From contig NZ_CP080269.1 of NCBI RefSeq assembly GCF_019431355.1, positions 3,428,501 to 3,492,500 of the forward strand: a stretch of 64,000 nucleotides of DNA, read 5' to 3'. The notes beneath the pieces are model-generated. The model was given only the letters and a program-made list of their open reading frames with translations. It was not told where the DNA came from and ran no database searches. How positions within the stretch are numbered: the first letter of the stretch is position 1; every line of letters starts with the position of its first letter. The position numbers and the translations under genes were made by a program. Shown one piece after another: positions 1 to 64,000 of the stretch. Source of the DNA: Paenibacillus sp. R14(2021) (lineage in GTDB: Bacteria > Bacillota > Bacilli > Paenibacillales > Paenibacillaceae).

Positions 1-824
1 GTTTTTAAGTAATCAATACTCAAATTCACTTTTAGTAAATTCTCTATTTTGTAGTAAGTTATTAAATTTGTAGATAAGGCTTTGTTGTTATGATGTTTTT
101 CACCCGTTTTGTATCCGTTAATCCACAGTAACGTGGCATATTTATGTCTAGTTATATGCTGAGGGTGATTCTTCACTTGTAGTAAAGTTAAGCAGTCGAC
201 GGATAAGTTTAACAAAAAGTCGGAAGTATCAGATTGGACGACTGGTACAGAGGGAAGGTCTTTTGCACAATGTGGGCAACTTTCTGAAGTTGGCTGGTAC
301 ATGTTGTAATAGCTAGATAGTGGCTGGTTACAACTATAACAATGTTGTATAAGATATACCCGATGAATTGGGCATATGTGTACAAAGTTCAGTTGATGAA
401 CACGATGGATATAGCTCTCTCCATACTCAATCCTATCTGACACTAAGCATTCCGGACAGAATTTATATGGATTGTCGAATAGAGCGTAGGTATAGTTTCC
501 CGGGAAGGCTTTGTTCTGATTGTAGATCATCCCTTCAAACATTAAAGCCTCAAATTCAGGAGAAATAAAAGGACTGTATAGTGGATAAAAAGTGTGATTC
601 AATATAATTTCTTCTGCCGTCAACATATACTCTGTTGCTTCAATAAAATGATTTAAATTACGGGGGTAAATACTAGTCCTAAAAGAATCAATATCAAAAA
701 GATCTACCATAATAAGACGAGACTGATGTGTATTCATGGCACCTATTCGATGTTTATAACGAAATAGTATACTTCGAAAATCTTCGTCTGGATAACCACT
801 TGGGAAATACGCTTTCTCCCCCAT
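1..824 (-). CDS. TniQ/TnsD-family protein, C-terminus beyond the window
   Basis: The open frame starts at ATG 824 and runs off the left edge, giving about 274 visible residues. An AGGAGG-type ribosome binding site lies about 13 nt upstream. The N-terminus (YPDEDFRSILFRYKHRIG) has the usual TniQ opening, where a short P-x-E-x-L/F motif is followed by a conserved Arg-Tyr. A CPECL...CPIHR zinc-binding pair follows, then CYSC and CPHC pairs. TniQ proteins are target selectors of Tn7-like transposons. The gene follows the TnsD gene by 63 bp on the same strand and is probably co-transcribed with it. The two tandem TniQ proteins are clearly diverged, so they may choose different targets. The C-terminus cannot be judged. 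Confidence 0.85.
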   Translation of the reverse strand, partial: MGEKAYFPSGYPDEDFRSILFRYKHRIGAMNTHQSRLIMVDLFDIDSFRTSIYPRNLNHFIEATEYMLTAEEIILNHTFYPLYSPFISPEFEALMFEGMIYNQNKAFPGNYTYALFDNPYKFCPECLVSDRIEYGESYIHRVHQLNFVHICPIHRVYLIQHCYSCNQPLSSYYNMYQPTSESCPHCAKDLPSVPVVQSDTSDFLLNLSVDCLTLLQVKNHPQHITRHKYATLLWINGYKTGEKHHNNKALSTNLITYYKIENLLKVNLSIDYLK

Positions 825-887
825 AACTCCATCACTACCTCCTAGATGAGTATCATCTATGAGATAGTATTTCCTAAATTGCTAAGC

Positions 888-2600
888 CTATATCAAGCCG
901 AGTCTATTTTTTATATATTTCTGCACTTTAATAGAGCACTTATTAGTAATTGCAGCTCTTCTCCTTACCTTCCACTCCTTCAGTTCACCGCGTTCTTTTA
1001 ATAACTCAATAGCCACATCAATTCTTCTAGTTTGAAAATCCTCAACACTCTCAACGTATTGAGTAATTAACATATTAGTTTTAGGCATTTTTTCTGGGTA
1101 GTAGAAAAACGAATGGTGAAGTTCAGCACGTCTAATAAGTTCATTTTTAGTGATTTTAACTGGTCTTTCCAAAGCCAAAAGGTCTGTAACCGCTAAGAGA
1201 ACCTTTTTGCTCATAACCTCCTCTCTCTCTTGCCAATCAACTCTCTCCTCGTATGTAACCTTTTCTAATTGACTAGTTTTTTTACTTTTCTTACGAACAC
1301 TAATGACTTTTATTTGCCTTTCTTTTTCAGAGTCTATTAGAAGCAATTTATTGAAAGTTTTGGGATCCACACCAACTTGTTTGGCCTTCTGCCTCAAGGA
1401 AAGATTAGAATCTAAATTCACCTCTTTTGCCGCTTGTAATAAGGTCACTCCAAATGTCTCAATTCGCCCTCTCAAAAATCGGTCCTCAGGAGTCAAATCT
1501 GGTCCTGTTCTGATATAGGAAAAGCCACAACTGCAAATAAAATGGCCGGTCGGCTTCTTTGTCTTACTTCCCGTTGTAACGACACACTCATTCACAACCG
1601 ACTCTCTGTAGTGTTCAGCAGCTTTATTTAGGCATGGCCAAGGTGCTTCCCCAAAAGGTTTAATTCTTCCTTTGGGCTTAACATGCTCAAAAGGGGTTCC
1701 AAAAAACTTTAGAAGCAATAAGTGGCGTAATGGGTGGCCAGTTTCATCTCTATTTCTCAAGAGTTTATGTAGCCACGTATAGTCACTTCCTGCTTGTAGA
1801 TTACTGTTTAGCTGTGTAAGGAATCCGTTGCTATGATATTCAGTGAAGTCTGCAACAAGCAACTTAAACCGTATGCTCCCACCGGTAGTAATATATCCTC
1901 TGTGCTCCAGCTGTTCCAAATAAAACTCTTTTACAATGTCCTGAGATATTGAGTTATTAGAGTGTGAAAGTAACAATTCAGCAGATCGCTTTGCAATGTC
2001 CAAGCTTTCTGCTTCAAAGACTCCGGGAACCTCAACTCTGTCTAAATCGTACAACTTATTTAAATCCACAAAAGTTTGCTTACCTCTTAATGTTGAAATC
2101 AATACTTGCGAGTTAACCAGTACTGAATAATGAATTGAGCAAACTGTTACGCCTGGGAGCTGATGAGCTCTTCGCCAATAAGTGGCTCCATACTTATTCA
2201 AATCAAACGCGCTACATTTGGCACAGTATCTAAGATAAATCGTTTTGGGGACTGAGCTGGCAATGGTACCTAATGTCATATGGATTTTGCCACCTTGGTC
2301 ATTAGACATCATAAAATTGAATATCTTCTGTGAAGTCTCTTTCGGGAGAAAAGGGAGATAATAGGGGTACATTGTATGCTTCATTATTATTGTTTCAGCT
2401 GAGATGCCCGTTTGAACCAACTTGCTTGCCAGGCTAGACACGTGGCTTGGAAAATCTATAACAGCACAGGATGAACGGGTGTTAAAGAGCTTCTGCAGAT
2501 TATATTTATGGCTCCTCCCTCCAATAATGCTCTGGTATCTTGCGCAAACGCTATATAACAACTCGTCTGGGAACATTTCAGGGAAATAACTCAAATCCAT
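888..2600 (-). CDS. tnsD: TnsD-like target-site selection protein of a Tn7-like transposon
   Basis: This 570-aa protein starts at ATG with AAGGAG 8 nt upstream. It opens with the TniQ motif FPDELLYSVCARY and a PSH...QTG segment. An HTMYPYYLPF stretch and a zinc-binding module (YCAKC...VCSIH) follow at about residues 85-155. Near the C-terminus is ESVEDFQTRR, which closely resembles ESVEDYQIRR in Tn7 TnsD as I remember it. Its length is close to that of Tn7 TnsD. In Tn7, TnsD binds the end of glmS and recruits TnsC to direct insertion just downstream. This fits the transposon end found next to glmS at 48.4 kb. The gene lies in an operon between the DGQHR gene and a second TniQ gene. The assignment is firm, but binding to glmS is inferred. 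Confidence 0.93.
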   Translation of the reverse strand: MDLSYFPEMFPDELLYSVCARYQSIIGGRSHKYNLQKLFNTRSSCAVIDFPSHVSSLASKLVQTGISAETIIMKHTMYPYYLPFLPKETSQKIFNFMMSNDQGGKIHMTLGTIASSVPKTIYLRYCAKCSAFDLNKYGATYWRRAHQLPGVTVCSIHYSVLVNSQVLISTLRGKQTFVDLNKLYDLDRVEVPGVFEAESLDIAKRSAELLLSHSNNSISQDIVKEFYLEQLEHRGYITTGGSIRFKLLVADFTEYHSNGFLTQLNSNLQAGSDYTWLHKLLRNRDETGHPLRHLLLLKFFGTPFEHVKPKGRIKPFGEAPWPCLNKAAEHYRESVVNECVVTTGSKTKKPTGHFICSCGFSYIRTGPDLTPEDRFLRGRIETFGVTLLQAAKEVNLDSNLSLRQKAKQVGVDPKTFNKLLLIDSEKERQIKVISVRKKSKKTSQLEKVTYEERVDWQEREEVMSKKVLLAVTDLLALERPVKITKNELIRRAELHHSFFYYPEKMPKTNMLITQYVESVEDFQTRRIDVAIELLKERGELKEWKVRRRAAITNKCSIKVQKYIKNRLGLI

Positions 2601-2628
2601 CGAAGATTCTCCTTAAAGTTGAAATTAA

Positions 2629-2658
2629 GAAATCCCACGCCTCAGGGCACAGGACTTC
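2629..2658. repeat. Hairpin resembling an IS200/IS605 right end
   Basis: GAAATCCCACGCC and GGCACAGGACTTC form an imperfect stem around a 4-nt loop. It lies in the 85-bp gap between the DGQHR gene and tnsD. The sequence resembles the hairpins at the right ends of IS605-type tnpB elements, but no tnpB is present. It could equally be a processing or attenuation hairpin of the operon mRNA. Confidence 0.35.
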
Positions 2659-2685
2659 TCTAGGGGTGTCAAACCAGTAGCTTGA

Positions 2686-3696
2686 TTATTTACTAGCACT
2701 TGTTCCAATCATTTGCGTAATTAAATCATTGGCCAGTGTCTTCGATCCACTCATCCCTTTTATATATCTCAAGGTTCCTGCAGCTGACCAATCCATACTT
2801 TTAAGTTTATTAACACCTTTAATTACTTGGTTATAATCGATTGCTCTCTTCTCTTCACTTATGACCTTAGAGAGAAAGACACCTCCAGCAATAGCTATCG
2901 CGTTCAAACATACAATGTGTGTCAGGCGATATTCCTTATAATCGAGCCATTCCTTATTAAACAGCTCCTTAATTGCATTAAAATAAACGAGGCATAACAT
3001 TAATTTTTCTTCTTTAGGCAATTTAGCAACATGATCCTCTTTAGATAAAAACTCGAGCATTTTATATAGGTTCTGCAGCGTTACATGACGCCCTAGGCTG
3101 CGCTTACCCGTAATTGTGCTAATGAAATGAAACGGGCTATCTCCTCTTGTAATAAGCTGAGTAGCGACCCAACTGTACTCGTCGGAGTCACGATGAAGGT
3201 ATTTGCTAAGAGAAATCCCGATGCCTTTTGCCTTGGTGTTAATTGTATCGAATAAGTTTATCTCTTCATCTTCATCCAAGTAATGAAAAGCTAAGAACGG
3301 TACACTGATCTCAGAATGGGTATCCTGGGTATATCGCTTTATCCCTCCTAAACGATGTTGTCCATCCATAAGTGAAGCCTTGTCCTTACAGATTAATCGT
3401 CCAAAGGAAGATCTCGATTTATCGTAAGCACTAAACTCCCACTTTGATTCAGCATTTAGAAGTATAGGTGTAAACAGTGCATCATCGCCCTTTGATAAGT
3501 ACATAGCAAAATCATTACATCGTTTGTTATCAACAGGACGTTGGTATCCCTTACCGGAGGGATGATCAAAAGGTTTTACATAAGTGATCTGTAGAGCAGA
3601 CATTGCAGATACGTTGCCAAGATAAGCAACCTTCCCGCGCATTTTATATAGAAGCACGTTCTCAATGACATGATGATGCGCCAAAGCTGATGACAT
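2686..3696 (-). CDS. DGQHR-domain (DndB-like) protein
   Basis: The protein has 336 aa from ATG 3696, which has GGAG 9 nt upstream. An ATG seven codons earlier has no such site. The defining motif LMDGQHRLGGI lies near residue 110 and is followed by LFDTINTKAKGI, as usual in DGQHR-domain proteins. That family includes DndB, the regulator of DNA phosphorothioation. No dnd modification genes are in view. The gene is the first of a minus-strand operon with tnsD and a second tniQ gene. Its role may be regulation of, or DNA sensing for, the transposon. The domain call is firm and the role is unknown. Confidence 0.85.
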   Translation of the reverse strand: MSSALAHHHVIENVLLYKMRGKVAYLGNVSAMSALQITYVKPFDHPSGKGYQRPVDNKRCNDFAMYLSKGDDALFTPILLNAESKWEFSAYDKSRSSFGRLICKDKASLMDGQHRLGGIKRYTQDTHSEISVPFLAFHYLDEDEEINLFDTINTKAKGIGISLSKYLHRDSDEYSWVATQLITRGDSPFHFISTITGKRSLGRHVTLQNLYKMLEFLSKEDHVAKLPKEEKLMLCLVYFNAIKELFNKEWLDYKEYRLTHIVCLNAIAIAGGVFLSKVISEEKRAIDYNQVIKGVNKLKSMDWSAAGTLRYIKGMSGSKTLANDLITQMIGTSASK

Positions 3697-3827
3697 ATAA
3701 CATTTCTCCTCATGCATATTGTGATTTTATTTTAGGATATTTATGTACTAAATACAAATGGAATTATGTAGTTTAACTCTCTTCAATAGAACCCGACACT
3801 TGCCTACTCTTAAGAAGAGGTGGCGAT

Positions 3828-4169
3828 ATGTTTAATATCAATGCAAGTGTTGGTAAGAAAATTAGATTGTATAGGAAAGCGAAGAACTTAACACAAGATG
3901 AGCTAGGGGAAATACTACATATTGATCAGTCATATTTGGGGAGAATTGAAAGAGGAGAGATTAATGTGACTCTTGAAACACTTCTCAAGATATCGGACGC
4001 ACTGAAAATTAAGCCCTCACAGCTGCTTGAGACTAGCAATCGTTCTTCTGATAAGTTAAGGGATGATACTCTTGATAAAATTGATACCTTGCTCTATTCA
4101 TTGGATGTAAATGAGCTGCAGATTATCTATCGACTAATTAACGATGCTCTAGCCCTTAAAAACAAATAA
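3828..4169 (+). CDS. XRE-family helix-turn-helix regulator
   Basis: This 113-aa protein has a complete Cro/CI-type helix-turn-helix at residues 8-65. The pattern LYRKAKNLTQDELGEILHID is followed by SYLGRIERGEINVTLETLLK. A C-terminal tail of about 45 residues may dimerise. AGAGGTG lies just upstream of the ATG. The gene is divergent from the DGQHR-tnsD-tniQ operon across a 131-bp shared region, so it is a likely repressor of that operon. Confidence 0.9.
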   Translation: MFNINASVGKKIRLYRKAKNLTQDELGEILHIDQSYLGRIERGEINVTLETLLKISDALKIKPSQLLETSNRSSDKLRDDTLDKIDTLLYSLDVNELQIIYRLINDALALKNK

Positions 4170-4193
4170 CAACATAAATAAGGAGCGGTTACA

Positions 4194-4379
4194 ATGAAGC
4201 ACTGTAGTGCAATTGCAAATTCTTCCACACTGTTCCTTCATCATAGCTATTGCAAAAATCTTGGGCTATCGGTTTTCCGATCACTTCATTACCGCTCTGA
4301 CGACATTTTTGGTCAAGGAATTGCGCTAGACCATGGTATAGTCACCATCGGACTAACGATTAGACGACATCTCGAATAA
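4194..4379 (+). CDS. Small ORF of unknown function
   Basis: This 61-codon frame lies 24 bp after the XRE gene with AGGAG 8 nt before the ATG. The good start signal and the position are its only support. The protein (Cys, His and Ser rich) matches no family I know, and it may be the remnant of a larger gene. It is listed because a binding site this well placed is unlikely to be chance. Confidence 0.3.
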   Translation: MKHCSAIANSSTLFLHHSYCKNLGLSVFRSLHYRSDDIFGQGIALDHGIVTIGLTIRRHLE

Positions 4380-4404
4380 CAATTCACGACTTCTATAAAC
4401 AGAA

Positions 4405-4448
4405 AGAAAAGCCGCTTCTTAGACCATTTTGATCAAAGAAACGGCTTC
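4405..4448 (-). terminator. Inverted repeat, possible terminator
   Basis: AAGCCGCTTCTT and AAAGAAACGGCTT form an imperfect stem of about 12 bp. On the minus strand it is followed by TTTTCTTTCTG, a weak T-rich tail. From here to the IS110 element at 4757 I see no gene. Confidence 0.45.
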
Positions 4449-4740
4449 AACAATTCTTTATAGATATCTAAATAACTTGATTCTCAACAAAGTTGGGGTT
4501 TCGTACCGCATGCTCGCTACTTCGTCCCCATTCAGCCACCTGAATATTTAGAATCTCAGATAGAAACCACCAAGTTGTAAATACTTAAAAACTTGTTATC
4601 ACTACTACTTAAATGTTCAAAATCCGAACAAATATCATCCCATTTTCTTATCATAACAGCTCTCCAAAACAGATTATCATCTGCAACTTACACTTTATGA
4701 AAATCCAATGGTTAACGAATGGATCGTTCCAGTAGCCGCG

Positions 4741-4756
4741 CGATCGTGCCCGTTAG
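4741..4756. repeat. Array-type repeat arm interrupted by IS110
   Basis: CGATCGTGCCCGTTAG ends exactly where the IS begins. The sequence after the right end of the IS is TAGTTTAATAAAG. Joining the two flanks recreates a normal arm (CCCGTTAGTTTAATAAAG), almost the same as the arm at 13152-13181. This is the leftmost recognisable arm in the window. Confidence 0.6.
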
Positions 4757-5011
4757 CCATTCATGCAGCGCAAGAGCATCGCTGCACCACAGAGGATGAA
4801 AATAGAAAAACTCTGTCAATACTGCTATTACGGCTGGGAGAAGAAGGTCGATCAACTATGGTGCGTTAGAGCCCATCCGTTAGTCTGACTCCAACGACCA
4901 CGGTGCATCACAGAATGTCGCTCCCCTTTTGGGGAAGCACTCATGGTAGATTAATCCTATTTTGGTTGCTGCACCAGCTCCAATTACAGAGCCGTAGAAA
5001 GGAACTATTCA
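4757..5011 (+). ncRNA. Candidate bridge RNA region of IS110 copy 1
   Basis: IS110-group elements encode a structured bridge RNA between their left end and the transposase gene. It specifies donor and target DNA. This stretch has no ORF, is in the right place and contains several local palindromes, for example around GCTCCCCTTTTGGGGAAGC near 4920-4940. The RNA limits and its guide loops were not determined. Confidence 0.4.
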
Positions 5012-6232
5012 ATGGATGTTCTCATTGAACGCGCATGTGGAATGGATGTTCACAAAGACTCTATTACTGCGTGTGTAATGACGCCCGAGGGAAAGGAGAT
5101 TTGTACGTTTCCTACTAAAACTGTTTTTCTGCTTCAGTTAATCGACTGGATTAAGAACCATGGTTGTACTCATGTGGCAATGGAAAGTACAGGCGTATTT
5201 TGGAAGCCAATTGTTAACCTCTTAGAATCTGAAGATATTGAGTTTCTAGTCGTGAATGCCCAGCATATGAAGGCACTTCCAGGACGTAAAACCGATGTTA
5301 AAGATGCGGAGTGGATTGCCCAACTCCTCCGCCACGGGCTCCTGAAAGCTAGTTTCATTCCAAACCGTACGCAACGAGAACTTCGGGAGTTAGTTCGGTA
5401 TCGTCGAAGCATCATTGAAGAACGTGCCAGACAGCACAATCGAATTCAGAAGGTTTTAGAAGGAGCAAACATTAAACTTGGGTCCGTTGTTTCCGATATT
5501 ATGGGCGTCTCGTCTAAGGAGATGCTTCGTGCAATTGCAGACGGCGAAGAAGATCCTGAGAAATTGGCAAACCTGGCTCAACGCTCACTGAAAAAGAAGA
5601 AATCAGAACTAGAACTGGCTCTGCGTGGCTACGTAAACCCCCATCAACGTTTAATGATCAAGACCATTATTCTAACTCACATCGATTTTTTGTCGGAACA
5701 AATTGAGATGTTAGATCAAGAAGTTGCCCAGAGAGTCAGCTCATTTCAGGAAGATGTAGAACGCCTGGATTCCATACCTGGTATAGCTCCTCGAATGGCG
5801 GAACAGATCTTGGCTGAGCTTGGAACAAACATTGCGCATCAGTTCCCTAGTGCGGCTCACTTATGTTCTTGGGCGGCATTAGTTCCTGGTCATAATGAAA
5901 GCGCGGGCAAACGAAAGTCTTCCAAAGGAAAGAAAGGAAACAAATATTTGAAATCTGCTTTAACTGAAGCCGCTCATTCAGTGGGTGCATCAAAGAACTA
6001 TCTCGGTGCACTTTATCGTCGAGCACTCGCTAAAAAAGGCAGGAAAAGAGCCGCTATTGTAGTCGCTCATGCCATGTTAAGAATTGCTTATTACTTACTA
6101 TCTAGAAAAGAAATGTACGTAGACTTAGGCGAAGACTATTTTGAGAGGCATAAACAAGCAGCCATTGTTCGGAATTCCGTACGAAGACTTGAAAGCTTAG
6201 GATATGCCGTTTCAATCTCGGAAGTTTCTTGA
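5012..6232 (+). CDS. IS110-family transposase (DEDD recombinase)
   Basis: The 406-aa protein starts with an ATG after GAAAGGAAC. The N-terminal RuvC-like DEDD domain is recognisable: GMDVHKDS carries the first Asp, AMESTGVFWKP the Glu, and GRKTDVKDAEW the final Asp pair. The C-terminal transposase domain contains LDSIPGIAPRMAEQILAELG and the serine-bearing stretch WAALVPGHNESAGKR. Length and layout are normal, so the protein is probably active. It is about 97% identical to copy 2. Confidence 0.95.
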   Translation: MDVLIERACGMDVHKDSITACVMTPEGKEICTFPTKTVFLLQLIDWIKNHGCTHVAMESTGVFWKPIVNLLESEDIEFLVVNAQHMKALPGRKTDVKDAEWIAQLLRHGLLKASFIPNRTQRELRELVRYRRSIIEERARQHNRIQKVLEGANIKLGSVVSDIMGVSSKEMLRAIADGEEDPEKLANLAQRSLKKKKSELELALRGYVNPHQRLMIKTIILTHIDFLSEQIEMLDQEVAQRVSSFQEDVERLDSIPGIAPRMAEQILAELGTNIAHQFPSAAHLCSWAALVPGHNESAGKRKSSKGKKGNKYLKSALTEAAHSVGASKNYLGALYRRALAKKGRKRAAIVVAHAMLRIAYYLLSRKEMYVDLGEDYFERHKQAAIVRNSVRRLESLGYAVSISEVS

Positions 6233-6382
6233 TCTACTATCTCCTGATAATGAATTGACGCGGTGCGGCACCTTTAAAAAACTAAAGAACTGCGCCTCTC
6301 TTTGGTTTTGTCTTTTTTAGATGTTACTACGAGAAATTTTCATGGTAGTTTAATAAAGTGTGCATTTGTGGGATCACGGGGC

Positions 6383-6790
6383 TGTATAGAAGTTCTTGTC
6401 CTAGTACGGCTTTGTATAGAAGTTCTTGTCTTGAGCTCACGACAAGAACTTCTATACAAAAAAATAAAAAAGCCGCTGTTTATGCGACTTCAATTGTATA
6501 TATGTTCTTGTCGTCCGACATCTCACTTTATGGGGTCAGTCCCATCGCGGCCTTTAATGAGATAATGTTCTTGTCACCCGACAACCACGTCTTCTTTTTT
6601 TTATTATCGATATAATATGTTGGTGAGCCCTCCTGCAGCGCGCGTGAGAATCCGCCGTTTGCGACGATGCTAGCTACAGGCAAACAAAAAAGCCGCAATT
6701 CATGCGACTTTTAATGTTACTGTGTTCTTGTCACCCGACAACCGGCGGCGGCAGCAGCAGCAACTGACTGATATGATTGTCGGACGACAA
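6383..6790. repeat. Cluster of transposon-end-like repeats with no ORF
   Basis: TGTATAGAAGTTCTTGTC occurs at 6383-6400 and 6413-6430, and as its exact reverse complement at 6441-6458. GTTCTTGTC followed by NCCCGACA or GTCCGACA occurs at 6504, 6567 and 6724, and an inverted TTGTCGGACGACAA lies at 6777-6790. Two similar blocks (AAAAAAGCCGC...GCGACTT) near 6468 and 6695 precede these motifs. Repeated TGTCG/CGACA boxes are typical of TniA/TnsB-type transposon ends. No gene lies between 6346 and 6887. Confidence 0.5.
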
Positions 6791-6830
6791 AAATTTTTAT
6801 ACATAAATGCTTCTCACTCTTCGCAGAAAT

Positions 6831-6871
6831 AAAATCAGCGTTACCGTTTTAATTCGGCAACGCTGATTTTT
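6831..6871 (-). terminator. Rho-independent terminator
   Basis: AAAATCAGCGTT and AACGCTGATTTTT form a long stem with T-runs on both strands. It ends the stalk-domain gene on the minus strand and can also work in the other direction. Confidence 0.85.
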
Positions 6872-6887
6872 GTTTGCATGTTCAGAT

Positions 6888-7373
6888 TCATGATATATCT
6901 ACATTATCAGTCGGCAAGCTAATCGAAATCTTTAAATCTTCTTTATTGAAAGATACCGTTGCTCCATAAGCTTCCGCAATGAAACGCAAATTAACATAGA
7001 ACATATCGTTTACGATAGCTGGTGATTGGCCTAGCTTTATTTTATTATCATTTACATAACCATATATTTCATCAGCTGTTAACTTTATAGTCGTCTTGTC
7101 GTTTTTGGCGAGCAACGTTTTCGTATTATTGTTGAATTCCGCATCGATCTTTAAACTGTCGAAAAACGCTCTAAAGGGAACAAGTGTTGTCCCACTTGGC
7201 ATGATAAAGCCAGTTAGATCTTGCTTAACACCATCAATAAAGATGGTTGGTGTCATGTTCTCATGCGAATAAGTGCCATCTGCACTTACTGCATGTGTTT
7301 GAATGGTACCGCTTGAAACAATCGAAACAGTCAGAAGCGCCAATGCCCATATTTTGTTTGTTTTTTTCATCAT
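6888..7373 (-). CDS. Secreted protein with copper-amine-oxidase-like stalk domain
   Basis: The 161-aa protein starts with ATGATG after AAAGGAG. An N-terminal signal peptide (KIWALALLTVSIVSSGTIQTHA) precedes the stalk domain at about residues 45-155. The domain shows the typical FIDG...PSGTTLVPFRAFFDSL and the repeated FYVNLRFIAEAYGA...ISISLP pattern. Such domains are common in exported Paenibacillus proteins, where they serve as wall-associated modules. There is no catalytic domain. The gene lies between two terminators and so forms its own unit. Confidence 0.85.
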   Translation of the reverse strand: MMKKTNKIWALALLTVSIVSSGTIQTHAVSADGTYSHENMTPTIFIDGVKQDLTGFIMPSGTTLVPFRAFFDSLKIDAEFNNNTKTLLAKNDKTTIKLTADEIYGYVNDNKIKLGQSPAIVNDMFYVNLRFIAEAYGATVSFNKEDLKISISLPTDNVDIS

Positions 7374-7415
7374 TTCTTCACTCTCCTTTAGATTTTCATT
7401 TGATTACTCAAGCTT

Positions 7416-7459
7416 AAAAAGGTAGGTCAGCCTCTTATCTATCAAAGAGATTGACCTAC
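7416..7459 (-). terminator. Rho-independent terminator
   Basis: GTAGGTCA pairs with TGACCTAC around an extra inner stem (ATCTCTT/AAGAGG). CTTTTT follows on the minus strand. It terminates transcription reading from the fragment and lipoprotein gene upstream. Confidence 0.85.
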
Positions 7460-7465
7460 TTCCTA

Positions 7466-7590
7466 CTAACCTGTAACGTTTATTGTTACATTATTACTAG
7501 CGTCCCTTGTAATTGTTGCATGATCTTCCTCGGATACTGAAAAAGAAGAACTTGGAACCGCCACGCCATCGTTCGCAGTTAGCGTAACCA
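7466..7590 (-). pseudogene. C-terminal fragment of an unidentified exported-type protein
   Basis: Directly after the lipoprotein stop codon a frame without a start encodes about 40 residues ending VPSSSFSVSEEDHATITRDASNNVTINVTG. The Ser/Thr/Asn-rich beta pattern resembles the end of a cell-surface repeat domain. The frame begins in a sequence resembling a repeat arm (GTTACGCTAACTGCGAACGATGG), so the fragment may have been cut by recombination at that point. The parent gene is not recognised. Confidence 0.45.
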
Positions 7591-7596
7591 ATTTAG

Positions 7597-8004
7597 CTAT
7601 CCTTCAACTAATTGATAAAATCTAATGTCACCTTTTTCTGTTTCAGCTATCAGTATGTCATTTCGCTCTTTGACACGGAATATCTTTGTTCCCACTTCCA
7701 GTTTATTTGCTGTTCCGTTTTTAAAATCTTTACCAACATTACTTTGGTGACTGATTTCAGTTACTTGTACGTCTTTGGTTAAATTTAACTCCCCTACCCA
7801 TGAAACTCCTGCATTATATATAGTGTCTCTATACATAAAAATATTAGCATTCGAATCCATTCTTAAAACTTCTTGAGCAGTTGGATTTCCAATTGTATTA
7901 GTCTCACTCTGCTGTTCTGAAATCTGCTTGGTGGGTTCTTTTCCGCAACCAATCAACAAAGAAAAACTACATATTACAACATACATAAAAATCCTTTTCA
8001 CCAA
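7597..8004 (-). CDS. Small lipoprotein of unknown function
   Basis: The protein has 135 aa. The signal sequence MVKRIFMYVVICSFSLLIGC ends in a lipobox, with lipid-modified Cys at residue 20. The mature part starts with a Gln/Ser/Thr-rich linker. A compact beta-rich region follows, but I recognise no family. GGGGGG upstream may serve as the ribosome binding site. The gene lies between repeat arms of the cassette array. Confidence 0.75.
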   Translation of the reverse strand: MVKRIFMYVVICSFSLLIGCGKEPTKQISEQQSETNTIGNPTAQEVLRMDSNANIFMYRDTIYNAGVSWVGELNLTKDVQVTEISHQSNVGKDFKNGTANKLEVGTKIFRVKERNDILIAETEKGDIRFYQLVEG

Positions 8005-8076
8005 ATTGTCCCCCCCTTTACAAATCCATTAATTGAAATTGAGACGTGGAAATCCTCACGAATGTTGCAGCCTTTA

Positions 8077-8170
8077 TTCAACTCTCCTGCCCGTTAGTTG
8101 AGAAAACGGCAGCCATAAGCTGGCTGCCGTATCTTCGTGTTTATTCAGCTATCGTTCCCAGTTAGCTCAA
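8077..8170 (-). repeat. Array repeat unit (two arms plus hairpin)
   Basis: The right arm (8077-8102) contains CTGCCCGTTAGTTGAG. The central hairpin (8104-8130) pairs ACGGCAGCC with GGCTGCCGT. The left arm (8143-8170) contains CAGCTATCGTTCCCAGTTAG. On the gene strand the left arm reads as half-sites TTGAGCTA and TAGCTGAA around an 11-nt spacer. A further hairpin (CCACCGAC/GTCGGTGG, 8171-8196) follows. Confidence 0.85.
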
Positions 8171-8227
8171 CCACCGACTGGCGCAAGTGTCGGTGGTTTA
8201 CTGTTAAACTTAGATCCCTTATCGTAA

Positions 8228-9187
8228 TTAATTATTTATTTCAAAACTGTTTAATACAGCATCCCATGCCAGCTCTGATGCAAATAATCCAATATGACCA
8301 GCATTAAGATCTGGGTTATCGACTTCATTGGTTGAAGCCATAAATAAAACGTCACCATCGTCAATTGTGTGAAATGGATATATTGCTCTTGCCATAGAAG
8401 TATGTACCTGTTTGGACAATTGGCGCAAAGAAACAGGCGGTAACTTCTGGTTGGTTACGACTACTGTCAATGTGGTATTTCCTAGCTTCTTAACAGAGTC
8501 ATCCATAAGATTTTCTAAGTTCATATAGCGTGTATTTGTATGGTTATCATAATAACCTCTCACAATCGAACCGTCTCTACCTAAAATGGCTCCCATCGAA
8601 TTGACAACTGTATACACTACAATTTTCGTTGGACCGATTTGCCGAAAAGCTGCACCTTGGCCTCCTGTTTCCCAATGGTTAAACCCTTTTCCTACTTTTG
8701 CTGAACGTCCTGCACCAGTTGCACCCATTGGAAACTTGTTTATTTGTGTACTTAGAAAGGCAGCACTTCCGAGTTGCTTATCTGGGTAGATCGCGTTATC
8801 CCTTCCGACGAAGTCATAGATGGTTGCTGCAGCCACTCTAGGCATAGAATTTGTTGAGTAACCGCTCTGGGCCAATAATTCAGAGGTAACTCCAGTCACA
8901 GCCTCTAATCCATGAACGGAACCGCCAGTTAAACAAATTGCGTCAAGAACTCGCTCTCCAGCAGAAAAATTGTGATTATCGGTAGTGAATGTAGATGGGG
9001 AACCTCCTCTTACATCAACAGCAGCTCTAACTGTTTCTGGAAAGTACAAAACGGTACAACCAGTTGGACCTTCTTTATATTCAGCGATGCCTACCTTTAT
9101 CGCGGGGAAATCATATTCCAGAATAGCTTTGTTAGTGTTTGTATCGGGTTCAAGCGATAGACTATCATTTGATTTACCCATGTACAT
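8228..9187 (-). CDS. P1-family (DmpA/Ntn-type) peptidase
   Basis: The start at ATG 9187 has AGGAGG 10 nt upstream and gives 320 aa. A longer frame from 9409 overlaps the recombinase remnant and is not used. GGSVHGLEAVTGV and GATGAGRSAKVG are typical of the P1 (DmpA-like) aminopeptidase family. VYTVVNSMGAI contains the Asn-Ser at which these N-terminal-nucleophile enzymes cut themselves to free the catalytic Ser. The family acts on N-terminal residues or amides of small peptides. It is a full-length gene in the cassette array with its own promoter. Confidence 0.9.
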   Translation of the reverse strand: MYMGKSNDSLSLEPDTNTNKAILEYDFPAIKVGIAEYKEGPTGCTVLYFPETVRAAVDVRGGSPSTFTTDNHNFSAGERVLDAICLTGGSVHGLEAVTGVTSELLAQSGYSTNSMPRVAAATIYDFVGRDNAIYPDKQLGSAAFLSTQINKFPMGATGAGRSAKVGKGFNHWETGGQGAAFRQIGPTKIVVYTVVNSMGAILGRDGSIVRGYYDNHTNTRYMNLENLMDDSVKKLGNTTLTVVVTNQKLPPVSLRQLSKQVHTSMARAIYPFHTIDDGDVLFMASTNEVDNPDLNAGHIGLFASELAWDAVLNSFEINN

Positions 9188-9226
9188 TATAGAATCCCCT
9201 CCTAAAAGTTGTATATATTTACATTC

Positions 9227-9255
9227 ACAATAATGAACATGCGTTCCCATGTCAA
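9227..9255 (-). promoter_or_regulatory. Sigma-A type promoter of the P1 peptidase gene
   Basis: TTGACA (9255-9250) and TATTGT (9232-9227) are separated by 17 bp on the minus strand. They lie 40 bp upstream of the peptidase start. Confidence 0.6.
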
Positions 9256-9329
9256 TCCATTCAAACATGTATTTCCACGTTAAACTGCACTTTAATTGGA
9301 ATCTCTTGCGGAGAGCCGCTACTGACACA

Positions 9330-10081
9330 CTAAAAAAATCGGCGATAAAGTTCTCTTCTACGCTCTCCACGGAGCTGGGCATAAATTTGTGTGGTCGATG
9401 CTTTTTCATGGCCCAGCATTCCTTGAATAAAATCTAACGGTGCCCCGTTATCCAATAGCTGGCACGCATAAGTATGACGAAAACGATGAGGGTATACGTT
9501 TGCCTCGATCGCTCCTCGAACTGCCAGCCGCTTTATCGCCCACCTGAGTGTTGGAATGGCCATACGCTTAACCGGATTCGTGTCCGTTACAAATAAGGCC
9601 TTACACGAATCCTTACGGCTTGCCAAGTACTTCTTCAACCATACCTTACACTCAGTTGTGAAGTAAATTTCTCTTTGCTTTGAACCTTTCCCATTTACAA
9701 TGGCTGAACAGTTCTCCCAATTTAGATCCTCAATGTTGATTCTCTCGACCTCTCCAATACGGCAGCCTGTGCTGTAGAGAAACTCGAGTAGAGCCTTTTC
9801 CCTTGTAGTCTGACAGGATATCTTTAGATGAATTACATCTTCCTCCATCGAATTCGTTTATCCATTTTAGGCTCACGTAGCTTGAGTGAAGGGTTGGTGG
9901 ATAGATAAGTTTCTTCATATGCAAAACGGAAGAGCGAACGCACAAAACGAATACGGTGCCCTAGACTGCTTGGCTTCAAGCGATCAGATTGCTTAGCTAG
10001 GTAGTCTTTAAGCAGGTTCAGATTAATCTCAGCAATTTCTAGATCCCCAAGTTCTGTTACCAGCATCTTGAGCTGAAGAGC
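9330..10081 (-). pseudogene. Decayed tyrosine recombinase related to the one at 45.5 kb
   Basis: Two frames together cover most of a recombinase. The frame 10066-9833 resembles residues 32-110 of the intact protein (LLKDYLAKQSDRLKPSSLGHR). The frame 9848-9330 holds the catalytic domain with CRIGEV, GKGSKQRE, YPHRFRHTYA, GHEKASTTQ and the Tyr. They are joined by a frameshift near 9840. The N-terminus is lost where the truncated IS110 copy 2 abuts at about 10082. The catalytic domain is very similar to the intact recombinase, so both descend from the same array enzyme. It lies inside the array and cannot make the full protein. Confidence 0.85.
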
Positions 10082-11345
10082 TAGTAATGACGCCCGAGGG
10101 AAAGGAGATTTGTACGTTTCCTACTAAAACTGTTTTTCTGCTTCAGTTAATCGACTGGATTAAGAACCATGGTTGTACTCATGTGGCAATGGAAAGTACA
10201 GGCGTATTTTGGAAGCCAATTGTTAACCTCTTAGAATCTGAGGATATTGAGTTTCTAGTCGTGAATGCCCAGCATATGAAGGCACTTCCAGGACGTAAAA
10301 CCGATGTTAAAGATGCAGAGTGGATTGCCCAACTCCTCCGCCACGGGCTCCTGAAAGCTAGTTTCATTCCAAACCGTACGCAACGTGAACTTCGGGAGTT
10401 AGTTCGGTATCGTCGAAGCATCATTGAAGAACGTGCCAGACAGCACAATCGAATTCAGAAGGTTTTAGAAGGAGCAAACATTAAACTTGGGTCCGTTGTT
10501 TCCGATATTATGGGCGTCTCGTCTAAGGAGATGCTTCGTGCAATTGCAGACGGCGAAGAAGATCCTGAGAAATTGGCAAACCTGGCTCAACGCTCATTGA
10601 AAAAGAAGAAATCAGAACTAGAACTGGCTCTGCGGGGTTACGTAAACCCTCATCAGCGTTTAATGATCAAGACCATTCTAACTCATATCGATTTTCTGTC
10701 GGAACAAATAGAGCGGTTAGATCAAGAGGTTGCCCTGAGAGTTAGCTCATTTCAGGAAGATGTAGAACGCCTGGACTCCATACCAGGTATAGCTCCTCGA
10801 ATGGCGGAACAGATCTTAGCTGAGCTTGGAACAAACATTGAGAAACAGTTTCCTAGTGCGGCTCATTTATGTTCTTGGGCAGCCTTAGTTCCTGGTCACA
10901 ATGAGAGCGCCGGCAAACGAAAGTCTTCCAAAGGAAAGAAAGGAAACAAATATTTGAAATCTGCTTTAACTGAGGCCGCTCATTCAGTGGGTGCATCTAA
11001 AAACTACCTTGGTGCAATGTATCGCCGAGCACTCGCTAAAAAAGGCAGGAAACGAGCCGCTGTTATAGTCGCTCATGCCATGTTAAGAATCGCTTATTAC
11101 TTACTATCTAGAAAAGAAATGTATGTGGACCTAGGCGAAGACTATTTTGAGAGGCATAAACAAGCAGCCATTGTTCGAAATTCCGTTCGAAGACTTGAAA
11201 GCTTAGGATATGCCGTTTCAATCTCAGAAGTTTCTTGATCTACTATCTCCTGATAATGAATTGACGCGGTGCGGCACCTTTAAAAAACTAAAGAACTGCG
11301 CCTCTCTTTGGTTTTGTCTTTTTTAGATGTTACTACGAGATGAAT
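10082..11345 (+). mobile_element. IS110-type insertion sequence, copy 2 (left end deleted)
   Basis: The sequence matches copy 1 (4757-6345) from the 23rd transposase codon to the right end, with a few per cent differences. The left 330 bp, including the bridge RNA region and start codon, are missing and the junction lies in the recombinase remnant. The right end (TTTTCATGG) abuts TAGTTGAGCGAAGGCAGCC, the rest of an array repeat arm. The element therefore sits in a repeat site like copy 1. Confidence 0.85.
10087..11238 (+). pseudogene. IS110 transposase lacking its N-terminus
   Basis: The 383-codon frame starts at an internal ATG. It lacks the first 22 or so residues of copy 1, including GMDVHKDS with the first catalytic Asp of the DEDD domain. 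One codon is also missing relative to copy 1 (KTIIL becomes KTIL). Without the first Asp and the left end it is very likely inactive. Confidence 0.8.
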
Positions 11346-11432
11346 TTTCATGGTAGTTGAGCGAAGGCAGCCGATCTTTTCCGATCGACTGCCTTCGTGT
11401 CTTTGTTACGCTATCGTGCCCGTTAGCGTACT
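11346..11432 (-). repeat. Array repeat unit; right arm interrupted by IS110
   Basis: The hairpin 11363-11396 pairs GAAGGCAGCCGATC with GATCGACTGCCTTC. The left arm 11404-11432 contains GCTATCGTGCCCGTTAGCG. The right arm is cut after TAGTTGAGC by IS110 copy 2. The hairpin is nearly the same as that at 24588-24621. Confidence 0.85.
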
Positions 11433-11446
11433 AGTGTAGGCGAAAT

Positions 11447-11893
11447 TCAGATATTTTTGTATAGCAATCTTAATGTTTGATTTTCCTTGAACTCTCTTTT
11501 TAAATAAAAATTGTAGGCTGGTGCAAATGTGTTGGTCAGCAATATTACGTTATCAATACCTAGAGGCTTGATGTCCGCATAAGTAAACTCAAGCATTTTT
11601 GAACCTATTCCAAGTCCCTGCAACTCAGATTTAACAAAGAACTCTTCAATTAAATATTCCTTACCTCTCCACCATTGCTTTTCCTTCCCAAGTATCGTTG
11701 CAACTATTGAGTTCCCATTAGATTCATCAATTGCTACATACCCTCTAAACCCTGGTGTCTTCCAAAAGTCTAAGAACAATTGTTTAGTAACATCGTATGT
11801 CCATTTATTATTCCAAGGAGGTTGGTTAAACACCTCAATAAATAAGGCTATGCAGCGTTCTAAATCATCCTCAATAAGACTTCTGAAAAGCAT
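11447..11893 (-). CDS. GNAT-family N-acetyltransferase
   Basis: Start ATG 11893 has GAGGGGGAG 6 nt upstream, giving 148 aa. An upstream in-frame ATG has no binding site. The acetyl-CoA binding motif A is VKSELQGLGIGSKML (Q-x-x-G-x-G). Strand/helix order and length fit a single GNAT domain, and NTFAPAYNFYLKREF matches the usual C-terminal motif B. The substrate is unknown. A TATAAT box lies just upstream, so the cassette may carry its own promoter. Confidence 0.88.
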   Translation of the reverse strand: MLFRSLIEDDLERCIALFIEVFNQPPWNNKWTYDVTKQLFLDFWKTPGFRGYVAIDESNGNSIVATILGKEKQWWRGKEYLIEEFFVKSELQGLGIGSKMLEFTYADIKPLGIDNVILLTNTFAPAYNFYLKREFKENQTLRLLYKNI

Positions 11894-11973
11894 GAAGTTC
11901 TCCCCCTCAAAAACAACCATTATACGCTAATATTCGGCTTGCTTTTAAGGATTCCTTCTCGTAGCAGTTTCCC

Positions 11974-12068
11974 AAGTAAACTGCCCGTACTTCAATGAAA
12001 ACGGCAGCTGATCATTAAGCCAGCTGCCGTCGTGTCGTATTGAGCAATAGTCTCCCGTTAGTGCAATA
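11974..12068 (-). repeat. Array repeat unit (two arms plus hairpin)
   Basis: The right arm (AAGTAAACTGCCCGTACTT) is at 11974-11996. The hairpin ACGGCAGCTG/CAGCTGCCGT is at 12001-12030. The left arm with CAATAGTCTCCCGTTAGTG is at 12039-12067. Confidence 0.85.
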
Positions 12069-12118
12069 GATGAAAACTGCTAATACGCTAGCCGAATGTA
12101 GACTGCCTGCTCGTTTAA

Positions 12119-12598
12119 CTAATTACAAACGTCATTACTTTCTTTCTCTAACCATTGAAGATAATTAAATAGCTCTTTAGATTTAGCTTGAAACCTCTTC
12201 GAGTCATACCGAATCACTATTTCATCTTTAATACCGGAGCTTGATGAAAATCCACTTCCATCGGCATTTCTTGTATGTACCCAATTATAAGCTTTCGAAA
12301 TTGTCATTGTCTTTCCATCATTCATAATAATTTTAATTACTGTCGGGTACTTATTAAATTCTGCTGAGCCATGGACAGGTTTTGAAGAGTTTATTCTACC
12401 GATTAAATTGAAAATGATTGTTCTCTCTTGTTCATTAGTCATTTCGCACAATGGAGAATCCGGTGCTCCTGGAAAGTTCCTGACAACCTGCATTGATACA
12501 ACATCTTCGACCTGTACAATTTGCTTTGATGGTGACTTCCAAGCTGTCAGGATTGTGAGTGACAAGATAATTGTAAGTGCAATTTGAAAATTCTTCAT
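12119..12598 (-). CDS. Secreted protein of unknown function
   Basis: The 159-aa protein has an N-terminal hydrophobic segment (FQIALTIILSLTILTAW) acting as signal peptide or anchor. GGAG precedes the ATG. It resembles the array protein at 42431-42919 in layout: a V-x-S-x-Q-V start, an RxxII...INS(A/S)KPV-G middle and a C-terminal LFNYL/LYDWI-type helix. It also shares features with the protein at 30699-31154. No known domain was recognised. These may be diverged copies of one cassette family. Confidence 0.75.
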   Translation of the reverse strand: MKNFQIALTIILSLTILTAWKSPSKQIVQVEDVVSMQVVRNFPGAPDSPLCEMTNEQERTIIFNLIGRINSSKPVHGSAEFNKYPTVIKIIMNDGKTMTISKAYNWVHTRNADGSGFSSSSGIKDEIVIRYDSKRFQAKSKELFNYLQWLEKESNDVCN

Positions 12599-12647
12599 TA
12601 CTAATCCTCCATTTTTGATTTGGTATTATTTTCTCCAAATCAAATCG

Positions 12648-12742
12648 AAGTATCCTGCCGTTAGCGTTATGAAAAATGGAGTAGCTGCCGAGGGCAAACT
12701 GCTCCATGTTGTTGAACTATCGTTCTCCGTTAGCTTAACAAC
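12648..12742 (-). repeat. Array repeat unit (two arms plus hairpin)
   Basis: The right arm 12648-12671 contains TATCCTGCCGTTAGCG. The hairpin 12676-12707 pairs ATGGAGTAGC with GCAAACTGCTCCAT. The left arm 12713-12742 contains ACTATCGTTCTCCGTTAG. The ATGGAG...CTCCAT hairpin type recurs at 17101, 37976 and 42371. Confidence 0.85.
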
Positions 12743-12761
12743 CTCAACAGCACTACATTCA

Positions 12762-13136
12762 CTAAATAACCATTTGTTCCAGGTCTACCCTACTTAACAT
12801 TTGCCCGTATGAACTGTTTTCTTCAAACACTGTTCCATTTATAACAGCACCATGCCAATCGACTGATTCCACAGCGCAATACCGTATTTCAGCATCGGTT
12901 AAATCTGCATCTTGAAATATACAAGTTTTAAGGTTGGTGGCAATAAGTCGTGCATTTTTCAAATTACACTTTGTGAAATCAACACCAGTTAAAAAACATT
13001 CATCAAAGGTGACACCTTGCAAATCCCAGTTCGAAAGATCCCCTGAGTTCACGACATCAATTGAACGAAAACTTCTGATACCATTATTCAACTCGATTAT
13101 AAGTTCTTCAATCGTTATATCTCTTTCGATGTACAT
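12762..13136 (-). CDS. Pentapeptide-repeat protein
   Basis: Start ATG 13136 has AAAGGAG 8 nt upstream, giving 124 aa. An upstream extension to 13211 would read through a repeat arm and is rejected. Residues 35-100 show the A/C-(D/N)-L/F-x-x pentapeptide periodicity (DLSNWDLQGVTF, GVDFTKCNLKNARL, FQDADLTDAEI). This predicts a short right-handed quadrilateral beta helix. Some pentapeptide proteins protect gyrase from quinolones, but nothing here fixes the function. The gene starts 16 bp after a repeat arm, as compact cassettes do. Confidence 0.82.
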   Translation of the reverse strand: MYIERDITIEELIIELNNGIRSFRSIDVVNSGDLSNWDLQGVTFDECFLTGVDFTKCNLKNARLIATNLKTCIFQDADLTDAEIRYCAVESVDWHGAVINGTVFEENSSYGQMLSRVDLEQMVI

Positions 13137-13151
13137 TATTATCGCTCCTTT

Positions 13152-13181
13152 CCGAACTAACGTCTCCGTTAGTTTAATAAA
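13152..13181 (-). repeat. Single array repeat arm
   Basis: CCGAACTAACGTCTCCGTTAGTTT is an arm without an adjacent hairpin. It lies immediately upstream of the pentapeptide gene and 48 bp from the ABC transporter gene. Confidence 0.75.
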
Positions 13182-13228
13182 GGTGTTTTGTAGGAAAATT
13201 ACCTTCACCAAAATTCAACATCCATTAT

Positions 13229-14962
13229 TTACTCGATCACGAGCTCCTGAAGCTTCTTCAGCCTTGCGTAATATCCGTCCGTAGACAACAGTTCCTCGTG
13301 AGTGCCCATCTCTACGAGCCTGCCCTTGTCCATCACGAGAATGCAGTCGGCCTCCTTGATCGTCGCCAGCCGATGAGCGACGACGACAATCGTTTGGTGT
13401 CCCTTAATTCGCTCAATGGTCTCTTGGATATATTGCTCTGAGATGGCATCAATGGAAGACGTAATCTCGTCAAACAATAGGATCGGCGCCTCTTTGAGCA
13501 AAGCACGCGCGATAGCGATTTTTTGCCGTTGTCCGCCCGAGAGTTTCACGCCCGACTCGCCCACCTGTGTCCGGAAGCCGTCTTGAAATTGCTCGGCAAA
13601 GTCAGAGACGCCTGCCCGGGAAGCCGCCAAATAGACATCATCCTCGGATGCATGTTGACGGCCGAGGGCGATATTATCGAAAATCGTGCCTTCAAACAAC
13701 GGGCAATCCTGCGGCACGTATGCCGTTTTATCTCGGAGTTCCGCAAGCGGCGTGCCGGAAACCTCCTTGCCGAACAAGGCTAAGCTTCCCTCGTATTCGT
13801 ATAAGCCCATGAATAGCTTAAGCAACGTGCTTTTGCCACTTCCGCTCTCACCAACAACAGCCAGCATCTTGCCTTTCGGCAGCTCGAACGAGACACGGTC
13901 CAGTACTTTGCGATCCTTATAACCAAACGCAAGCCGGCTGCAAGCAATCGCGTTCGCGTGCTCTTTCGGCGCCACCTGAGCCCCTGCTCTCGCTCCGTCT
14001 TCTTCCGGCAGATCCATCAGCTCTAGCACGCGAACGCCGCCTGCTAGACTGCTTTGCATATTCGCCATCATAAACCCGATACCTGCGAGCGGATTGACCA
14101 GCATGCTGCCCATATTCAGCAGGATCGGAATTTGCTCAATTGAAATGGTTTCGTTCTTCCACAGCACGAAACCAATCCCGATGCTGAACAGAACGACGAA
14201 ACTCGCCTGTACTTGGCCTAACGTGTTTTGCAGCGCCGTAAGCCGGACCGCGGCTACTTTCTTGTCCTGCAACTCTCGGCAAACATGCTCGTAGTGATCC
14301 AGTATGACGGATTTACCGCCGTAGAACCGAAGCAGTTCAGCATTGGTTAGCAGGTCGGATAAGCCCATAACCGATTTAGACACATGGGCTCTAGCGATAC
14401 TATACCTGACCCTGGCCGGAGCGATGAATTTAACATTAATCCAGAGCATGAGCAAGCCGAACAGCGTAAGAATGATCCCGCTCAGCCAACTGACCGAAAA
14501 GACCGTCACGATAGAGGCGATTAACGTAAATAGCAATGCGATGGCGTTCTGTACCGTTTTCTTGAACACTTCGGAAGCTGCATTGACGTCGCCGTCTAAT
14601 CGGACGAGCATATCTCCGGCATGGTTGCTCGCGATCGCGCTCAGCTTAGACGTCATGATGCCGGCGAACGCCTTGAGCCGCATGCTTCGCGTTGCATGCT
14701 CTGCGTCTCGATTGGCAACTGTATTTCCGATCGCAACAATGAGCATCAGCAGGACATACAAACTCGCATACCGGATCATGTCCGATACCGCCTCTTGATA
14801 GGTGCCGTTCGTCACTGCGCCGAGCACTTTACCGAGCAGCAGCGCCATGATTAAATTCTCACAATAGCTCGAAACGGACACCGCGATCGAACTGGCCGCA
14901 TAGCTTCTTTTCCACGGCCGCATGTAAGCGAACAACGGCTTCAATTCTCTGATTAACTCCAT
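13229..14962 (-). CDS. ABC exporter half-transporter (membrane plus ATPase)
   Basis: The 577-aa protein starts with an ATG after GGAGG. Six membrane helices occupy about residues 1-310. The ATPase domain follows with Walker A GESGSGKST, signature LSGGQRQ, Walker B ILLFDE and the H-loop VVVAHR. It overlaps the end of the next ABC gene by 10 bp, so the two are translationally coupled and probably form a heterodimer. The substrate could be a drug, lipid or peptide. GC content is higher than in neighbouring cassettes, which suggests a different origin. Confidence 0.92.
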   Translation of the reverse strand: MELIRELKPLFAYMRPWKRSYAASSIAVSVSSYCENLIMALLLGKVLGAVTNGTYQEAVSDMIRYASLYVLLMLIVAIGNTVANRDAEHATRSMRLKAFAGIMTSKLSAIASNHAGDMLVRLDGDVNAASEVFKKTVQNAIALLFTLIASIVTVFSVSWLSGIILTLFGLLMLWINVKFIAPARVRYSIARAHVSKSVMGLSDLLTNAELLRFYGGKSVILDHYEHVCRELQDKKVAAVRLTALQNTLGQVQASFVVLFSIGIGFVLWKNETISIEQIPILLNMGSMLVNPLAGIGFMMANMQSSLAGGVRVLELMDLPEEDGARAGAQVAPKEHANAIACSRLAFGYKDRKVLDRVSFELPKGKMLAVVGESGSGKSTLLKLFMGLYEYEGSLALFGKEVSGTPLAELRDKTAYVPQDCPLFEGTIFDNIALGRQHASEDDVYLAASRAGVSDFAEQFQDGFRTQVGESGVKLSGGQRQKIAIARALLKEAPILLFDEITSSIDAISEQYIQETIERIKGHQTIVVVAHRLATIKEADCILVMDKGRLVEMGTHEELLSTDGYYARLKKLQELVIE

Positions 14963-16707
14963 TGCATGACCTCCGGACGGTCTTTGAAGGATTGTAGTTT
15001 CAGCATTTCCAGGTAGGGGCCCTCTTCAAGAATCAATTCATCGTGAGCGCCGACCTGCACGATTCGTCCTTGATGAAGCACATAGATGCGGTCCGCTTTC
15101 TGGATGGTCGCCATACGATGGGCAATCGTCAGCGAGGTTTTACCCTCTGTCAGCAACTGTAAGCAAGTCTGCACCTTCTCCTCCGAAACGGCGTCCAATG
15201 CGGAGGTAGGTTCGTCCAGCAAGATCAATTCGGCATCCTTCAGTAATGCACGCAGAATGGTAATTCGCTGCTTCTCGCCGCCGGACAGCTCGATCTCGGC
15301 TTCTCCGACATGCTTGTCCAAGCCCCTGTCCGCCAACAACGATTCCAAGCCGGCTTCTCTGCAGAGGTCCGCAAGTCGTTCGTCCTCCATCTTAAACTGG
15401 CCGGGCAGCAAATTGTCTCGCAGAGTGCCGGGGAACAGCTGGTTCTTTTGGCTGACGAATGCAATATGCCGGCGCATGGCTTCCTTCTCCCATGCATCCG
15501 TGGTATGCCCCATAAGCTCGACGCAGCCGCTGCTTGGCTCGACAAATCCGCAGATCAATTTCATCAGCGTCGATTTCCCCGATCCGCTGGCACCGACGAT
15601 CGCAACGGACTCGCCCTTGCGTATTTCCAGCGAGACGCCCTGCAGGACCTCTTTCTCTCCAGGATACGCAAAATGCACTTCTTCCAGCTTAACGATACAG
15701 CTGCCGTCCCGATCCGGCTCGGAGCCGCTGCCATCCTCTTCTTCGGGCAAGGCTAGATAGCCGTAGATACGTTCGCAAGCTACTTGAGTCTTTCTGAGAT
15801 AAGCTACGATATCCGGCGTGTCCTGCAACCAGCCGAAAAAACCACCGCCGATCGTGACTAGCGACAGAAGCTCCCCTTGCGACAACGTCCCCTTGGAAAT
15901 CCGCCATACGCCCAGCGCGATCACGGTAATCAGCGGAATGAAACCGATAGCTTTGCCTGCCGCCGCGACATAGGCAATCGTTCTGCCGTTCTTGATTGCC
16001 GCGTCCGTTGACTGCTGGACAGCTTGCTCATACTGGGCGTAAACCTTGCGCTCCAGCCGGAACGATTTGATCAGGGCTATAAAATGAATGCCTTCTTTGG
16101 CTCGTTGCTGCGATTGCGCCAATTGGCTTCTATAGACGCGTTCATGGGCGCGGACCTGCTTGGTCATCAGAATGCTAAGGGGAAGAACGACCAAGGAGAG
16201 GGAAATAAAGACGATCGTGATTTCAACGTCTACCGATAGCATGAAGGCCGTTACACCGATCAGCTGCACGAACAACGTCGTGACCATCGACAGACCATAA
16301 TAGGTAAAGCCGTTTAGCATATCCATTTCCGAGCCCAGGTGGGAGATAATCGTACCGCTATCGTGAGTTTCTAAATACGGCATGCGCAGCTTCGTCGTTT
16401 TCTTGCCGATCACCAGCCGCAGCCGAAGCATGACTTCTTCGGACATCCGCCCCTTCGTATACGTCGCCAGGCCGTGAAACGGGGATGCCAAAAACGTGGA
16501 GCCAAGCAATAAGAGAAACGACATCATGAACGTTTCTTTATGGTCAAGGATATCGTCCGCGACTCTTCCGATCATCTTTCTCATGTAGAAATCCATAAGC
16601 AAATACGCGATTGTGGCCAAAATACTCGTAAAATAAAACTTCCAGCTTTGAAGCACGTCTTTCATAAGACGGGAGGCAGAACCGGAATAGCTTGTCGAAT
16701 CGTTCAC
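14953..16707 (-). CDS. ABC exporter half-transporter, partner subunit
   Basis: This protein has about 584 aa. I place the start at GTG 16707, preceded by AGGTG, though an ATG five codons upstream is possible. The transmembrane region spans residues 15-310. The ATPase domain has Walker A GASGSGKST, signature LSGGEKQ, Walker B LILLDEPTS and H-loop TIAHR. It is the first gene of a two-gene operon with the 577-aa half-transporter. A peptidase-free exporter with both domains fused fits the MdlA/YheI-type family. Confidence 0.92.
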   Translation of the reverse strand: MNDSTSYSGSASRLMKDVLQSWKFYFTSILATIAYLLMDFYMRKMIGRVADDILDHKETFMMSFLLLLGSTFLASPFHGLATYTKGRMSEEVMLRLRLVIGKKTTKLRMPYLETHDSGTIISHLGSEMDMLNGFTYYGLSMVTTLFVQLIGVTAFMLSVDVEITIVFISLSLVVLPLSILMTKQVRAHERVYRSQLAQSQQRAKEGIHFIALIKSFRLERKVYAQYEQAVQQSTDAAIKNGRTIAYVAAAGKAIGFIPLITVIALGVWRISKGTLSQGELLSLVTIGGGFFGWLQDTPDIVAYLRKTQVACERIYGYLALPEEEDGSGSEPDRDGSCIVKLEEVHFAYPGEKEVLQGVSLEIRKGESVAIVGASGSGKSTLMKLICGFVEPSSGCVELMGHTTDAWEKEAMRRHIAFVSQKNQLFPGTLRDNLLPGQFKMEDERLADLCREAGLESLLADRGLDKHVGEAEIELSGGEKQRITILRALLKDAELILLDEPTSALDAVSEEKVQTCLQLLTEGKTSLTIAHRMATIQKADRIYVLHQGRIVQVGAHDELILEEGPYLEMLKLQSFKDRPEVMQWS

Positions 16708-16904
16708 TACGATCACCTGCATCCATGTGGGGTAACTTGCATGTGTTTCAATCGTGTTGAGAGCGATGAAGCCGAAGCGCGAATGAGAATTGCCGGGAGA
16801 TTAAGGAGGAGAAGCAATAGGAAGCGATCTCATTACTCTACCATAAATAGGAATTCTAATGTTATCATTTTCACGACATGATCCATGCAATAACACGACA
16901 AAAA

Positions 16905-17083
16905 TGAGTTTACGTAACGACAATGAGCTGGTACTGCAGACGTTTAAACAAGCTTTAGAACGCAAAAAGACGTGACTGGATTGATCGTTCATAGCGATCA
17001 AGGATTCCAGTACACGTCACATGCCTATCACGACATGTTGCCGAAGGTTGGCGAAAAAAAAACAGCATGTCTCGTCAGGGTCC
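16905..17083 (+). pseudogene. Fragment of an IS3-family transposase (OrfB)
   Basis: A plus-strand stretch encodes NELVLQTFKQALERKK and, after a one-base shift, VTGLIVHSDQGFQYTSHAYH then DMLPK and an MSRQG-like stretch. HSDQGxQYTS is the second-Asp region of the IS3/IS150 integrase core. Both ends of the gene are missing. Confidence 0.8.
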
Positions 17084-17100
17084 GATATATTGTAAAGAAA

Positions 17101-17240
17101 ATGGAGCATCTGCCGCAGATAAACTGCTCCAAGATGATTTGAGCTATCGTTCCTCGTTAGTTCAACAAACAACGTCAACCGATCGAGTACCGGTTGACGT
17201 CATGTGTGATTGAGCTATAGTTCAACGTTATTGGAATGAA
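17101..17240 (-). repeat. Two array repeats in tandem sharing a middle arm
   Basis: The hairpin 17101-17132 pairs ATGGAGCATC with CTGCTCCAAGAT. It is followed by an arm at 17138-17169 (GAGCTATCGTTCCTCGTTAG) and a second hairpin at 17171-17200 (AACGTCAACCG/CGGTTGACGT). A degenerate arm follows at 17209-17240. No gene lies between the two hairpins. Confidence 0.8.
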
Positions 17241-17250
17241 CAAATGAAAG

Positions 17251-17490
17251 CTACTTGGTTAGGGAATCAAGTACCTCGGGGAGGGCCGCTTGTGACGTTG
17301 CTAAGTGATCTAAATCTTGGAATCGTCTCAAGCTCGCGTTCGGGATGATGTTCGTCAAATACTCAGCATGAAAAATAGGTATGGATTGATCCGCTTCGCT
17401 GTGCCAGAATCGAACGGGAACACGAATATCTTCTAATTTGACGTTCCAATGTTCGTTTCCTCGACTGGCTCTCTCGTGCCTGGTCAACAC
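17251..17490 (-). pseudogene. C-terminal fragment of an alpha/beta hydrolase
   Basis: About 75 residues (VKLEDIRVPVRFWHSEADQ, then IPIFHAEYLTNIIPNA and FQDLDHL) match the end of an alpha/beta hydrolase. The acid residue lies in HSEADQ and the His in DLDHLA. The N-terminal half with the nucleophile is absent. The frame instead runs out of phase into the end of the flavoprotein gene, which marks the deletion point. Confidence 0.7.
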
Positions 17491-17492
17491 TC

Positions 17493-18614
17493 TTACACAA
17501 CCGGAAACCAGCCAGGAACACTTAGAAGCAAATTCCACATGGGGTCCGGTATGACTAGCTTATTTTGAGCCGATTTCGGCAAGGTCGTTCTGATATCGGC
17601 TTCCCGATTACTTAGAACCTTTTCGACCCACTTTGGTTCCATAATGATAACATGCCCCAGAGCCAATAAAGATACTCCCGCGTCCAGAGCCTTAGCAACA
17701 TCTTGCGGCGAATAAAGTCCGCCCACTCCGATTACGGGTACGCTATTGGCTGCCCTTTCCTGGATGAGCAGCACGCGTGATTGGGTATCCTTCTTATCCC
17801 GAATCGATCCATCCCAAAAGCCTCTTACCGAGACATGAATGTAATCGAGCTTCTGTTCGGCCAAAACGTCCACCAGGCGAAGCGTGTCTTCCATGGTGAT
17901 TCCCGGATTTTCCATTTCTTCAGGCGATACTCGATACCCGACGACGAACGGTGCTTTGGCATAGGCAGCCACCGCATTTTTTACGTTTTCGATGACGGCA
18001 AGCGGAAACGCCATTCTTTTTTCGATCGTGCCTCCCCACCGATCGGACCGGCGGTTGGAATGAGGGGAAAAGAATTGTTGAATCAAGTACGTGTTTGCAC
18101 CGTGAATCTCGACACCGTCAAAGCCCGCTTCTATGGCTCTGCGAGTTGCTTCGCCGAAGGCATTAATGATGGAAATTATTTCTTTATCTGTCATTTCCCT
18201 CGGCACGGCCGAACCTGGACGTGCTGCGGCTATAGCGCTGGCGCTAATCGGCTGCCGCCCGCCAATTAAATCTGGCGAAGTCATTCTCCCGGCATGGAAA
18301 ATTTGTAAAATCGCCTTCGAGCCTTGATCTTGAATCGTGCGCGATAGTTTTGTCAGGCCGGGAATGCAGGCGTCGCTATCCGCGCCGAGTTCGTTTATAT
18401 AAGCCTTACCTTCCGGCGCAACATGGGCGCAAGCTGTAATAACTGCACCGACGCCCCCTGCTCGCTCTCGATAATAATCCAGCTCTTGCTCCGACACGGT
18501 TCCATCCTCCAGAGAGGAGGAATTGGTCATCGGCGCCATCAGCACCCGATTTCTTAGCTGTACACCCGAACGAAAAGTCAACGGTTCAAAGATCCGTTTA
18601 TAGTTAGCCTTCAT
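17493..18614 (-). CDS. Old-yellow-enzyme family NADH:flavin oxidoreductase
   Basis: The 373-aa protein is a full-length TIM-barrel flavoprotein. Its motifs are LRNRVLMAPMTN near the start, GFDGVEIHGAN, the catalytic and signature block HSNRRSDRWGG and the FMN-binding VIGVGGLYSPQD. The C-terminus PGWFPVV is normal for the family. The family reduces activated alkenes and nitro compounds with NAD(P)H. It lies in line with the DsbA-like gene and a divergent TetR gene, suggesting a stress-inducible detoxification unit. Confidence 0.92.
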   Translation of the reverse strand: MKANYKRIFEPLTFRSGVQLRNRVLMAPMTNSSSLEDGTVSEQELDYYRERAGGVGAVITACAHVAPEGKAYINELGADSDACIPGLTKLSRTIQDQGSKAILQIFHAGRMTSPDLIGGRQPISASAIAAARPGSAVPREMTDKEIISIINAFGEATRRAIEAGFDGVEIHGANTYLIQQFFSPHSNRRSDRWGGTIEKRMAFPLAVIENVKNAVAAYAKAPFVVGYRVSPEEMENPGITMEDTLRLVDVLAEQKLDYIHVSVRGFWDGSIRDKKDTQSRVLLIQERAANSVPVIGVGGLYSPQDVAKALDAGVSLLALGHVIIMEPKWVEKVLSNREADIRTTLPKSAQNKLVIPDPMWNLLLSVPGWFPVV

Positions 18615-18754
18615 ATTGGATTGACTCCCTTATCGTAAAATTGCTCATGTTGCGATCGCATGGCATACAGTCCTCCCGCGTTGCGGGGCGGCATCAGACG
18701 CCCGAGCGAAGTTCACACACTTCATTTGGATCGCCCTTGAAATTGCGGATCACA

Positions 18755-19477
18755 TTAAATCTTGCACACGCCGTCTTCCCCGCAAATACCGCCTTCGGAA
18801 TCGCTGTTTGACCCATTGTCAATCATCTGCAGAGGATGTTCATCTTTCCAGACTTGTTCAATTACTTCGAGGAACGCATCGCTGCCCCTTACCCCGGATA
18901 CGGCATACTTATCATTGAAGATATAGAACGGCGTTCCAGTAATTCCCCTCCTGGACCCGTTTTGGCGCTCCTTCTTGACCGTATCCTTGTACCGATCACT
19001 GGACAGCATGGCAAGAACTTCACTGGTGTCAAGACCGCTCTCGCCAGCAAGATTAGCAAGTGTCGCATGATCGCCGATATCCAATGCATCGGTAAAGTAC
19101 GCCTTATATACCGTAGCCATCCACTCCGCTGCTTTGCCCTGTTCCTGCGCATAAACCGCCACGCGAAGAGCATCTGTCGTATTGGACGGAATCAATTTGT
19201 AAAGATTATAGGTGAGGCCGATATTTTTGCCCATCTGGACCACCGCTTTATTTCCTTCTCTTACATAGTCGGGCGACATTCCGCCGCCATGAATCTCGGC
19301 TGTCCAGTCATAATAATTTTTGCCGGTATTGCTCGGAGCATCGGGGAATAGCTGGAACGGTCTGTAGATGACTTCTACTTGATCCCTTTGACCGAATTGT
19401 TCCAGAGCTGTATCCAAATTCGTTTTGCCGATATAGCATAACGGGCACATGACATCCGACCAAACCTCGATTTTCAT
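18755..19477 (-). CDS. DsbA-family (FrnE-like) thiol oxidoreductase
   Basis: Start ATG 19477 follows GGCGGAGAG, giving 240 aa. The thioredoxin-fold active site is DVMCPLCYIG (C-x-x-C). An all-alpha insertion follows, and the cis-Pro loop is GITGTPFYIF. No signal peptide is present, so it is cytoplasmic, like FrnE and 2-hydroxychromene-2-carboxylate isomerase relatives. The Cys-containing tail GGICGEDGVCKI recalls FrnE-type proteins. It lies between the flavoprotein gene and the divergent TetR gene. Confidence 0.9.
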   Translation of the reverse strand: MKIEVWSDVMCPLCYIGKTNLDTALEQFGQRDQVEVIYRPFQLFPDAPSNTGKNYYDWTAEIHGGGMSPDYVREGNKAVVQMGKNIGLTYNLYKLIPSNTTDALRVAVYAQEQGKAAEWMATVYKAYFTDALDIGDHATLANLAGESGLDTSEVLAMLSSDRYKDTVKKERQNGSRRGITGTPFYIFNDKYAVSGVRGSDAFLEVIEQVWKDEHPLQMIDNGSNSDSEGGICGEDGVCKI

Positions 19478-19690
19478 GATCTCTCCGCCTCTTTTCTGCA
19501 ATTTTTATATAGCTGTACATGTGAATAGTTTCAACAATATTAGACGACAACCGTTGATTAACTCACATGTATTGATTTACATTATAAAGAGTCCTGGCGA
19601 TATCTCAATCGTCAAAAAAGTGACTTTTGTCATGTAATTGACGCATCGTTCAAATCTGTTCAGAATCATAAGCCGAGGGGAGGCCGCACC

Positions 19691-20248
19691 ATGTCTAAAG
19701 TAGACAGAAGAACAATCAAGACCAGGGAAGCAATCAATCAAGCTCTGATTGAATTGATGTCCGAGAAAGACTTCGATACTATTACGATCAACGACATCTC
19801 GAATAGAGCCGATATTCACAGGGGCACCGTCTATCTTCATTATTCGGACAAATATGACCTGCTCGACAAAGCGATAAAAGATCATTTGGGCAATATGTTG
19901 AAATTTTGCATTCTATCGAAGCTTCCAGAGGAGAAATTGGATCTCGATCATTCCCTTTTGCCGATGTTTCTTTATTTTGAAGCGCATTTTTCATTTTATT
20001 TCACTGTCCTGACCAACAAAGGTACGGCTTGTTTTCAGGAGCAATTAATTCTGCTTGTCAAAAACGGAATTATCAAACGATTGAAAGTAAGCGGGAATTA
20101 CGAGGAAGGCAACAAAGAGGTTGCCGTTCAATTTATGTTATCCGCATACGTTGGCGTCGTGGAATGGTGGATCAAAAACAATATGCCCCTGTCTCCGCAG
20201 ACCGTTGCCGAACAGCTATGGGACATGTTAGAAAATAATTATGTGTAA
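19691..20248 (+). CDS. TetR/AcrR-family transcriptional regulator
   Basis: The 185-aa protein has the N-terminal TetR DNA-binding domain (residues 8-58) with TITINDISNRADIHRGTVY and HYSDKYDLLDKAI. The C-terminal part is a ligand-binding helical domain. GAGGGGAGG precedes the ATG. The gene is divergent from the dsbA-like and old-yellow-enzyme genes across about 210 bp, so it probably represses them. It is one of very few plus-strand genes in the cargo that are not transposases. Confidence 0.92.
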   Translation: MSKVDRRTIKTREAINQALIELMSEKDFDTITINDISNRADIHRGTVYLHYSDKYDLLDKAIKDHLGNMLKFCILSKLPEEKLDLDHSLLPMFLYFEAHFSFYFTVLTNKGTACFQEQLILLVKNGIIKRLKVSGNYEEGNKEVAVQFMLSAYVGVVEWWIKNNMPLSPQTVAEQLWDMLENNYV

Positions 20249-20567
20249 AAAATCCCACCAACAGGCGGGACGGTTAATTTCTAGTCTTATACGGCCGAGA
20301 ATATCCGCTGTCCTTCTCGGATGCATTGCCGGGCACCCGCCCGCCGTAACGATTCGATGTGGGCTCGCTGAGAAGCCTGTGCCGATGTATGAGAGGGCTT
20401 GAAACAAGCAAAAACAAACAACCTGGCCATTTTGGCTCTCGGTTGTTTGTTGTGTTTGTTTGTTGGGTTAGGTTTGTTGGGTTACTTGGAGACTTGCGTC
20501 GTGCCGGCGTACGAGCCGTTTACCGGTCCGATCGCTTTCTATTCGCCAGGTTGGACCTTAGTGAGGT

Positions 20568-20750
20568 CCAATACGGCATCGCACGTTTTTTTTCACCACG
20601 AGTGACCATCTTTTTGCGCACGATAATTCGTCCATCTGTGAAAGAAACTTCTTCACGAATTTGCTTCTGTAAATCCCACCCCGATTGGACAAGTGCTGGC
20701 GTTATATATTTCGTACATATATCGCGTTCTGAGAGGTCTTTTTTGTTCAT
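20568..20750 (-). pseudogene. N-terminal fragment of a type I restriction HsdR subunit
   Basis: About 55 residues beginning MNKKDLSERDICTKYITPAL and continuing with SGWDLQKQIREE and RIIVR match the conserved start of HsdR. The match stops at EKKRA, where the sequence changes abruptly. The rest of 20249-20860 holds only a short plus-strand hydrophobic frame (20399-20605). It has a repetitive TTGTTTG tract and is not convincing as a gene. Confidence 0.7.
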
Positions 20751-20860
20751 TTTAATCCTCTAATTACCCTGCGAAATAGTTCTTTAGTCATATTCAATAA
20801 CGAAACTTGAAACTCCTTTTTTTCAGCAAATATTGCCCAATAATGTTCAACATACTTCGC

Positions 20861-21574
20861 TTACTTAAATTCAAATATTAACGGTACATGGTCGCTATTT
20901 AACTCAGATAGTAATGCCAAACTTTCAATATTAAAATGATTTGATTTGCTTATTAAACTCTCCGATGCAAATATATAATCGATATGATATGGTTTCTTTG
21001 GACTATTGTGGAGATACGTATAAACTGTTTCTTTTCCAGTCTCTTCTCCAGACATTTTATGATATACACTTGAAATGTTTTTCCTCATCAGTAATTCTAC
21101 AACGGTTGAATGATTTTTCCTTCTTAAATTATCCCATATCGCATTACTATTGAAATCACCTGCAATGATACATTTCTCGTTAAGTAGGTGTTCATATCTT
21201 AAAAGGGCGAGATATAATTGGCCAATATAAGTCTCTTCTTTTCTCATGCTTTTGTTGCCTTTTGTCCAAACGGCAAATAATAAAAACGACTCATCATCAT
21301 TAGATACGACTACAGGAACTATATACTGAAACTCTTCTGTATAATTCTCATGAATTTTTAATTTATATTTTTCATTAAGCGAGAAAATTCCTAGCCCTTT
21401 TTTACCATCTAACCCAACCCATTTAAAGTCGTTGTAAAAAACTTCATGCTTCTTTTTTGAAAGGTCTTCGCATTCTGGAATTACCATAATGTCGGGATTG
21501 TACCTGTACATCTTCTTATATTTATTTCGAAAGGCCATTCGACAATTCCAAGATACAATCCTCAACGAAATCAC
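20861..21574 (-). CDS. Endonuclease/exonuclease/phosphatase-family protein
   Basis: The 237-aa protein shows the full set of metal-dependent EEP motifs: SWNCR (Asn), PECED (Glu), IIAGDFNSNAIWD (Asp-x-Asn) and NSDHVPLIFEF (Asp-His). It has no signal peptide and is slightly short for the family. It could cleave nucleic acid or a phosphodiester. It is one of the minus-strand array genes and may be a defence-type nuclease, though nothing shows that directly. Confidence 0.85.
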   Translation of the reverse strand: MISLRIVSWNCRMAFRNKYKKMYRYNPDIMVIPECEDLSKKKHEVFYNDFKWVGLDGKKGLGIFSLNEKYKLKIHENYTEEFQYIVPVVVSNDDESFLLFAVWTKGNKSMRKEETYIGQLYLALLRYEHLLNEKCIIAGDFNSNAIWDNLRRKNHSTVVELLMRKNISSVYHKMSGEETGKETVYTYLHNSPKKPYHIDYIFASESLISKSNHFNIESLALLSELNSDHVPLIFEFK

Positions 21575-21608
21575 TCTTTCCCATTAAGTTCACTTGAAAA
21601 GCATTTAA

Positions 21609-21869
21609 TCATCTTGTTTTACGATCTGAACGTTTTGCCTTTGCTTCAACCGTTGTCCTGAAAGTAAATCCATATTGCTTCTTATCATCATCAATTCCAG
21701 AATTAATTACATTGTAAATGAATTTGTTACTATAGCCATTAAATAGATCAAGCCCTCTGAGGTATCTAAAACACTCCTGGAGGTGCTTAAATTCTCTTTC
21801 TGGAAGATCATTTTCTATAAGAAACACAGGAATCCAATTTGAATTTGACCTTGAATTAATTGCCGACAC
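21609..21869 (-). CDS. Small protein of unknown function
   Basis: This 86-aa charged protein (MSAINSRSNSNWIPVFLIEN start) lies 34 bp upstream of the EEP gene on the same strand. AAGGGGA precedes the start, so a common transcript is likely. The C-terminus is Lys/Arg rich. I recognise no domain. The pairing with a nuclease raises the possibility of an immunity or accessory role, which is only a guess. Confidence 0.6.
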   Translation of the reverse strand: MSAINSRSNSNWIPVFLIENDLPEREFKHLQECFRYLRGLDLFNGYSNKFIYNVINSGIDDDKKQYGFTFRTTVEAKAKRSDRKTR

Positions 21870-21941
21870 TTACATTCCCCTTTTCACGTAACCGAAGTAT
21901 TTACATTAATTGTAACAGAAATACAGCATGAGCACCTTTCT

Positions 21942-22110
21942 TCATGTCGTTTTATCACCGTCTGGATACTTTTCAATATGGTTAGAAATCGCTGATCCTG
22001 CTCCTCGATTATCGGAAGGTGTGATGTACCATATATCAGCACCTATACCACCTTTTACTGGCCATTCATCACGATCATATCCCACTCTTCGTTGGAATGC
22101 CCTTTAGTGA
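21942..22110 (-). pseudogene. C-terminal fragment of a NucA/NucB-type nuclease
   Basis: A frame without a start encodes RRVGYDRDEWPVKGGIGADI, then WYITPSDNRGAGSAISN and YPDGDK. The GYDRDE(W/Y)P motif and the N-RGAGS motif are hallmarks of the NucA/NucB DNA-entry and sporulation nuclease family. The N-terminal part and signal peptide are missing. It ends with a TGA. Confidence 0.7.
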
Positions 22111-22310
22111 CTCTTTATGATGCTCATGTTCAGTGAAAATAAAGTATTAGACTGGATATCCTTATTCAGTGCAAGTCTTCGAATCGATTGATCGTCAGAC
22201 TCTATAAAATAAGTGTTAGACTGACCATGGAATTGAAACAGCGGCAGCCAAGGACGAGAAAATAAAGTCCTAGACTGCCGCTGCTTCATTCAACTATCGT
22301 TCCCCGTTAG
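22095..22310 (-). repeat. Long array repeat with extended hairpin
   Basis: The right arm near 22095 reads AATGCCCTTTAGTGAC. The hairpin 22240-22282 pairs AGCGGCAG with CTGCCGCT and AGGAC with GTCCT. The left arm (CAACTATCGTTCCCCGTTAG) ends at 22310 where the IS begins. Within the spacer, AATAA(A)GTnnTAGACTG-like motifs occur three times. Confidence 0.7.
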
Positions 22311-22420
22311 GATTCCTGTAGAGTGTTAATTTTGCGCTTTGCACAAAAACGAGCGACTCCGGTACGATGGGTTAGTCACGGGTCATAGCCCTTTAGCCAT
22401 CTTAAGGAGGTCGCTCTATC

Positions 22421-23692
22421 TTGAAGTTTAAAGCTCAAGCCAAACAAAATCAACTGCTCGAACGCATTTCAACCCAGCACCTTGTCGTCGGTATCGACAT
22501 CGCCCAGCAGTCCCATGTTGCTCGCGCCGTCAACTTCCGTGGAATCCTGCTCGGCACTCCGCTTCACTTCTCCAACGACGATGCCGGCTTCTGCCTACTG
22601 CTGCAGTGGATGAAAGATCTACACGAAACGCACCAGCTAAGCGACACCATCATCGGCATGGAACCAACCGGCCACTACTGGCTCAGCCTCGCTGCCTGGC
22701 TCAAAGATCGCCACCTCGAGGTCGTGTTGGTGAATCCTCATCTCGTCAAAAAGAACAAGGAAAACCGAGACAATACACCATCCAAAAGCGACATCAAAGA
22801 TGCCTTTGTTATCGCCGACATGGTGAAAAACGGCTACTACTCCTTCATCAAAGAAACCAGTGAAGTGTTCATGGAACTACGTGTTCTCATGGCGAACCGA
22901 GAGACAATTGTTCATCGTCTCGTCAGCGTTAAGAACCAGATCCACCGCTGGGTCGACATTGTGTTCCCCGAGCTGCGGCAGGTATACAAGCACCTCATTG
23001 GCTCCGGATCGTTAGCTACTCTGCGTCTCTTTCCTACACCTGCCGATCTTCAAAAGCTCACCGTTCGCCAGGTAGTCGACGGTTGGAAAACGATCATGAA
23101 GCGGCATAGCGGTGAACGAAGAGCTGGCGAGCTGCTGGCTCTGGCAGCTCGCTCTGTCGGCGCCAAGCATGCCGAGCGAGCCTACAAGCTTCATCTGCAA
23201 CAGCTGCTGGCGGAATATGATCTGGCTATGGAGCAGCTGCAGGTCATTGAGGCTGAAGTCACGGCTGCACTGGTCCGGATCCCGCTAGCCGAGCCGCTGC
23301 TGGCCATTAAGGGTATGAGCATCCTGTCAGTCGCCGGCATTCTGGGTGAAGCTGGCGACCTCAGCGGCTATGCACATGGCAATGCATTGCTGCGGCATGC
23401 CGGCCTCAATCTAACTGAAGCGAGCTCAGGCAAATGGAAGGGCCAGATGTCCATCAGCAAACGTGGCCGACCAAGGCTTCGGCATGCCCTGTTCATGGCA
23501 ACGATGGCCCTCATCATGAACGATGTATCGTTTAAACGACAGCACGAAATGAATGTAAAGACGAAAAGCATGAAGCCGATGCGCTCCGTGATGAAGCTTT
23601 GCGGCAAGCTGGCTCGCTTATTGGTTGCCATGGCACAAAGCGGTGAAACTTACGAACCGGATCGAGCTCTTCCTATGAAACAAGCTGCTTAG
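22421..23692 (+). CDS. IS110-family (IS1111 group) transposase
   Basis: The 423-aa protein starts at TTG, with AAGGAGGT 10 nt upstream. The DEDD domain shows GIDIAQQSHVARA, GMEPTGHYW and NTPSKSDIKDAFVIADM. The C-terminal part has IKGMSILSVAGILGEAGDL and the Ser-bearing HAGLNLTEASSGKWKGQ. Intact and probably active. It is over 90% identical to the protein at 31676-32947. Confidence 0.95.
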   Translation: MKFKAQAKQNQLLERISTQHLVVGIDIAQQSHVARAVNFRGILLGTPLHFSNDDAGFCLLLQWMKDLHETHQLSDTIIGMEPTGHYWLSLAAWLKDRHLEVVLVNPHLVKKNKENRDNTPSKSDIKDAFVIADMVKNGYYSFIKETSEVFMELRVLMANRETIVHRLVSVKNQIHRWVDIVFPELRQVYKHLIGSGSLATLRLFPTPADLQKLTVRQVVDGWKTIMKRHSGERRAGELLALAARSVGAKHAERAYKLHLQQLLAEYDLAMEQLQVIEAEVTAALVRIPLAEPLLAIKGMSILSVAGILGEAGDLSGYAHGNALLRHAGLNLTEASSGKWKGQMSISKRGRPRLRHALFMATMALIMNDVSFKRQHEMNVKTKSMKPMRSVMKLCGKLARLLVAMAQSGETYEPDRALPMKQAA

Positions 23693-23718
23693 CCGCTTCT
23701 CAATTAACACGTAAATTG

Positions 23719-24034
23719 GCTTATTCGCGGGATCTCAAGGCTGCACGGAGTACCGGATTGCGTTATGCAAAAGGGCACAGACCCGTACCGTTAGGATGAC
23801 CGGCCTCCACCCACCGGATAGGCGTAACGAAGGAATGAAAGGGCATCGACCCGTCGAGAAATGGGAGTGAAAGCCTCCGGAGGTACGTGGAGTAACGTGC
23901 AACAGAGCAGTAAAAAAAGGAGCGCAAACTCGCCCCTTCTGTTCCCGCATGCGCTTCGGTTGGCAAATTTGACGGTACATGGCTTCTTCTATCCGGATAG
24001 CGATTTATCTATTGGAGAGATCCTGCGAATAAGC
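23719..24034 (+). ncRNA. Candidate bridge RNA region of IS1111-type element A
   Basis: In the IS1111 group the guide RNA lies after the transposase gene. This ORF-free stretch is framed by an inverted repeat, GCTTATTCGCGGGATCTC at the left and GAGATCCTGCGAATAAGC at the right. It contains CATCGACCCGTCGAG and GCCTCCGGAGG palindromes and is conserved in element C (32974-33289). RNA limits are not determined. Confidence 0.45.
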
Positions 24035-24084
24035 GAGCATTCGTGAGAAAACTACATTTTACCGAGGGAGCTTAACAACTGAAT

Positions 24085-24474
24085 TTATGAATCAAGCAAA
24101 TCATTTGCTTGCCATATTAATATCTTATTTCCATCGGGGTCATACATTGCAAAACTATAACCAATCCATGAATGGTCAACAACATCTTCAACCGATACTC
24201 CATTTAACTTTAAATACTGGTGCAATGCATTTGCATCATCAGTATGGATGTGGATAATTGGAATTACAAAACCATTTAGCTTCCATTGGACGGTTTCGTC
24301 TACTTTCAGTAAATTGAGGTCAGGTCCACTCGATAATCTTAAAAATGTATCTCCCTCTCTTATTTCTCCTTCGTATCTACAGCCAAGATGTTTAACATAC
24401 CATTCTGCTGATTCTTTTACATTCGTAACAGGAATACAACAATTAATTACTTTTTTCACTTGAGCTGTTAGCAT
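24085..24474 (-). CDS. VOC (glyoxalase-like) family protein
   Basis: Start ATG 24474 follows GAGGGGGAAG, giving 129 aa. The single vicinal-oxygen-chelate fold is seen in INCCIPVTNVKESAEWYVKHLGC, then the internal repeat ending YSFAMYDPDGNKILIWQ. Such small proteins include glyoxalases, dioxygenases and antibiotic-binding resistance proteins. Metal ligands are not obvious at all four positions, so the function stays open. It is an array gene, its 3' end now next to IS element A. Confidence 0.85.
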   Translation of the reverse strand: MLTAQVKKVINCCIPVTNVKESAEWYVKHLGCRYEGEIREGDTFLRLSSGPDLNLLKVDETVQWKLNGFVIPIIHIHTDDANALHQYLKLNGVSVEDVVDHSWIGYSFAMYDPDGNKILIWQANDLLDS

Positions 24475-24559
24475 ATTATTAACTTCCCCCTCAAAAGCAT
24501 AGTTGCGGATTCCAACACTCAAATATTATCGTACAAATGGTCTTGTGCAAATATTTTCC

Positions 24560-24658
24560 TTTTAACTAAACTGCCCGTTAGTTGAGCGAAGGCAGCCGAA
24601 CATTTCCGATCGGCTGCCTTCGTGTCTTAATTGAACTATAGTTCCCCGTTAGCTGAAT
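24560..24658 (-). repeat. Array repeat unit (best-preserved example)
   Basis: The right arm 24560-24587 contains AACTAAACTGCCCGTTAGTT. The hairpin 24588-24621 pairs GAAGGCAGCCGA with TCGGCTGCCTTC. The left arm 24630-24658 contains GAACTATAGTTCCCCGTTAG. Each arm is itself an inverted repeat (for example TTCAGCTA/TAGTTCAA on the gene strand). Confidence 0.9.
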
Positions 24659-24677
24659 CAAAATTAACTTTACATAA

Positions 24678-25121
24678 TTATAACTGTTTCTCAAGTATGA
24701 TTTTCGTTTCCCCTTTATCATCCGTGTAAGTTCCAATTATGTTAAAATCATGCCGAATGTTAAGAATGAGCATTTTCCGCCACTTATTTTTAGTTTGTGT
24801 CCGAACTACTTTATATCCTTGGCTTTTACACCATTCGTGCTGTCTGATCATCAATTCCGACGCGATTCCCTGACTACGGTATTCAGGATATACTGCACCG
24901 AGCCAACTATAAAAGCGGCTCTTCCTGTCTTGATATCCAATCTTATATCCAATAACACGCCCATTGTCGATTGCAACAAGTATTAAGTATTGAGGTCTGC
25001 CCGATAATTCTTGCGTTATACTATTCGAGCTTTGGTTCCCAAAGATACTTTCGTGCAGTAAACACATACTTTTAAACCAAGCAGAACCAGTCTCTAAGTT
25101 CGTAAAAGTATTATATTCCAA
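24678..25121 (-). CDS. GNAT-family N-acetyltransferase
   Basis: This 147-aa protein starts at TTG with GGGGGA 6 nt upstream. Motif A is VYPEYRSQGIASELMIRQ (R-x-x-G-x-A), preceded by IGYQDRKSRFYSWLGAV, the central beta strands of the fold. The end is NIIGTYTDDKGETKIILEKQL. The substrate is unknown. It is an array gene between the repeats at 24560 and 25194. Confidence 0.88.
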   Translation of the reverse strand: MEYNTFTNLETGSAWFKSMCLLHESIFGNQSSNSITQELSGRPQYLILVAIDNGRVIGYKIGYQDRKSRFYSWLGAVYPEYRSQGIASELMIRQHEWCKSQGYKVVRTQTKNKWRKMLILNIRHDFNIIGTYTDDKGETKIILEKQL

Positions 25122-25193
25122 TATAATTCCCCCTTTTTTCGAACAAGGACTCCCTCATCGTCTCTAGCACAGGACATATTTTACCACATGGTG

Positions 25194-25291
25194 GAAGTAT
25201 CCTGCCCGTTACTTCAATGGGAAACGGCAGCCGACCGTATGCCGACTGCCGTTGTGTCTCCATTCAACTCTCGTTCTCCAGTTAGCTCAAG
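25194..25291 (-). repeat. Array repeat unit (two arms plus hairpin)
   Basis: The right arm 25194-25218 pairs GAAGTA with TACTTC around ACGGGCAGGA on the gene strand. The hairpin 25223-25253 is AACGGCAG/CTGCCGTT. The left arm 25262-25291 overlaps the stop codon of the amidase gene. Confidence 0.88.
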
Positions 25292-26762
25292 GCTTAAGAT
25301 TTGGCATTTTTCTGTGTTTGGTTTGTTGTTCAAATGCAAATGCAATTCGTATTAGCTTCGATTCACTGAATGCCGTTCCTGCGAACGTAATGCCGAATGC
25401 TCTTCCATTATCTTGGAAACCAGCTGGTACCGCTATGGACGGGTAACCTGCTCTAGCGCATAGATCAGCGCCGACATAGGACGGAAAAAGGATTGCATCC
25501 AAACCATACTTGTTCAAGGCGTAATCAATCCCCTGATTTTGGGCATCGTACAAATCAGATATTAACTCTAATATGTATTTCTGACTCTTTAATGGGTTAT
25601 TAATCTGTGACCGAAACTTCAGTGAATCTTGTCCATATTTCAAAGCTTTGTCACTATTCCGTTCATTCCATTGGATTAATTCGTCCAGATTATGGACAGG
25701 AAGATGAGCAGGGAGACTTTGCAAAAAACGTTCAACCGAATGCTTAAATTCATGGTTCATTTTGTACTGCGTCCACTCTTTATTGAACGATGGGATTTCT
25801 ATATCATCTATTACATTCGCACCCGAATCTTTTAACAATGCCACAGCATCGCTAAATAATCGATCATCGTATTCACCAATGTCGCGGTATTTCTCGGGGA
25901 GAGCATTCCTGAATACCCCTATGGTTGCTTTACTTAATCCGTCTTTATCTAAAAATGCAGTGTATTCCACGTTAGCAAGCCCATTCCTCCATGTGGCAGG
26001 ATCGTTCTCATCCTTACCAGCTAGAGCAGTCAATAAGATAGCCGCATCCGTCACTGTCCTTGCCATTGGACCGGCCGTATCCTGAGAATAGGTCCACGGA
26101 ATGATTCCTGACCGACTTATCAGCCCAACGGTGGGTTTGATGCCGACAATGGCATTCTGTACAGCGGGGCTTAAAATGGAGGCCGAAGTCTCAGTACCGA
26201 CTGCGGTCGTAGCGAAATTGGCTGCAACGGCTGCGGCGGATCCCGTACTAGATCCTCCGGTGAAATGGTCGCCGTATGGATTTTTGGTTTGCCCTCCTAT
26301 AGAACTGTATCCTGCCCACATCAAAGGCGACATCCCGTTGGCCCACTCGGTCATATTTGTTTTCCCTAGAATAATTGCACCAGCATCCCTTAATCTCCGA
26401 ACGAGAAAAGCATCGCTTGAACTTACATGGTGCTCCAAAGCTAGAGCTCCTGCACTTGTATGCATTTTATCATTGGTTTCAATATTTCCTTTCAACAGCA
26501 CGGGAACACCATGAAGACAGCTTCTTGCACCAATTTCTTTTCTTTCTCGGTCTAATGCTTCAGCAATAAAGATCGCGTCCGGATTAATTTCCATAATCGC
26601 GTTGATGAAGGGACCGGACTGGTCGAACATTGCTATACGATACAAATAATGCATAACAAGTTCTCTCGAGGTAATTTCCCCTCGGTCCATTGCGTCCTGC
26701 AATTCAAGTATTGTTAATTCTTCGCTATTTATTTTTCCTAATCCAAAGATATGTTCCATCAT
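25287..26762 (-). CDS. Amidase-signature family hydrolase
   Basis: The 491-aa protein is a full-length amidase-signature enzyme. The catalytic Lys is in PVLLKGNIET. The cis-Ser loop is FTGGSSTGSAAAVAA and the nucleophile Ser lies in GTETSASIL. GGxVGIKPT-type context follows. These enzymes hydrolyse carboxamides, and fusion to tRNA amidotransferase is excluded by the lack of GatB or GatC. It starts 18 bp after a single repeat arm and its TGA lies in the next arm. Transcription probably comes from the upstream nucleotidyltransferase. Confidence 0.92.
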   Translation of the reverse strand: MMEHIFGLGKINSEELTILELQDAMDRGEITSRELVMHYLYRIAMFDQSGPFINAIMEINPDAIFIAEALDRERKEIGARSCLHGVPVLLKGNIETNDKMHTSAGALALEHHVSSSDAFLVRRLRDAGAIILGKTNMTEWANGMSPLMWAGYSSIGGQTKNPYGDHFTGGSSTGSAAAVAANFATTAVGTETSASILSPAVQNAIVGIKPTVGLISRSGIIPWTYSQDTAGPMARTVTDAAILLTALAGKDENDPATWRNGLANVEYTAFLDKDGLSKATIGVFRNALPEKYRDIGEYDDRLFSDAVALLKDSGANVIDDIEIPSFNKEWTQYKMNHEFKHSVERFLQSLPAHLPVHNLDELIQWNERNSDKALKYGQDSLKFRSQINNPLKSQKYILELISDLYDAQNQGIDYALNKYGLDAILFPSYVGADLCARAGYPSIAVPAGFQDNGRAFGITFAGTAFSESKLIRIAFAFEQQTKHRKMPNLKP

Positions 26763-26780
26763 GAATTCCTACTTTCGACT

Positions 26781-26811
26781 GTTGAACTAACGTTCCCCGC
26801 TAGTGTAATGA
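26781..26811 (-). repeat. Single array arm inside a coding end
   Basis: TTGAACTAACGTTCCCCGCT is the only spacer between two genes. It encodes the last residues of the nucleotidyltransferase and its TAG stop. Confidence 0.75.
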
Positions 26812-27572
26812 TGTGAGAGCAAGACATCAGCCTCAGCTACAGCATTACGAAACAATTCCTCTACCAAAATGATTCTCTCAGCTATATCTTGTACAGTTTT
26901 CGTACCATATAAATTCTCCAATGTTAACACCACGTCAGCAGGAAAATCCCGAGTCGCATGAACCAAAAAGCAATCAGCCTGAAATGGAGTATGGAGGATA
27001 CGAAATACATCAACAAGTGGATTCAATACAAACTTCTGATAGTAAATCAACGACTCTAAAAAAAGCCCGCGTTTTGTATATTTAACCGCCCGGCTTCTTT
27101 GACTGAATACTCCTTGAGCACGTACCAATTGATTATGCAGTCGTGAACAGTGAGTCATATAGTCAACATTTTGATATTTTACAATACCGGCCTTATCCAC
27201 CAATACAACCGGTACGACGGTGTTATCTTCATTTGTGAATGAAACTGGAACACTTTCACTTTGAATTGTCACATCAACTAAAAGATAGTCAGATGTCTCC
27301 TGAAGGTGGTACACCTTATAGCGATTATTAGCGGACCGGCCAGGTTCTTCATATGCAATATTTACTTGTCCTAATTGCCTCATGCATTCGTCTAGTCTCG
27401 TGAAAGCATCGTCTATGAATCCTTCTTTTGTGTAACATACCAGATCAATGTCAGAGTACTTGTCCAAATTTTTAGTTCCATCTGAGCCTTCTAACCAGAT
27501 GGCTAAGATATAATTTTCACTTCCAAGATCAGAAACTATTCCTTTTAAAATTGTCTCACGGGTAATCGCCAT
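26787..27572 (-). CDS. Nucleotidyltransferase (aminoglycoside-adenylyltransferase-like)
   Basis: Start ATG 27572 has GGAGG 7 nt upstream, giving 261 aa. The nucleotidyltransferase motif is WLEGSDGTKNLDKYSDIDLV (G-S...D-x-D). The C-terminal half is helical, with LVRAQGVFSQRSRAVKYTKR and LESLIYYQKFVLNPLVDVFR, similar to lincosamide/aminoglycoside nucleotidyltransferases. The substrate cannot be read from sequence. The last residues (TSGER) are encoded by the array arm, so the C-terminus was shaped by the repeat. Confidence 0.82.
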   Translation of the reverse strand: MAITRETILKGIVSDLGSENYILAIWLEGSDGTKNLDKYSDIDLVCYTKEGFIDDAFTRLDECMRQLGQVNIAYEEPGRSANNRYKVYHLQETSDYLLVDVTIQSESVPVSFTNEDNTVVPVVLVDKAGIVKYQNVDYMTHCSRLHNQLVRAQGVFSQRSRAVKYTKRGLFLESLIYYQKFVLNPLVDVFRILHTPFQADCFLVHATRDFPADVVLTLENLYGTKTVQDIAERIILVEELFRNAVAEADVLLSHHYTSGER

Positions 27573-27654
27573 GGTTATTCCTCCGCCCCTTTTTATTAAG
27601 GATAATTTTACCATGACATTCAATTTCTTAACAGTTATGAAGGTATCTGAGTTA

Positions 27655-27758
27655 TTTGAACTAATCTGCCTGGTAGTTGAAAGAAGGCAGCTGATCATTT
27701 TCTCTGACCAGCTGCCTTCGTGTCTTGTTGAGCTATCGTTTGCCGTTTACTTAATAAA
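27655..27758 (-). repeat. Array repeat unit (two arms plus hairpin)
   Basis: The right arm 27655-27682 contains ACTAATCTGCCTGGTAGTTG. The hairpin 27683-27719 pairs GAAGGCAGCTG with CAGCTGCCTTC. The left arm 27727-27758 contains GAGCTATCGTTTGCCGTTTA. Confidence 0.88.
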
Positions 27759-27783
27759 ATAATTTTCCACAGAACTGAACAAT

Positions 27784-28410
27784 CTACGCTTGGCTAGAAG
27801 GAATGAAGATATTTATTAGCTTATTCAATTGGTGGAAACGGTCCCGTTCAATAAGAACAACTAATAGTTCATTTCCGGTATCCGTGAAGAAGAATCGTTT
27901 TGGGCTACCGCTCGCAGCAAGCAATTCAGAGAAAATCTTGAAAATTTCGAGGCTCAACCAATCGTTCTGCGTAGAAAGCGTATAGCAATAGTTCGTACCG
28001 TCAGCATTAAAGGCTATCCATGCCTCTTCTGCTTCGATATCAACGTAATCCTGAATATCGGTGATTCTTATTGCCGGCTCAAGCATAACCGAAATCCGTT
28101 CTAATGCTCGAACATAATCGCCGTGATCCTCGATACATTCGTGATCAAAGCACCAGACGTCATTAGTCGGGTATAGATCACTGTCAGATTCTAAGCCGCC
28201 TCTTTCCGACCCTATACTCATTAGGAGATGAATATACGGCCGTTCCTCGTACTCTCGGATCTCGAAATCTAATACGTCCCTGAATTCTACATTCTTTTTA
28301 AGCGTAATGCCTACTTTCTCTAAATTTACAAGCTGCTCTTCAATTGAAATACTGACTTGCGTAGGTTTTTCGGCTGATAATTTGTCTTTGCGCTTAAATA
28401 GACTAAACAT
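27784..28410 (-). CDS. Protein of unknown function
   Basis: This 208-aa soluble acidic protein starts MFSLFKRKDKLSAEKPTQ with a Lys-rich N-terminus. It has no signal peptide and no motif I recognise. The central part (YPTNDVWCFDHECIEDHGDY) is rich in Asp, Cys and His. It lies alone between two array sites, the downstream-of-start side being occupied by IS element B. Confidence 0.7.
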   Translation of the reverse strand: MFSLFKRKDKLSAEKPTQVSISIEEQLVNLEKVGITLKKNVEFRDVLDFEIREYEERPYIHLLMSIGSERGGLESDSDLYPTNDVWCFDHECIEDHGDYVRALERISVMLEPAIRITDIQDYVDIEAEEAWIAFNADGTNYCYTLSTQNDWLSLEIFKIFSELLAASGSPKRFFFTDTGNELLVVLIERDRFHQLNKLINIFIPSSQA

Positions 28411-28520
28411 GCCTTGGTTTTACTCCCCTCAGAAGCCCTTACACCAATCTCCTTGCTCAGCAAAAATCACAATTCACCGTCTGAAGTTGAAGTTCATGAT
28501 AGTCTAAGCGGCTCATTAAA

Positions 28521-30290
28521 CTCCCTCGGTACGATTTAGTTTTCTCACGAATGCTCGCTTATTCGCAGGATTTCACCCTTGCCAGAAATGCAGAAAAATA
28601 GTAAGCGAACCCTTATTGTGACCAAAACATCATGAAGGCGTGAGGAAATAGAGGGGGAAGGTTGCAACCCCATATCCTTCCATATACTGCACGCTTCTCC
28701 ACGCCGCCCCTGGAGGTTTTCACTCCCATGTCTCAACGGGTCGATGCCCTCTCATTCCTTCGTTACGCCTGTCCAAGGGGTGGAGTCCGGTCTTGCTAAC
28801 GGTACGGGTCGGTGCCCTTTGGTTTAATGCATCCGGTACGCCGTGCTTTCTTTGAAATCCCGCGAATAAGCCAAAATACGTATGATGAAACGGTAGGATA
28901 TGACTTAAGCTGCTAGTTGAATGGACATCGTTTTATGGGGATTATAGGCTTCCCGGCTACGCGCCATTCCAACCAGTATGCGAGCTAATTTACCACACAG
29001 TTTCATAAGAGACCTCATTTTCTTCATCTTTTTCACCTGTACATTGTACGCATGCATGGCTTTGAATTCAGGATTGTTCGCCACTAAACTCATGGCCATC
29101 AAGAAGATAAACCGCCGAAGGCGAGATCGTCCTCGTTTGCTAATCTTCATCTGTCCGGTCCATTTACCTGAGCTGGCTTCAGCGAGGTTTAGGCCAGCAT
29201 GACGCAACAGGGCATTGCCGTGAACAAAGCCGCTTAGATCTCCTGCCTCACCGAGTATACCGGCCAGTGAAATGGCGCTAATCCCTTTGACAGCAAGCAT
29301 GGATTTCGCAAAAGGGATCCGATCTAATACGGTAATGATCTCCGCCTCAACCGTCTTTAATTGCTCGCATGCAAGGTCGTATTCATCTAGGAGCTGCTTT
29401 AAGTGAAGCTTGTAAGCATGCGTGGCTTGTTTAGATCCAATAGAACGACTAGCAAGCGAGATAAGAGCTCGAGCCCTGCGCTCACCAGAATGGCGTTTCA
29501 TAAGGGTTTTCCAGCCAGCGATGACGTCTTGGGGCTGCAGCTTACTCAATTCCTCGGGCGTGGGAAAGAGACGCAAAGTAGCTAACGAGCCAGTGCACAT
29601 CAAGCTCTTGAAGACTTGTCGCAGCTCTGGGAAAACAACGTCGACCCACCGATGAATTTGGTTCTTGGCACTAACGAGTCTCGTCACGACAGAGTCGCGG
29701 TTGGAGAGATAGACGCGTAATTCTTCGAAGGCTTCGGGCGTGTTGCGGATGAACGAGTAGTAGCCGTTTTTGACCATGTCCGCAATGACGAGCGCGTCCT
29801 TTTTGTCGCTCTTGGATGGCGTGTTGTCGCGATTTTCCTTATTCTTTTTCACCAGATGAGGGTTAACGAGAACAACTTCAAATTGATGATCTGCGAGCCA
29901 GTTAGAGAGATTATGCCAGTAATGACCGGTTGGTTCCATGCCCACAATGGCTGCAGTTAAGCTATGGGCGGCTTGTAGCGAATGGATCCACCGAAAAAGG
30001 TTTTGAAAGCCATCTTCGTCATTCGAGAAGGATAGCGGATTTCCAAGTGCGATCCCACGGAAGTTGACCGCTCGTGCGACGTGAATGTGTTGAGAGATGT
30101 CGATGCCGACGACTAGATGGTGAGCGGTAATTTTTTCAATGAGTTGATTTTGTTTATCCTGCGCTTTAAACTTCATAGTAGAGCGTCCTCCTGGATGATG
30201 GGATTTTAAGGGCTATGACCCGTTGCGTACTCCCATCGTACCGAGGCGCTTTTCTTTTTTCAAAGACGAAATTAATCCATCTACAGGAAT
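28521..30290 (-). mobile_element. IS1111-type (IS110 family) element B
   Basis: On the minus strand the element runs from ATTCCTGTAG to ACCGAGGGAG. Flanks joined on the minus strand give GGGAACATTAG + TTTAATGAGC, an array arm cut at its TAG. Transposase is intact. The region 28521-28904 after the gene is the counterpart of the putative guide-RNA region of elements A and C. Confidence 0.85.
28905..30176 (-). CDS. IS110-family (IS1111 group) transposase
   Basis: The 423-aa protein starts at ATG after GGAGG. It is about 75% identical to the transposases of elements A and C. The DEDD motifs are GIDISQHIHVARA, GMEPTGHYW and SDKKDALVIADM, and the Ser region is HAGLNLAEASSGKW. Intact. Codon usage and divergence suggest an older or separately acquired copy. 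Confidence 0.95.
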   Translation of the reverse strand: MKFKAQDKQNQLIEKITAHHLVVGIDISQHIHVARAVNFRGIALGNPLSFSNDEDGFQNLFRWIHSLQAAHSLTAAIVGMEPTGHYWHNLSNWLADHQFEVVLVNPHLVKKNKENRDNTPSKSDKKDALVIADMVKNGYYSFIRNTPEAFEELRVYLSNRDSVVTRLVSAKNQIHRWVDVVFPELRQVFKSLMCTGSLATLRLFPTPEELSKLQPQDVIAGWKTLMKRHSGERRARALISLASRSIGSKQATHAYKLHLKQLLDEYDLACEQLKTVEAEIITVLDRIPFAKSMLAVKGISAISLAGILGEAGDLSGFVHGNALLRHAGLNLAEASSGKWTGQMKISKRGRSRLRRFIFLMAMSLVANNPEFKAMHAYNVQVKKMKKMRSLMKLCGKLARILVGMARSREAYNPHKTMSIQLAA

Positions 30291-30318
30291 GCTAATGTTC
30301 CCAGTTAGCGTAGCGACC
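30291..30318 (-). repeat. Array arm next to IS element B
   Basis: GCTAATGTTCCCAGTTAGCG is the remaining arm after insertion. Its other half (TTTAATGAGCCGC on the minus strand) lies at 28508-28520. Confidence 0.75.
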
Positions 30319-30639
30319 TCAACCTCGCTTCAATAACATATCATTAAATATCTTTGTTATTTCAGCAGAGCCAATAATTCTAGATCCCTCTTGAATCCTT
30401 ATAACTTTTCCTATCCATAAGCACTCAGGATAAGCCTCTGGTGTAATGAAGGTAATTGTGCCAAGTACAGTTTCACCCAACTCAATTATTTTCTGACCAT
30501 AATAATGGTGTTCTCCTGATGTCAAATAATCATCTCTTATTAAGTGGTTCGGTCGATAACCCGAAATAGCTGGTCCAGTTCTTCCGTCTTTGGGAAAGAA
30601 CATGATTTTAGCTTCAACATCGGCCATTAACAATTTCAC
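30319..30639 (-). CDS. Small EF-Tu domain-3-like barrel protein
   Basis: The 106-aa protein has the pattern VEAKIMFFPKDGRTGPAISG, YRPNH, GETVLGTITFITPEAYPE and LWIGKVIRIQEGSRIIGSAE. This is the layout of stand-alone proteins related to the C-terminal beta barrel of elongation factor Tu. There is no GTPase domain. The function of such proteins is not known. A single array arm lies on each side. Confidence 0.72.
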   Translation of the reverse strand: MKLLMADVEAKIMFFPKDGRTGPAISGYRPNHLIRDDYLTSGEHHYYGQKIIELGETVLGTITFITPEAYPECLWIGKVIRIQEGSRIIGSAEITKIFNDMLLKRG

Positions 30640-30645
30640 TCCATT

Positions 30646-30675
30646 ATTCAGCTATCGTCTCCCGTTACCTCAAAC
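30646..30675 (-). repeat. Single array arm
   Basis: CAGCTATCGTCTCCCGTTAC lies between the EF-Tu-like gene and the next membrane protein gene. No hairpin is attached. Confidence 0.75.
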
Positions 30676-30698
30676 CATAATATCGATCAAGTTTTTTA

Positions 30699-31154
30699 CT
30701 AATTACGAATGGAGAGACCTTCAGTCTTGATCCATTCATAAAGACTGTTAAATACTTTTTTGGTATCCCCACGCATTTGATATTGTTTTTTATCACTAAT
30801 AATTACCCCAGATTCATTCATATCAAAGGAATAGTTATCCAGAGCCCCATCTCTATTCCGATAAAAGATAATCATAAAAATTACTTCATCAGTGCTCCCT
30901 TTATATGTTTTAAGTTCTCGATTGTACGTTTCTGAGTCTAGAAAATTGAGCATTTCACTAATCTTAGATTCCTCATGAAATTGCATTGAGTATTGATGCA
31001 TTTCACCTTGAGAACTAATCGTAAAATCGATCTTTTCAATATTATTTGTATGTCTCATAACATGTTGAATTTTTAGTGGGGAAGCAAAATACCAAATTAG
31101 CCCTAAGACAATGAATACAGTTATGAAACATATTAAAAGCCCCAACTTCTTCAA
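30699..31154 (-). CDS. Membrane-anchored protein of unknown function
   Basis: The 151-aa protein has one N-terminal membrane segment (LGLLICFITVFIVLGLIWYF) and an extracellular domain of about 120 residues. The domain ends in a helix VFNSLYEWIKTEG, recalling the LYDWIKNG end of the array protein at 42431-42919. No known domain was found. Confidence 0.7.
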   Translation of the reverse strand: MKKLGLLICFITVFIVLGLIWYFASPLKIQHVMRHTNNIEKIDFTISSQGEMHQYSMQFHEESKISEMLNFLDSETYNRELKTYKGSTDEVIFMIIFYRNRDGALDNYSFDMNESGVIISDKKQYQMRGDTKKVFNSLYEWIKTEGLSIRN

Positions 31155-31221
31155 ATTAGGATATCACCCGCTCACTGAATGTTGTTTTTTCAATTAGCAC
31201 ACCTTAAGGTATTCGTAAAGT

Positions 31222-31252
31222 GAATTAAACTATCCTGCCCTTTAGTTCAATG
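31222..31252 (-). repeat. Single array arm overlapping a stop codon
   Basis: ACTATCCTGCCCTTTAGTTC includes the TAA of the following gene (31242-31244). No hairpin is attached. Confidence 0.72.
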
Positions 31253-31529
31253 GTTTTGATGCTTCGAACAACTCATTTTCATTCTCTAAATACTTTAATG
31301 TTCGCTCAATGTCGTCTACTTCATAACTCCGTACAATTATCATGTGTTTGATGAACAAACCTGGGGGATTGATATTCTTACGGGAAAGATTATTTTTTAG
31401 CCTGTCAGGTGTATACAAGATGCTCCACCGCTTGCTTCCATCTTCAAAGGTCATGGTAATCTCGACCCAATTCCATTCATCTGAAGGACCCTGTGGGTCA
31501 TCGTCGAAACGCCAGTTCAATAATTTCAT
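31242..31529 (-). CDS. Small protein of unknown function
   Basis: Start ATG 31529 has GGAGG 5 nt upstream, giving 95 aa. The protein is acidic and soluble (MKLLNWRFDDDPQGPSDEWN start), with alternating hydrophobic strands. No family is recognised. The stop codon TAA is provided by the array arm. It starts about 17 bp after the arm interrupted by IS element C. Confidence 0.7.
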   Translation of the reverse strand: MKLLNWRFDDDPQGPSDEWNWVEITMTFEDGSKRWSILYTPDRLKNNLSRKNINPPGLFIKHMIIVRSYEVDDIERTLKYLENENELFEASKPLN

Positions 31530-31545
31530 GCAATCCTCCAAAAGA

Positions 31546-31565
31546 TATACTCTCGTGCCCGTTAG
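31546..31565 (-). repeat. Array arm split by IS element C
   Basis: ATACTCTCGTGCCCGTTAG ends at the IS. CTCAATGAGCG continues at 33326. Joined, they give a normal arm. Confidence 0.78.
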
Positions 31566-31675
31566 GATTCCTGTAGAGCGTTAATTTTGCGCTTTGCACA
31601 AAAACGAGCGCCTCCGGTACGATGGGTTAGTCACGGGTCATAGCCCTTTAGCCATCTTAAGGAGGTCGCTCTATC

Positions 31676-32947
31676 TTGAAGTTTAAAGCCCAAGCCAAAC
31701 AAAATCAACTACTCGAACGCATTTCAACTCAGCATATTGTCGTCGGCATCGACATCGCCCAGCAAACCCACGTTGCACGCGCCGTCAACTTCCGTGGCAT
31801 TCTGCTTGGCGCTCCGCTTCACTTCTCTAACGACGACGCCGGTTTCTGCCTTCTGCTGCAGTGGATGAAAGAGTTGCAGGAAACTCACCAACTAAACGAC
31901 ACCATCATCGGCATGGAACCCACCGGCCACTACTGGCTTAGTCTAGCTGCCTGGCTCAAGGACCGCAAACTCGAGGTCGTGTTGGTGAATCCTCATCTCG
32001 TCAAAAAGAACAAGGAAAACCGCGACAATACTCCATCCAAAAGCGACATCAAAGATGCCTTCGTTATCGCCGATATGGTGAAAAACGGCTACTACACTTT
32101 CATCAAAGAGAACACTGAAGTGTTCATGGAACTGCGCGTTCTCATGGCGAACCGAGAGACCATTGTCCACCGTCTCGTCAGCGTCAAGAACCAGATTCAC
32201 CGCTGGGTCGACATCGTGTTCCCCGAGCTGCGGCAGGTATACAAGCACCTCATTGGCTTCGGTTCACTGGCTACCCTGCGTCTCTTTCCAACACCTGCCG
32301 ATCTTCAAAAGCTCACCGTTCGCCAAGTAGTCGACGGTTGGAAATCAGTCATGAAGCGGCACAGTGGTGAACGTAGAGCTGGCGAACTGCTGGCTCTCGC
32401 ATCTCGCTCGGTCGGCGCCAAGCATGCCGAAAAAGCCTACAAACTTCATCTGCAACAACTCTTGGCCGAATATGATCTGGCTACGGAGCAGCTGCAGGTC
32501 ATCGAAGATGAAGTGGCGGCTACTCTGGCCCGGATTCCCCTAGCCAAACCGCTGCTGGCGATCAAGGGCATGAGCATCTTGTCTGTCGCCGGCATTCTCG
32601 GTGAAGCTGGCGACCTCAGCGGCTATTCACACGGCAATGCATTACTGCGACATGCCGGCCTTAACCTCGCTGAAGCGAGTTCAGGCAAGTGGAAGGGCCA
32701 AATGTCCCTCAGCAAACGTGGCCGGCCAAGGCTTCGGCATGCCCTGTTCATGGCAACCATGGCCCTCATCATGAACGATGAATCGGTTAAACGACAGCAC
32801 GAAATGAATGTGAAGACGAAAAGCATGAAGCCCATGCGCTCCGTGATGAAGCTTTGCGGTAAGCTTGCTCGCCTTCTGGTTGCCATGGCGCAGAGCGGCG
32901 AAGCTTACGAACCGGATCGGGTTCTTTCTATGAAACAAGCTGCTTAA
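31676..32947 (+). CDS. IS110-family (IS1111 group) transposase
   Basis: The 423-aa protein starts at TTG with AAGGAGGT upstream, as in element A. DEDD motifs are intact (GIDIAQQTHVARA, GMEPTGHYW, SDIKDAFVIADM). The Ser region is HAGLNLAEASSGKWKGQ. It differs from element A by scattered substitutions only and is probably active. Confidence 0.95.
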   Translation: MKFKAQAKQNQLLERISTQHIVVGIDIAQQTHVARAVNFRGILLGAPLHFSNDDAGFCLLLQWMKELQETHQLNDTIIGMEPTGHYWLSLAAWLKDRKLEVVLVNPHLVKKNKENRDNTPSKSDIKDAFVIADMVKNGYYTFIKENTEVFMELRVLMANRETIVHRLVSVKNQIHRWVDIVFPELRQVYKHLIGFGSLATLRLFPTPADLQKLTVRQVVDGWKSVMKRHSGERRAGELLALASRSVGAKHAEKAYKLHLQQLLAEYDLATEQLQVIEDEVAATLARIPLAKPLLAIKGMSILSVAGILGEAGDLSGYSHGNALLRHAGLNLAEASSGKWKGQMSLSKRGRPRLRHALFMATMALIMNDESVKRQHEMNVKTKSMKPMRSVMKLCGKLARLLVAMAQSGEAYEPDRVLSMKQAA

Positions 32948-32973
32948 CCGCTTCTCAACTAGCATGAATATTG

Positions 32974-33289
32974 GCTTATTCGCGGGATCTCAAGATTGCA
33001 CGGAGTACCGGATTGCGTTGAACAAAAGGGCATCGACCCGTACCGTTAGGATAACCGGCCTCCACCCACCGGATAGGCGTAACGAAGGAATGAAAGGGCA
33101 TCGACCCGTCGAGAAATGGGAGTGAAAGCCTCCGGAGGTACGTGGAGCAGCGTGCAGCAGAGCATTAAAAAAAGGAGCGAAAACTCGCCTCTTCTGTTCC
33201 CGCATGCGCTTCGGCTGCCGAATTTGACGGTGCACCCCCTCTTCTATCCGAACAACAAATTATCTATTGGTGAGATCCTGCGAATAAGC
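32974..33289 (+). ncRNA. Candidate bridge RNA region of IS1111-type element C
   Basis: This is the counterpart of 23719-24034. It is bounded by the same 18-bp inverted repeat (GCTTATTCGCGGGATCTC and its complement with one mismatch) and lacks an ORF. Differences between the two copies lie partly in the loop-like stretch 33190-33250. Confidence 0.45.
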
Positions 33290-33306
33290 GAGCATTCGTG
33301 AGAAAA

Positions 33307-33951
33307 CTACATTTTACCGAGGGAGCTCAATGAGCGAATGTTATTAAACAAAGGTTTTTCAAGAATAATTCCATGTTCATTACAACATTCAGACCAATCA
33401 TAAACATCAGCAAAAGCTATTTGATCCCATAGTTCTAACAAATGATCAAGACTACTTGCAATTGTTGTCCCATGGATATATGGACCTCCATCCATCACGT
33501 CATGCTCTAAAAAAACGATCGAAAGGTTTCTAATATCAATACAAAAGGCATCACCATCTGGGAACCGAAACAAGGGTATCCAACTCGGCCAATCTCTTAC
33601 GAGTACCTGCAATCCAGCATTCGAAGAAACCTCTGGGTCACTGGATGACTCTTTGACCACCTCAAGCATCTCACGATAAGTAGTTATTATTTCTTTAGGT
33701 GAGAGCAAGTGGAGATATCCTCTTTTACATGAATCGCCAAACTTATCTACTGAAGTATCCCAACATAAAATTAAGCCACTGGTTTCCTCTAAAAATATCC
33801 TCTTCAAACTGACTGGAAGTTCAGTATTAAGCGAAACTACAAGATCCTCCCAGGTTCTCATATCTATTTTGTGGTGAGGTCCTATAAGCTCAGTTCCTAC
33901 CCCATGCTTATGTAATAAAGATGATATTTCATACACTCTGTCAATTAGCAA
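33307..33951 (-). CDS. SUKH (SMI1/KNR4) family protein
   Basis: The 214-aa protein starts at TTG with GGAGG 9 nt upstream. TELPVSLKRIFLEETSGLIL and the later YLHLLSPKEI and LFRFPDGDAFCID fit the SUKH fold, common in immunity proteins of toxin systems. No toxin gene is adjacent. The original stop was probably TAA in the arm (TTGAGCTAAC). The IS end now adds a few foreign residues (SLGKM) before TAG. Confidence 0.72.
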   Translation of the reverse strand: MLIDRVYEISSLLHKHGVGTELIGPHHKIDMRTWEDLVVSLNTELPVSLKRIFLEETSGLILCWDTSVDKFGDSCKRGYLHLLSPKEIITTYREMLEVVKESSSDPEVSSNAGLQVLVRDWPSWIPLFRFPDGDAFCIDIRNLSIVFLEHDVMDGGPYIHGTTIASSLDHLLELWDQIAFADVYDWSECCNEHGIILEKPLFNNIRSLSSLGKM

Positions 33952-34012
33952 GAATTACAACCTCCGTTAAACTGCCTTAACACGCAAATTTTCATTATTG
34001 AATTCGTGAAGT

Positions 34013-34042
34013 TATTCCACATTCCTGCCCATTAGTTCGCAA
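34013..34042 (-). repeat. Single array arm
   Basis: CCACATTCCTGCCCATTAGT is an arm next to a gene fragment. A weaker arm-like sequence (AAACTGCCTTAACACG) lies at 33968-33983. Confidence 0.65.
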
Positions 34043-34121
34043 CATTGCGTATAGTTGGAATCGGTCTACTCCCACTATCTGTAAACCAACAATCCTGATC
34101 TAGTTCCTTTATTGAAAACAC
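34032..34121 (-). pseudogene. C-terminal fragment of an unidentified cassette gene
   Basis: About 29 codons ending VFSIKELDQDCWFTDSGSRP, then IPTIRNVAN and TAA. The stop is inside the array arm, as in intact cassettes. The upstream part is frameshifted and has no start. The 300-bp stretch 33952-34253 otherwise holds only array arms. Confidence 0.35.
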
Positions 34122-34166
34122 TTCCCTTTGTCAGTTCGGGATTGGGATTCCTTTTTCCTCCTGTCG

Positions 34167-34258
34167 CGCTAAACTGCCCCTTAACGTAATGAAGCCGCCA
34201 ATCGTGCCGGTAGCTTCATCTTAGGTGTTTATTGTGCTATCGTTCCCGTTAGGTTAAT
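34167..34258 (-). repeat. Array repeat unit (two arms plus hairpin)
   Basis: The right arm 34167-34190 contains AAACTGCCCCTTAACG. The hairpin 34191-34217 pairs GAAGC with GCTTC plus inner GCC/GGT. The left arm 34231-34258 (GTGCTATCGTTCCCGTTAGG) contains the stop codon of the kinase gene. Confidence 0.82.
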
Positions 34259-34727
34259 CGCCCGAGGGATCAAGTTCTTCTAATGAAGGTGGTTCAAAAA
34301 TCTTTATCCATTCTTTAAGTTTTGCTTCAGGTATGAAAAAAGTTCCTTCTGTATGCATATCATTTCTAGCTTTTAGACGTTCAAATAACACTTCCTCAGG
34401 CACATCAGCGAAATGAATTTTAAAGCCAGCCCCTAGGTTCTTGGCTCTAGAACGAAACTCGTCTCGTTGACTTCGAACCCAGCATCCGAAATCCAGAATC
34501 ACATCAACACCAAGAACTAAAACTCTAGCGGCCACGTCCCACATTAGGGATTCCACTGAATCATGTCTAGAATCATGCTTAACTTCGTCAGTTTCCGTCA
34601 TGTTATCCCCGAAATCATGCCCAAATAATCTGATATGCCATTCATCGGGAGTAAGGCGAAGTGCAGAGTATTTCGTTTCAAGTTGTCGAGCCAGACTAGT
34701 CTTACCGCTACAAGGGAGACCAACCAT
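34254..34727 (-). CDS. P-loop kinase (AAA_33/zeta-like)
   Basis: The protein is at least 157 aa, with Walker A GLPCSGKTSLA at its very N-terminus. LTPDEWHIRLFG and DVILDFGCWVRSQRDEFR are as in AAA_33-type small-molecule kinases or zeta-like phosphotransferases. The annotated ATG leaves only one residue before the P-loop. An in-frame extension LATLHL from CTG 34745, with GGAGG 9 nt upstream, would restore the first beta strand. That CTG is the likelier start. The stop TAA lies in an array arm. Confidence 0.82.
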   Translation of the reverse strand: MVGLPCSGKTSLARQLETKYSALRLTPDEWHIRLFGHDFGDNMTETDEVKHDSRHDSVESLMWDVAARVLVLGVDVILDFGCWVRSQRDEFRSRAKNLGAGFKIHFADVPEEVLFERLKARNDMHTEGTFFIPEAKLKEWIKIFEPPSLEELDPSGD

Positions 34728-34790
34728 TAAATGAAGTGTCGCCAGTGAATCCCACCTCCTTATATAAACGGATATTTACAGAATCTTTGT

Positions 34791-34841
34791 ATTAGTCTGC
34801 CTGTTAGCTCAGCGACGGCCGATCGTTTGCCGGATGCCGTC
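34791..34841 (-). repeat. Array repeat with degenerate left side
   Basis: The right arm 34791-34813 contains AGTCTGCCTGTTAGCTC. The hairpin 34814-34841 pairs GACGGC with GCCGTC. The expected left arm near 34848-34875 is hardly recognisable. Confidence 0.72.
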
Positions 34842-34902
34842 GTGTCAGAAGCGTTTCAATAGTATAAAGACTACTTAATTGCCACCTTTAAAAACCATGA
34901 TT

Positions 34903-35520
34903 TTAGATAGCTATCTCACCTGTAGTCCAACCTTTAATGAATTCCCTAAGTGATGAAGCTACTTTCGTTCTGCTGCCTTCTTCATGGTCTCCAACATAAA
35001 TTCCATCTTGGACAACCCCATTTTTTATAATATAACCGAAGTAATCACCATTTCCTGCATCTGAGAATAGCAACATGTCATCATAGGATAGTCCCATTTC
35101 CTTGTTGTCTTCAGAAGTCCTCTCTTCTATATTTCTATCTACAATTTGTAACGTTGAATAAATCAACGGATAACCTAACTCATGATCAATTCCGTTTGTT
35201 TCAAGGAGTAACGATGTCAGTTCTTCAGGACACACAGCACCAAGTTTCTCGCTTATCTGAGCTACTTCATTTTCGTTAGCGGGGGGATTGAATCTATACT
35301 CTTGCGTAAACGTATTTATATAATCTTTCCACATAGACGAACCATCCTTTTCAATTACGTTATCGTTTATACCATCGTTTTTGCTTTCGGAACATCCAGA
35401 GGCTATTAAAATGAAAAGGAGGAGGGAAGTAAGGTAAGACATCTTTGTAGATCTCAAAGTTGTTCCTTCTTTCATGACATTTGCAATCAGTATAGGGTTA
35501 GCTAAATATCGTGAGTACAT
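34903..35520 (-). CDS. Lipoprotein with SUKH (SMI1/KNR4)-like domain
   Basis: The protein has 205 aa from ATG 35520 (AGGTGA upstream). The hydrophobic segment MSYLTSLLLFILIASGC ends in a lipobox with Cys at residue 43. The exceptionally long n-region suggests that a later TTG or ATG might be the real start. The mature domain has RFNPPANENEVAQISEKLGA, CPEELTSLLLETNGI and LLFSDAGNGDYFGYIIKNG, a typical SMI1/KNR4 pattern. It is a surface-anchored version of the immunity-type fold. Confidence 0.8.
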   Translation of the reverse strand: MYSRYLANPILIANVMKEGTTLRSTKMSYLTSLLLFILIASGCSESKNDGINDNVIEKDGSSMWKDYINTFTQEYRFNPPANENEVAQISEKLGAVCPEELTSLLLETNGIDHELGYPLIYSTLQIVDRNIEERTSEDNKEMGLSYDDMLLFSDAGNGDYFGYIIKNGVVQDGIYVGDHEEGSRTKVASSLREFIKGWTTGEIAI

Positions 35521-35540
35521 TTTCTTCTCACCTAAGTCGT

Positions 35541-35571
35541 CATGCAGCTAACGTGCCCGTTAGCTGAATGA
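35541..35571 (-). repeat. Single array arm
   Basis: CAGCTAACGTGCCCGTTAGC is a clear arm upstream of the SUKH lipoprotein gene. No hairpin is attached. Confidence 0.75.
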
Positions 35572-35637
35572 ACTATGCCGACTGGACCCGATGCGTGAAT
35601 ATGTTGTTATCTGAAGGAGGTTCACATCTTGAATAAC

Positions 35638-36090
35638 CTACGGATTACCGTAAATGTATTTAGTCTCTTCAAATTCTTTAAACGGAATATGATATTGTTT
35701 CTTTAAGTAACGCCCCAAACTTGTTCCTTTATATTTCAAAAAAGCATTTACTTTTATCTTGGAGTTATTCTTGAAAACCAATATATAGAATTCTTCTGCG
35801 TATGACTTTCCAATCTGAATATCAATGTAACCAGCCTTTCTGATTGTTATTGCATGAATAAACTTTAACTCATTAATATCATAAATTTGTCTCCTAATGA
35901 AGAAAGTCCTCACTATAATTTTTGATTCTTTAATTTCAACATCATATGAGAAAAAATATATAAAAGCGTATATTAGTACACTCATAAAAATTATGGAGCT
36001 TGCCCTGTTTAAATAGATAAGGCTCACAATAATTACAGCAATATTAATAATTGACCAGATAATTATTGTTTGTGTTCCTCGAAATTTCAT
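35638..36090 (-). CDS. Membrane protein with PH-like domain
   Basis: The 150-aa protein has two N-terminal membrane helices (residues 8-28 and 31-48). A beta-rich cytoplasmic domain follows, starting YDVEIKESKIIVRTFFIRRQ. This is the layout of small bacterial PH-domain membrane proteins. The array protein at 39966-40349 has the same architecture. The function is unknown. Confidence 0.65.
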   Translation of the reverse strand: MKFRGTQTIIIWSIINIAVIIVSLIYLNRASSIIFMSVLIYAFIYFFSYDVEIKESKIIVRTFFIRRQIYDINELKFIHAITIRKAGYIDIQIGKSYAEEFYILVFKNNSKIKVNAFLKYKGTSLGRYLKKQYHIPFKEFEETKYIYGNP

Positions 36091-36182
36091 GTTATTCGCC
36101 TTTCTTTAATCAGCATTTGGACTCAGATAACGTCTTATGTACGAACTTCGAAAAATTCATACTCGAAATATTCTGCGAAATG

Positions 36183-36200
36183 ATTGAACTATCCTGCCCG
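36183..36200 (-). repeat. Array arm split by IS element D
   Basis: ATTGAACTATCCTGCCCG lies at the edge of the IS. GTTTAGCTTAATG continues on the other side at 37961. Confidence 0.65.
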
Positions 36201-37960
36201 TCCCTCGGTTTTAAGGGTTTATCTCACATATCCTCACTCATTCGCAGGATTTCATCACCTTGGTTTAGTAATGAAGGTGGGGAAAGCATAGGGTGAGAGC
36301 CGTCAGTCCAGCATATGGGCATGCGGGAACAGAGGAATCGCTTCTGCCATTCCTTTTCGGTTCACTCTACTGCACGCAAACTCCACATGTGCCCTGGTGT
36401 TTACCATCCCATGGCTCGACGGGTCTATGCCCTTACATTCCATCGTCATACTTATCCAAGGTGTGGAGACCGATTGCGTTTAGCGGACGGGTCTAAGCCC
36501 TTTTTGGGCAGGAACTCGGTTCTCCGTGCTTTCTTTGTTGAAATCCCGCGAATGAGTCAATATACGTGACGGATCAATACGTTAAGCCGCTTGTGGAACG
36601 AGATGGCTGGCTTTTTCAGATGAGAATGTTTCTGCTCGATGGACCATACCGATCAGAATTCGTGCCACCTTACCTACAAGCTTAAAGACAGACTGTTGCT
36701 TCTTCATGTGCTTTTTTTGAACATTGTGCTGATGTAATTCTTGAAAGATCGGATTAATTCCGATGAGCTGAATGGTCGCCAGATACAGATATTTCCTCAG
36801 ACTGGAATCTCCCCGTTTGGAGATGACGATCTGTCCTTTCCTTTTCCCCGATGTACTTTCTGCTAGATTCAGACCGGCTTTGCGCAGTAACTGACGTCCA
36901 TGTGCATACTGTCTAAGGTTACCAGCACCTGCCAGGATGGCCGCAACGAAGATCGGACCAAAGCCTTTAATAGAACGGAGCTAAGCGGCCATGGGAATCT
37001 CCTCTAGCAATGCGTGGAGCTGCTTTCCGATGTCTGCTAACAGTTCTGTAATTCGTTCAAACTCTGCGATTAGACGTACAAAATCTTGCTTTGCTTCGGC
37101 TAAAGCTGTATTGTCTCCTACACTCCGCCTAGCTTGCGCAATGAGCTCAGCAGCCTTTTGTGCGCCTGTAGTGCCTCCTGCCCTCTGCATATGTGTTTTC
37201 CACATCGAAATGATCTCCAGTGTTGACCGTCCTGCAAGATCCTGAGGCGTAGGTAATTCCTTCAGTGTATCCATCGAACGTTTACAGGTCCAATCCTTAA
37301 AAACCGAACTGTACTCCGGGAAACGAATATCCAACCACCGAATGATGCGATTTTGCAGCCGAACGCTATTTGCAACCCAAAATTCTCGATCGCTCATCAG
37401 GGTCCGCAACCGCTGAAAAACGTGGGTTTGTTTCGTATGTTCGTAGTAGTAGCCTCGGCTTACTACATCTGCAATGACGAGCGCATCTTTAGGGTCACTC
37501 TTCGATTGACAGTTGTCACGGTTTTCTTTATTTCGTTTTGTCGTTGCTGGATTAACTACGACGACTTGCAACCCTTTACTTGTAAGCCAGTTGGCCAGGT
37601 TCCACCAATAATGACCTGTCGGCTCCATGCCTATGATTACATGGCCTAAACGGTGCTTTTGCTGAATACCTTCCATCCACCGTTGCAGCTTTTCAAACCC
37701 TTCTATGGTATTGCTGAATGAAAGATGCCGATTCGTCAGTACAATCCCACGATAATTTGTAGCCTGTGCCACATGAGTTTCCTTTGCCATGTCGATCCCT
37801 ACAATTAGATGCGAGGTAGTAATTCGTTCGATACGTTGATTTTGTACTTCTGATTGTTTAAACTTCATGATAAGAGCGCCTCCTTGATGTGTTGTGGACA
37901 AACCCATCATACCGAGGCGCTCCTTTTTTGACAAAGGTGATTCCTTAGCCTTAAAGGAAT
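36201..37960 (-). mobile_element. IS1111-type (IS110 family) element D, degenerate
   Basis: This element is more distant from A-C. On the minus strand it begins ATTCCTTTAAGGC and ends near AACCGAGGGA. Its transposase gene carries a nonsense codon. Flanks again belong to one array repeat (arm plus hairpin). Confidence 0.75.
36582..37867 (-). pseudogene. IS1111-group transposase with an in-frame amber codon
   Basis: Start ATG 37867 follows AAGGAGG. The first 296 codons contain the DEDD motifs GIDMAKETHVAQA, GMEPTGHYWW and SDPKDALVIADV. A single TAG at 36981 interrupts the frame. After it the same frame continues with LRSIKGFGPIFVAAILAGAG, the Ser region KAGLNLAESTSGK and a normal C-terminus to TAA 36582. 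One point mutation therefore separates it from a full-length gene. Confidence 0.88.
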
Positions 37961-38045
37961 GTTTAGCTTAATGAAAAATGGAGTAGCTGCCACAAGCAAA
38001 CTGCTCCATGATACGTTGAACTATCGTTTCCCTTTAGATCAACTG
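37961..38045 (-). repeat. Array repeat unit (hairpin plus left arm)
   Basis: After the arm remnant GTTTAGCTTAATG, the hairpin 37976-38010 pairs ATGGAGTAGC with ACTGCTCCAT. The left arm 38014-38045 contains AACTATCGTTTCCCTTTAG. Confidence 0.82.
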
Positions 38046-38071
38046 TGTTATTGCATTTGCTCTGCGATGAG

Positions 38072-38524
38072 TTACTTTTTTCTAAGAAATTGAGTTAAAT
38101 GCAGTGTCTCAGACTTACCATTCCATTTAATAATGCTCATAATTTTCTCGTCCGATTTCCCAACTATACTCACTAATTTATCGTTGCCGTGAATTAAATC
38201 GTCTTCGAATGCAATAGGAAAATAAGCTTTATCTATTCTGTCATAACGGATTGTTACAACAGTATTTCCATTTGACGTGCCATAAGAAAATACAATTTCA
38301 TTAGCGGTTGATAAATCAGATATATTGCCTTTGTAGAAATAGTTAATTACGACATTTTCTTTTGTTGTCTGAGAAGAGGTTGTTGTAAACTGGGCATTCC
38401 AATTCTCACCTTCAGCATAAAAAATAATTTCATTCTCATTTTGTTGATTTTTGGAGCAACCGAAAATAAAGGTGCTTAGTGAAGCCAATAACAAAAGACT
38501 CAAACCAAATCGCTTAACACTCAT
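38072..38524 (-). CDS. Small lipoprotein of unknown function
   Basis: Start ATG 38524 has GGAGGGGG 4 nt upstream, giving 150 aa. The signal peptide RFGLSLLLLASLSTFIFGC ends in a lipobox. The mature part has beta-rich sequence with W-N-A-Q-F and LHLTQFLRKK. This layout is seen in many uncharacterised Bacillales lipoproteins. No domain was recognised. Confidence 0.75.
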   Translation of the reverse strand: MSVKRFGLSLLLLASLSTFIFGCSKNQQNENEIIFYAEGENWNAQFTTTSSQTTKENVVINYFYKGNISDLSTANEIVFSYGTSNGNTVVTIRYDRIDKAYFPIAFEDDLIHGNDKLVSIVGKSDEKIMSIIKWNGKSETLHLTQFLRKK

Positions 38525-38624
38525 AAATCCCCCTCCCATCAATGCTAAACCTTAGCGACGGGCAATATATCTAAATTACCTTATTTTTCCTGTAAGCTTA
38601 TTTACGATTAAGTTGCAATAAAAG

Positions 38625-38711
38625 TTGCGTTATCCTGCCCGTTACTTCAACAAACGAATAAGAGCTGCAGCATGGCAAGCTCCTCATTCAGCCGTTCTCC
38701 TTCAGTTGAAT
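38625..38711 (-). repeat. Array repeat unit with imperfect hairpin
   Basis: The right arm 38625-38652 contains GTTATCCTGCCCGTTACTT. The hairpin 38656-38689 pairs AGAGCTGC with GCAAGCTC imperfectly. The left arm 38686-38711 holds the TGA of the cupin gene. Confidence 0.75.
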
Positions 38712-39136
38712 AGAATAAGGCTCTTGGGATCAAAGCTTTTTGTGAATGTATCTAATTCTGGAGAAGAGAACCAGTCATTTTCCAAATGGGTTCCATATTT
38801 TATTGTATGTATTACAGTGTTTGAAGATAGATAAATATTATGATGAGATAATGGTTTGAAAACTACTATCTCTCCTTCCCGTAATAACTGGAGTTTTATT
38901 TCATCAACAACTTTTTCTATATAAATCAACCATCCAGATTGTACTACGTATAACTCAGAAACTAATTTATGATAGTGACTGTTTTGCCACGCTCCAACTT
39001 CCGAGGCTTCGGTCCGGCAATAAGAACTTCCATCTACCAAGCAGTTTAGCCTAAACTTTCGTTCGCCATTTTTCATGATGTCATGTTTAGTCTCAATACC
39101 ATTAGAACGGGCTTCTTCTTCTGAAATCCTTTGCAT
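38702..39136 (-). CDS. Cupin-fold protein
   Basis: Start ATG 39136 has GGAGG 8 nt upstream, giving 144 aa. The cupin barrel is indicated by WQNSHYHKLVSELYVVQSGW (H-x-H...E) and the later EGEIVVFKPLSHHNIYLSSN. The metal ligands His, His, Glu and His can be matched. It lies 28 bp after the methyltransferase gene without an array arm between them, so the two form one two-gene cassette. A role in sugar or nucleotide-sugar metabolism is possible. Confidence 0.8.
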   Translation of the reverse strand: MQRISEEEARSNGIETKHDIMKNGERKFRLNCLVDGSSYCRTEASEVGAWQNSHYHKLVSELYVVQSGWLIYIEKVVDEIKLQLLREGEIVVFKPLSHHNIYLSSNTVIHTIKYGTHLENDWFSSPELDTFTKSFDPKSLILFN

Positions 39137-39164
39137 CAATATGACCTCCAAAAGAATTTATTAG

Positions 39165-39749
39165 CTAAGTTCTTTTACTATCATTTTTTATTGGTTTTTC
39201 AGCGTCTACAATTAGAGAAACAAAACCTAGCTTTCCTTTAATATTCCTATGGTCAAAACGTTTGGAACGGTATATAAAACCTTTATTTTGATCCCAATCT
39301 GAGTAGTGGAATTTCCCTTCCTCATCACAATACTCAAGTAGTCTCACTTTGAACCCAGTGGCGTTAAACATGGATGTGACTGATCTATAATTGTGTACGA
39401 TCTTATGACTCGCGGCGGGATGATTTACAGGACCAGGTCCTCCAATCTGTATACCTCTTTGATATTCCTCATTAGGAAAATAACCATCGGGAACGGCGCA
39501 ACGTACATAACCGCCAGGCCTTAAAAACTCATAACATATGCTTGCAGCAATTACTCCTTCGTCAAAATCTAAGTGTTCCCAAACATGTTCCGCCAAAATA
39601 GCAGTAATTGTATTAGGTGAGAAACGTTTAAACCATTGGTATCTCTGCAACAAATTTAAATCTGACTCCTGAGTTTGTAACCAATCAGGATTATTGTTAT
39701 AGGCCCCTCCACCAATTACTACTCTAATATCTTCGTTAATAGTCTCCAT
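39165..39749 (-). CDS. SAM-dependent methyltransferase-like protein
   Basis: The 194-aa protein resembles class I methyltransferases of the Methyltransf_11 type. The central motif is AILAEHVWEHLDFDEGVIAA, followed by YEFLRPGGYVRCAVPDGYFP. The N-terminal glycine motif (VVIGGGAYNNNPDWL) is shortened. It is the first gene of a cassette shared with the cupin gene. The substrate is unknown. Confidence 0.8.
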   Translation of the reverse strand: METINEDIRVVIGGGAYNNNPDWLQTQESDLNLLQRYQWFKRFSPNTITAILAEHVWEHLDFDEGVIAASICYEFLRPGGYVRCAVPDGYFPNEEYQRGIQIGGPGPVNHPAASHKIVHNYRSVTSMFNATGFKVRLLEYCDEEGKFHYSDWDQNKGFIYRSKRFDHRNIKGKLGFVSLIVDAEKPIKNDSKRT

Positions 39750-39874
39750 TTATCAACCAACCCCTTTATTGGTATATGGTTAGTGTAGCACATGGATTTT
39801 GGTTATAAATGGAATGTAGTTTCTTCACCATGGAATTTTGTGACTTTCAGTTAAAAAAATTAATAGCGTTCACC

Positions 39875-39971
39875 GTGCTAAACTTCCCGTTAACGCAAAG
39901 AGGCTGCCGAATCCAATATGCCGGCAGCCCTTTCAATTGTTTTTCAACTATCGTCTCCCGTTAGCTTAACG
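39875..39971 (-). repeat. Array repeat unit (two arms plus hairpin)
   Basis: The right arm 39875-39897 contains TAAACTTCCCGTTAACG. The hairpin 39897-39934 pairs GGCTGCCG with CGGCAGCC. The left arm 39940-39971 contains CAACTATCGTCTCCCGTTAG and the TAA of the next gene. Confidence 0.86.
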
Positions 39972-40349
39972 CCTAACTTTTGCATTTTTCGCAATACTCT
40001 CAAGATGATTTAAAAACTGGTCACTATAAGAGTGAAGCGTTATGCTTTCAGTACCGATATAAACAAAAATGGTGTTTCCATGTTTTTTCATTCTTGAAAC
40101 TAGGTATATTTCTTTAACTCTCCATTTTTTAACTCTTCTAAAAAAGTTATAGTAAGTCAAATACTCATTAGTCAACTCAACTTTTGATATCTTGCCAAGC
40201 CCAAATAGTATAAAGAAAATGCCAGTTAGAATTACTATGACACTCATAATTACATCAATAATTGTGTGTTCAATAATAGGTAAAATAGCTAAGCAGAACA
40301 ATAGTAATCCGAAAGGTATCCATGTTTTACTTGGAGTATAAATTTCCAT
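39966..40349 (-). CDS. Small membrane protein with PH-like domain
   Basis: The 127-aa protein has two membrane helices (about residues 12-30 and 33-52). A short beta domain follows (KVELTNEYLTYYNFFRRVKK). The architecture is the same as that of 35638-36090. The TAA stop lies in the array arm (CGTTAAGC). GGGGAATG context upstream is a weak ribosome site. The function is unknown. Confidence 0.65.
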   Translation of the reverse strand: MEIYTPSKTWIPFGLLLFCLAILPIIEHTIIDVIMSVIVILTGIFFILFGLGKISKVELTNEYLTYYNFFRRVKKWRVKEIYLVSRMKKHGNTIFVYIGTESITLHSYSDQFLNHLESIAKNAKVRR

Positions 40350-40443
40350 TTATCATTCCCCTACAATTTTATTAATCGACCGCTCTTCTTATACTTGTAT
40401 ATTTATCTATTATACAATGATTCCACGTTAACCTGCCCTTTAC

Positions 40444-42360
40444 TAGAGTAAAGGGCTGGTCTTCCCAGCCCCTCCTCATCAAACCGTACGTGAGGTTTTC
40501 CCTCATACGGCTTTCCGATGTTCGTCATTCATGAGCGTGCAGACTACAAGAGCTTCTTCAATCCATGTAATTTTGCCAAATACTTTACCTCTGAATAGGA
40601 CCCTATCCATCTCGCTCGTTGCCGTTTCTTCGCATACCATCTTGTGAACCGCTGTAGAATATACCAGTCTAATTTGGCTAATATCCGTTTACCGTAAAAC
40701 GTATTGTAGTAATTTCGCCAACCTTGGATCTTGGGGTTCAGCCATGCAACGTGTTCCTGGAAAGCGTACTTTCGCATACTTGGTGGCGCTAAGCGCTCCT
40801 TCACCACTTCGCGAATCCGCGCTTCCGCTTTTGAAGTTAACCATTGCTGTGTTGAATAATACACTCGTGCTTTGGACGTTTCTGCTTTCGTTCTGCGGTG
40901 ATGCATCCCCAGAAAGTCAAAGCCTTCTTCACCTGTCCATAAACCAACAATCCGTGTTTTGGTCGGATGCAGGGTTAGCTCCAATCGTTCCATAATCCTC
41001 TGGATGAGTTCATAGGCACGCATAGCGTCTTTTCTGGTTTTGCATACGACCACAAAGTCATCTGCATATCGCGTTAATTCTCCACATTGTTTCCCATGGC
41101 GTTCCCACAACAGATCGAAGTAGTTCAGATAGATATTTGCTAGTAAAGGCGAAATCACTCCGCCCTGTGGCGTGCCTAAATCCGAGCGCCGGACACTTCC
41201 TTCTTCCATAACTCCCGCAACAAGCCACTTTCTCACCAATTTCAAGATACGACGATCACTGATTCGCATGGCGATCAGCTTCATTAGCTTCTCTTGGTTG
41301 ATGTTATCGAAGTAGCCTTGGATGTCGACGTCGACCACCCAATTTCCTTTGCGGTTGCATGCTTTACGGATTCGTTCCAGCGCTTGTTTGGCCCCCCTTT
41401 TCGGGCGAAAACCGAACGAGCATTCTTGGAAATCTGCTTCAAAGATAGGTTCAATGACAAGCTTCGTTGCCATTTGCATGACCCGGTCACGAATGGTTGG
41501 GATGCCGAGAGGCCTCTGCTTTCCATCCTTCTTGGGGATGTACTTCCTTCGAACAGGCGAAGGGTGGTAGTCTCCTTCTTTCAGCAGTCCGTGGCACTCT
41601 TCTATGAACTGAAATTCACCTTGCCTCTCAATGTCCGCAAGGGTTTGTTCATCCACACCCGCTGCACCTTTGTTCGCGCGCACTCGCCTCCATGCTTCCC
41701 ACAGAATATCCCTTCTATAGACCTTGTCATACAAAGCATGGAATCTTCGTTTCTTGTTTTCCTTGGCCGCATGACCTAGCTTCTCTTGGAGTTGTTGAAC
41801 GTTTTCTTTTGGTGTTGTTAGCCCTTCGGCATTCACTAACTCGTACCTCCTCAAGAAACATGAACAAAGCAGGGCTCCTTCCCTCCGACAGGTTGTGTTG
41901 TCCTGTCGTTCCTCAGTACTATGAGCCCCTCGGACTCCCTTCCTGCAAGTTGATCATTTCATCTTTTGGACTTATAGACCACTTCGTTACGGTTTTAAAA
42001 AAAAAATCCGTGCAGGGGAGGGTCTCCCCAGTTCACTGTATCCTCTTTCATACCATGCCGATCCCCTTACGCCGGAGGATTCTTCACTGCCGCTCCAAGT
42101 TCGTAGCAGTTTCCGTGGCCTTCACCCATTAAGCCGAGGTTCGGCTTCCTCTTGTCCCTCTTGCGAGGCCTTTTTGACGACGCGGCAGGATTCACTTGAT
42201 GTTACGGCCTGGTATGTCGCTCGCCTTGTCTCTGACATGACTTATGTCGATGCGCTTCTACGCAAAGCTCTCGCCGTACGCAGGCATCCTAGCTACATGG
42301 GGGCTTGGCCCCTCCCATGACCGGACTTTCACCGGCTAGAAGATACATGCCTCTGGGCAC
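40444..42360 (-). mobile_element. Group II intron (IIC-like) inserted in an array repeat
   Basis: On the minus strand the intron starts at GTGCCCAGAGG and ends near CCCTTTACTCTA. Domain V is clear near 40480-40512 (AGCCGTATGAGGG...GTACGGTT), followed by a domain VI stem AGGGGCTGG/CCAGCCC. The 5' flank is the array hairpin plus CATTAAGC. The 3' flank is GTAAAGGGCAGGTTAACG, the missing arm. Class IIC introns insert after hairpins, and a subgroup targets integron attC sites. Confidence 0.85.
40544..41854 (-). CDS. ltrA: Group II intron reverse transcriptase/maturase
   Basis: The 436-aa protein has the retron-type reverse transcriptase domain. FGFRPKRGAKQALE, DVDIQGYFDNI and the catalytic YADD in LTRYADDFVVV are present, with TPQGGVISPLLANIYL. 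The C-terminal maturase domain is WLNPKIQGWRNYYNTFYG. No endonuclease domain follows, as usual for class IIC introns. The frame is intact and the intron is probably active. Confidence 0.95.
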   Translation of the reverse strand: MRRYELVNAEGLTTPKENVQQLQEKLGHAAKENKKRRFHALYDKVYRRDILWEAWRRVRANKGAAGVDEQTLADIERQGEFQFIEECHGLLKEGDYHPSPVRRKYIPKKDGKQRPLGIPTIRDRVMQMATKLVIEPIFEADFQECSFGFRPKRGAKQALERIRKACNRKGNWVVDVDIQGYFDNINQEKLMKLIAMRISDRRILKLVRKWLVAGVMEEGSVRRSDLGTPQGGVISPLLANIYLNYFDLLWERHGKQCGELTRYADDFVVVCKTRKDAMRAYELIQRIMERLELTLHPTKTRIVGLWTGEEGFDFLGMHHRRTKAETSKARVYYSTQQWLTSKAEARIREVVKERLAPPSMRKYAFQEHVAWLNPKIQGWRNYYNTFYGKRILAKLDWYILQRFTRWYAKKRQRARWIGSYSEVKYLAKLHGLKKLL

Positions 42361-42442
42361 GCGCTTAATGAAAAGTGAAGCAGCTGCCACCGGCAAACTG
42401 CTCCATGATTCGTTGTACTAACGTCTCCCGTTAGCGTAACGA
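42361..42442 (-). repeat. Array repeat unit split by the group II intron
   Basis: The hairpin 42371-42407 pairs TGAAGCAGC with ACTGCTCCA imperfectly. The left arm 42411-42442 contains ACTAACGTCTCCCGTTAGCG and the stop codon of the next gene. The right arm lies beyond the intron at 40426-40443. Confidence 0.82.
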
Positions 42443-42919
42443 ACTTATCGTCTCTGATTTCCATCCGTTTTTAATCCAGTCATACAATTCAGGAGAGGAA
42501 ACGCGTTTGCCGCCATCTTTGTCATATATGTTTACCTCTCCTTTCACTGTATTGCAGTTAGTCCATCCAGAACCAGATGTACAATCCCAAGCAAGGTGCA
42601 CTTGATATAACTCCCCTGAATCTGTCTTCATTTCAATGTAGTTTGGAAGGCCGCCTTTTACACTACCTGCACCAACCATTCCATTAACTGGCTTTGCTGA
42701 GTTAATCCATATAACCACTTTCGCGATAATTAATTGACCTCTTTTATCATTTGTTCTAAACATTTGCGAAAGTTTAGCATGTCCAGCCATTCCGCTTACA
42801 ATCTGTAACGATTGAACATCCTCGGTGATTAACGGTTTTTTTGCAGAGAAAATTGAGGGTGAAATAAAGAACGAAATTAGAACCAATAGTAACATTGTAT
42901 GTGAACGTAACTTCTTCAT
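42431..42919 (-). CDS. Secreted protein of unknown function
   Basis: The 162-aa protein has a signal peptide (HTMLLLVLISFFISPSIFSA). The mature part shares its layout with the array protein at 12119-12598: VQSLQIVSG, then RxQLIIAKVVIWINSAKPVN and the final ELYDWIKNGW helix. The last residues (SLR) and TAA are encoded by the array arm. GGATGAAGAG precedes the ATG. The family is not recognised. Confidence 0.75.
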   Translation of the reverse strand: MKKLRSHTMLLLVLISFFISPSIFSAKKPLITEDVQSLQIVSGMAGHAKLSQMFRTNDKRGQLIIAKVVIWINSAKPVNGMVGAGSVKGGLPNYIEMKTDSGELYQVHLAWDCTSGSGWTNCNTVKGEVNIYDKDGGKRVSSPELYDWIKNGWKSETISSLR

Positions 42920-42975
42920 CTCTTCATCCTTTCAAATTTCAAGCTCTTATTAGGACTATTTTTCCAATAGAATTG

Positions 42976-43069
42976 TTAAACTATTCAGCTCGTTAGTTAA
43001 GAAAACGGCAACCATAAGCGGGCTGCCGTTTCTTTGTGCATATTCAGCTAGTTTCCCGTTGGCTTAATC
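42976..43069 (-). repeat. Array repeat unit (two arms plus hairpin)
   Basis: The right arm 42976-43001 contains AAACTATTCAGCTCGTTAGT. The hairpin 43003-43031 pairs AAACGGCA with TGCCGTTT. The left arm 43040-43069 contains CAGCTAGTTTCCCGTTGG. Confidence 0.85.
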
Positions 43070-43071
43070 TG

Positions 43072-43302
43072 TTAATGCAAATGTGGTTGGATTAACAATA
43101 CAAGTCCAATGGCTGCACATATTGCAGTTCCGATTCGAGAAAATACAAAATAAGCAGTCGAAGGTTCTCTTGTTGCTTTCCAACCTTGCGTTATGTTCCA
43201 AAAGGTTTTGGGTCTGATGGTGGCGAACAATGCAGCTCCAGTCCAAAGCACAAGAAAGATTGTTATTACTCCGGAAATAACTTTAACTTCAGGTGGCACC
43301 AT
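43072..43302 (-). CDS. Small membrane protein (DUF6199-like)
   Basis: The 76-aa protein has two membrane helices with the pattern RPKTFWNITQGWKATREPST and YFVFSRIGTAI between them. This P-x-x-x-W...GWK...EPS pattern is that of the DUF6199 family. AAGGAGGAGG precedes the ATG. It is the last clear minus-strand gene of the array toward the recombinase. Confidence 0.78.
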   Translation of the reverse strand: MVPPEVKVISGVITIFLVLWTGAALFATIRPKTFWNITQGWKATREPSTAYFVFSRIGTAICAAIGLVLLIQPHLH

Positions 43303-43367
43303 GTTATCCTCCTCCTTAACTTACAGAATAATCCCAACACCTCTTAATTTCAATTTTTCGGGTAGTG

Positions 43368-43395
43368 ATTCCGCTATCCTGCCCGTTAGCGGAAC
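43368..43395 (-). repeat. Array arm closest to the recombinase with good fit
   Basis: CCGCTATCCTGCCCGTTAGC with half-sites GTTCCGCTA and TAGCGGAAT on the gene strand. It is the last well-preserved arm. Confidence 0.78.
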
Positions 43396-43475
43396 AAGCC
43401 CAACCGTTTTCAACGAAAGTTGAGTTAGCCACCAGAATAATGTAAATTGAATCTTATTACATCAATGGAGGATTT

Positions 43476-43685
43476 ATGCCTAAACTTCGACCAATTATTA
43501 CTCATTCGGATTTCGAAAGAATGAGGATCTTCACACGACCTGTTGACGTATGGCAGCAAGGGGAGCTGCTTGATAAAGGAATTATTATTAAGTCTCATGA
43601 TGATGATAAAGTCACATCAACTAAAAATGAGCATTATTTAAAATCAGCTTGCCTATTTTTTTATGGTTCAACTCACCCTAAGTAA
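43476..43685 (+). CDS. Small protein of unknown function
   Basis: The 69-aa protein lies on the plus strand, against the array direction. GGAGG precedes the ATG by 4-5 nt. The sequence is basic and soluble (RPIITHSDFERMRIFTRPVD) and matches no known family. It may belong to the recombinase region rather than to a cassette. Confidence 0.5.
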   Translation: MPKLRPIITHSDFERMRIFTRPVDVWQQGELLDKGIIIKSHDDDKVTSTKNEHYLKSACLFFYGSTHPK

Positions 43686-43696
43686 GACTCTAGTTA

Positions 43697-43811
43697 GTAG
43701 AGTTGGCTGCTGTCTTCGTGTTATTAACTATTGCTCCCCACTGAGCGGCTATTACACTAGCTGCCGGTTCTACGTGATTATGGAGCAAATGTGTCCCTTT
43801 AGCGTACATAT
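43697..43811 (-). repeat. Degenerate array repeats
   Basis: GGCTGCTGTCTTCGTGTTAT and ATTGCTCCCCACTGAGCGG follow the order of hairpin and left arm seen at 24560-24658, with many changes. A further TGTGTCCCTTTAGCGTAC lies at 43791-43808. These look like worn sites at the old end of the array. The gap 43686-43948 has no gene. Confidence 0.45.
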
Positions 43812-43948
43812 CGCTTCATTTTTTTGACCTAATTTTCCCATAGACAATTGATCGTATTCTATCTTGACTGACCGAATACTTGAGATAACTCATCAATAAC
43901 AAATATTAATGGTTCCTCTGATGAATATAGTCGGGAGGATGATAATAT

Positions 43949-44140
43949 TTGTTTGATGGCAGCGTATTGAATGCATTAGGAATGAAGTTACTCATCGTTA
44001 TAGTAGTTATGATCGCAGCTAGCCTGCTGATTACTATTGCGTTGGGCTGGCTCTGCAATAAGATAAGAGGTTCTATAGCATCACTTGGCGCGATCGGAGC
44101 ACTTTGGATAATGATTGAGTACACACTTTTATTCCGTTAA
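43949..44140 (+). CDS. Small membrane protein of unknown function
   Basis: The 63-aa protein starts at TTG with GGGAGG 10 nt upstream. Two hydrophobic helices (LLIVIVVMIAASLLITIALG and LGAIGALWIMIEYTLLF) suggest a hairpin membrane protein. It lies 51 bp before the next plus-strand gene. Confidence 0.5.
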   Translation: MFDGSVLNALGMKLLIVIVVMIAASLLITIALGWLCNKIRGSIASLGAIGALWIMIEYTLLFR

Positions 44141-44191
44141 CCAGTTGATAAAGAACAAACGTTCGCATATACTACCACAGAGGTGATATGT

Positions 44192-44563
44192 GTGATCTCA
44201 ACGCCAGAAGAACTTGTGATGATCAAAGAGTGCTGCCTGCTGCCGCTCATGCTGGATATGGTGGAAAAGCAACGAAAGGACATGGAGACTTCAACAACAC
44301 TAATGAAGTCTCTATACCTGGCAGCGCTTCTCAAACTCCAAGACATGATCCATGCCGATCTCGTGTACACGCGGAACCAACTTCGAACTGCAGACATTAA
44401 GCTGTGGAAAGTCGACGCTTCTGAGGTCCGCGAGAAATCAGCGTTTAAGTACGAGTATGTGAACAAGGGGTACCGTGGCGTATTTGAGATGCTCAGGAGC
44501 CTTGTCAAAGCTGAAGTATCGAAGAAGTTCGGTCAGTATATCGCCAAGGTATTCGAAAAATAA
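44192..44563 (+). CDS. Protein of unknown function
   Basis: I use GTG 44192, preceded by AGAGGTG. A GTG three codons earlier is the other option. The protein is about 123 aa, helical and charged (LMLDMVEKQRKDMETSTTLM, then KLQDMIHADLVYTRNQLR). The C-terminus is basic. No family is recognised. A strong terminator follows. The helical, basic nature would fit a small accessory protein, but no function is assigned. Confidence 0.6.
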   Translation: MISTPEELVMIKECCLLPLMLDMVEKQRKDMETSTTLMKSLYLAALLKLQDMIHADLVYTRNQLRTADIKLWKVDASEVREKSAFKYEYVNKGYRGVFEMLRSLVKAEVSKKFGQYIAKVFEK

Positions 44564-44612
44564 AAAGACAGCTCTGGATGGAATGATGGATCATTCTTAC
44601 AGGGCTATCTTT
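44562..44612. terminator. Bidirectional terminator
   Basis: AAAGACAGCTCTG pairs with CAGGGCTATCTTT around an inner GAATGA/TCATTC stem. It separates the plus-strand gene from the ligase gene that converges on it. Confidence 0.75.
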
Positions 44613-44620
44613 CGTTATCC

Positions 44621-45484
44621 TTAAAATACAAATGATTCAAATATTGGATGACGGAGCTTACTATCCTTTGTATAGCACTGAAATTTAACATTGCAAGTTA
44701 GTACCGGCTTCAGATAGATCCAGTCCTTACTTTCTCCTGTGACGATTTGCTTGGCCACTGCTCGGAATGCATTCAATACGTCTGAAGGTGGTGGAAATTC
44801 AATGACTCCCATATGCTTACCATCGTCAGTTAAGCTCCATCCAAACTCTGACTTACGTATTCCAGATATTTCAAACTGACCATACCGGTAGTTCTTCGTT
44901 TTAATCCAAACATTCTTAGGTCTTGAATCTAAATAATAATGACTATCTGCATTTTTGGAAACAATACCTTCTAATCCAAGCTGTTTAATCTTTTGAAATA
45001 AGCTCTCTCCATCTTCATACGTTGATGTAACTGATATCACCGGCGATGGTACTACAACTCTCAGGAGCAACTCTAGGCGCTCACGGAGACGTGACTTTAG
45101 TAAGGATTCCCCATTATGGAATATCAAATCATAAACCGCAAAATGAGCTGGATACTGATGAGAAAGCCTCAAAACAGCATCAAGCCTCTTTGCGTGGAAT
45201 CGATTCATAACATCCTCAAAGCAAGGTTTCGCTGCCGGATCCAAGACAATACATTCTCCATCCAAAATGGCTTGAGAACAATTTAACCGGATTTTTTGAA
45301 GTTCAGGGAATCGATCAGTTACTTCGCTTCCATTGCGAGTAAAGGCTCGAATAATTCCATTGTTGTAATGGATCAATATCCGAAATCCATCCCATTTTAT
45401 CTGATGAATCCAATTCTTATGCGGGACTACTATTGAAGAAGCTTGAAGCAACATTGGCTTGATAATTGTGTTGAGCATGTGCAA
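44621..45484 (-). CDS. ATP-dependent DNA ligase (LigD ligase-domain type)
   Basis: The 287-aa protein has the complete nucleotidyltransferase motifs. IKWDGFRI carries the adenylated Lys, AILDGECIVLD is motif III, LGLEGIVSK is motif IV and NVWIKTKNYR is motif V. The oligonucleotide-binding domain follows (FEISGIRKSEFGWSL). It lacks the polymerase and phosphoesterase domains of full LigD. It follows the recombinase gene by 38 bp on the same strand, so a common operon is likely. The ligase may serve end-joining of recombination intermediates. This is inferred from position only. Confidence 0.9.
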   Translation of the reverse strand: MHMLNTIIKPMLLQASSIVVPHKNWIHQIKWDGFRILIHYNNGIIRAFTRNGSEVTDRFPELQKIRLNCSQAILDGECIVLDPAAKPCFEDVMNRFHAKRLDAVLRLSHQYPAHFAVYDLIFHNGESLLKSRLRERLELLLRVVVPSPVISVTSTYEDGESLFQKIKQLGLEGIVSKNADSHYYLDSRPKNVWIKTKNYRYGQFEISGIRKSEFGWSLTDDGKHMGVIEFPPPSDVLNAFRAVAKQIVTGESKDWIYLKPVLTCNVKFQCYTKDSKLRHPIFESFVF

Positions 45485-45522
45485 AGTCCTCCTATAGTAA
45501 GCTTATCATGGCAGGACCCAAC

Positions 45523-46365
45523 CTAAAAGTAACGCCTGTATAGTTCTCTCCGTCGTTCACCCCGTAATTGGGCATAAATCTGCGTTGTTGAAGCTTTGTC
45601 ATGACCTAACATTCCTTGAATAAATTCCAACGGCGCACCATTATCCAACAGATGGCATGCATAAGTATGACGAAAACGATGTGGGTATACATTCGCATTC
45701 ACTTTACTTCGAGCAGCTAATTGCTTAAGTTCATAACGGATTGTCGAGATCGACATCCGGCGAGTAGGTAAGCTCTCCGTAACAAAGAGCGCTTTACAGG
45801 AATCCGATCGGTCTTTTACGTATCTCTTTAGCCAGATTTTGCATTCCGTTGTAAAGTAGACCTCTCGTTGCTTAGAGCCTTTCCCATTGACAACTGCCGA
45901 GCAGTTTTCCCAGTTTATGTCCTCAATATTTAATCGATGCACCTCGCCAACACGGCAGCCAGTACAATAAAAGAAATCAAGCAGTGCGTGCTCGCGTCTA
46001 GAAATGCAATTAATCTTCAGATGAATGATATCCTCTTCAATTAGGAATTTAGGAATGCGTTTGTCCATCTTTGGTTCTTTCAGTTTTAAAGCAGGGTTAC
46101 GAGTCATATGTCCTTCTTCAAATGCAAAACGGAATAGGGATCTGATGAAACGAACTCTGTGGGCTAGGCTGCTTGGCTTCAAGCTTTCTGATTGTCTGGC
46201 TAGATATTCCTTGAGCAATGTTAAAGATATTTCTTCAATATTTAGGTTGCCAACCTCGCGGATCAGAACTTTCAACTGTAATGAATATGCCTTCAACGTA
46301 TACGGGCTAAAACCCAAAATACGCTTATCGGCCTCATACAACAACCATAATTCGCTCAGCTTCAT
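45523..46365 (-). CDS. Tyrosine recombinase, candidate integrase of the cassette array
   Basis: The 280-aa protein has an N-terminal SAM-like DNA-binding domain (residues 1-85, PYTLKAYSLQLKVLIREVGN). The C-terminal catalytic domain carries all residues of the family: Arg in TGCRVGEV, Lys in GKGSKQREVYF, HxxR in YPHRFRHTYA, His in MLGHDKAS and the nucleophile Tyr in TTQIYAQL. It resembles XerC/XerD. At 280 aa it is shorter than typical IntI (about 320-340 aa), with no room for the IntI-specific insertion. A decayed relative lies in the array at 9.3 kb. Position and copy suggest it recombines the array repeats. Confidence 0.92.
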   Translation of the reverse strand: MKLSELWLLYEADKRILGFSPYTLKAYSLQLKVLIREVGNLNIEEISLTLLKEYLARQSESLKPSSLAHRVRFIRSLFRFAFEEGHMTRNPALKLKEPKMDKRIPKFLIEEDIIHLKINCISRREHALLDFFYCTGCRVGEVHRLNIEDINWENCSAVVNGKGSKQREVYFTTECKIWLKRYVKDRSDSCKALFVTESLPTRRMSISTIRYELKQLAARSKVNANVYPHRFRHTYACHLLDNGAPLEFIQGMLGHDKASTTQIYAQLRGERRRELYRRYF

Positions 46366-46369
46366 AACA

Positions 46370-46419
46370 AAACCTCCCAGGGGATAATTACTATTAGCAT
46401 CGCTAAATTTGGGAGGTTT
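46370..46419 (-). promoter_or_regulatory. Hairpin covering the recombinase ribosome binding site
   Basis: On the minus strand AAACCTCCCA (46419-46410) is the exact complement of TGGGAGGTTT (46379-46370), 30 nt further on. The second strand contains the GGGAGG ribosome binding site for the ATG at 46365. Folding of the mRNA would hide the start site. This could be a translational control element. Confidence 0.6.
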
Positions 46420-46491
46420 AATCTATATATTATGTTATCGGTATGAGTCACCTTAGGGTTCCATGTCTTACAAGCGACGATTCTTGCTGTG

Positions 46492-47849
46492 GGGTCTGTC
46501 AAATATTTTGTGTAAACTCGAATATAGCGAATCTCCCCCTCGGGGGAGATTGACCCTCACGGTAGATGTTGGCCAATCCGTTCTGGAAAGAAAACGGAGA
46601 GTTGCAGAAGCATTTGTCCCCAGTTCTGGACACGGCCCGTCCATTTACGCGTGACGTCCATGGTGACGAGATAGAGCATTTTCAGCAGCGCTTCATCGCT
46701 TGGGAAGATGCTCTTTCCTTTGGTCACTTTGCGAAGCTGACGATGGTAGCTTTCGATCATGTTCGTGGTGTAGATAAGTCTGCGAAGCTCGGGCGGGTAT
46801 TTGAAGAATGTCGCAAGCTCGTCCCAGTTACTTCGCCAGGAACGGATAATGAGCGGGTACTTAGCTCCCCATGCTTCCTCGAAGCGATCGAGCTCCACAA
46901 GCGCCATTTCCTCGGTTGCTGCCTTGTAGATCGGCTTCAGATCTGCAGTCACTTTCTTCAGATCCTTGTAAGAGACGTAACGCGTGGAGTTCCGGATCTG
47001 GTGGATGATGCACTTTTGAATTTCCGTCTTCGGATAGCACGCCGTAATCGCCTGCGAGAAGCCGGTGAGGTTGTCGACGCAAGTGATGAGAATGTCCTGA
47101 ACGCCACGGTTCTTCAGGTCGTTCAGCACACTGAGCCAAAACTTAGCGGACTCGTTCTCGCCGATCCACATGCCTAGAACGTCCTTGTTTCCGTCCAAAT
47201 CGATGCCGATGACCATGTAGGCTGCCTTGTTCACGATCGCGCCGTCTTGTTTCACCTTGAAGTGGATGGCGTCCAGAAATACAACCGCATAAACGCCTTG
47301 CAGCGGCCGATTCTGCCATTCCTTGATGAGTGGGATGATCTTGTTCGTGACGTTCGAGATCATCGTCGGCGAGACGTCGATACCGTACAATTGCTGAAGA
47401 TGATCCTGGATTTCTCGCGTGCTGACGCCTTTGGCGTAGAGGGCAATGATCTGATCCTCGATGCCGGTCACGCTGGATTGATACTTCTTTACCACGATTG
47501 GTTCGAACTCGCTGAGACGATCCCTCGGCACCGTAATTTCCTGCTCGCCGTATTCGCTCGTGATCTGCTTCTTGCTCTTGCCGTTGCGACTATTGTTCGT
47601 CTTCTTGCTCTGCACGTCATGCTTCTCGTAGCCTAGATGCGTATCCATCTCAGCCTCAAGCATCTCCTGCAACGTTTCGGCGAACAAGTCTTTCAATGCA
47701 TTCTGAGCGTCCTGAGCGGTGACAAGCTTGTTCTCCTTGATGAATGCGCGAAGTTGTTCCTTTGTCCATAAACCCATGTGTGCTCCCAACCTTTCTGTTG
47801 CTTTCATTTTAGCAGGTTTGAGAGTTTACACATTTTATTTTACAGACTC
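46492..47849 (-). mobile_element. IS256-family element, complete
   Basis: Terminal inverted repeats start GGGTCTGTCAAA at the left and GAGTCTGTAAAA (complement) at the right, with a shared TGTGTAAACTC inside. The 8-bp target TTGCTGTG is duplicated at 46484-46491 and 47850-47857. It split the region between the recombinase gene and the 20-bp repeats at 47.9 kb. Confidence 0.95.
46557..47777 (-). CDS. IS256-family (mutator-type) transposase
   Basis: Start ATG 47777 (MGLWTKEQLRAFIKEN) follows TTGGGAG, giving 406 aa, the usual length. LLEAEMDTHLGYEKHD-type N-terminal region, VVFLDAIHFKVKQDG with the first Asp, ITCVDNLTGFSQAI with the second Asp and YTTNMIESYHRQLRKVTKGK with the Glu form the DDE domain. 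The frame is intact. Confidence 0.95.
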   Translation of the reverse strand: MGLWTKEQLRAFIKENKLVTAQDAQNALKDLFAETLQEMLEAEMDTHLGYEKHDVQSKKTNNSRNGKSKKQITSEYGEQEITVPRDRLSEFEPIVVKKYQSSVTGIEDQIIALYAKGVSTREIQDHLQQLYGIDVSPTMISNVTNKIIPLIKEWQNRPLQGVYAVVFLDAIHFKVKQDGAIVNKAAYMVIGIDLDGNKDVLGMWIGENESAKFWLSVLNDLKNRGVQDILITCVDNLTGFSQAITACYPKTEIQKCIIHQIRNSTRYVSYKDLKKVTADLKPIYKAATEEMALVELDRFEEAWGAKYPLIIRSWRSNWDELATFFKYPPELRRLIYTTNMIESYHRQLRKVTKGKSIFPSDEALLKMLYLVTMDVTRKWTGRVQNWGQMLLQLSVFFPERIGQHLP

Positions 47850-47903
47850 TTGCTGTGTGATACATCTGCTGTTCTATCTCTCCGCTTCAGTAATATCAAG
47901 CAA

Positions 47904-48005
47904 TTAAAGAACTTTATTTTATACAAGACTCATTACTGACCGTATTGATTAAAGAACTTTATTTTGCGTTAAAGAACTTTATTTTCAATTAAAGAACTTT
48001 ATTTT
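47904..48005. repeat. Four TTAAAGAACTTTATTTT repeats, three at a 20-bp period
   Basis: Exact copies start at 47904, 47949, 47969 and 47989. The last three are spaced exactly 20 bp. The spacing equals that of the transposon-end repeats at 48327-48406, although the sequence differs. They may be binding sites of another TnsB-type transposase or regulatory sites of the recombinase gene, now separated by IS256. The following stretch to 48236 holds no gene. Confidence 0.7.
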
Positions 48006-48236
48006 CCCTCACCAACTGCCTGCCTTCTGCACGCGCATTGATAGTCTTGTAAGCGATGCTCAAATTTTTAGAAAACCATGGTACTAATCCCCAACGATAC
48101 GCTTCGAGGATGCGCTTCCCCTCACGTTCTACTACGCACGGTACAAAATGTGTCGGAGCCACGTTTTAGGAGTCCATACCTCAAAAGTTGCTTCCACAAT
48201 GAAGGAAGCCTTTTATCTTCATAATCACTGAAATAA

Positions 48237-48265
48237 AAAAAGTCGCCGGATTATCCGACGACTTT
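48237..48265 (-). terminator. Rho-independent terminator
   Basis: AAAAGTCGTCGGA pairs with TCCGGCGACTTTT around a 3-nt loop, followed by TTTTATTTC on the minus strand. It lies inside the transposon end and would stop read-through from glmS. Confidence 0.85.
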
Positions 48266-48326
48266 TCAGGGCTATGCCTCCTGTAACAAAAAAGTTTACC
48301 CCAAGGGGCAACCTAATTTAGATATG

Positions 48327-48423
48327 GTTACATTGTTTATTCTACAGTTACAATTTATCTTTATCAGTTACACTTTATATTTAGTAGTTACAAATAATAT
48401 TTAACGCATTCAGTAACTGGACA
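48327..48423. repeat. Right end of the Tn7-like element with TnsB-type sites
   Basis: GTTACA followed by an AT-rich stretch recurs at 48327, 48347, 48367 and 48387, exactly every 20 bp. On the minus strand the outer end reads TGTCCAGTTACTGAATGCG and starts 13 bp after the glmS stop codon. Tn7 ends also start with TGT, and its glmS-proximal right end carries four closely packed TnsB sites. CATCA at 48428-48424 would be the 5-bp target duplication. The partner end is outside the window. Confidence 0.8.
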
Positions 48424-48436
48424 TGATGTGACTAAC

Positions 48437-50269
48437 TTACTCCACCGTCACGCTCTTCGCCAAATTCCGCGGTTTATCCACATCGTTACCGCGTGCCAAG
48501 GATGCATAGTAAGCAATCAGCTGCAGTGGAACAACGGACAGCGCCGGTGCCAGCAGAGGCAGCGTCTTCGGAATCGAGAACAGCTCATCGACGGATTTGC
48601 CGACTTCAACTTCGTTGCCTTCGTTAATAATGCCGAGCACATGCGCACCGCGGGCTTTCACTTCTTTAATGTTGCTAAGTGTTTTCTCATACAGTTCTTC
48701 CTGCGTGATGACCGCAATGACCGGAATGCCTTCCTCGATCAACGCCAAAGTGCCGTGTTTCAGCTCGCCCGCAGCGTACGCCTCGGAATGAATGTACGAG
48801 ATTTCTTTGAGCTTCAGCGAGCCCTCCTGGGCAACAGCAAAGTCAACGCCGCGGCCGATGAAGAACAAGTTGCTGTGCTTCGAGATGGAGTCTGCGATCT
48901 GCTTCAGCACGACCGCGCTGTCCAGAATGCGCTCTACTTGCTCCGGAAGCTGGTTCATCGCTCCGATCACGTCGGTGATATAGGCGCTGTCGCGAGTTCC
49001 CAGCGTATCTGCCAAGAATAGTCCCAGCAGGTAGAAGGCGATCAGCTGCGACGTATATGCTTTGGTCGATGCAACCGCAATTTCAGGCCCTGCCTGCGTG
49101 ATGATCACATCATCCGCTTCGCGGGAAACCGAGCTGCCGACGACGTTCGTAATCGCCAGGACGCGCGCACCGCAGCGTTTGGCTTCGCGAAGCGCTGCCA
49201 GCGTATCTGCAGTCTCGCCGGATTGGCTGACCACGATCACCAGCGTATCAGGCGTAATGATCGGTGAACGGTAGCGATACTCCGAAGCTACATCCGTCTC
49301 TACCGGGATGCGAGCCAGGTTTTCGATGATGGATTTACCCACCAACCCGGCATGGAATGCTGTTCCGCAGGCAACGATGTGTACCTTGCGAATGCCGCGA
49401 ATCTGCTCTGCTGTCATCCCGATTTCGTTCAGGACCACGGAGCGGCCATCGTCTGAGATACGGCCCATCATGGTGTCGCGGTACGCTTTAGGCTGCTCAT
49501 AAACTTCCTTCAGCATAAAGTGATCGAATCCGGCTTTTTCCGCCGTTACCAAGTCCCAATCGACATGGAATATTTCCTTGGAAATAAATTCGCCTTCAAT
49601 CGTCATCAATTCAACACTGTTTTTCGTCAAAATCGCCATTTCGCCGTCATCCAGAATGTACACGTTACGCGTATGCTCCAGGATCGCGGGAATATCGGAG
49701 CCGATAAAATTCTCGCCTTCCCCAACTCCAATAACGAGAGGACTCGCGAATCGAACGGCAACGAGACGATCCGGTTCAAACTCCGTCAATACGCCAAGCG
49801 CGAACGCACCGCGCATCCGCTTGACCGCACGTTGTACGGCCTTCACGATATCGCCGTCATACTCGTCTGCTACGAGGTGGGAGATCACCTCTGTGTCCGT
49901 TTCCGATACAAACTTGCAGCCTTTGGCAACCAGTTCATCCTTCAAATCCAAGTAGTTCTCGATGATTCCGTTATGCACAACAGAGAACTTATGCGAATTG
50001 TCCGTATGCGGATGCGAGTTTGCGTCCGACGGCTTGCCGTGCGTTGCCCAGCGCGTGTGTCCAATACCGACTGAGCCTTCGAGCGGCTGTCCGTCCAGCT
50101 TCTGCTCCAGGTTGGCAAGACGACCGATCGACTTGCGCACTTCCAGCCCGTTCTTCGTGAACACCGCAATACCTGCAGAGTCGTAACCGCGGTATTCCAG
50201 CTTCTTCAAGCCCTCGATCAAAATATCCTGTGAATCCCGTTTACCGATATAGCCAACAATTCCGCACAT
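48437..50269 (-). CDS. glmS: Glutamine-fructose-6-phosphate aminotransferase
   Basis: The 610-aa enzyme makes glucosamine-6-phosphate for cell-wall synthesis. The N-terminal glutaminase domain begins MCGIVGYIG with Cys as nucleophile. Two sugar-isomerase domains follow, with VACGTAFHAG and SQSGETADT. The C-terminus is the conserved KPRNLAKSVTVE, the DNA region bound by TnsD in Tn7 systems. GGAGG precedes the ATG. It is controlled by its own promoter, a cre-like site and a glmS ribozyme. The Tn7-like element lies 13 bp past the stop. Confidence 0.98.
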   Translation of the reverse strand: MCGIVGYIGKRDSQDILIEGLKKLEYRGYDSAGIAVFTKNGLEVRKSIGRLANLEQKLDGQPLEGSVGIGHTRWATHGKPSDANSHPHTDNSHKFSVVHNGIIENYLDLKDELVAKGCKFVSETDTEVISHLVADEYDGDIVKAVQRAVKRMRGAFALGVLTEFEPDRLVAVRFASPLVIGVGEGENFIGSDIPAILEHTRNVYILDDGEMAILTKNSVELMTIEGEFISKEIFHVDWDLVTAEKAGFDHFMLKEVYEQPKAYRDTMMGRISDDGRSVVLNEIGMTAEQIRGIRKVHIVACGTAFHAGLVGKSIIENLARIPVETDVASEYRYRSPIITPDTLVIVVSQSGETADTLAALREAKRCGARVLAITNVVGSSVSREADDVIITQAGPEIAVASTKAYTSQLIAFYLLGLFLADTLGTRDSAYITDVIGAMNQLPEQVERILDSAVVLKQIADSISKHSNLFFIGRGVDFAVAQEGSLKLKEISYIHSEAYAAGELKHGTLALIEEGIPVIAVITQEELYEKTLSNIKEVKARGAHVLGIINEGNEVEVGKSVDELFSIPKTLPLLAPALSVVPLQLIAYYASLARGNDVDKPRNLAKSVTVE

Positions 50270-50649
50270 GTAAATAAACCTCCGTTATAGGTAGTTCCCT
50301 GCAATAACGGATGCAAACGGACTTCAAGCATGGCGGCACAAAGCCGCCACTTCCGCCGGCATCGTCCCTGCACAGGATAATTAGACAATAAGAAAATAAG
50401 CGCAGCGTATCCGCACGATTGCGGGCTGCCTTCCGTATCCACATACACAAAACACGTACTACAAAGAAGATACTTGTTGAAGCGGTAAGCCTCCCCAGTG
50501 TCCCCGTCGCGTACAGACAGACTTCACCCCTGAACCGACAACGCAGCTTACAGAAGACAGGTTCAATCCGTGGGCAGCAAAAAACAAACAGCGCTTCTTG
50601 GCTGCATGCTGATGCCCAATTGGGCGAAATTCAAATCAAAATACGATCT

Positions 50650-50906
50650 GCGCAAAGACGGCCTCCGTTGCCGCTTGCGCTTCTCCTTGCTATAGAGCAT
50701 TCTACCGACCTTTTGTCAGACCAGTCGCCCGGTCTATTTGAGAATCGGCTTTCGGTTAAATGCATTACCGGGAGGTCCCCGCCGAACATTCCGAACACCT
50801 CCACCTCGTCAGCTTGCCGTTTCCTACAACCGATAATTGATCTGCATGGCCGTTTCCAATTGGACCGCTGCAGCAGCTGTACAAACTCGCGCAAGCTCTG
50901 GCGCTT
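50650..50906 (-). ncRNA. glmS ribozyme
   Basis: On the minus strand the RNA begins at AAGCGCC (50906-50900), the cleavage region. The core follows with CTGACGAGG (50812-50804) and GGCGGGGACCTCCCGG (50783-50768), both hallmarks of the class. The ribozyme cuts its mRNA when glucosamine-6-phosphate is abundant. The 3' limit is approximate. It lies about 380 nt upstream of glmS, an unusually long distance. Confidence 0.93.
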
Positions 50907-50957
50907 TGTAAATCCGATAACCTCAACCCTCGCTTTCCTTCCTGAATGTTACTTCCT

Positions 50958-50986
50958 ACTATATTCACTTTTACACAAAGGTGCAA
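50958..50986 (-). promoter_or_regulatory. Sigma-A promoter of glmS
   Basis: TTGCAC (50986-50981) and TATAGT (50963-50958) are 17 bp apart on the minus strand. Transcription would start about 45 nt before the ribozyme cleavage site. Confidence 0.8.
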
Positions 50987-50996
50987 CCAATTATTT

Positions 50997-51012
50997 TGGT
51001 AAACGTTTACAA
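50997..51012. promoter_or_regulatory. cre-like operator (CcpA site)
   Basis: TGGTAAACGTTTACAA contains a perfect palindrome and fits the catabolite-responsive-element consensus. It lies just upstream of the -35 box of glmS, a position compatible with CcpA activation or control by carbon source. Confidence 0.65.
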
Positions 51013-51065
51013 GATTCGCTAAAGTAAGCAGCAATTCGACCTCCCGCTTCCCGCAGGATCAATAA

Positions 51066-51106
51066 AAAACAACCCTAGATGAGCTTCTCCGCACATCTAG
51101 GATTGC
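51066..51106 (-). terminator. Terminator after glmM
   Basis: AATCCTAGATG pairs with CATCTAGGGTT and is followed by GTTTTTTATT on the minus strand. It ends the cdaA-cdaR-glmM transcript, so glmS is a separate unit. Confidence 0.88.
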
Positions 51107-51154
51107 CGATTTGTTCATACGTTATGACACGGCGCAATCGACGCAATCATCTAC

Positions 51155-52501
51155 TTACTCAGCGCCGAGCTCTGCACGTACTGTAGTCACGATCCGCGCC
51201 ACGTACGCTTCAACTTGATCTTTCTCGGGACCTTCCGCCATTACGCGGATCAACGATTCCGTACCGGATGGACGCACCAGCACGCGCCCGTTATCGCCAA
51301 GCTCCTGCTCGACTTCCGCAATGACAGCCGCAATCGCCGGATTGCTCTTATAGGCGGTTTTGTCAGCAACGCGCACATTGATCAGCACCTGCGGATATTT
51401 GCGCATGAGCTTCTTCTGCTCGCTTAGCTTCTTGCCGGATGCAACAAGCGTATCCGTCAATTGCAGCGCCGTCAGAATACCGTCGCCCGTCGTGTTGTAA
51501 TCCAAGAATATCACATGCCCGGATTGCTCGCCGCCCAGGTTGAATCCGCCCCGGCGCATCTCTTCCATGACGTAACGATCGCCGACAGCCGTCTGTGCCG
51601 TTTTCAAGCCGATCTTCTCCGCGGCCTTGAAGAATCCGATATTGCTCATCACGGTCGTCACGACCGTATCGTTCTTCAGCTTGCCAGCACGCTTCATCGC
51701 GTCGCCGCAGATGCACAGAATAAAGTCGCCGTCGACCTCTTCGCCGTTCTCGTCAATCGCAATCAAACGGTCCGCATCGCCGTCGAAGGACAGACCCAGA
51801 TCCGCTCCGTGCTTCAGCACTTCCTCGCGCAGATGCTCGGGGTGCGTCGAGCCCACGCCATCGTTAATATTCAAGCCGTTCGGCTCGGAACCCACAGTAA
51901 TGATTTCCGCTCCAAGCTCGCGGAATACGGTAGGAGCAATGCTGTAAGCCGATCCGTTCGCACAGTCGAGCACGATCTTTAACCCTGCGAAAGACCCGGT
52001 AACCGTCGTCTTCAAGAAATCGATAAACATGCGCTTTGCCGATTCGTCGATTGTCACGCTGCCGATATCCCCGCCCTCCGGACGCGGAAGCTCATCGACT
52101 TCCGCATCCATCAGACGCTCGATTTCGTTCTCGGTCTCATCGGACAGCTTGAAGCCGTCACCGCCAAAAAATTTAATGCCATTATCTTCAACCGGATTAT
52201 GCGAAGCGGAGATCATAACGCCAGCATCCGCACCCAGCACACGTGTTAAGTAAGCTACAGCAGGCGTTGAGACCACACCGATTCGTACGACGCTTGCGCC
52301 GATCGACAGCAGTCCAGCAATGAGTGAAGCCTCAAGCATAGGACCGGATATCCGGGTATCAAGCCCGATGACAACCTTCGGCTTCTCGGCTTGACCGGCC
52401 AGCACATAACCGCCGCAGCGGCCGATTTTATAAGCAAGCTCCGGCGTTAGTTCACGATTAGCGACACCGCGGACGCCGTCTGTTCCAAAATATTTTCCCA
52501 T
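51155..52501 (-). CDS. glmM: Phosphoglucosamine mutase
   Basis: Start ATG 52501 ([12 protein letters not shown]) has AAGGGGA 9-10 nt upstream, giving 448 aa. The active-site phosphoserine is in [13 protein letters not shown], the metal site is SFDGDADR and the sugar-phosphate loop is [10 protein letters not shown]. It converts glucosamine-6-phosphate to glucosamine-1-phosphate. Its gene follows cdaA and cdaR, as in Bacillus, where GlmM also inhibits CdaA. Confidence 0.97.
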
Positions 52502-52545
52502 TTTCGTAAGATCCCCTTTTGTTAAAATCAAGTTCCGTTTACTGG

Positions 52546-53970
52546 CTAGTCCTCCGGTGTGTCCGAACTCCCATTCGTTATCCCGTTACTGCTGTTCGCT
52601 TGCTGCCCGTCGTCCGATTCGGCAGGGTCGCTGGCGCCGTTGCTTGGCACGCCTGCATCCGTGTTTGTATCCGAATTCGGATCCGCAGCAGGCTGTCCTG
52701 TTGTCGGAGTACTGCCATCCGGATTGCTGGCTGATGTGCCGTCAGTAATCTCTACCGTAATGCTGAGCGGCGCGTTCGAGGCCGGAAACACAAAGCGCGG
52801 TAAATGTATCTCCAGCGGTATGACGTGACTGCCCGGTCCAAGCCCGCTCAAATCCGCTACCAGCTGCACGTCTTTCACATTGACATCGGCGAGCACATTG
52901 GTTGCCCCGCTGATGGTTGCATTGACCTGACCATCCTCGGGCAGCGTGATTTTTGCATGGAGACCTTCAGATAAGCCGATCAGCGTCACCGGGACCTTCG
53001 ACAGCTGCTTCGTGACCGCTGGCACAATCGTGTAATCAAATGACACCTTCTCGGGGTCTACGTTGGCAACCCCTTTTGGAAGTTTGACATCGAGCTCAAT
53101 CGTACCCGATTGTTTCAATTGCGACAAGTCGACGACCAATTCGTCATAGAAATCGATTTGATCCAATACGTCCTGCGGCCCATAAATTGTAATGCCGTCG
53201 ACGCTTTGCTTAAACTCGGATATGGCAAGTCCGTTCGGCAGCTTACCCGTAAATCCGATCTGCAGCGGAAGCTTCTTGAACGGCTTTGTAATCGGAATTT
53301 CTACCTCGACAACATTCGGACTAATGATCGCATCCGTCAGCTCATTACCGTCCTTGTCCAGCGCAACGAGCTTCAGCTTCTTGTCGGTCACAGTCTCTTC
53401 CTCACCGTCCACGGAGACCGTTCCGCCGATGAAGGCAACATCGCCCATTTCGTCTTCAGGAAGCGTGACATGTACGCGGCCATTCGGCTTCACGATTGGC
53501 TGGCCAACTTTGTAGCCTTTGCCCGGCGTGCCTTCAGTATTGATTTTAACCTCGTATTCTTTCGTTAACAGCCGCTCTAGGACAACCGTCACATTGCTCG
53601 GCCTCACTTCGATCAGCTCAAGTCCCCGGGGAAGGTTTACTTTAAGCGGCAACACCATCCGCCCTTCGCCCGCTTGGCTTAGATCAACCGTGACCTGATA
53701 ATCATTATTTCGCGATGCAATGAGAAAATCGGACCGTGACCCGCGGACGGTAAGATGCACCTCGCCGGGATCCAGCAGCCGCATCGCGTAATTCTTATCG
53801 TCCATGCCGATCGGCTTAACCTGCACCGCATCGATATCCTGCGTTTCCGTCAGCGTCGCGACAGTATTGGGCGATTTCTCCGAATCGAAATGAACGACCG
53901 CCCACATCAGAATTCCAATCAGCAGCGAGATGATTTTAATTGCCGTAGGGTGGCTTAGCCATTTATCCAT
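52546..53970 (-). CDS. cdaR: CdaA regulatory protein (YbbR-domain)
   Basis: Start ATG 53970 ([20 protein letters not shown]) follows GGGAG, giving 474 aa. One N-terminal membrane helix anchors a series of YbbR domains outside the cell, seen as repeated V-x-L-x-V-P-L...LPxG patterns. The C-terminus from about residue 420 is a low-complexity Ser/Asp/Pro/Asn tail. The start overlaps the end of cdaA by 8 bp, so they are coupled. CdaR modulates c-di-AMP synthesis by CdaA. Confidence 0.93.
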
Positions 53971-54802
53971 GCTGTCTGTCTCCCTTCCGCTTCCAGAAAG
54001 GGGTCTTAGCACCTTGGCGCTCGCGCACTTTGGAGTTCGAATTTAACTCCTCGAATAGCTTCGAGATAAGCGATTCTTCTTTAATGTCGCGAACGATCAT
54101 CCCGCCCACCGCAAGCGAAATCTGGCCCGTCTCCTCGGAGACGATAACCGATACGGCATCGCACACTTCCGTAATTCCGATTGCAGCGCGGTGGCGCGTG
54201 CCCAGTTCTTTACTGATGAACGGGTTTTCGGATAGGGGCAGATAACAGCCTGCCGCCATAATCTGGTTATTTCGTACGATAACAGCGCCGTCATGAAGCG
54301 GCGTATTAGGGATGAAAATATTAATTAGCAGCTCCGAGCTGATAATGGACTCCATTTGAATGCCGGATTCAATATAATCTGAAAGTCCCGTGCTCCGTTC
54401 AAAAACGATCAGCGCACCGATTTTTCGTTTGGACATGTAATTAAGCGACTTAATGATTTCACTGATCCGATCGCTGATATCCCGCTCCACGACAGAGGAC
54501 CTAGTGAACAATTTCCCTCGGCCCAGCTGCTCCAGCGCCCGTCTGAGCTCCGGCTGGAAAATAATCAGAATCGTAACGACGCCGAACGTAAACATTTGGT
54601 TCATAAGCCATTTGAGCGTATACAAATTAAACCAGGTGCTGAGCGCCCAAGTTGCGACCAGGACAATGATTCCTTTGAGCAGCTGCACCGCTCGCGTTCC
54701 GCGGACGAGCAGGATCAATTTATAAATAATATAGCTAACGATGGAAATGTCGATGATATCCTTAATCCATTCTTTCCAGGTCATATCTGCAAAATAGTTC
54801 AT
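53963..54802 (-). CDS. cdaA: Diadenylate cyclase CdaA
   Basis: The 279-aa protein has three N-terminal membrane helices (residues 12-85) followed by the DAC domain. The catalytic motifs are PLHDGAVIVRNNQI and GTRHRAAIGITE. It makes cyclic di-AMP from ATP. GGGGG lies 7 nt before the ATG. The order cdaA-cdaR-glmM is the standard Bacillales operon. Confidence 0.97.
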   Translation of the reverse strand: MNYFADMTWKEWIKDIIDISIVSYIIYKLILLVRGTRAVQLLKGIIVLVATWALSTWFNLYTLKWLMNQMFTFGVVTILIIFQPELRRALEQLGRGKLFTRSSVVERDISDRISEIIKSLNYMSKRKIGALIVFERSTGLSDYIESGIQMESIISSELLINIFIPNTPLHDGAVIVRNNQIMAAGCYLPLSENPFISKELGTRHRAAIGITEVCDAVSVIVSEETGQISLAVGGMIVRDIKEESLISKLFEELNSNSKVRERQGAKTPFWKRKGDRQHG

Positions 54803-54862
54803 TCGTCAACCCCCAGAGACCTATCGCGTGAGGTACCTTAACCTATTATCGGAGTTCTAACC

Positions 54863-54890
54863 TTATTATTTTCTAGAAACGGGGTTGCAA
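54863..54890 (-). promoter_or_regulatory. Candidate promoter of the cdaA operon
   Basis: TTGCAA (54890-54885) and TAATAA (54868-54863) with a 16-bp spacer lie between the rsiW terminator and cdaA. Confidence 0.5.
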
Positions 54891-54905
54891 ATCCTCTTTT
54901 CTTCA

Positions 54906-54931
54906 CAAAAAAACCTCCCCTGGAGGGAGGC
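54906..54931 (-). terminator. Terminator after rsiW
   Basis: CCTCCCTCCAGGGGAGG followed by seven T on the minus strand. It separates sigW-rsiW from the cdaA operon. Confidence 0.88.
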
Positions 54932-54938
54932 AGTGCAA

Positions 54939-55562
54939 TCAATAGGCCAAACTGCTGATGGAATGTGTAACTTTGTACCAAAACCAGTCCAGCGCCTGGT
55001 CAATCTGCTTCACTTCTCCGGATACATGCGCAGTGGAAGCTTCATACAGTGATCCCGAAATCACGGTTACATCGCCGTCCACATCCCCAAGTACGTTCGC
55101 CTTTCCGTTCTCGATCGTTAGATCGCCCTTCACGTGAGCGCCGGGCGGCACGGTGACGGTATCTCCTTCAATGACGACCTCTGCCAAATCAGCACCGCGA
55201 ACCGTCAAATCGTTATCCTGCTGCCACATGGCGAGAAAACTCGAGAACATGACAAGAACGAATACGGCGGCGACCGAAACTGCAGGATGATTCCGAACCC
55301 ATCTTGCAAAGCCCGCTCTGCGCCGTTTAACCGGCAGGGCCCGCATGATACGGTCTGTTAACTGTGAGGATTGATCGGCTGTGATGACGATGCGCGAGTC
55401 CATCATCTTGTGCGTGAGCGCTTCCGTCCGTTCCAGCTGTTCCAATCGGGAGCGGCATGACGGGCAAATTTCCAGATGTGTCTTTAGCTCTGAGAGATCG
55501 CCCGGGGGCAGCTCATCGTCTAAGTAATCATGCATCAGCATGATGGCGACGTTGCAATTCAT
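54939..55562 (-). CDS. rsiW: Anti-sigma-W factor
   Basis: Start ATG 55562 has GAAAGGA 9 nt upstream, giving 207 aa. The zinc anti-sigma domain is MLMHDYLDDELPPGDLSELK followed by HLEICPSC (H-x3-C-x2-C). A membrane helix (AVSVAAVFVLVMFSSFLAMW) follows. The outer part has VPPGAHVKGDLTIENG repeats of bactofilin-like pattern, unlike Bacillus RsiW. It lies directly after sigW and would hold SigW until regulated proteolysis. Confidence 0.92.
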   Translation of the reverse strand: MNCNVAIMLMHDYLDDELPPGDLSELKTHLEICPSCRSRLEQLERTEALTHKMMDSRIVITADQSSQLTDRIMRALPVKRRRAGFARWVRNHPAVSVAAVFVLVMFSSFLAMWQQDNDLTVRGADLAEVVIEGDTVTVPPGAHVKGDLTIENGKANVLGDVDGDVTVISGSLYEASTAHVSGEVKQIDQALDWFWYKVTHSISSLAY

Positions 55563-55690
55563 AGCAGCCAGTCCTTTCTTCGTTGTGTTTTCACAGTAGT
55601 ATTCGATACGTATTAGCAGCGCAAATGTTTCACTTTTTTTATAAATCCGCTTTAGACTTCCCATCAATATCATTCGGGGTATTAAGGTAA

Positions 55691-56257
55691 TTACAGCTTA
55701 TGCTCGAGCTTCTTGCGAAGAAACTCTCGGCCTCTATGCACGCGCGTTTTGACTGTCGTTACAGGCATGTCGAGCACGTCTCCAATTTCTTGCAGCGAGA
55801 GCTCCTCCAAGTAACGCAGTACCATAACCGATTTATACTTGGCCGGCAGCGTTTCAATGGCTTGGTGGATAATGCGCTGCGTATCCGACAACAGCAGCTC
55901 GCTCTCTGGCGTCCGGTCGTCGCTCGGAATCATGGCATATCCGTCCAAACCTTCGTGATCCGATGACTCCGCGTCCAGGGAATAGACCGGCTTCCGCTTG
56001 CGCAGCCGATCGATACACAAGTTCGTAGCAATCCGATAAATCCAAGTTGAAAATTTCATTGTCGCGTCGTAACGCTCCAAATTTTTATATACGCGCAGAA
56101 AGACCTCTTGCACAACGTCCTCCGCTTCCTGACGATTGTACAGCATGCGGTAAGTCATATGATAAAGCTTGTCCTGATATAGCTCTACGAGCTCGGCAAA
56201 AGCCCGCTGATCGCCTTTCAGAGCCAATCTTGCCAACTTCGCCTCGACTGATAACAA
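55691..56257 (-). CDS. sigW: ECF RNA polymerase sigma factor SigW
   Basis: I use TTG 56257 with GGAGG 8 nt upstream. A TTG eight codons earlier gives 196 aa and cannot be excluded. Region 2 is RMLYNRQEAEDVVQEVFLRV plus KFSTWIYRIATNLCIDRLRK. Region 4 is LPAKYKSVMVLRYLEELSLQ and TTVKTRVHRGREFLRKKL. It is very similar to Bacillus SigW and is followed by its anti-sigma gene. It controls the response to envelope stress. Confidence 0.95.
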   Translation of the reverse strand: MLSVEAKLARLALKGDQRAFAELVELYQDKLYHMTYRMLYNRQEAEDVVQEVFLRVYKNLERYDATMKFSTWIYRIATNLCIDRLRKRKPVYSLDAESSDHEGLDGYAMIPSDDRTPESELLLSDTQRIIHQAIETLPAKYKSVMVLRYLEELSLQEIGDVLDMPVTTVKTRVHRGREFLRKKLEHKL

Positions 56258-56306
56258 TTGCAATTCCTCCAAACCCGCCAAGTTCCCTTTCGTGACTTAA
56301 TGTTGA

Positions 56307-56336
56307 TTATACCGTTAAAGCGCATACCGAGGCAAT
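56307..56336 (-). promoter_or_regulatory. Candidate sigma-A promoter of sigW
   Basis: TTGCCT (56336-56331) and TATAAT (56312-56307) with an 18-bp spacer lie upstream of sigW. I did not see the TGAAAC/CGTA pair of a SigW autoregulatory promoter. Confidence 0.55.
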
Positions 56337-56487
56337 GAATAACAGGAAGAATATGGATTCAAACTCATAATTCACGGGTCATGATTAATTGCTCTAAAAT
56401 AGTTCGATTCCATTATCATCTTGTAGTACCTTCATTGATGGTCATTCATTATGAATATTGCGATCTGCTCCTGTTCATTCCTACCAA

Positions 56488-56531
56488 AGGCCGGGTGCCC
56501 GCATGGTACTTGCCCATACGGGCACCCGGCC
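56488..56531 (-). terminator. Strong hairpin, terminator after ppc
   Basis: GCCGGGTGCCCG pairs with CGGGCACCCGGC around a loop of about 18 nt with further pairing. It lies downstream of ppc on the minus strand. The T-tail is short (TTTGG). Confidence 0.6.
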
Positions 56532-56567
56532 CTTGAATTCATCTTTATTTTGACGAAAGAATAGCTT

Positions 56568-56723
56568 GCTGCATTCCCTTCTCGCGAAGCAATAGATGAA
56601 TGCTGCATTCCCTTCTCCCGATGCAATAGATGAATGCTGCATTCCCTTCTCGCGATGCAATAGATGAATGCTGCATTCCCTTCTCGCGATGCAATAGATG
56701 AATGCTGCATTCCCTTCTCGCGA
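56568..56723. repeat. 34-bp tandem repeat, four copies plus a partial
   Basis: Copies start at 56568, 56602, 56636, 56670 and 56704 (partial), each beginning GCTGCATTCCCTTCTCGCGA. They differ by one or two bases. A doublet of ACGCAAACCAATCATCTT follows at 56728-56764. The array lies in the 3' region of the ppc transcript and encodes no credible protein. Confidence 0.9.
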
Positions 56724-56766
56724 AGGGAACGCAAACCAATCATCTTACGCAAACCAATCATCTTTA

Positions 56767-59577
56767 TCAACCTGTGTTTCTCAGCCCCGCTGCAATGCCG
56801 TTGATGGTGAGCAGCACTTCGCGCAGGAGCTGCAGGTCGTCTTCTTCGCCTTTGGCGCGGCTGTCGCGGAGTTCGATCAACAGCTGCACTTGCATGTAGC
56901 TGAGCGGATCGACGTACGGGTTACGAAGGCGTATCGATTCCTGAATAACCGGAACGTTATCCAAAATCTCCGCTTGGCCCGTAATCTGCAAGATGAATGC
57001 GGATGTCCGCTCGTATTCTTCTTGAATTTGCGTGAAGATCCGGTCACGGATCGTTCCATCCGCAATCATGCCGGCATATTCCTTCGCGATTTGAAGATCC
57101 GCTTTGGCAAGCGCCATCTGCAAATTATCGATTAACGACGTGAAGAACGGGAATTTCTCGTACATGACGCGCAGCGTTTCCATCCGGTCACTGTCATCTT
57201 GAACATAACCTTGCAGCGCCGTTCCAGCGGCATACCAAGCCGGCAGCAAGTAGCGGCTTTGCGTCCATGCAAACACCCATGGAATCGCGCGCAGGTCTTC
57301 AAAACGATCGCTGCCTTTACGCTTCGCAGGGCGGGAACCGATATTCAACTCGCCAACCTCAGGCAGCGGCGTTGATTCCTTGAAGAAGGTCATGAAGTCC
57401 GGATCACGGAAGATCAGATCCTGATACTTCTGCAGCGCCGTCTCCGAGATACCGCGAGCAATTTCTTCCCAGCCAGCCAAATCGTCGACTTCCTGCTCCG
57501 GGTATTTTGCCAAACGAGCCGCCGTCACAAGCGCCCAAGTCGCTTGTTCCAAGCTGCGATAGGCAATTCCCTTCATGGAGTAACGGGAAGACAACACTTC
57601 GCCTTGTTCCGTAATTTTAATGCCGCCGCCTACCGTATGCGGAGGCTGCGCCAGAATACTGCGGTTCAGCGGCATGCCGCCGCGACCAAGTGCGCCGCCG
57701 CGTCCATGGAAGAATTTCAGCTTTACGTCAAACTTCTTCGCTGCGCTCGTAATCGAGTTGAGCGCAACGCGCAGCTCCCAGTTCGCCGTAACCACGCCGC
57801 CGTCCTTATTGGAGTCGGAGTAGCCAAGCATGATTTCATGCAAGTTACCGCGCGCTTCTACAGCTTTCCGGTACACGGGAAGAGCAAAGAGCTGTTCCAT
57901 AATGCCAGGCGCAGCATGCAAATCGTCAATGGTTTCAAACAACGGCACCGCCTGCAGTGTACAGCGCACCTCGCCGTTCGCTTCTTTGCGGAACATGCCG
58001 ACTTCTTTGGCGAACACCATGACTTCCAGCATATCGCTTGCACCCTGCGTCATACTGATCAGGTAGCTGGAAATACAGTTAGCACCGAACTCCGCTTGCG
58101 CACGGTAAATCGTGTGGTACACATCCAAGCATTCGCGCGTTCCCTCGGAATAAGCAAAATGCGGCGAAGTAAGCGGACGCGGATCATTCAGCAGATCATG
58201 CAGCAGTTCGATTTTCTCATCCTCAGAAAGGGCTGCATAGTCGGCTACAATGTTCATGTTCGCCAGTACTTCCGTCATCGCACTCTCGTGCTCCTTGCTG
58301 TGCTGACGTACGTCAAGTGCAGCCAGATGGAAGCCGAACAGTTCCACTTGACGGATAAGCTTACGAATATGCGTATCTGCCACGTAATCCGCAAAGTGAT
58401 GACGCAGGCTGCGATCAATAACGAGTAAATCTGCTTTGAGCTCATCCGCGCTGTTATACCGCTTAGACGAACCCTTCAGCGATTCGTCGAGTGCGTTAGC
58501 CAGCTTCTCGAGCATATAGCCAAGCTTAATGCGATAAGGCTCCTTCTCGTTGCGCCACAGTTCCACGCAACGAGTCTCAACGACCTGCTCGCGGTCTTTC
58601 TTAATAGACTCGATCAGTTCATCGGAAACTTCAACGATATTCGTGCTGAAGCTCAACTGGCCCATGACTTCTGTCAGCAGCTCTTCGTATTTTTCCAGCG
58701 CAAGTCCGCGTTGAAGCTTCAAGGTTTCCCATGTTACACGGGCGGTAACCGAAGGATTGCCGTCACGGTCTCCCCCGATCCACGAGCCAAAACGGAGGTA
58801 GGTCGGAACATGCCAGCGTTCAGTTGGATAGTATTTGTCCAAGCAGCGTTCAAGTTCCTCATATACGCTTGGAAGAACTTCAAACAGAGTCTCGTCGAAA
58901 TAGTACATGCCGTTACGCACTTCATCAATAACCGTCGGTTTACGGTCGCGAAGCTCGTCCGTTTGCCACAAGGTAAGCACTTCGTTCAGCAGCTTCTCAC
59001 GCAATTTCTCCCGTTCGCGGTATGTAAGCGTCGGGTTGTCCAGCTCCATCATTTCAGAAGCAATGCGCTGATGAATATCCAGTACGGCGCGTCTCGTAGC
59101 TTCTGTCGGATGAGCAGTCATAACAAGCTCTAGGGAAATATCCGCAATGATTTCTTTGACGTTATCCACGTCGATTCCGCGATCCTTCAATGTCTGAATG
59201 GCGCTTTCAATGGAACCCGGCTGCACCTTCTCACCGGATGAACGCTCATAATCGCGTTTACGGCGAATTCGATGATTCTGCTCGGCAATGTTCACCAGCT
59301 GAAAATAAATCGCAAATGCACGAATAACCTGATGGCGGGTTACGGGATTCAGCGTATCAATAACCTGCTTGAATTCCTCGTAAAGCTCAGGTAAAAATTC
59401 CGCGCGCAGCGTCTTGCTCATCTCGCGAATTTTCTCGACATTCTCCAGCAGCTCATGACCGCCTTGATGAACGAGTACATCCCCCAAAATGTTACCCAGG
59501 AAACGCACATCTCGGCGCAGCAAGTTATTCGCTTGCGGTCGGCTTGTAGTCATTGTTGTTCCAGCATGTTCCGACAT
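56767..59577 (-). CDS. ppc: Phosphoenolpyruvate carboxylase
   Basis: The 936-aa enzyme converts phosphoenolpyruvate and bicarbonate to oxaloacetate. The catalytic His lies in LELVMTAHPTEATRR. The Lys region is MLGYSDSNKDGGVV. The glycine loop is FHGRGGALGRGGMPLNR and the C-terminus is GIAAGLRNTG. AAGGAGG precedes the ATG. Length is normal for bacterial enzymes. It is a single-gene unit. Confidence 0.98.
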   Translation of the reverse strand: MSEHAGTTMTTSRPQANNLLRRDVRFLGNILGDVLVHQGGHELLENVEKIREMSKTLRAEFLPELYEEFKQVIDTLNPVTRHQVIRAFAIYFQLVNIAEQNHRIRRKRDYERSSGEKVQPGSIESAIQTLKDRGIDVDNVKEIIADISLELVMTAHPTEATRRAVLDIHQRIASEMMELDNPTLTYREREKLREKLLNEVLTLWQTDELRDRKPTVIDEVRNGMYYFDETLFEVLPSVYEELERCLDKYYPTERWHVPTYLRFGSWIGGDRDGNPSVTARVTWETLKLQRGLALEKYEELLTEVMGQLSFSTNIVEVSDELIESIKKDREQVVETRCVELWRNEKEPYRIKLGYMLEKLANALDESLKGSSKRYNSADELKADLLVIDRSLRHHFADYVADTHIRKLIRQVELFGFHLAALDVRQHSKEHESAMTEVLANMNIVADYAALSEDEKIELLHDLLNDPRPLTSPHFAYSEGTRECLDVYHTIYRAQAEFGANCISSYLISMTQGASDMLEVMVFAKEVGMFRKEANGEVRCTLQAVPLFETIDDLHAAPGIMEQLFALPVYRKAVEARGNLHEIMLGYSDSNKDGGVVTANWELRVALNSITSAAKKFDVKLKFFHGRGGALGRGGMPLNRSILAQPPHTVGGGIKITEQGEVLSSRYSMKGIAYRSLEQATWALVTAARLAKYPEQEVDDLAGWEEIARGISETALQKYQDLIFRDPDFMTFFKESTPLPEVGELNIGSRPAKRKGSDRFEDLRAIPWVFAWTQSRYLLPAWYAAGTALQGYVQDDSDRMETLRVMYEKFPFFTSLIDNLQMALAKADLQIAKEYAGMIADGTIRDRIFTQIQEEYERTSAFILQITGQAEILDNVPVIQESIRLRNPYVDPLSYMQVQLLIELRDSRAKGEEDDLQLLREVLLTINGIAAGLRNTG

Positions 59578-59873
59578 TCCAAATCCTCCTTAAGGTTTAC
59601 AATGCAAAACCGCATTTCAAGCATCGTCGTTGGCTTGCACAGCATAACCGCATAACCAATGCTAAACATAATCTTCGGTTTTTAAAGCAGTACGCAGACC
59701 AAAATGTGTATTTACTCAGCCTATTTATAGGTTTTGCCCGCAGCAAACCTCTACATAAGCTAATTTAACCAGAAGTGACGGTTTTTTAACTCTAACCATC
59801 ATACTACAAATCAAGTACCGGTTGAAGCTTTTTCACATGAGGAATGAAAGCAAATGATAAACATATAAAACAA

Positions 59874-59896
59874 AAAGCCTTGGAGTCCAAGGCTTT
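59874..59896 (-). terminator. Terminator after the tRNA gene cluster
   Basis: AAAGCCTTGGA pairs perfectly with TCCAAGGCTTT around one base, followed by TTGTTTTAT on the minus strand. Between ppc and this site (59578-59873) I see no gene. Confidence 0.85.
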
Positions 59897-59910
59897 GATT
59901 CTAAATATAA

Positions 59911-59984
59911 TGGAGCGGGTGATGGGAATCGAACCCACGCTATTAGCTTGGAAGGCTAAAGTTCTACCATTGAACTACACCCGC
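59911..59984 (-). tRNA. tRNA-Gly (anticodon TCC)
   Basis: The gene begins GCGGGTGTAG and the anticodon loop is CTTCCAA. The acceptor ends CTCCA with CCA encoded. GGTTCGATTCC forms the T loop. Confidence 0.95.
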
Positions 59985-59993
59985 AGATAAATA

Positions 59994-60070
59994 TGGTCGG
60001 GACGACACGATTTGAACATGCGACCCCCTGGTCCCAAACCAGGTGCTCTACCAAGCTGAGCTACGTCCCG
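59994..60070 (-). tRNA. tRNA-Pro (anticodon TGG)
   Basis: It begins CGGGACGTAGCTCAG, with anticodon loop TTTGGGA between CCTGG and CCAGG stems. CCA is encoded. Confidence 0.95.
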
Positions 60071-60098
60071 ATATATGTATAATCTACTTTAAAAAAAA

Positions 60099-60175
60099 TG
60101 GCGCGCCCTGAGAGATTCGAACTCCCGGCCTTTTGATTCGTAGTCAAACGCTCTATCCAGCTGAGCTAAGGGCGC
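60099..60175 (-). tRNA. tRNA-Arg (anticodon ACG)
   Basis: It begins GCGCCCTTAGCTCAG, with the anticodon loop CTACGAA and the T loop GTTCGAATC. CCA is encoded. Confidence 0.95.
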
Positions 60176-60181
60176 AAAATA

Positions 60182-60256
60182 TGGAGCGGAAGACGGGAAT
60201 CGAACCCGCGACCCTCGCCTTGGCAAGGCGATGCTCTACCGCTGAGCCACTTCCGC
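60182..60256 (-). tRNA. tRNA-Gly (anticodon GCC)
   Basis: It begins GCGGAAGTGGCTCAG, with anticodon loop TTGCCAA between CGCC... stems. It ends CTCCA. It is a second glycine tRNA with a different anticodon. Confidence 0.95.
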
Positions 60257-60403
60257 ATTTCAGTGTCAGTCGCTTTTTCTTAAGCGCGACAAGTAATAAT
60301 ATATCATGGCCCTAAACAGAATGCAACCCTTTTTGAAGAAAAAAATTAAAAAATTATTGTTCGGGCTGCATCCTGCTTTTTTATCGTGAACTTCGCCAAA
60401 TTC

Positions 60404-61237
60404 TCAGCTAACCATTACCGGCTCCAGCCCGATTACTTCCGGTTCCTCTTGGCTTCCTGCCAGCGCGTAAGGAAAGCATAACGGAACGCCGGTACGCGGA
60501 TCCGGAATAATATCCGTCTCAATGCCGAATACCTCACGCAGTACATCTTTCGTCATAACAGCCTCTGGTGACCCTACGCTTATGACTTTGCCTTTCTTAA
60601 TGCCTACCATGTGCTGCGCGTATCGTGAAGCATGATTCAAATCATGAACAACCATAACGATCGTTCTGCCCGCAGTCGCATTCAATTGCTGTAGCAGCTC
60701 CAACACCTCGAGTTGATGGGCCATATCCAAATATGTTGTAGGCTCATCTAAGAAGAGAAGGTCTGTTTGCTGTGCAAGGGCCATTGCAATCCATGCATGC
60801 TGCCTCTGGCCGCCTGAAAGTCGATCGATAGGTCGATCCTTAAACTCCAACAAGCCCGTACGCTCAACAGCCCACTGAATGATTGCACGATCCTCCTTGT
60901 TCAAGGACCCAAAACCTTTCTGATAAGGGAAACGGCCGTAAGAAACGAGCTCAGATACCGTCAGCCCGTCAGGCGCCGTTGGATTCTGCGGCAGAATGGC
61001 AAGCTGCCTTGCCACTTCCTTGGTAGACTGTTTATGTATTGATTTGCCATCCAATAATACGCTGCCGCTTGAAGGCGACATCAGCCGTGCCATCGTTTTT
61101 AAAATCGTGGATTTCCCTGATCCATTAGCACCGACTAAGGCTGTTATTTTCCCTTTGGGGATCGTTATATTCAAGTTCTCGACAATCAGTCGTTCTTCAT
61201 AGCCAATGTTAAGGTTGGCAGTGTTCATTACGTTCAT
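60404..61237 (-). CDS. Iron-siderophore-type ABC transporter ATPase
   Basis: Start ATG 61237 follows AAGGAG, giving 277 aa. Walker A is LVGANGSGKST, signature RLSGGQRQHAWIAMALAQ, Walker B LLFLDEPTTYLDMAHQ and H-loop VVHDLNHA. The spacing and YGRFPYQ motif are typical of FecE/FhuC-type ATPases. No permease gene is adjacent, so it may serve several uptake systems. Two Fur-like boxes precede it. Confidence 0.93.
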   Translation of the reverse strand: MNVMNTANLNIGYEERLIVENLNITIPKGKITALVGANGSGKSTILKTMARLMSPSSGSVLLDGKSIHKQSTKEVARQLAILPQNPTAPDGLTVSELVSYGRFPYQKGFGSLNKEDRAIIQWAVERTGLLEFKDRPIDRLSGGQRQHAWIAMALAQQTDLLFLDEPTTYLDMAHQLEVLELLQQLNATAGRTIVMVVHDLNHASRYAQHMVGIKKGKVISVGSPEAVMTKDVLREVFGIETDIIPDPRTGVPLCFPYALAGSQEEPEVIGLEPVMVS

Positions 61238-61268
61238 ACCATGTCCACTCCTTGCAGCTCCCATAAAG

Positions 61269-61315
61269 TGATAATCGTTCTCACAATAAGATACATTCAA
61301 TGATAACCATTCTCA
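61269..61315 (-). promoter_or_regulatory. Two Fur-like boxes
   Basis: TGAGAACGATTATCA (61283-61269) and TGAGAATGGTTATCA (61315-61301) each match the 7-1-7 Fur consensus TGATAATNATTATCA at 12 or 13 of 15 positions. They lie 30-80 bp upstream of the ATPase start. Iron repression is expected. Confidence 0.75.
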
Positions 61316-61549
61316 ATTAAACCGTCAAGTTATTCTGGGTAATTTCTAATTCATGTACTTCATATTATATGTTCATGCACATAAATATTCGTACCGTGTA
61401 TAACTCCGTGTATAAAGGTACATTGCTGGTCGCATTTCCCCCTGCAATTGTTCCTCTTCCCACAGATGAGCTTTGAAATTGTGGACAGCTTTCTCAAGCC
61501 CGGCCTGGGTTTGGCCGCAATTTAATCCGAATATCCACAGAGTTATGCA
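61316..61549. other. Intergenic region without recognised features
   Basis: I see no ORF, tRNA or clear repeat here. It separates the iron ATPase promoter region from the terminator of the rRNA-tRNA cluster. Confidence 0.5.
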
Positions 61550-61582
61550 CAAAGAGACCCATTACATAAAGGGTCTCTTTGA
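61550..61582 (-). terminator. Terminator after the tRNA cluster
   Basis: AAAGAGACCC and GGGTCTCTTT form a perfect stem 4 bp after tRNA-Leu on the minus strand. The tail is TTTGTGC. Confidence 0.85.
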
Positions 61583-61586
61583 ATTA

Positions 61587-61666
61587 TGCGCGTAGAGGGA
61601 CTTGAACCCCCACGGTCGCCCGCCAGATCCTAAGTCTGGTGCGTCTGCCAATTCCGCCATACGCGC
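61587..61666 (-). tRNA. tRNA-Leu (anticodon TAG)
   Basis: It begins GCGCGTATGGCGGAATTGG. The anticodon stem-loop is CAGACTTAGGATCTG and a short variable arm follows. CCA is not encoded. Confidence 0.95.
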
Positions 61667-61700
61667 ACATAAAATATATACCATTTTCATTATAAGAAAA

Positions 61701-61776
61701 TGGTGAGCCATGTAGGACTCGAACCTACGACACCCTGATTAAAAGTCAGGTGCTCTACCAACTGAGCTAATGGCTC
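61701..61776 (-). tRNA. tRNA-Lys (anticodon TTT)
   Basis: It begins GAGCCATTAGCTCAGTTGG, with the anticodon stem-loop CTGACTTTTAATCAG. CCA is encoded. Confidence 0.96.
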
Positions 61777-61783
61777 AAATAAA

Positions 61784-61859
61784 TGGCTGGGGATCTAGGA
61801 TTCGAACCTAGGGAATGACGGAGTCAAAGTCCGTTGCCTTACCGCTTGGCTAATCCCCA
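61784..61859 (-). tRNA. tRNA-Gln (anticodon TTG)
   Basis: It begins TGGGGATTAGCCAAGCGG, with the anticodon stem-loop CGGACTTTGACTCCG. CCA is encoded. Confidence 0.95.
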
Positions 61860-61870
61860 TTATCAGAAAT

Positions 61871-61946
61871 TGGTGGAGGCTGACGGGATCGAACCGCCGA
61901 CCCTCTGCTTGTAAGGCAGATGCTCTCCCAGCTGAGCTAAGCCTCC
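61871..61946 (-). tRNA. tRNA-Val (anticodon TAC)
   Basis: It begins GGAGGCTTAGCTCAGCTGG, with the anticodon stem-loop CTGCCTTACAAGCAG. CCA is encoded. Confidence 0.96.
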
Positions 61947-61960
61947 GAAAATGAGAGAGA

Positions 61961-62035
61961 TGGTGACCCGTAGGGGACTCGAACCCCTGTTACCTCCGTG
62001 AAAGGGAGGTGTCTTAACCACTTGACCAACGGGCC
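61961..62035 (-). tRNA. tRNA-Glu (anticodon TTC)
   Basis: It begins GGCCCGTTGGTCAAGTGG, with the anticodon stem-loop CCTCCCTTTCACGGAGG. CCA is encoded. Confidence 0.96.
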
Positions 62036-62050
62036 TTATGTAAAAATCAC

Positions 62051-62126
62051 TGGAGCTCTCAACCGGGATCGAACCGGTGACCTCATCCTTACCATGGATG
62101 CACTCTACCTACTGAGCTATGAGAGC
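62051..62126 (-). tRNA. tRNA-Thr (anticodon GGT)
   Basis: It begins GCTCTCATAGCTCAGTAGG. The anticodon stem-loop is CATCCATGGTAAGGATG. The end is CTCCA. Confidence 0.94.
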
Positions 62127-62130
62127 AAAA

Positions 62131-62206
62131 TGGCTCCCCGAACAGGACTCGAACCTGTGACAACTCGATTAACAGTCGAGTGCTCTACCAACTGAGCTAT
62201 CAGGGA
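62131..62206 (-). tRNA. tRNA-Asn (anticodon GTT)
   Basis: It begins TCCCTGATAGCTCAGTTGG, with the anticodon stem-loop CTCGACTGTTAATCGAG. It is the first tRNA after the 23S gene. Confidence 0.95.
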
Positions 62207-62336
62207 ACGGTAATACATTCGGGCAACTTTCACCCTGAAAACTGGATACGAACCTTTGCGAAGTTCATTACTTAGCTGAGCGAAGATGTTAACGTTGGTT
62301 TCCGAAGTGAACCCCTTAACAGGGTTCAATAGGATA

Positions 62337-64000
<1,664 letters not shown>

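What the first reader, a model, noticed from the sequence alone, without database searches (positions are those of the whole stretch)
6888..43811. Integron-like cassette array in a Firmicute: about 25 unrelated small genes in one orientation, separated by attC-like palindromes
Seen: small genes of unrelated families lie on the minus strand one after another, each bounded by copies of the same imperfect palindrome, at about 25 sites. Some units have one gene, one has two (methyltransferase plus cupin), and some spacers are empty or hold gene fragments. A tyrosine recombinase lies at the upstream end. Known: this layout defines integron cassette arrays, which are mainly described in Proteobacteria and other Gram-negative phyla. 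Inferred: the recombinase inserts and removes these cassettes. The repeats do not fit the canonical RYYYAAC/GTTRRRY attC boxes, so this may be a separate system.
Basis: partly seen in the sequence, partly recalled or inferred. Interest (0 to 1): 0.95.

Follow-up and report, generated by a model that had tools for sequence, protein, structure and literature searches.

The report
Integron-like gene-cassette arrays without integron integrase
In this bacterium and its Paenibacillus relatives, dozens of unrelated small genes lie in one-way arrays joined at a short repeated DNA site, and the same genes recur elsewhere with different neighbours whose junctions fall inside that site, so the arrays are likely reshuffled by a dedicated recombinase that is not the one that defines integrons.

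Summary
The window holds 40 copies of a ~28-bp core site on the minus strand between 43.8 and 7.6 kb, separating unrelated small genes downstream of a tyrosine recombinase. The genome has three more clusters (one loose), and the composite element occurs in 122 of 197 genomes of the family.

When a gene is found in two contexts, homology often stops inside a core site in both copies: after removing blocks with known transposons, introns or the recombinase, 47 of 156 block ends and 28 of 152 starts, against 0.04% of random pairs. Identity runs through CTAACGGG, then collapses.

It is not an integron by the tests run: the recombinase is Xer-like and far below the IntI cut-off, as are all scored matches in 197 genomes. 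Breakpoints fall at both core sites of the attC-like element, so genes and hairpins separate; the recombinase gene is itself a module in the hairpin's place. Diverged versions sit on two plasmids.

Best reading: a second, I2-less, Xer-type cassette system of Bacillales. Exchange at the sites is shown; that this recombinase does it is inferred.

The parts
45523..46365 (-). Xer-like tyrosine recombinase (280 aa), proposed cassette recombinase; catalytic R138 K162 H229 R232 H255 Y264 present
44621..45484 (-). ATP-dependent DNA ligase-like gene directly after the recombinase; role unknown
   Evidence: PF01068; another copy, 90% identical, in own locus L054; in no other of the 58 pieces searched
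9330..9848 (-). truncated second recombinase copy inside the array; the 5' part is missing and an IS110-family element lies on that side
   Evidence: PF00589; 75% identical to residues 109-280 with an R-type site after it
7560..43808 (-). cassette array: 40 core sites, L-type about RTTNAGCTAACGGGNNACGATAGNTNAAY and R-type about RTTNAACTAACGGGCAGGATAGTTNAAY
8072..8174 (-). complete element (L site, hairpin, R site)
   Evidence: 84.2 bits
24556..24661 (-). complete element, best in the window
   Evidence: 91.2 bits
25187..25294 (-). complete element
   Evidence: 65.2 bits
27651..27758 (-). complete element
   Evidence: 79.6 bits
39868..39973 (-). complete element
   Evidence: 59.5 bits
42971..43071 (-). 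complete element
   Evidence: 53.0 bits
12640..12742 (-). complete element
   Evidence: 52.8 bits
11966..12070 (-). complete element
   Evidence: 52.9 bits
17134..17240 (-). complete element
   Evidence: 50.4 bits
34159..34261 (-). complete element
   Evidence: 48.4 bits
35542..35569 (-). single core site between two genes, no hairpin; the same upstream gene is followed by an L site and hairpin sequence in another own-genome cluster
   Evidence: 98.6% homology over 653 bp ending in this site
40430..42370 (-). group II intron (RT/maturase 41854-40544; outer limits approximate) inserted in the right core site of an element, on the strand of the cassettes
   Evidence: TIGR04416; RF02003 and RF00029; edges
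36184..37950 (-). IS110-family element splitting a right core site at CTAA/CGGG (limits approximate)
28515..30295 (-). IS110-family element inserted in a core site (limits approximate)
   Evidence: NF033542; edges
22307..24075 (+). IS110-family element inserted in a core site (limits approximate)
31562..33335 (+). IS110-family element inserted in a core site (limits approximate)

Best explanation
The window holds an integron-like array in which unrelated gene modules and separate hairpin modules are joined at a shared ~28-bp core site, inside which many homologous modules in this and other genomes begin or end, and the array is likely built and reshuffled by a dedicated Xer-type tyrosine recombinase whose own gene is one of the modules. 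Shown: at these junctions identity runs through ...CTAACGGG and stops there or, at R sites, after the CAG. There are two site classes by spacer, L (about GGRNAAC) and R (GGGCAG), alternating mostly as gene-L-hairpin-R-gene. The recombinase gene occupies the hairpin position (L-int-R). The same gene is found followed by different hairpins, by no hairpin, or by the recombinase module. Inferred: the recombinase binds the inverted arms, cuts within the shared AACGGG core and recombines mostly like with like (L with L, R with R), so one gene plus one hairpin is excised or inserted at a time and the alternating order maintains itself. Also inferred: the sites work mainly as double-stranded DNA, and clusters without a recombinase gene are served in trans.
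For: Sites: 447 against 28 shuffled in 860 kb; 965 in 1.61 Mb, with few independent sites on the other strand (29 beside 447; 24 beside 527 in the 21 added pieces). Breakpoints: of 206 low-copy homologous blocks, 48 with window-type transposase, intron RT or recombinase sequence were removed; in the other 158, both copies end at a site in 47 of 156 ends and start at one in 28 of 152 starts; with a conserved arm required on the block's side 40 and 18; random pairs 0.0004. Identity in pairs of at least 90%: L/L ends (n=14) 1.00 at position 13, 0.29 at 14; mixed (n=3) 0.00 at 14; R/R (n=7) 1.00 to position 16, 0.43 at 17. Example: an APH-like gene in two own-genome clusters, another genus (G040, 96-97%), L011 and G008, followed by different hairpins or none. 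Recombinase as module: 36 hits of at least 50% identity and 100 aa, 22 with an L site 63-123 nt upstream and 10 with an R site just downstream; gene followed by hairpin in one genome and by the recombinase in another (L012/L035, L019/L036; two places in G094, 98.2%). Like-with-like: 54 of 58 strict double breakpoints keep site class. Alternation: 9 hairpin-hairpin neighbours against 71.7 +/- 5.7 permuted. 25 of 25 genomes with the recombinase have elements, against 97 of 172 without (Fisher p 2.9e-6). Relatives 52-53% identical on two plasmids and in G460 come with changed site consensus that keeps GGCAG in one class.
Against: No circular intermediate, excision or recombinase activity was observed. 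97 of 172 genomes without a recombinase hit (E<=1e-80) still carry elements, so another enzyme could act. Most block ends are not at sites (with the filter 109 of 156 ends and 124 of 152 starts are not at a site in both copies). IS110-family elements insert in these sites and inflated the first breakpoint count (54 of 204 and 35 of 200); the filter knows only the window's transposases, so some other elements may remain. L/L starts are less sharp than ends. 4 of 58 strict double breakpoints mix classes. Gene-to-gene junctions are 146 L and 116 R, which like-with-like alone does not explain. In the window itself no core site lies directly beside the recombinase: a transposase lies upstream and the ligase gene downstream. 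Of six plasmids fetched, only two show arrays with the matrix used. Relatedness of genomes and blocks was not modelled, so the counts are not fully independent.
Confidence: 0.75

Rival explanations
1. Host XerC/XerD (or another housekeeping recombinase) recombines the core sites, as in dif modules of Acinetobacter; the linked recombinase is only one more passenger module.
For: 97 of 172 genomes without a recombinase hit carry elements; the modules resemble dif modules.
Against: 25 of 25 recombinase-bearing genomes have elements. The recombinase is found between an L site (22 of 36 hits) and an R site (10 of 36) in the orientation of the array. In a diverged clade recombinase and site consensus have both changed while the L-int-R layout is kept (two plasmids). 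dif modules use inversely oriented sites; here sites are direct repeats.
Confidence: 0.13
2. The linked recombinase acts on folded single strands, as IntI does on attC: left and right core sites pair around the hairpin and form one composite site.
For: Two core sites around a variable hairpin, with one extra base in the left spacer, is the layout of attC (recalled); the hairpin stem covaries (6 of 8 pairs changed on both sides); 86% of 237 hairpins fold at least 3 kcal/mol below their shuffles; layout kept in a diverged clade.
Against: No covariation between outer arms beyond the consensus: 1.233 against 1.157 +/- 0.074, 155 of 1000 permutations as high. Breakpoints fall at the left site at least as often as at the right (strict ends 23 L/L, 13 R/R; starts 9 and 9), whereas the integron crossover is at R' only (recalled). 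No IntI-specific region.
Confidence: 0.2
3. A true integron whose IntI and attC have drifted.
For: Array layout, one-way cassettes, group II intron and IS110-family insertions in the sites.
Against: IntI model 98 bits against cut-off 265, split around an unmatched model stretch 181-234 that spans only about 15 residues here; no scored match over the cut-off in 197 genomes (10 candidates scored per genome); genes and hairpins separate.
Confidence: 0.04
4. Hairpins are MITE-like derivatives of a mobile recombinase element that settles beside genes, and ordinary homologous recombination shuffles the region.
For: The recombinase module and hairpin modules share the same kind of 5' end and the same position.
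Against: Gene-gene junctions without hairpins break at the same core site. Breakpoints lie inside a ~28-bp site with an abrupt loss of identity. Arrays are one-way and alternate.
Confidence: 0.06

Closest known systems
Integrons (IntI / attC / attI)
   Same: One-way arrays of unrelated small genes; genes mostly followed by an element of two core sites around a variable hairpin; site-bounded gain and loss; clusters without a recombinase (like CALINs); a group II intron and IS110-family insertions in the sites.
   Different: Recombinase is Xer-like, without the IntI-specific region; sites are not RYYYAAC/GTTRRRY; junctions at both core sites, so gene and hairpin separate; recombinase gene sits between L and R sites in place of a hairpin; no attI identified.
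dif modules (pdif, XerCD) of Acinetobacter plasmids
   Same: Gene modules bounded by Xer-type sites; two module classes that alternate; recombination governed by matching spacers (passages of PMC13141974); IS elements that target the sites (start of the abstract of PMC10132070 in a search listing).
   Different: There the sites are inversely oriented and the enzymes are host XerC and XerD; here sites are direct repeats, hairpin modules alternate with genes, and a dedicated single recombinase travels as a module.
IMEX and phage-type integrative elements (recalled)
   Same: Tyrosine recombinase and a short core site split by insertion.
   Different: Not a lone element at one target but serial arrays of dozens of modules.

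Membership tests
Integron | Integrase of the IntI family with the extra domain (I2 helix) | tested here: not met
   98 bits against cut-off 265; model positions 181-234 unmatched; no scored match over cut-off in 197 family genomes.
Integron | attC core sites RYYYAAC and GTTRRRY | tested here: not met
   Consensus over elements is RTTNAGCTAAC...GTTNAAY; near but different.
Integron | attC fold: R''/R' and L''/L' pairing around a variable stem | tested here: inconclusive
   Stem covaries; outer arms show no covariation beyond consensus.
Integron | Cassette = gene plus its whole attC, crossover at R' only | tested here: not met
   Strict block ends: 23 L/L, 13 R/R, 4 mixed; same gene with different hairpins.
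Integron | attI site next to intI | tested here: inconclusive
   No distinct attI recognised; the R site after the recombinase in L028 is followed by a cassette that in L017 follows an ordinary element (88%).
Integron | Array of unrelated genes in one orientation | tested here: met
dif modules | Modules bounded by inversely oriented dif-like sites | tested here: not met
   L and R sites read in the same direction.
dif modules | Recombination by host XerC and XerD | not testable with these tools
   Needs biochemistry; a dedicated recombinase is linked.
dif modules | Exchange between sites with matching spacers | tested here: met
   54 of 58 strict double breakpoints keep spacer class; inferred from sequence, not observed as a reaction.
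Xer-type tyrosine recombinase | PF00589 catalytic domain with R-K-H-R-H-Y | tested here: met
   nearest solved relatives by sequence XerD, Xer-like, XerA.
XerC or XerD proper | NCBIfam equivalog cut-off | tested here: not met
   195.9 against 335.15 and 193.4 against 329.6.

The most novel reading that the evidence does not exclude
Bacillales run a second, independently organised integron system: a Xer-type recombinase without the I2 helix, recombining plain double-stranded core sites, assembles long one-way gene arrays, with the recombinase itself travelling as a cassette and hairpin cassettes alternating with genes. Such a system would be the natural example of cassette capture before, or without, the single-strand innovation of IntI.
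Probability: 0.5. Interest if true: 0.95.

Novelty: new variant of a known kind. Interest (0 to 1): 0.86.

Why it matters
Integrons are described as rare in Firmicutes: IntegronFinder 2.0 reports one complete integron there and a few CALINs (passages of PMC9024848). Elements of this system occur in 122 of 197 genomes of one Firmicutes family, so a large cassette gene pool has probably gone uncounted. A module shared at 96-97% between genera points to recent transfer. It also bears on how integrons arose. An experimental study holds that IntI evolved from a double-strand Xer-like recombinase by gaining I2, and notes the lack of intermediates (passages of PMC7790495). A cassette array served by an I2-less recombinase would make that question testable in living strains. 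The simple sites and single recombinase could also be useful for building gene arrays.

Tried and rejected
True integron: rejected on the recombinase and site tests.

First breakpoint count: 54 of 204 ends and 35 of 200 starts. On rechecking, 47 of the 206 blocks carried window-type transposase or intron RT sequence and one the recombinase; IS110-family elements insert in the sites and so make block ends there by themselves. The filtered count is now the main one. A block of 1,537 bp at 100% in G040 that I had taken as an example has a poor arm at its end and may be such an element; it is dropped. The first identity profile included recombinase modules and such blocks; one search replaces it.

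Composite element as one folded attC: covariation of arms within elements and within modules gave no signal above permutation. My first expectation, that a gene module's own two ends would covary as in a circularised cassette, also failed (gene modules z 0.0, hairpin modules -1.9).

Site class as a property of the downstream module only: fits hairpin and recombinase modules (L) and genes after hairpins (R), but gene-to-gene junctions are mixed (146 L, 116 R), so not adopted as a rule.

Hairpins as intrinsic terminators: only 24% of hairpins have 5 or more T in the 8 nt after the stem; undecided. The mean energies printed are wrong (at least one bad row); one search corrects them.

Shine-Dalgarno-sequestering hairpin in the recombinase leader: inverted repeat seen by eye in the alignment, but RNAalifold gave no pairs; left open.

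Recombinase tree: only the grouping of window, Paenibacillus, plasmid and G460 copies was looked at, and its support as a whole is 88/87 (open); row own_L001 is a wrongly picked reading frame, so the outgroup part is unusable.

Phages: no recombinase relative at 1e-50. Array stretch of CP053689.1 in other plasmids: none at 1e-20. Four of six fetched plasmids showed 0-2 sites with the matrix from CP053689.1.

Literature: nine full-text searches on integrons or cassette arrays in Paenibacillus, Bacillus, Firmicutes or Gram-positives, and on dif modules listed no paper whose title or abstract start describes this system; subscription papers and preprints are not in that library. The few Firmicutes CALINs of IntegronFinder 2.0 may include some of these arrays.


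Full report
1. The observation. On the minus strand of the window a ~28-bp motif recurs between 43.8 and 7.6 kb. A simple consensus scan gives 34 distinct places of at least 16 of 24 against 1-4 in five shuffles. Weight matrices built from the elements scoring at least 34 give 40 sites in the array; over 860 kb the same threshold gives 447 real and 28 shuffled sites. Complete elements consist of a left core site (about RTTNAGCTAACGGGNNACGATAGNTNAAY), a GC-rich hairpin (inner length about 41 nt), and a right core site (about RTTNAACTAACGGGCAGGATAGTTNAAY). The stem covaries: 6 of its 8 pairs have changes on both sides. Over the whole structure 75.2% of cells pair, against 71.7 +/- 1.0 in column shuffles and 18-44% when the structure is slid.

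2. The genes. Of 29 cassette proteins in the window given to Pfam, 16 match unrelated families: two GNAT acetyltransferases, glyoxalase, amidase, nucleotidyltransferase, SUKH, Imm8 (below its cut-off), pentapeptide repeat, DsbA, FMN oxidoreductase, P-loop kinase, S58 peptidase, copper-amine-oxidase-type domain, endonuclease/phosphatase family and two ABC transporters. The other 13 have no match at 1e-3.

3. The genome and the family. A covariance model of the element finds 66 matches in the own genome at E<=0.1: 5 at 0.92-1.04 Mb (+), 20 at 1.54-1.64 Mb (-), 13 in the window (-), 22 at 5.77-5.82 Mb (+) and 6 elsewhere (only 150 of 2,127 first-look candidates were scored). At E<=1e-6 it finds elements in 122 of 197 genomes of the family, 14 of 19 genera (at most 20 candidates scored per genome). 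A close recombinase (E<=1e-80) is in 25 of 197, and all 25 have elements (Fisher p 2.9e-6).

4. Exchange at the sites. I collected 58 array pieces, 1.61 Mb, with 965 sites, and compared them all against all. A first count over 206 low-copy homologous blocks in array orientation gave 54 of 204 ends and 35 of 200 starts at a site in both copies, against 0.0004 of random position pairs and 0.0027 of interior positions. Because IS110-family elements insert in these sites, I removed 48 blocks with window-type transposase, intron RT or recombinase sequence: 47 of 156 ends and 28 of 152 starts remain, and 40 and 18 if the block must carry a conserved arm of its own. By class these strict cases are 23 L/L, 13 R/R and 4 mixed ends, and 9 L/L and 9 R/R starts. 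Identity across junctions of pairs of at least 90% is sharp at ends: L/L (n=14) 1.00 at the last G of CTAACGGG and 0.29 at the next base; mixed (n=3) 0.00; R/R (n=7) holds through CAG and falls to 0.43. R/R starts (n=4) are sharp, L/L starts (n=8) less so. Examples are: an APH-like gene (family name recalled from its sequence) found in two own-genome clusters (99.1%), in G040 of another genus (96-97%), in P. contaminans (408 bp, contig edge) and in G008, followed by different hairpins or none; the gene before 35,542 in the window, followed by a bare site here and by an L site with hairpin sequence elsewhere (98.6%); the gene before 12,066, followed by different hairpins in two own clusters (97.3%).

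5. The recombinase as a module. 36 recombinase hits of at least 50% identity and 100 aa lie in these pieces, all in the array's orientation where the piece has sites (L034 has none); 22 have an L site 63-123 nt before the start (one more has an R site) and 10 have an R site just after the end. Upstream flanks of copies 94-99.8% identical differ up to the left core site, and downstream flanks differ after GGGCAG. The same gene is followed by a hairpin in one genome and by the recombinase module in another (L012/L035 at 82.5%; L019/L036 at 84.6%, where homology ends shortly before the site), and a 3.1-kb block in G094 is followed by the recombinase in one place and not in the other (98.2%). So hairpin and recombinase modules take the same place.

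6. Order. Gene and hairpin modules alternate: 9 hairpin-hairpin neighbours against 71.7 +/- 5.7 in permuted arrays (92 runs, 827 modules, 275 hairpins). Sites from gene to hairpin are L in 224 of 233, from hairpin to gene R in 221 of 231; gene-to-gene sites are mixed (146 L, 116 R). Like-with-like recombination would keep this order, since L to L or R to R carries one gene and one hairpin; this is inference.

8. Beyond the family. Relatives 41-54% identical are on 8 of 72,556 plasmid records, 7 of them named as Bacillaceae or Planococcaceae, and in 1 of 299 genomes across the phylum outside the own family (G460, 53%). Around the relative on plasmid CP053689.1 (filed under Arthrobacter citreus; the name may be wrong) lie 33 sites of a related consensus on the strand of the small genes, none after shuffling (24 of the 33 were used to build the matrix), with L-hairpin-R pairs and the recombinase between an L and an R site, here turned against the genes. 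The Sporosarcina plasmid has 6 such sites and the same L-int-R flanks; four other fetched plasmids show 0-2. In G460, 26 of 29 ORFs of at least 90 aa around one copy lie on one strand, with repeats that keep GGGCAG in one site class. Site consensus and recombinase thus seem to have changed together, which speaks for the linked recombinase as the enzyme.

9. Parallels to integrons. The group II intron and four related IS110-family elements in the window array sit inside core sites. A paper on group II introns in integrons describes group IIC introns in attC sites, usually turned against the cassettes (passages of PMC7923331); the intron here lies on the cassettes' strand, and its class was not settled. 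IS1111-type elements in attC are recalled, not from a call.

10. Verdict. Junctions of shared modules inside the core sites are shown by sequence. The system works like an integron but fails integron membership on the recombinase, the site consensus and the cassette definition. It shares spacer-governed module exchange with dif modules but differs in site orientation and in having its own travelling recombinase. No experiment was run, and the link between recombinase and exchange is inference.

Noticed in passing
L055 12743-18442 and window 888-2600: Tn7-like genes (TnsA, a TniB/TnsC-type ATPase, a large TnsB-like protein with only a sub-threshold Mu-transposase C-terminal match, two TnsD) next to the array; repeats like those of a transposon end at window 6503-6795. 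glmS (named from its sequence, recalled) ends at 48437 on the other side of the array, so the array lies in a region of layered insertions downstream of glmS.
   Followed up: partly
window 47900-48420: Several copies of TTAAAGAACTTTATTTT and of AGTTACA...TTTAT just downstream of glmS, possibly ends of another element.
   Followed up: no
window 44621-45484; L054 17103-17954: ATP-dependent DNA ligase-like gene after the recombinase, with another copy 90% identical near 1.04 Mb; may be a cassette or an accessory factor.
   Followed up: partly
window 46354-46440 and the same place in relatives: Conserved inverted repeat CCTCCCAA...TTGGGAGG before the recombinase start codon could hide its ribosome-binding site; no consensus structure was returned by RNAalifold.
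   Followed up: partly
window 2686-3717: DndB/DpdB-like protein beside TnsD.
   Followed up: no
window 5012-6232 and 10087-11238: Two similar IS110-family copies (ORFs of 406 and 383 aa) that each abut ACTA; one in the transposon-end region, one in a cassette hairpin's right arm.
   Followed up: partly
L108 (CP053689.1): Plasmid filed as Arthrobacter citreus NEB 577 carries a recombinase and array otherwise seen on Bacillales plasmids; the organism name deserves a check.
   Followed up: no
G154, G123, G026, G180, G075, G150: Genomes with 20 scored elements (the cap) and no close recombinase hit at E<=1e-80: possible CALIN-like clusters or a more distant recombinase.
   Followed up: no
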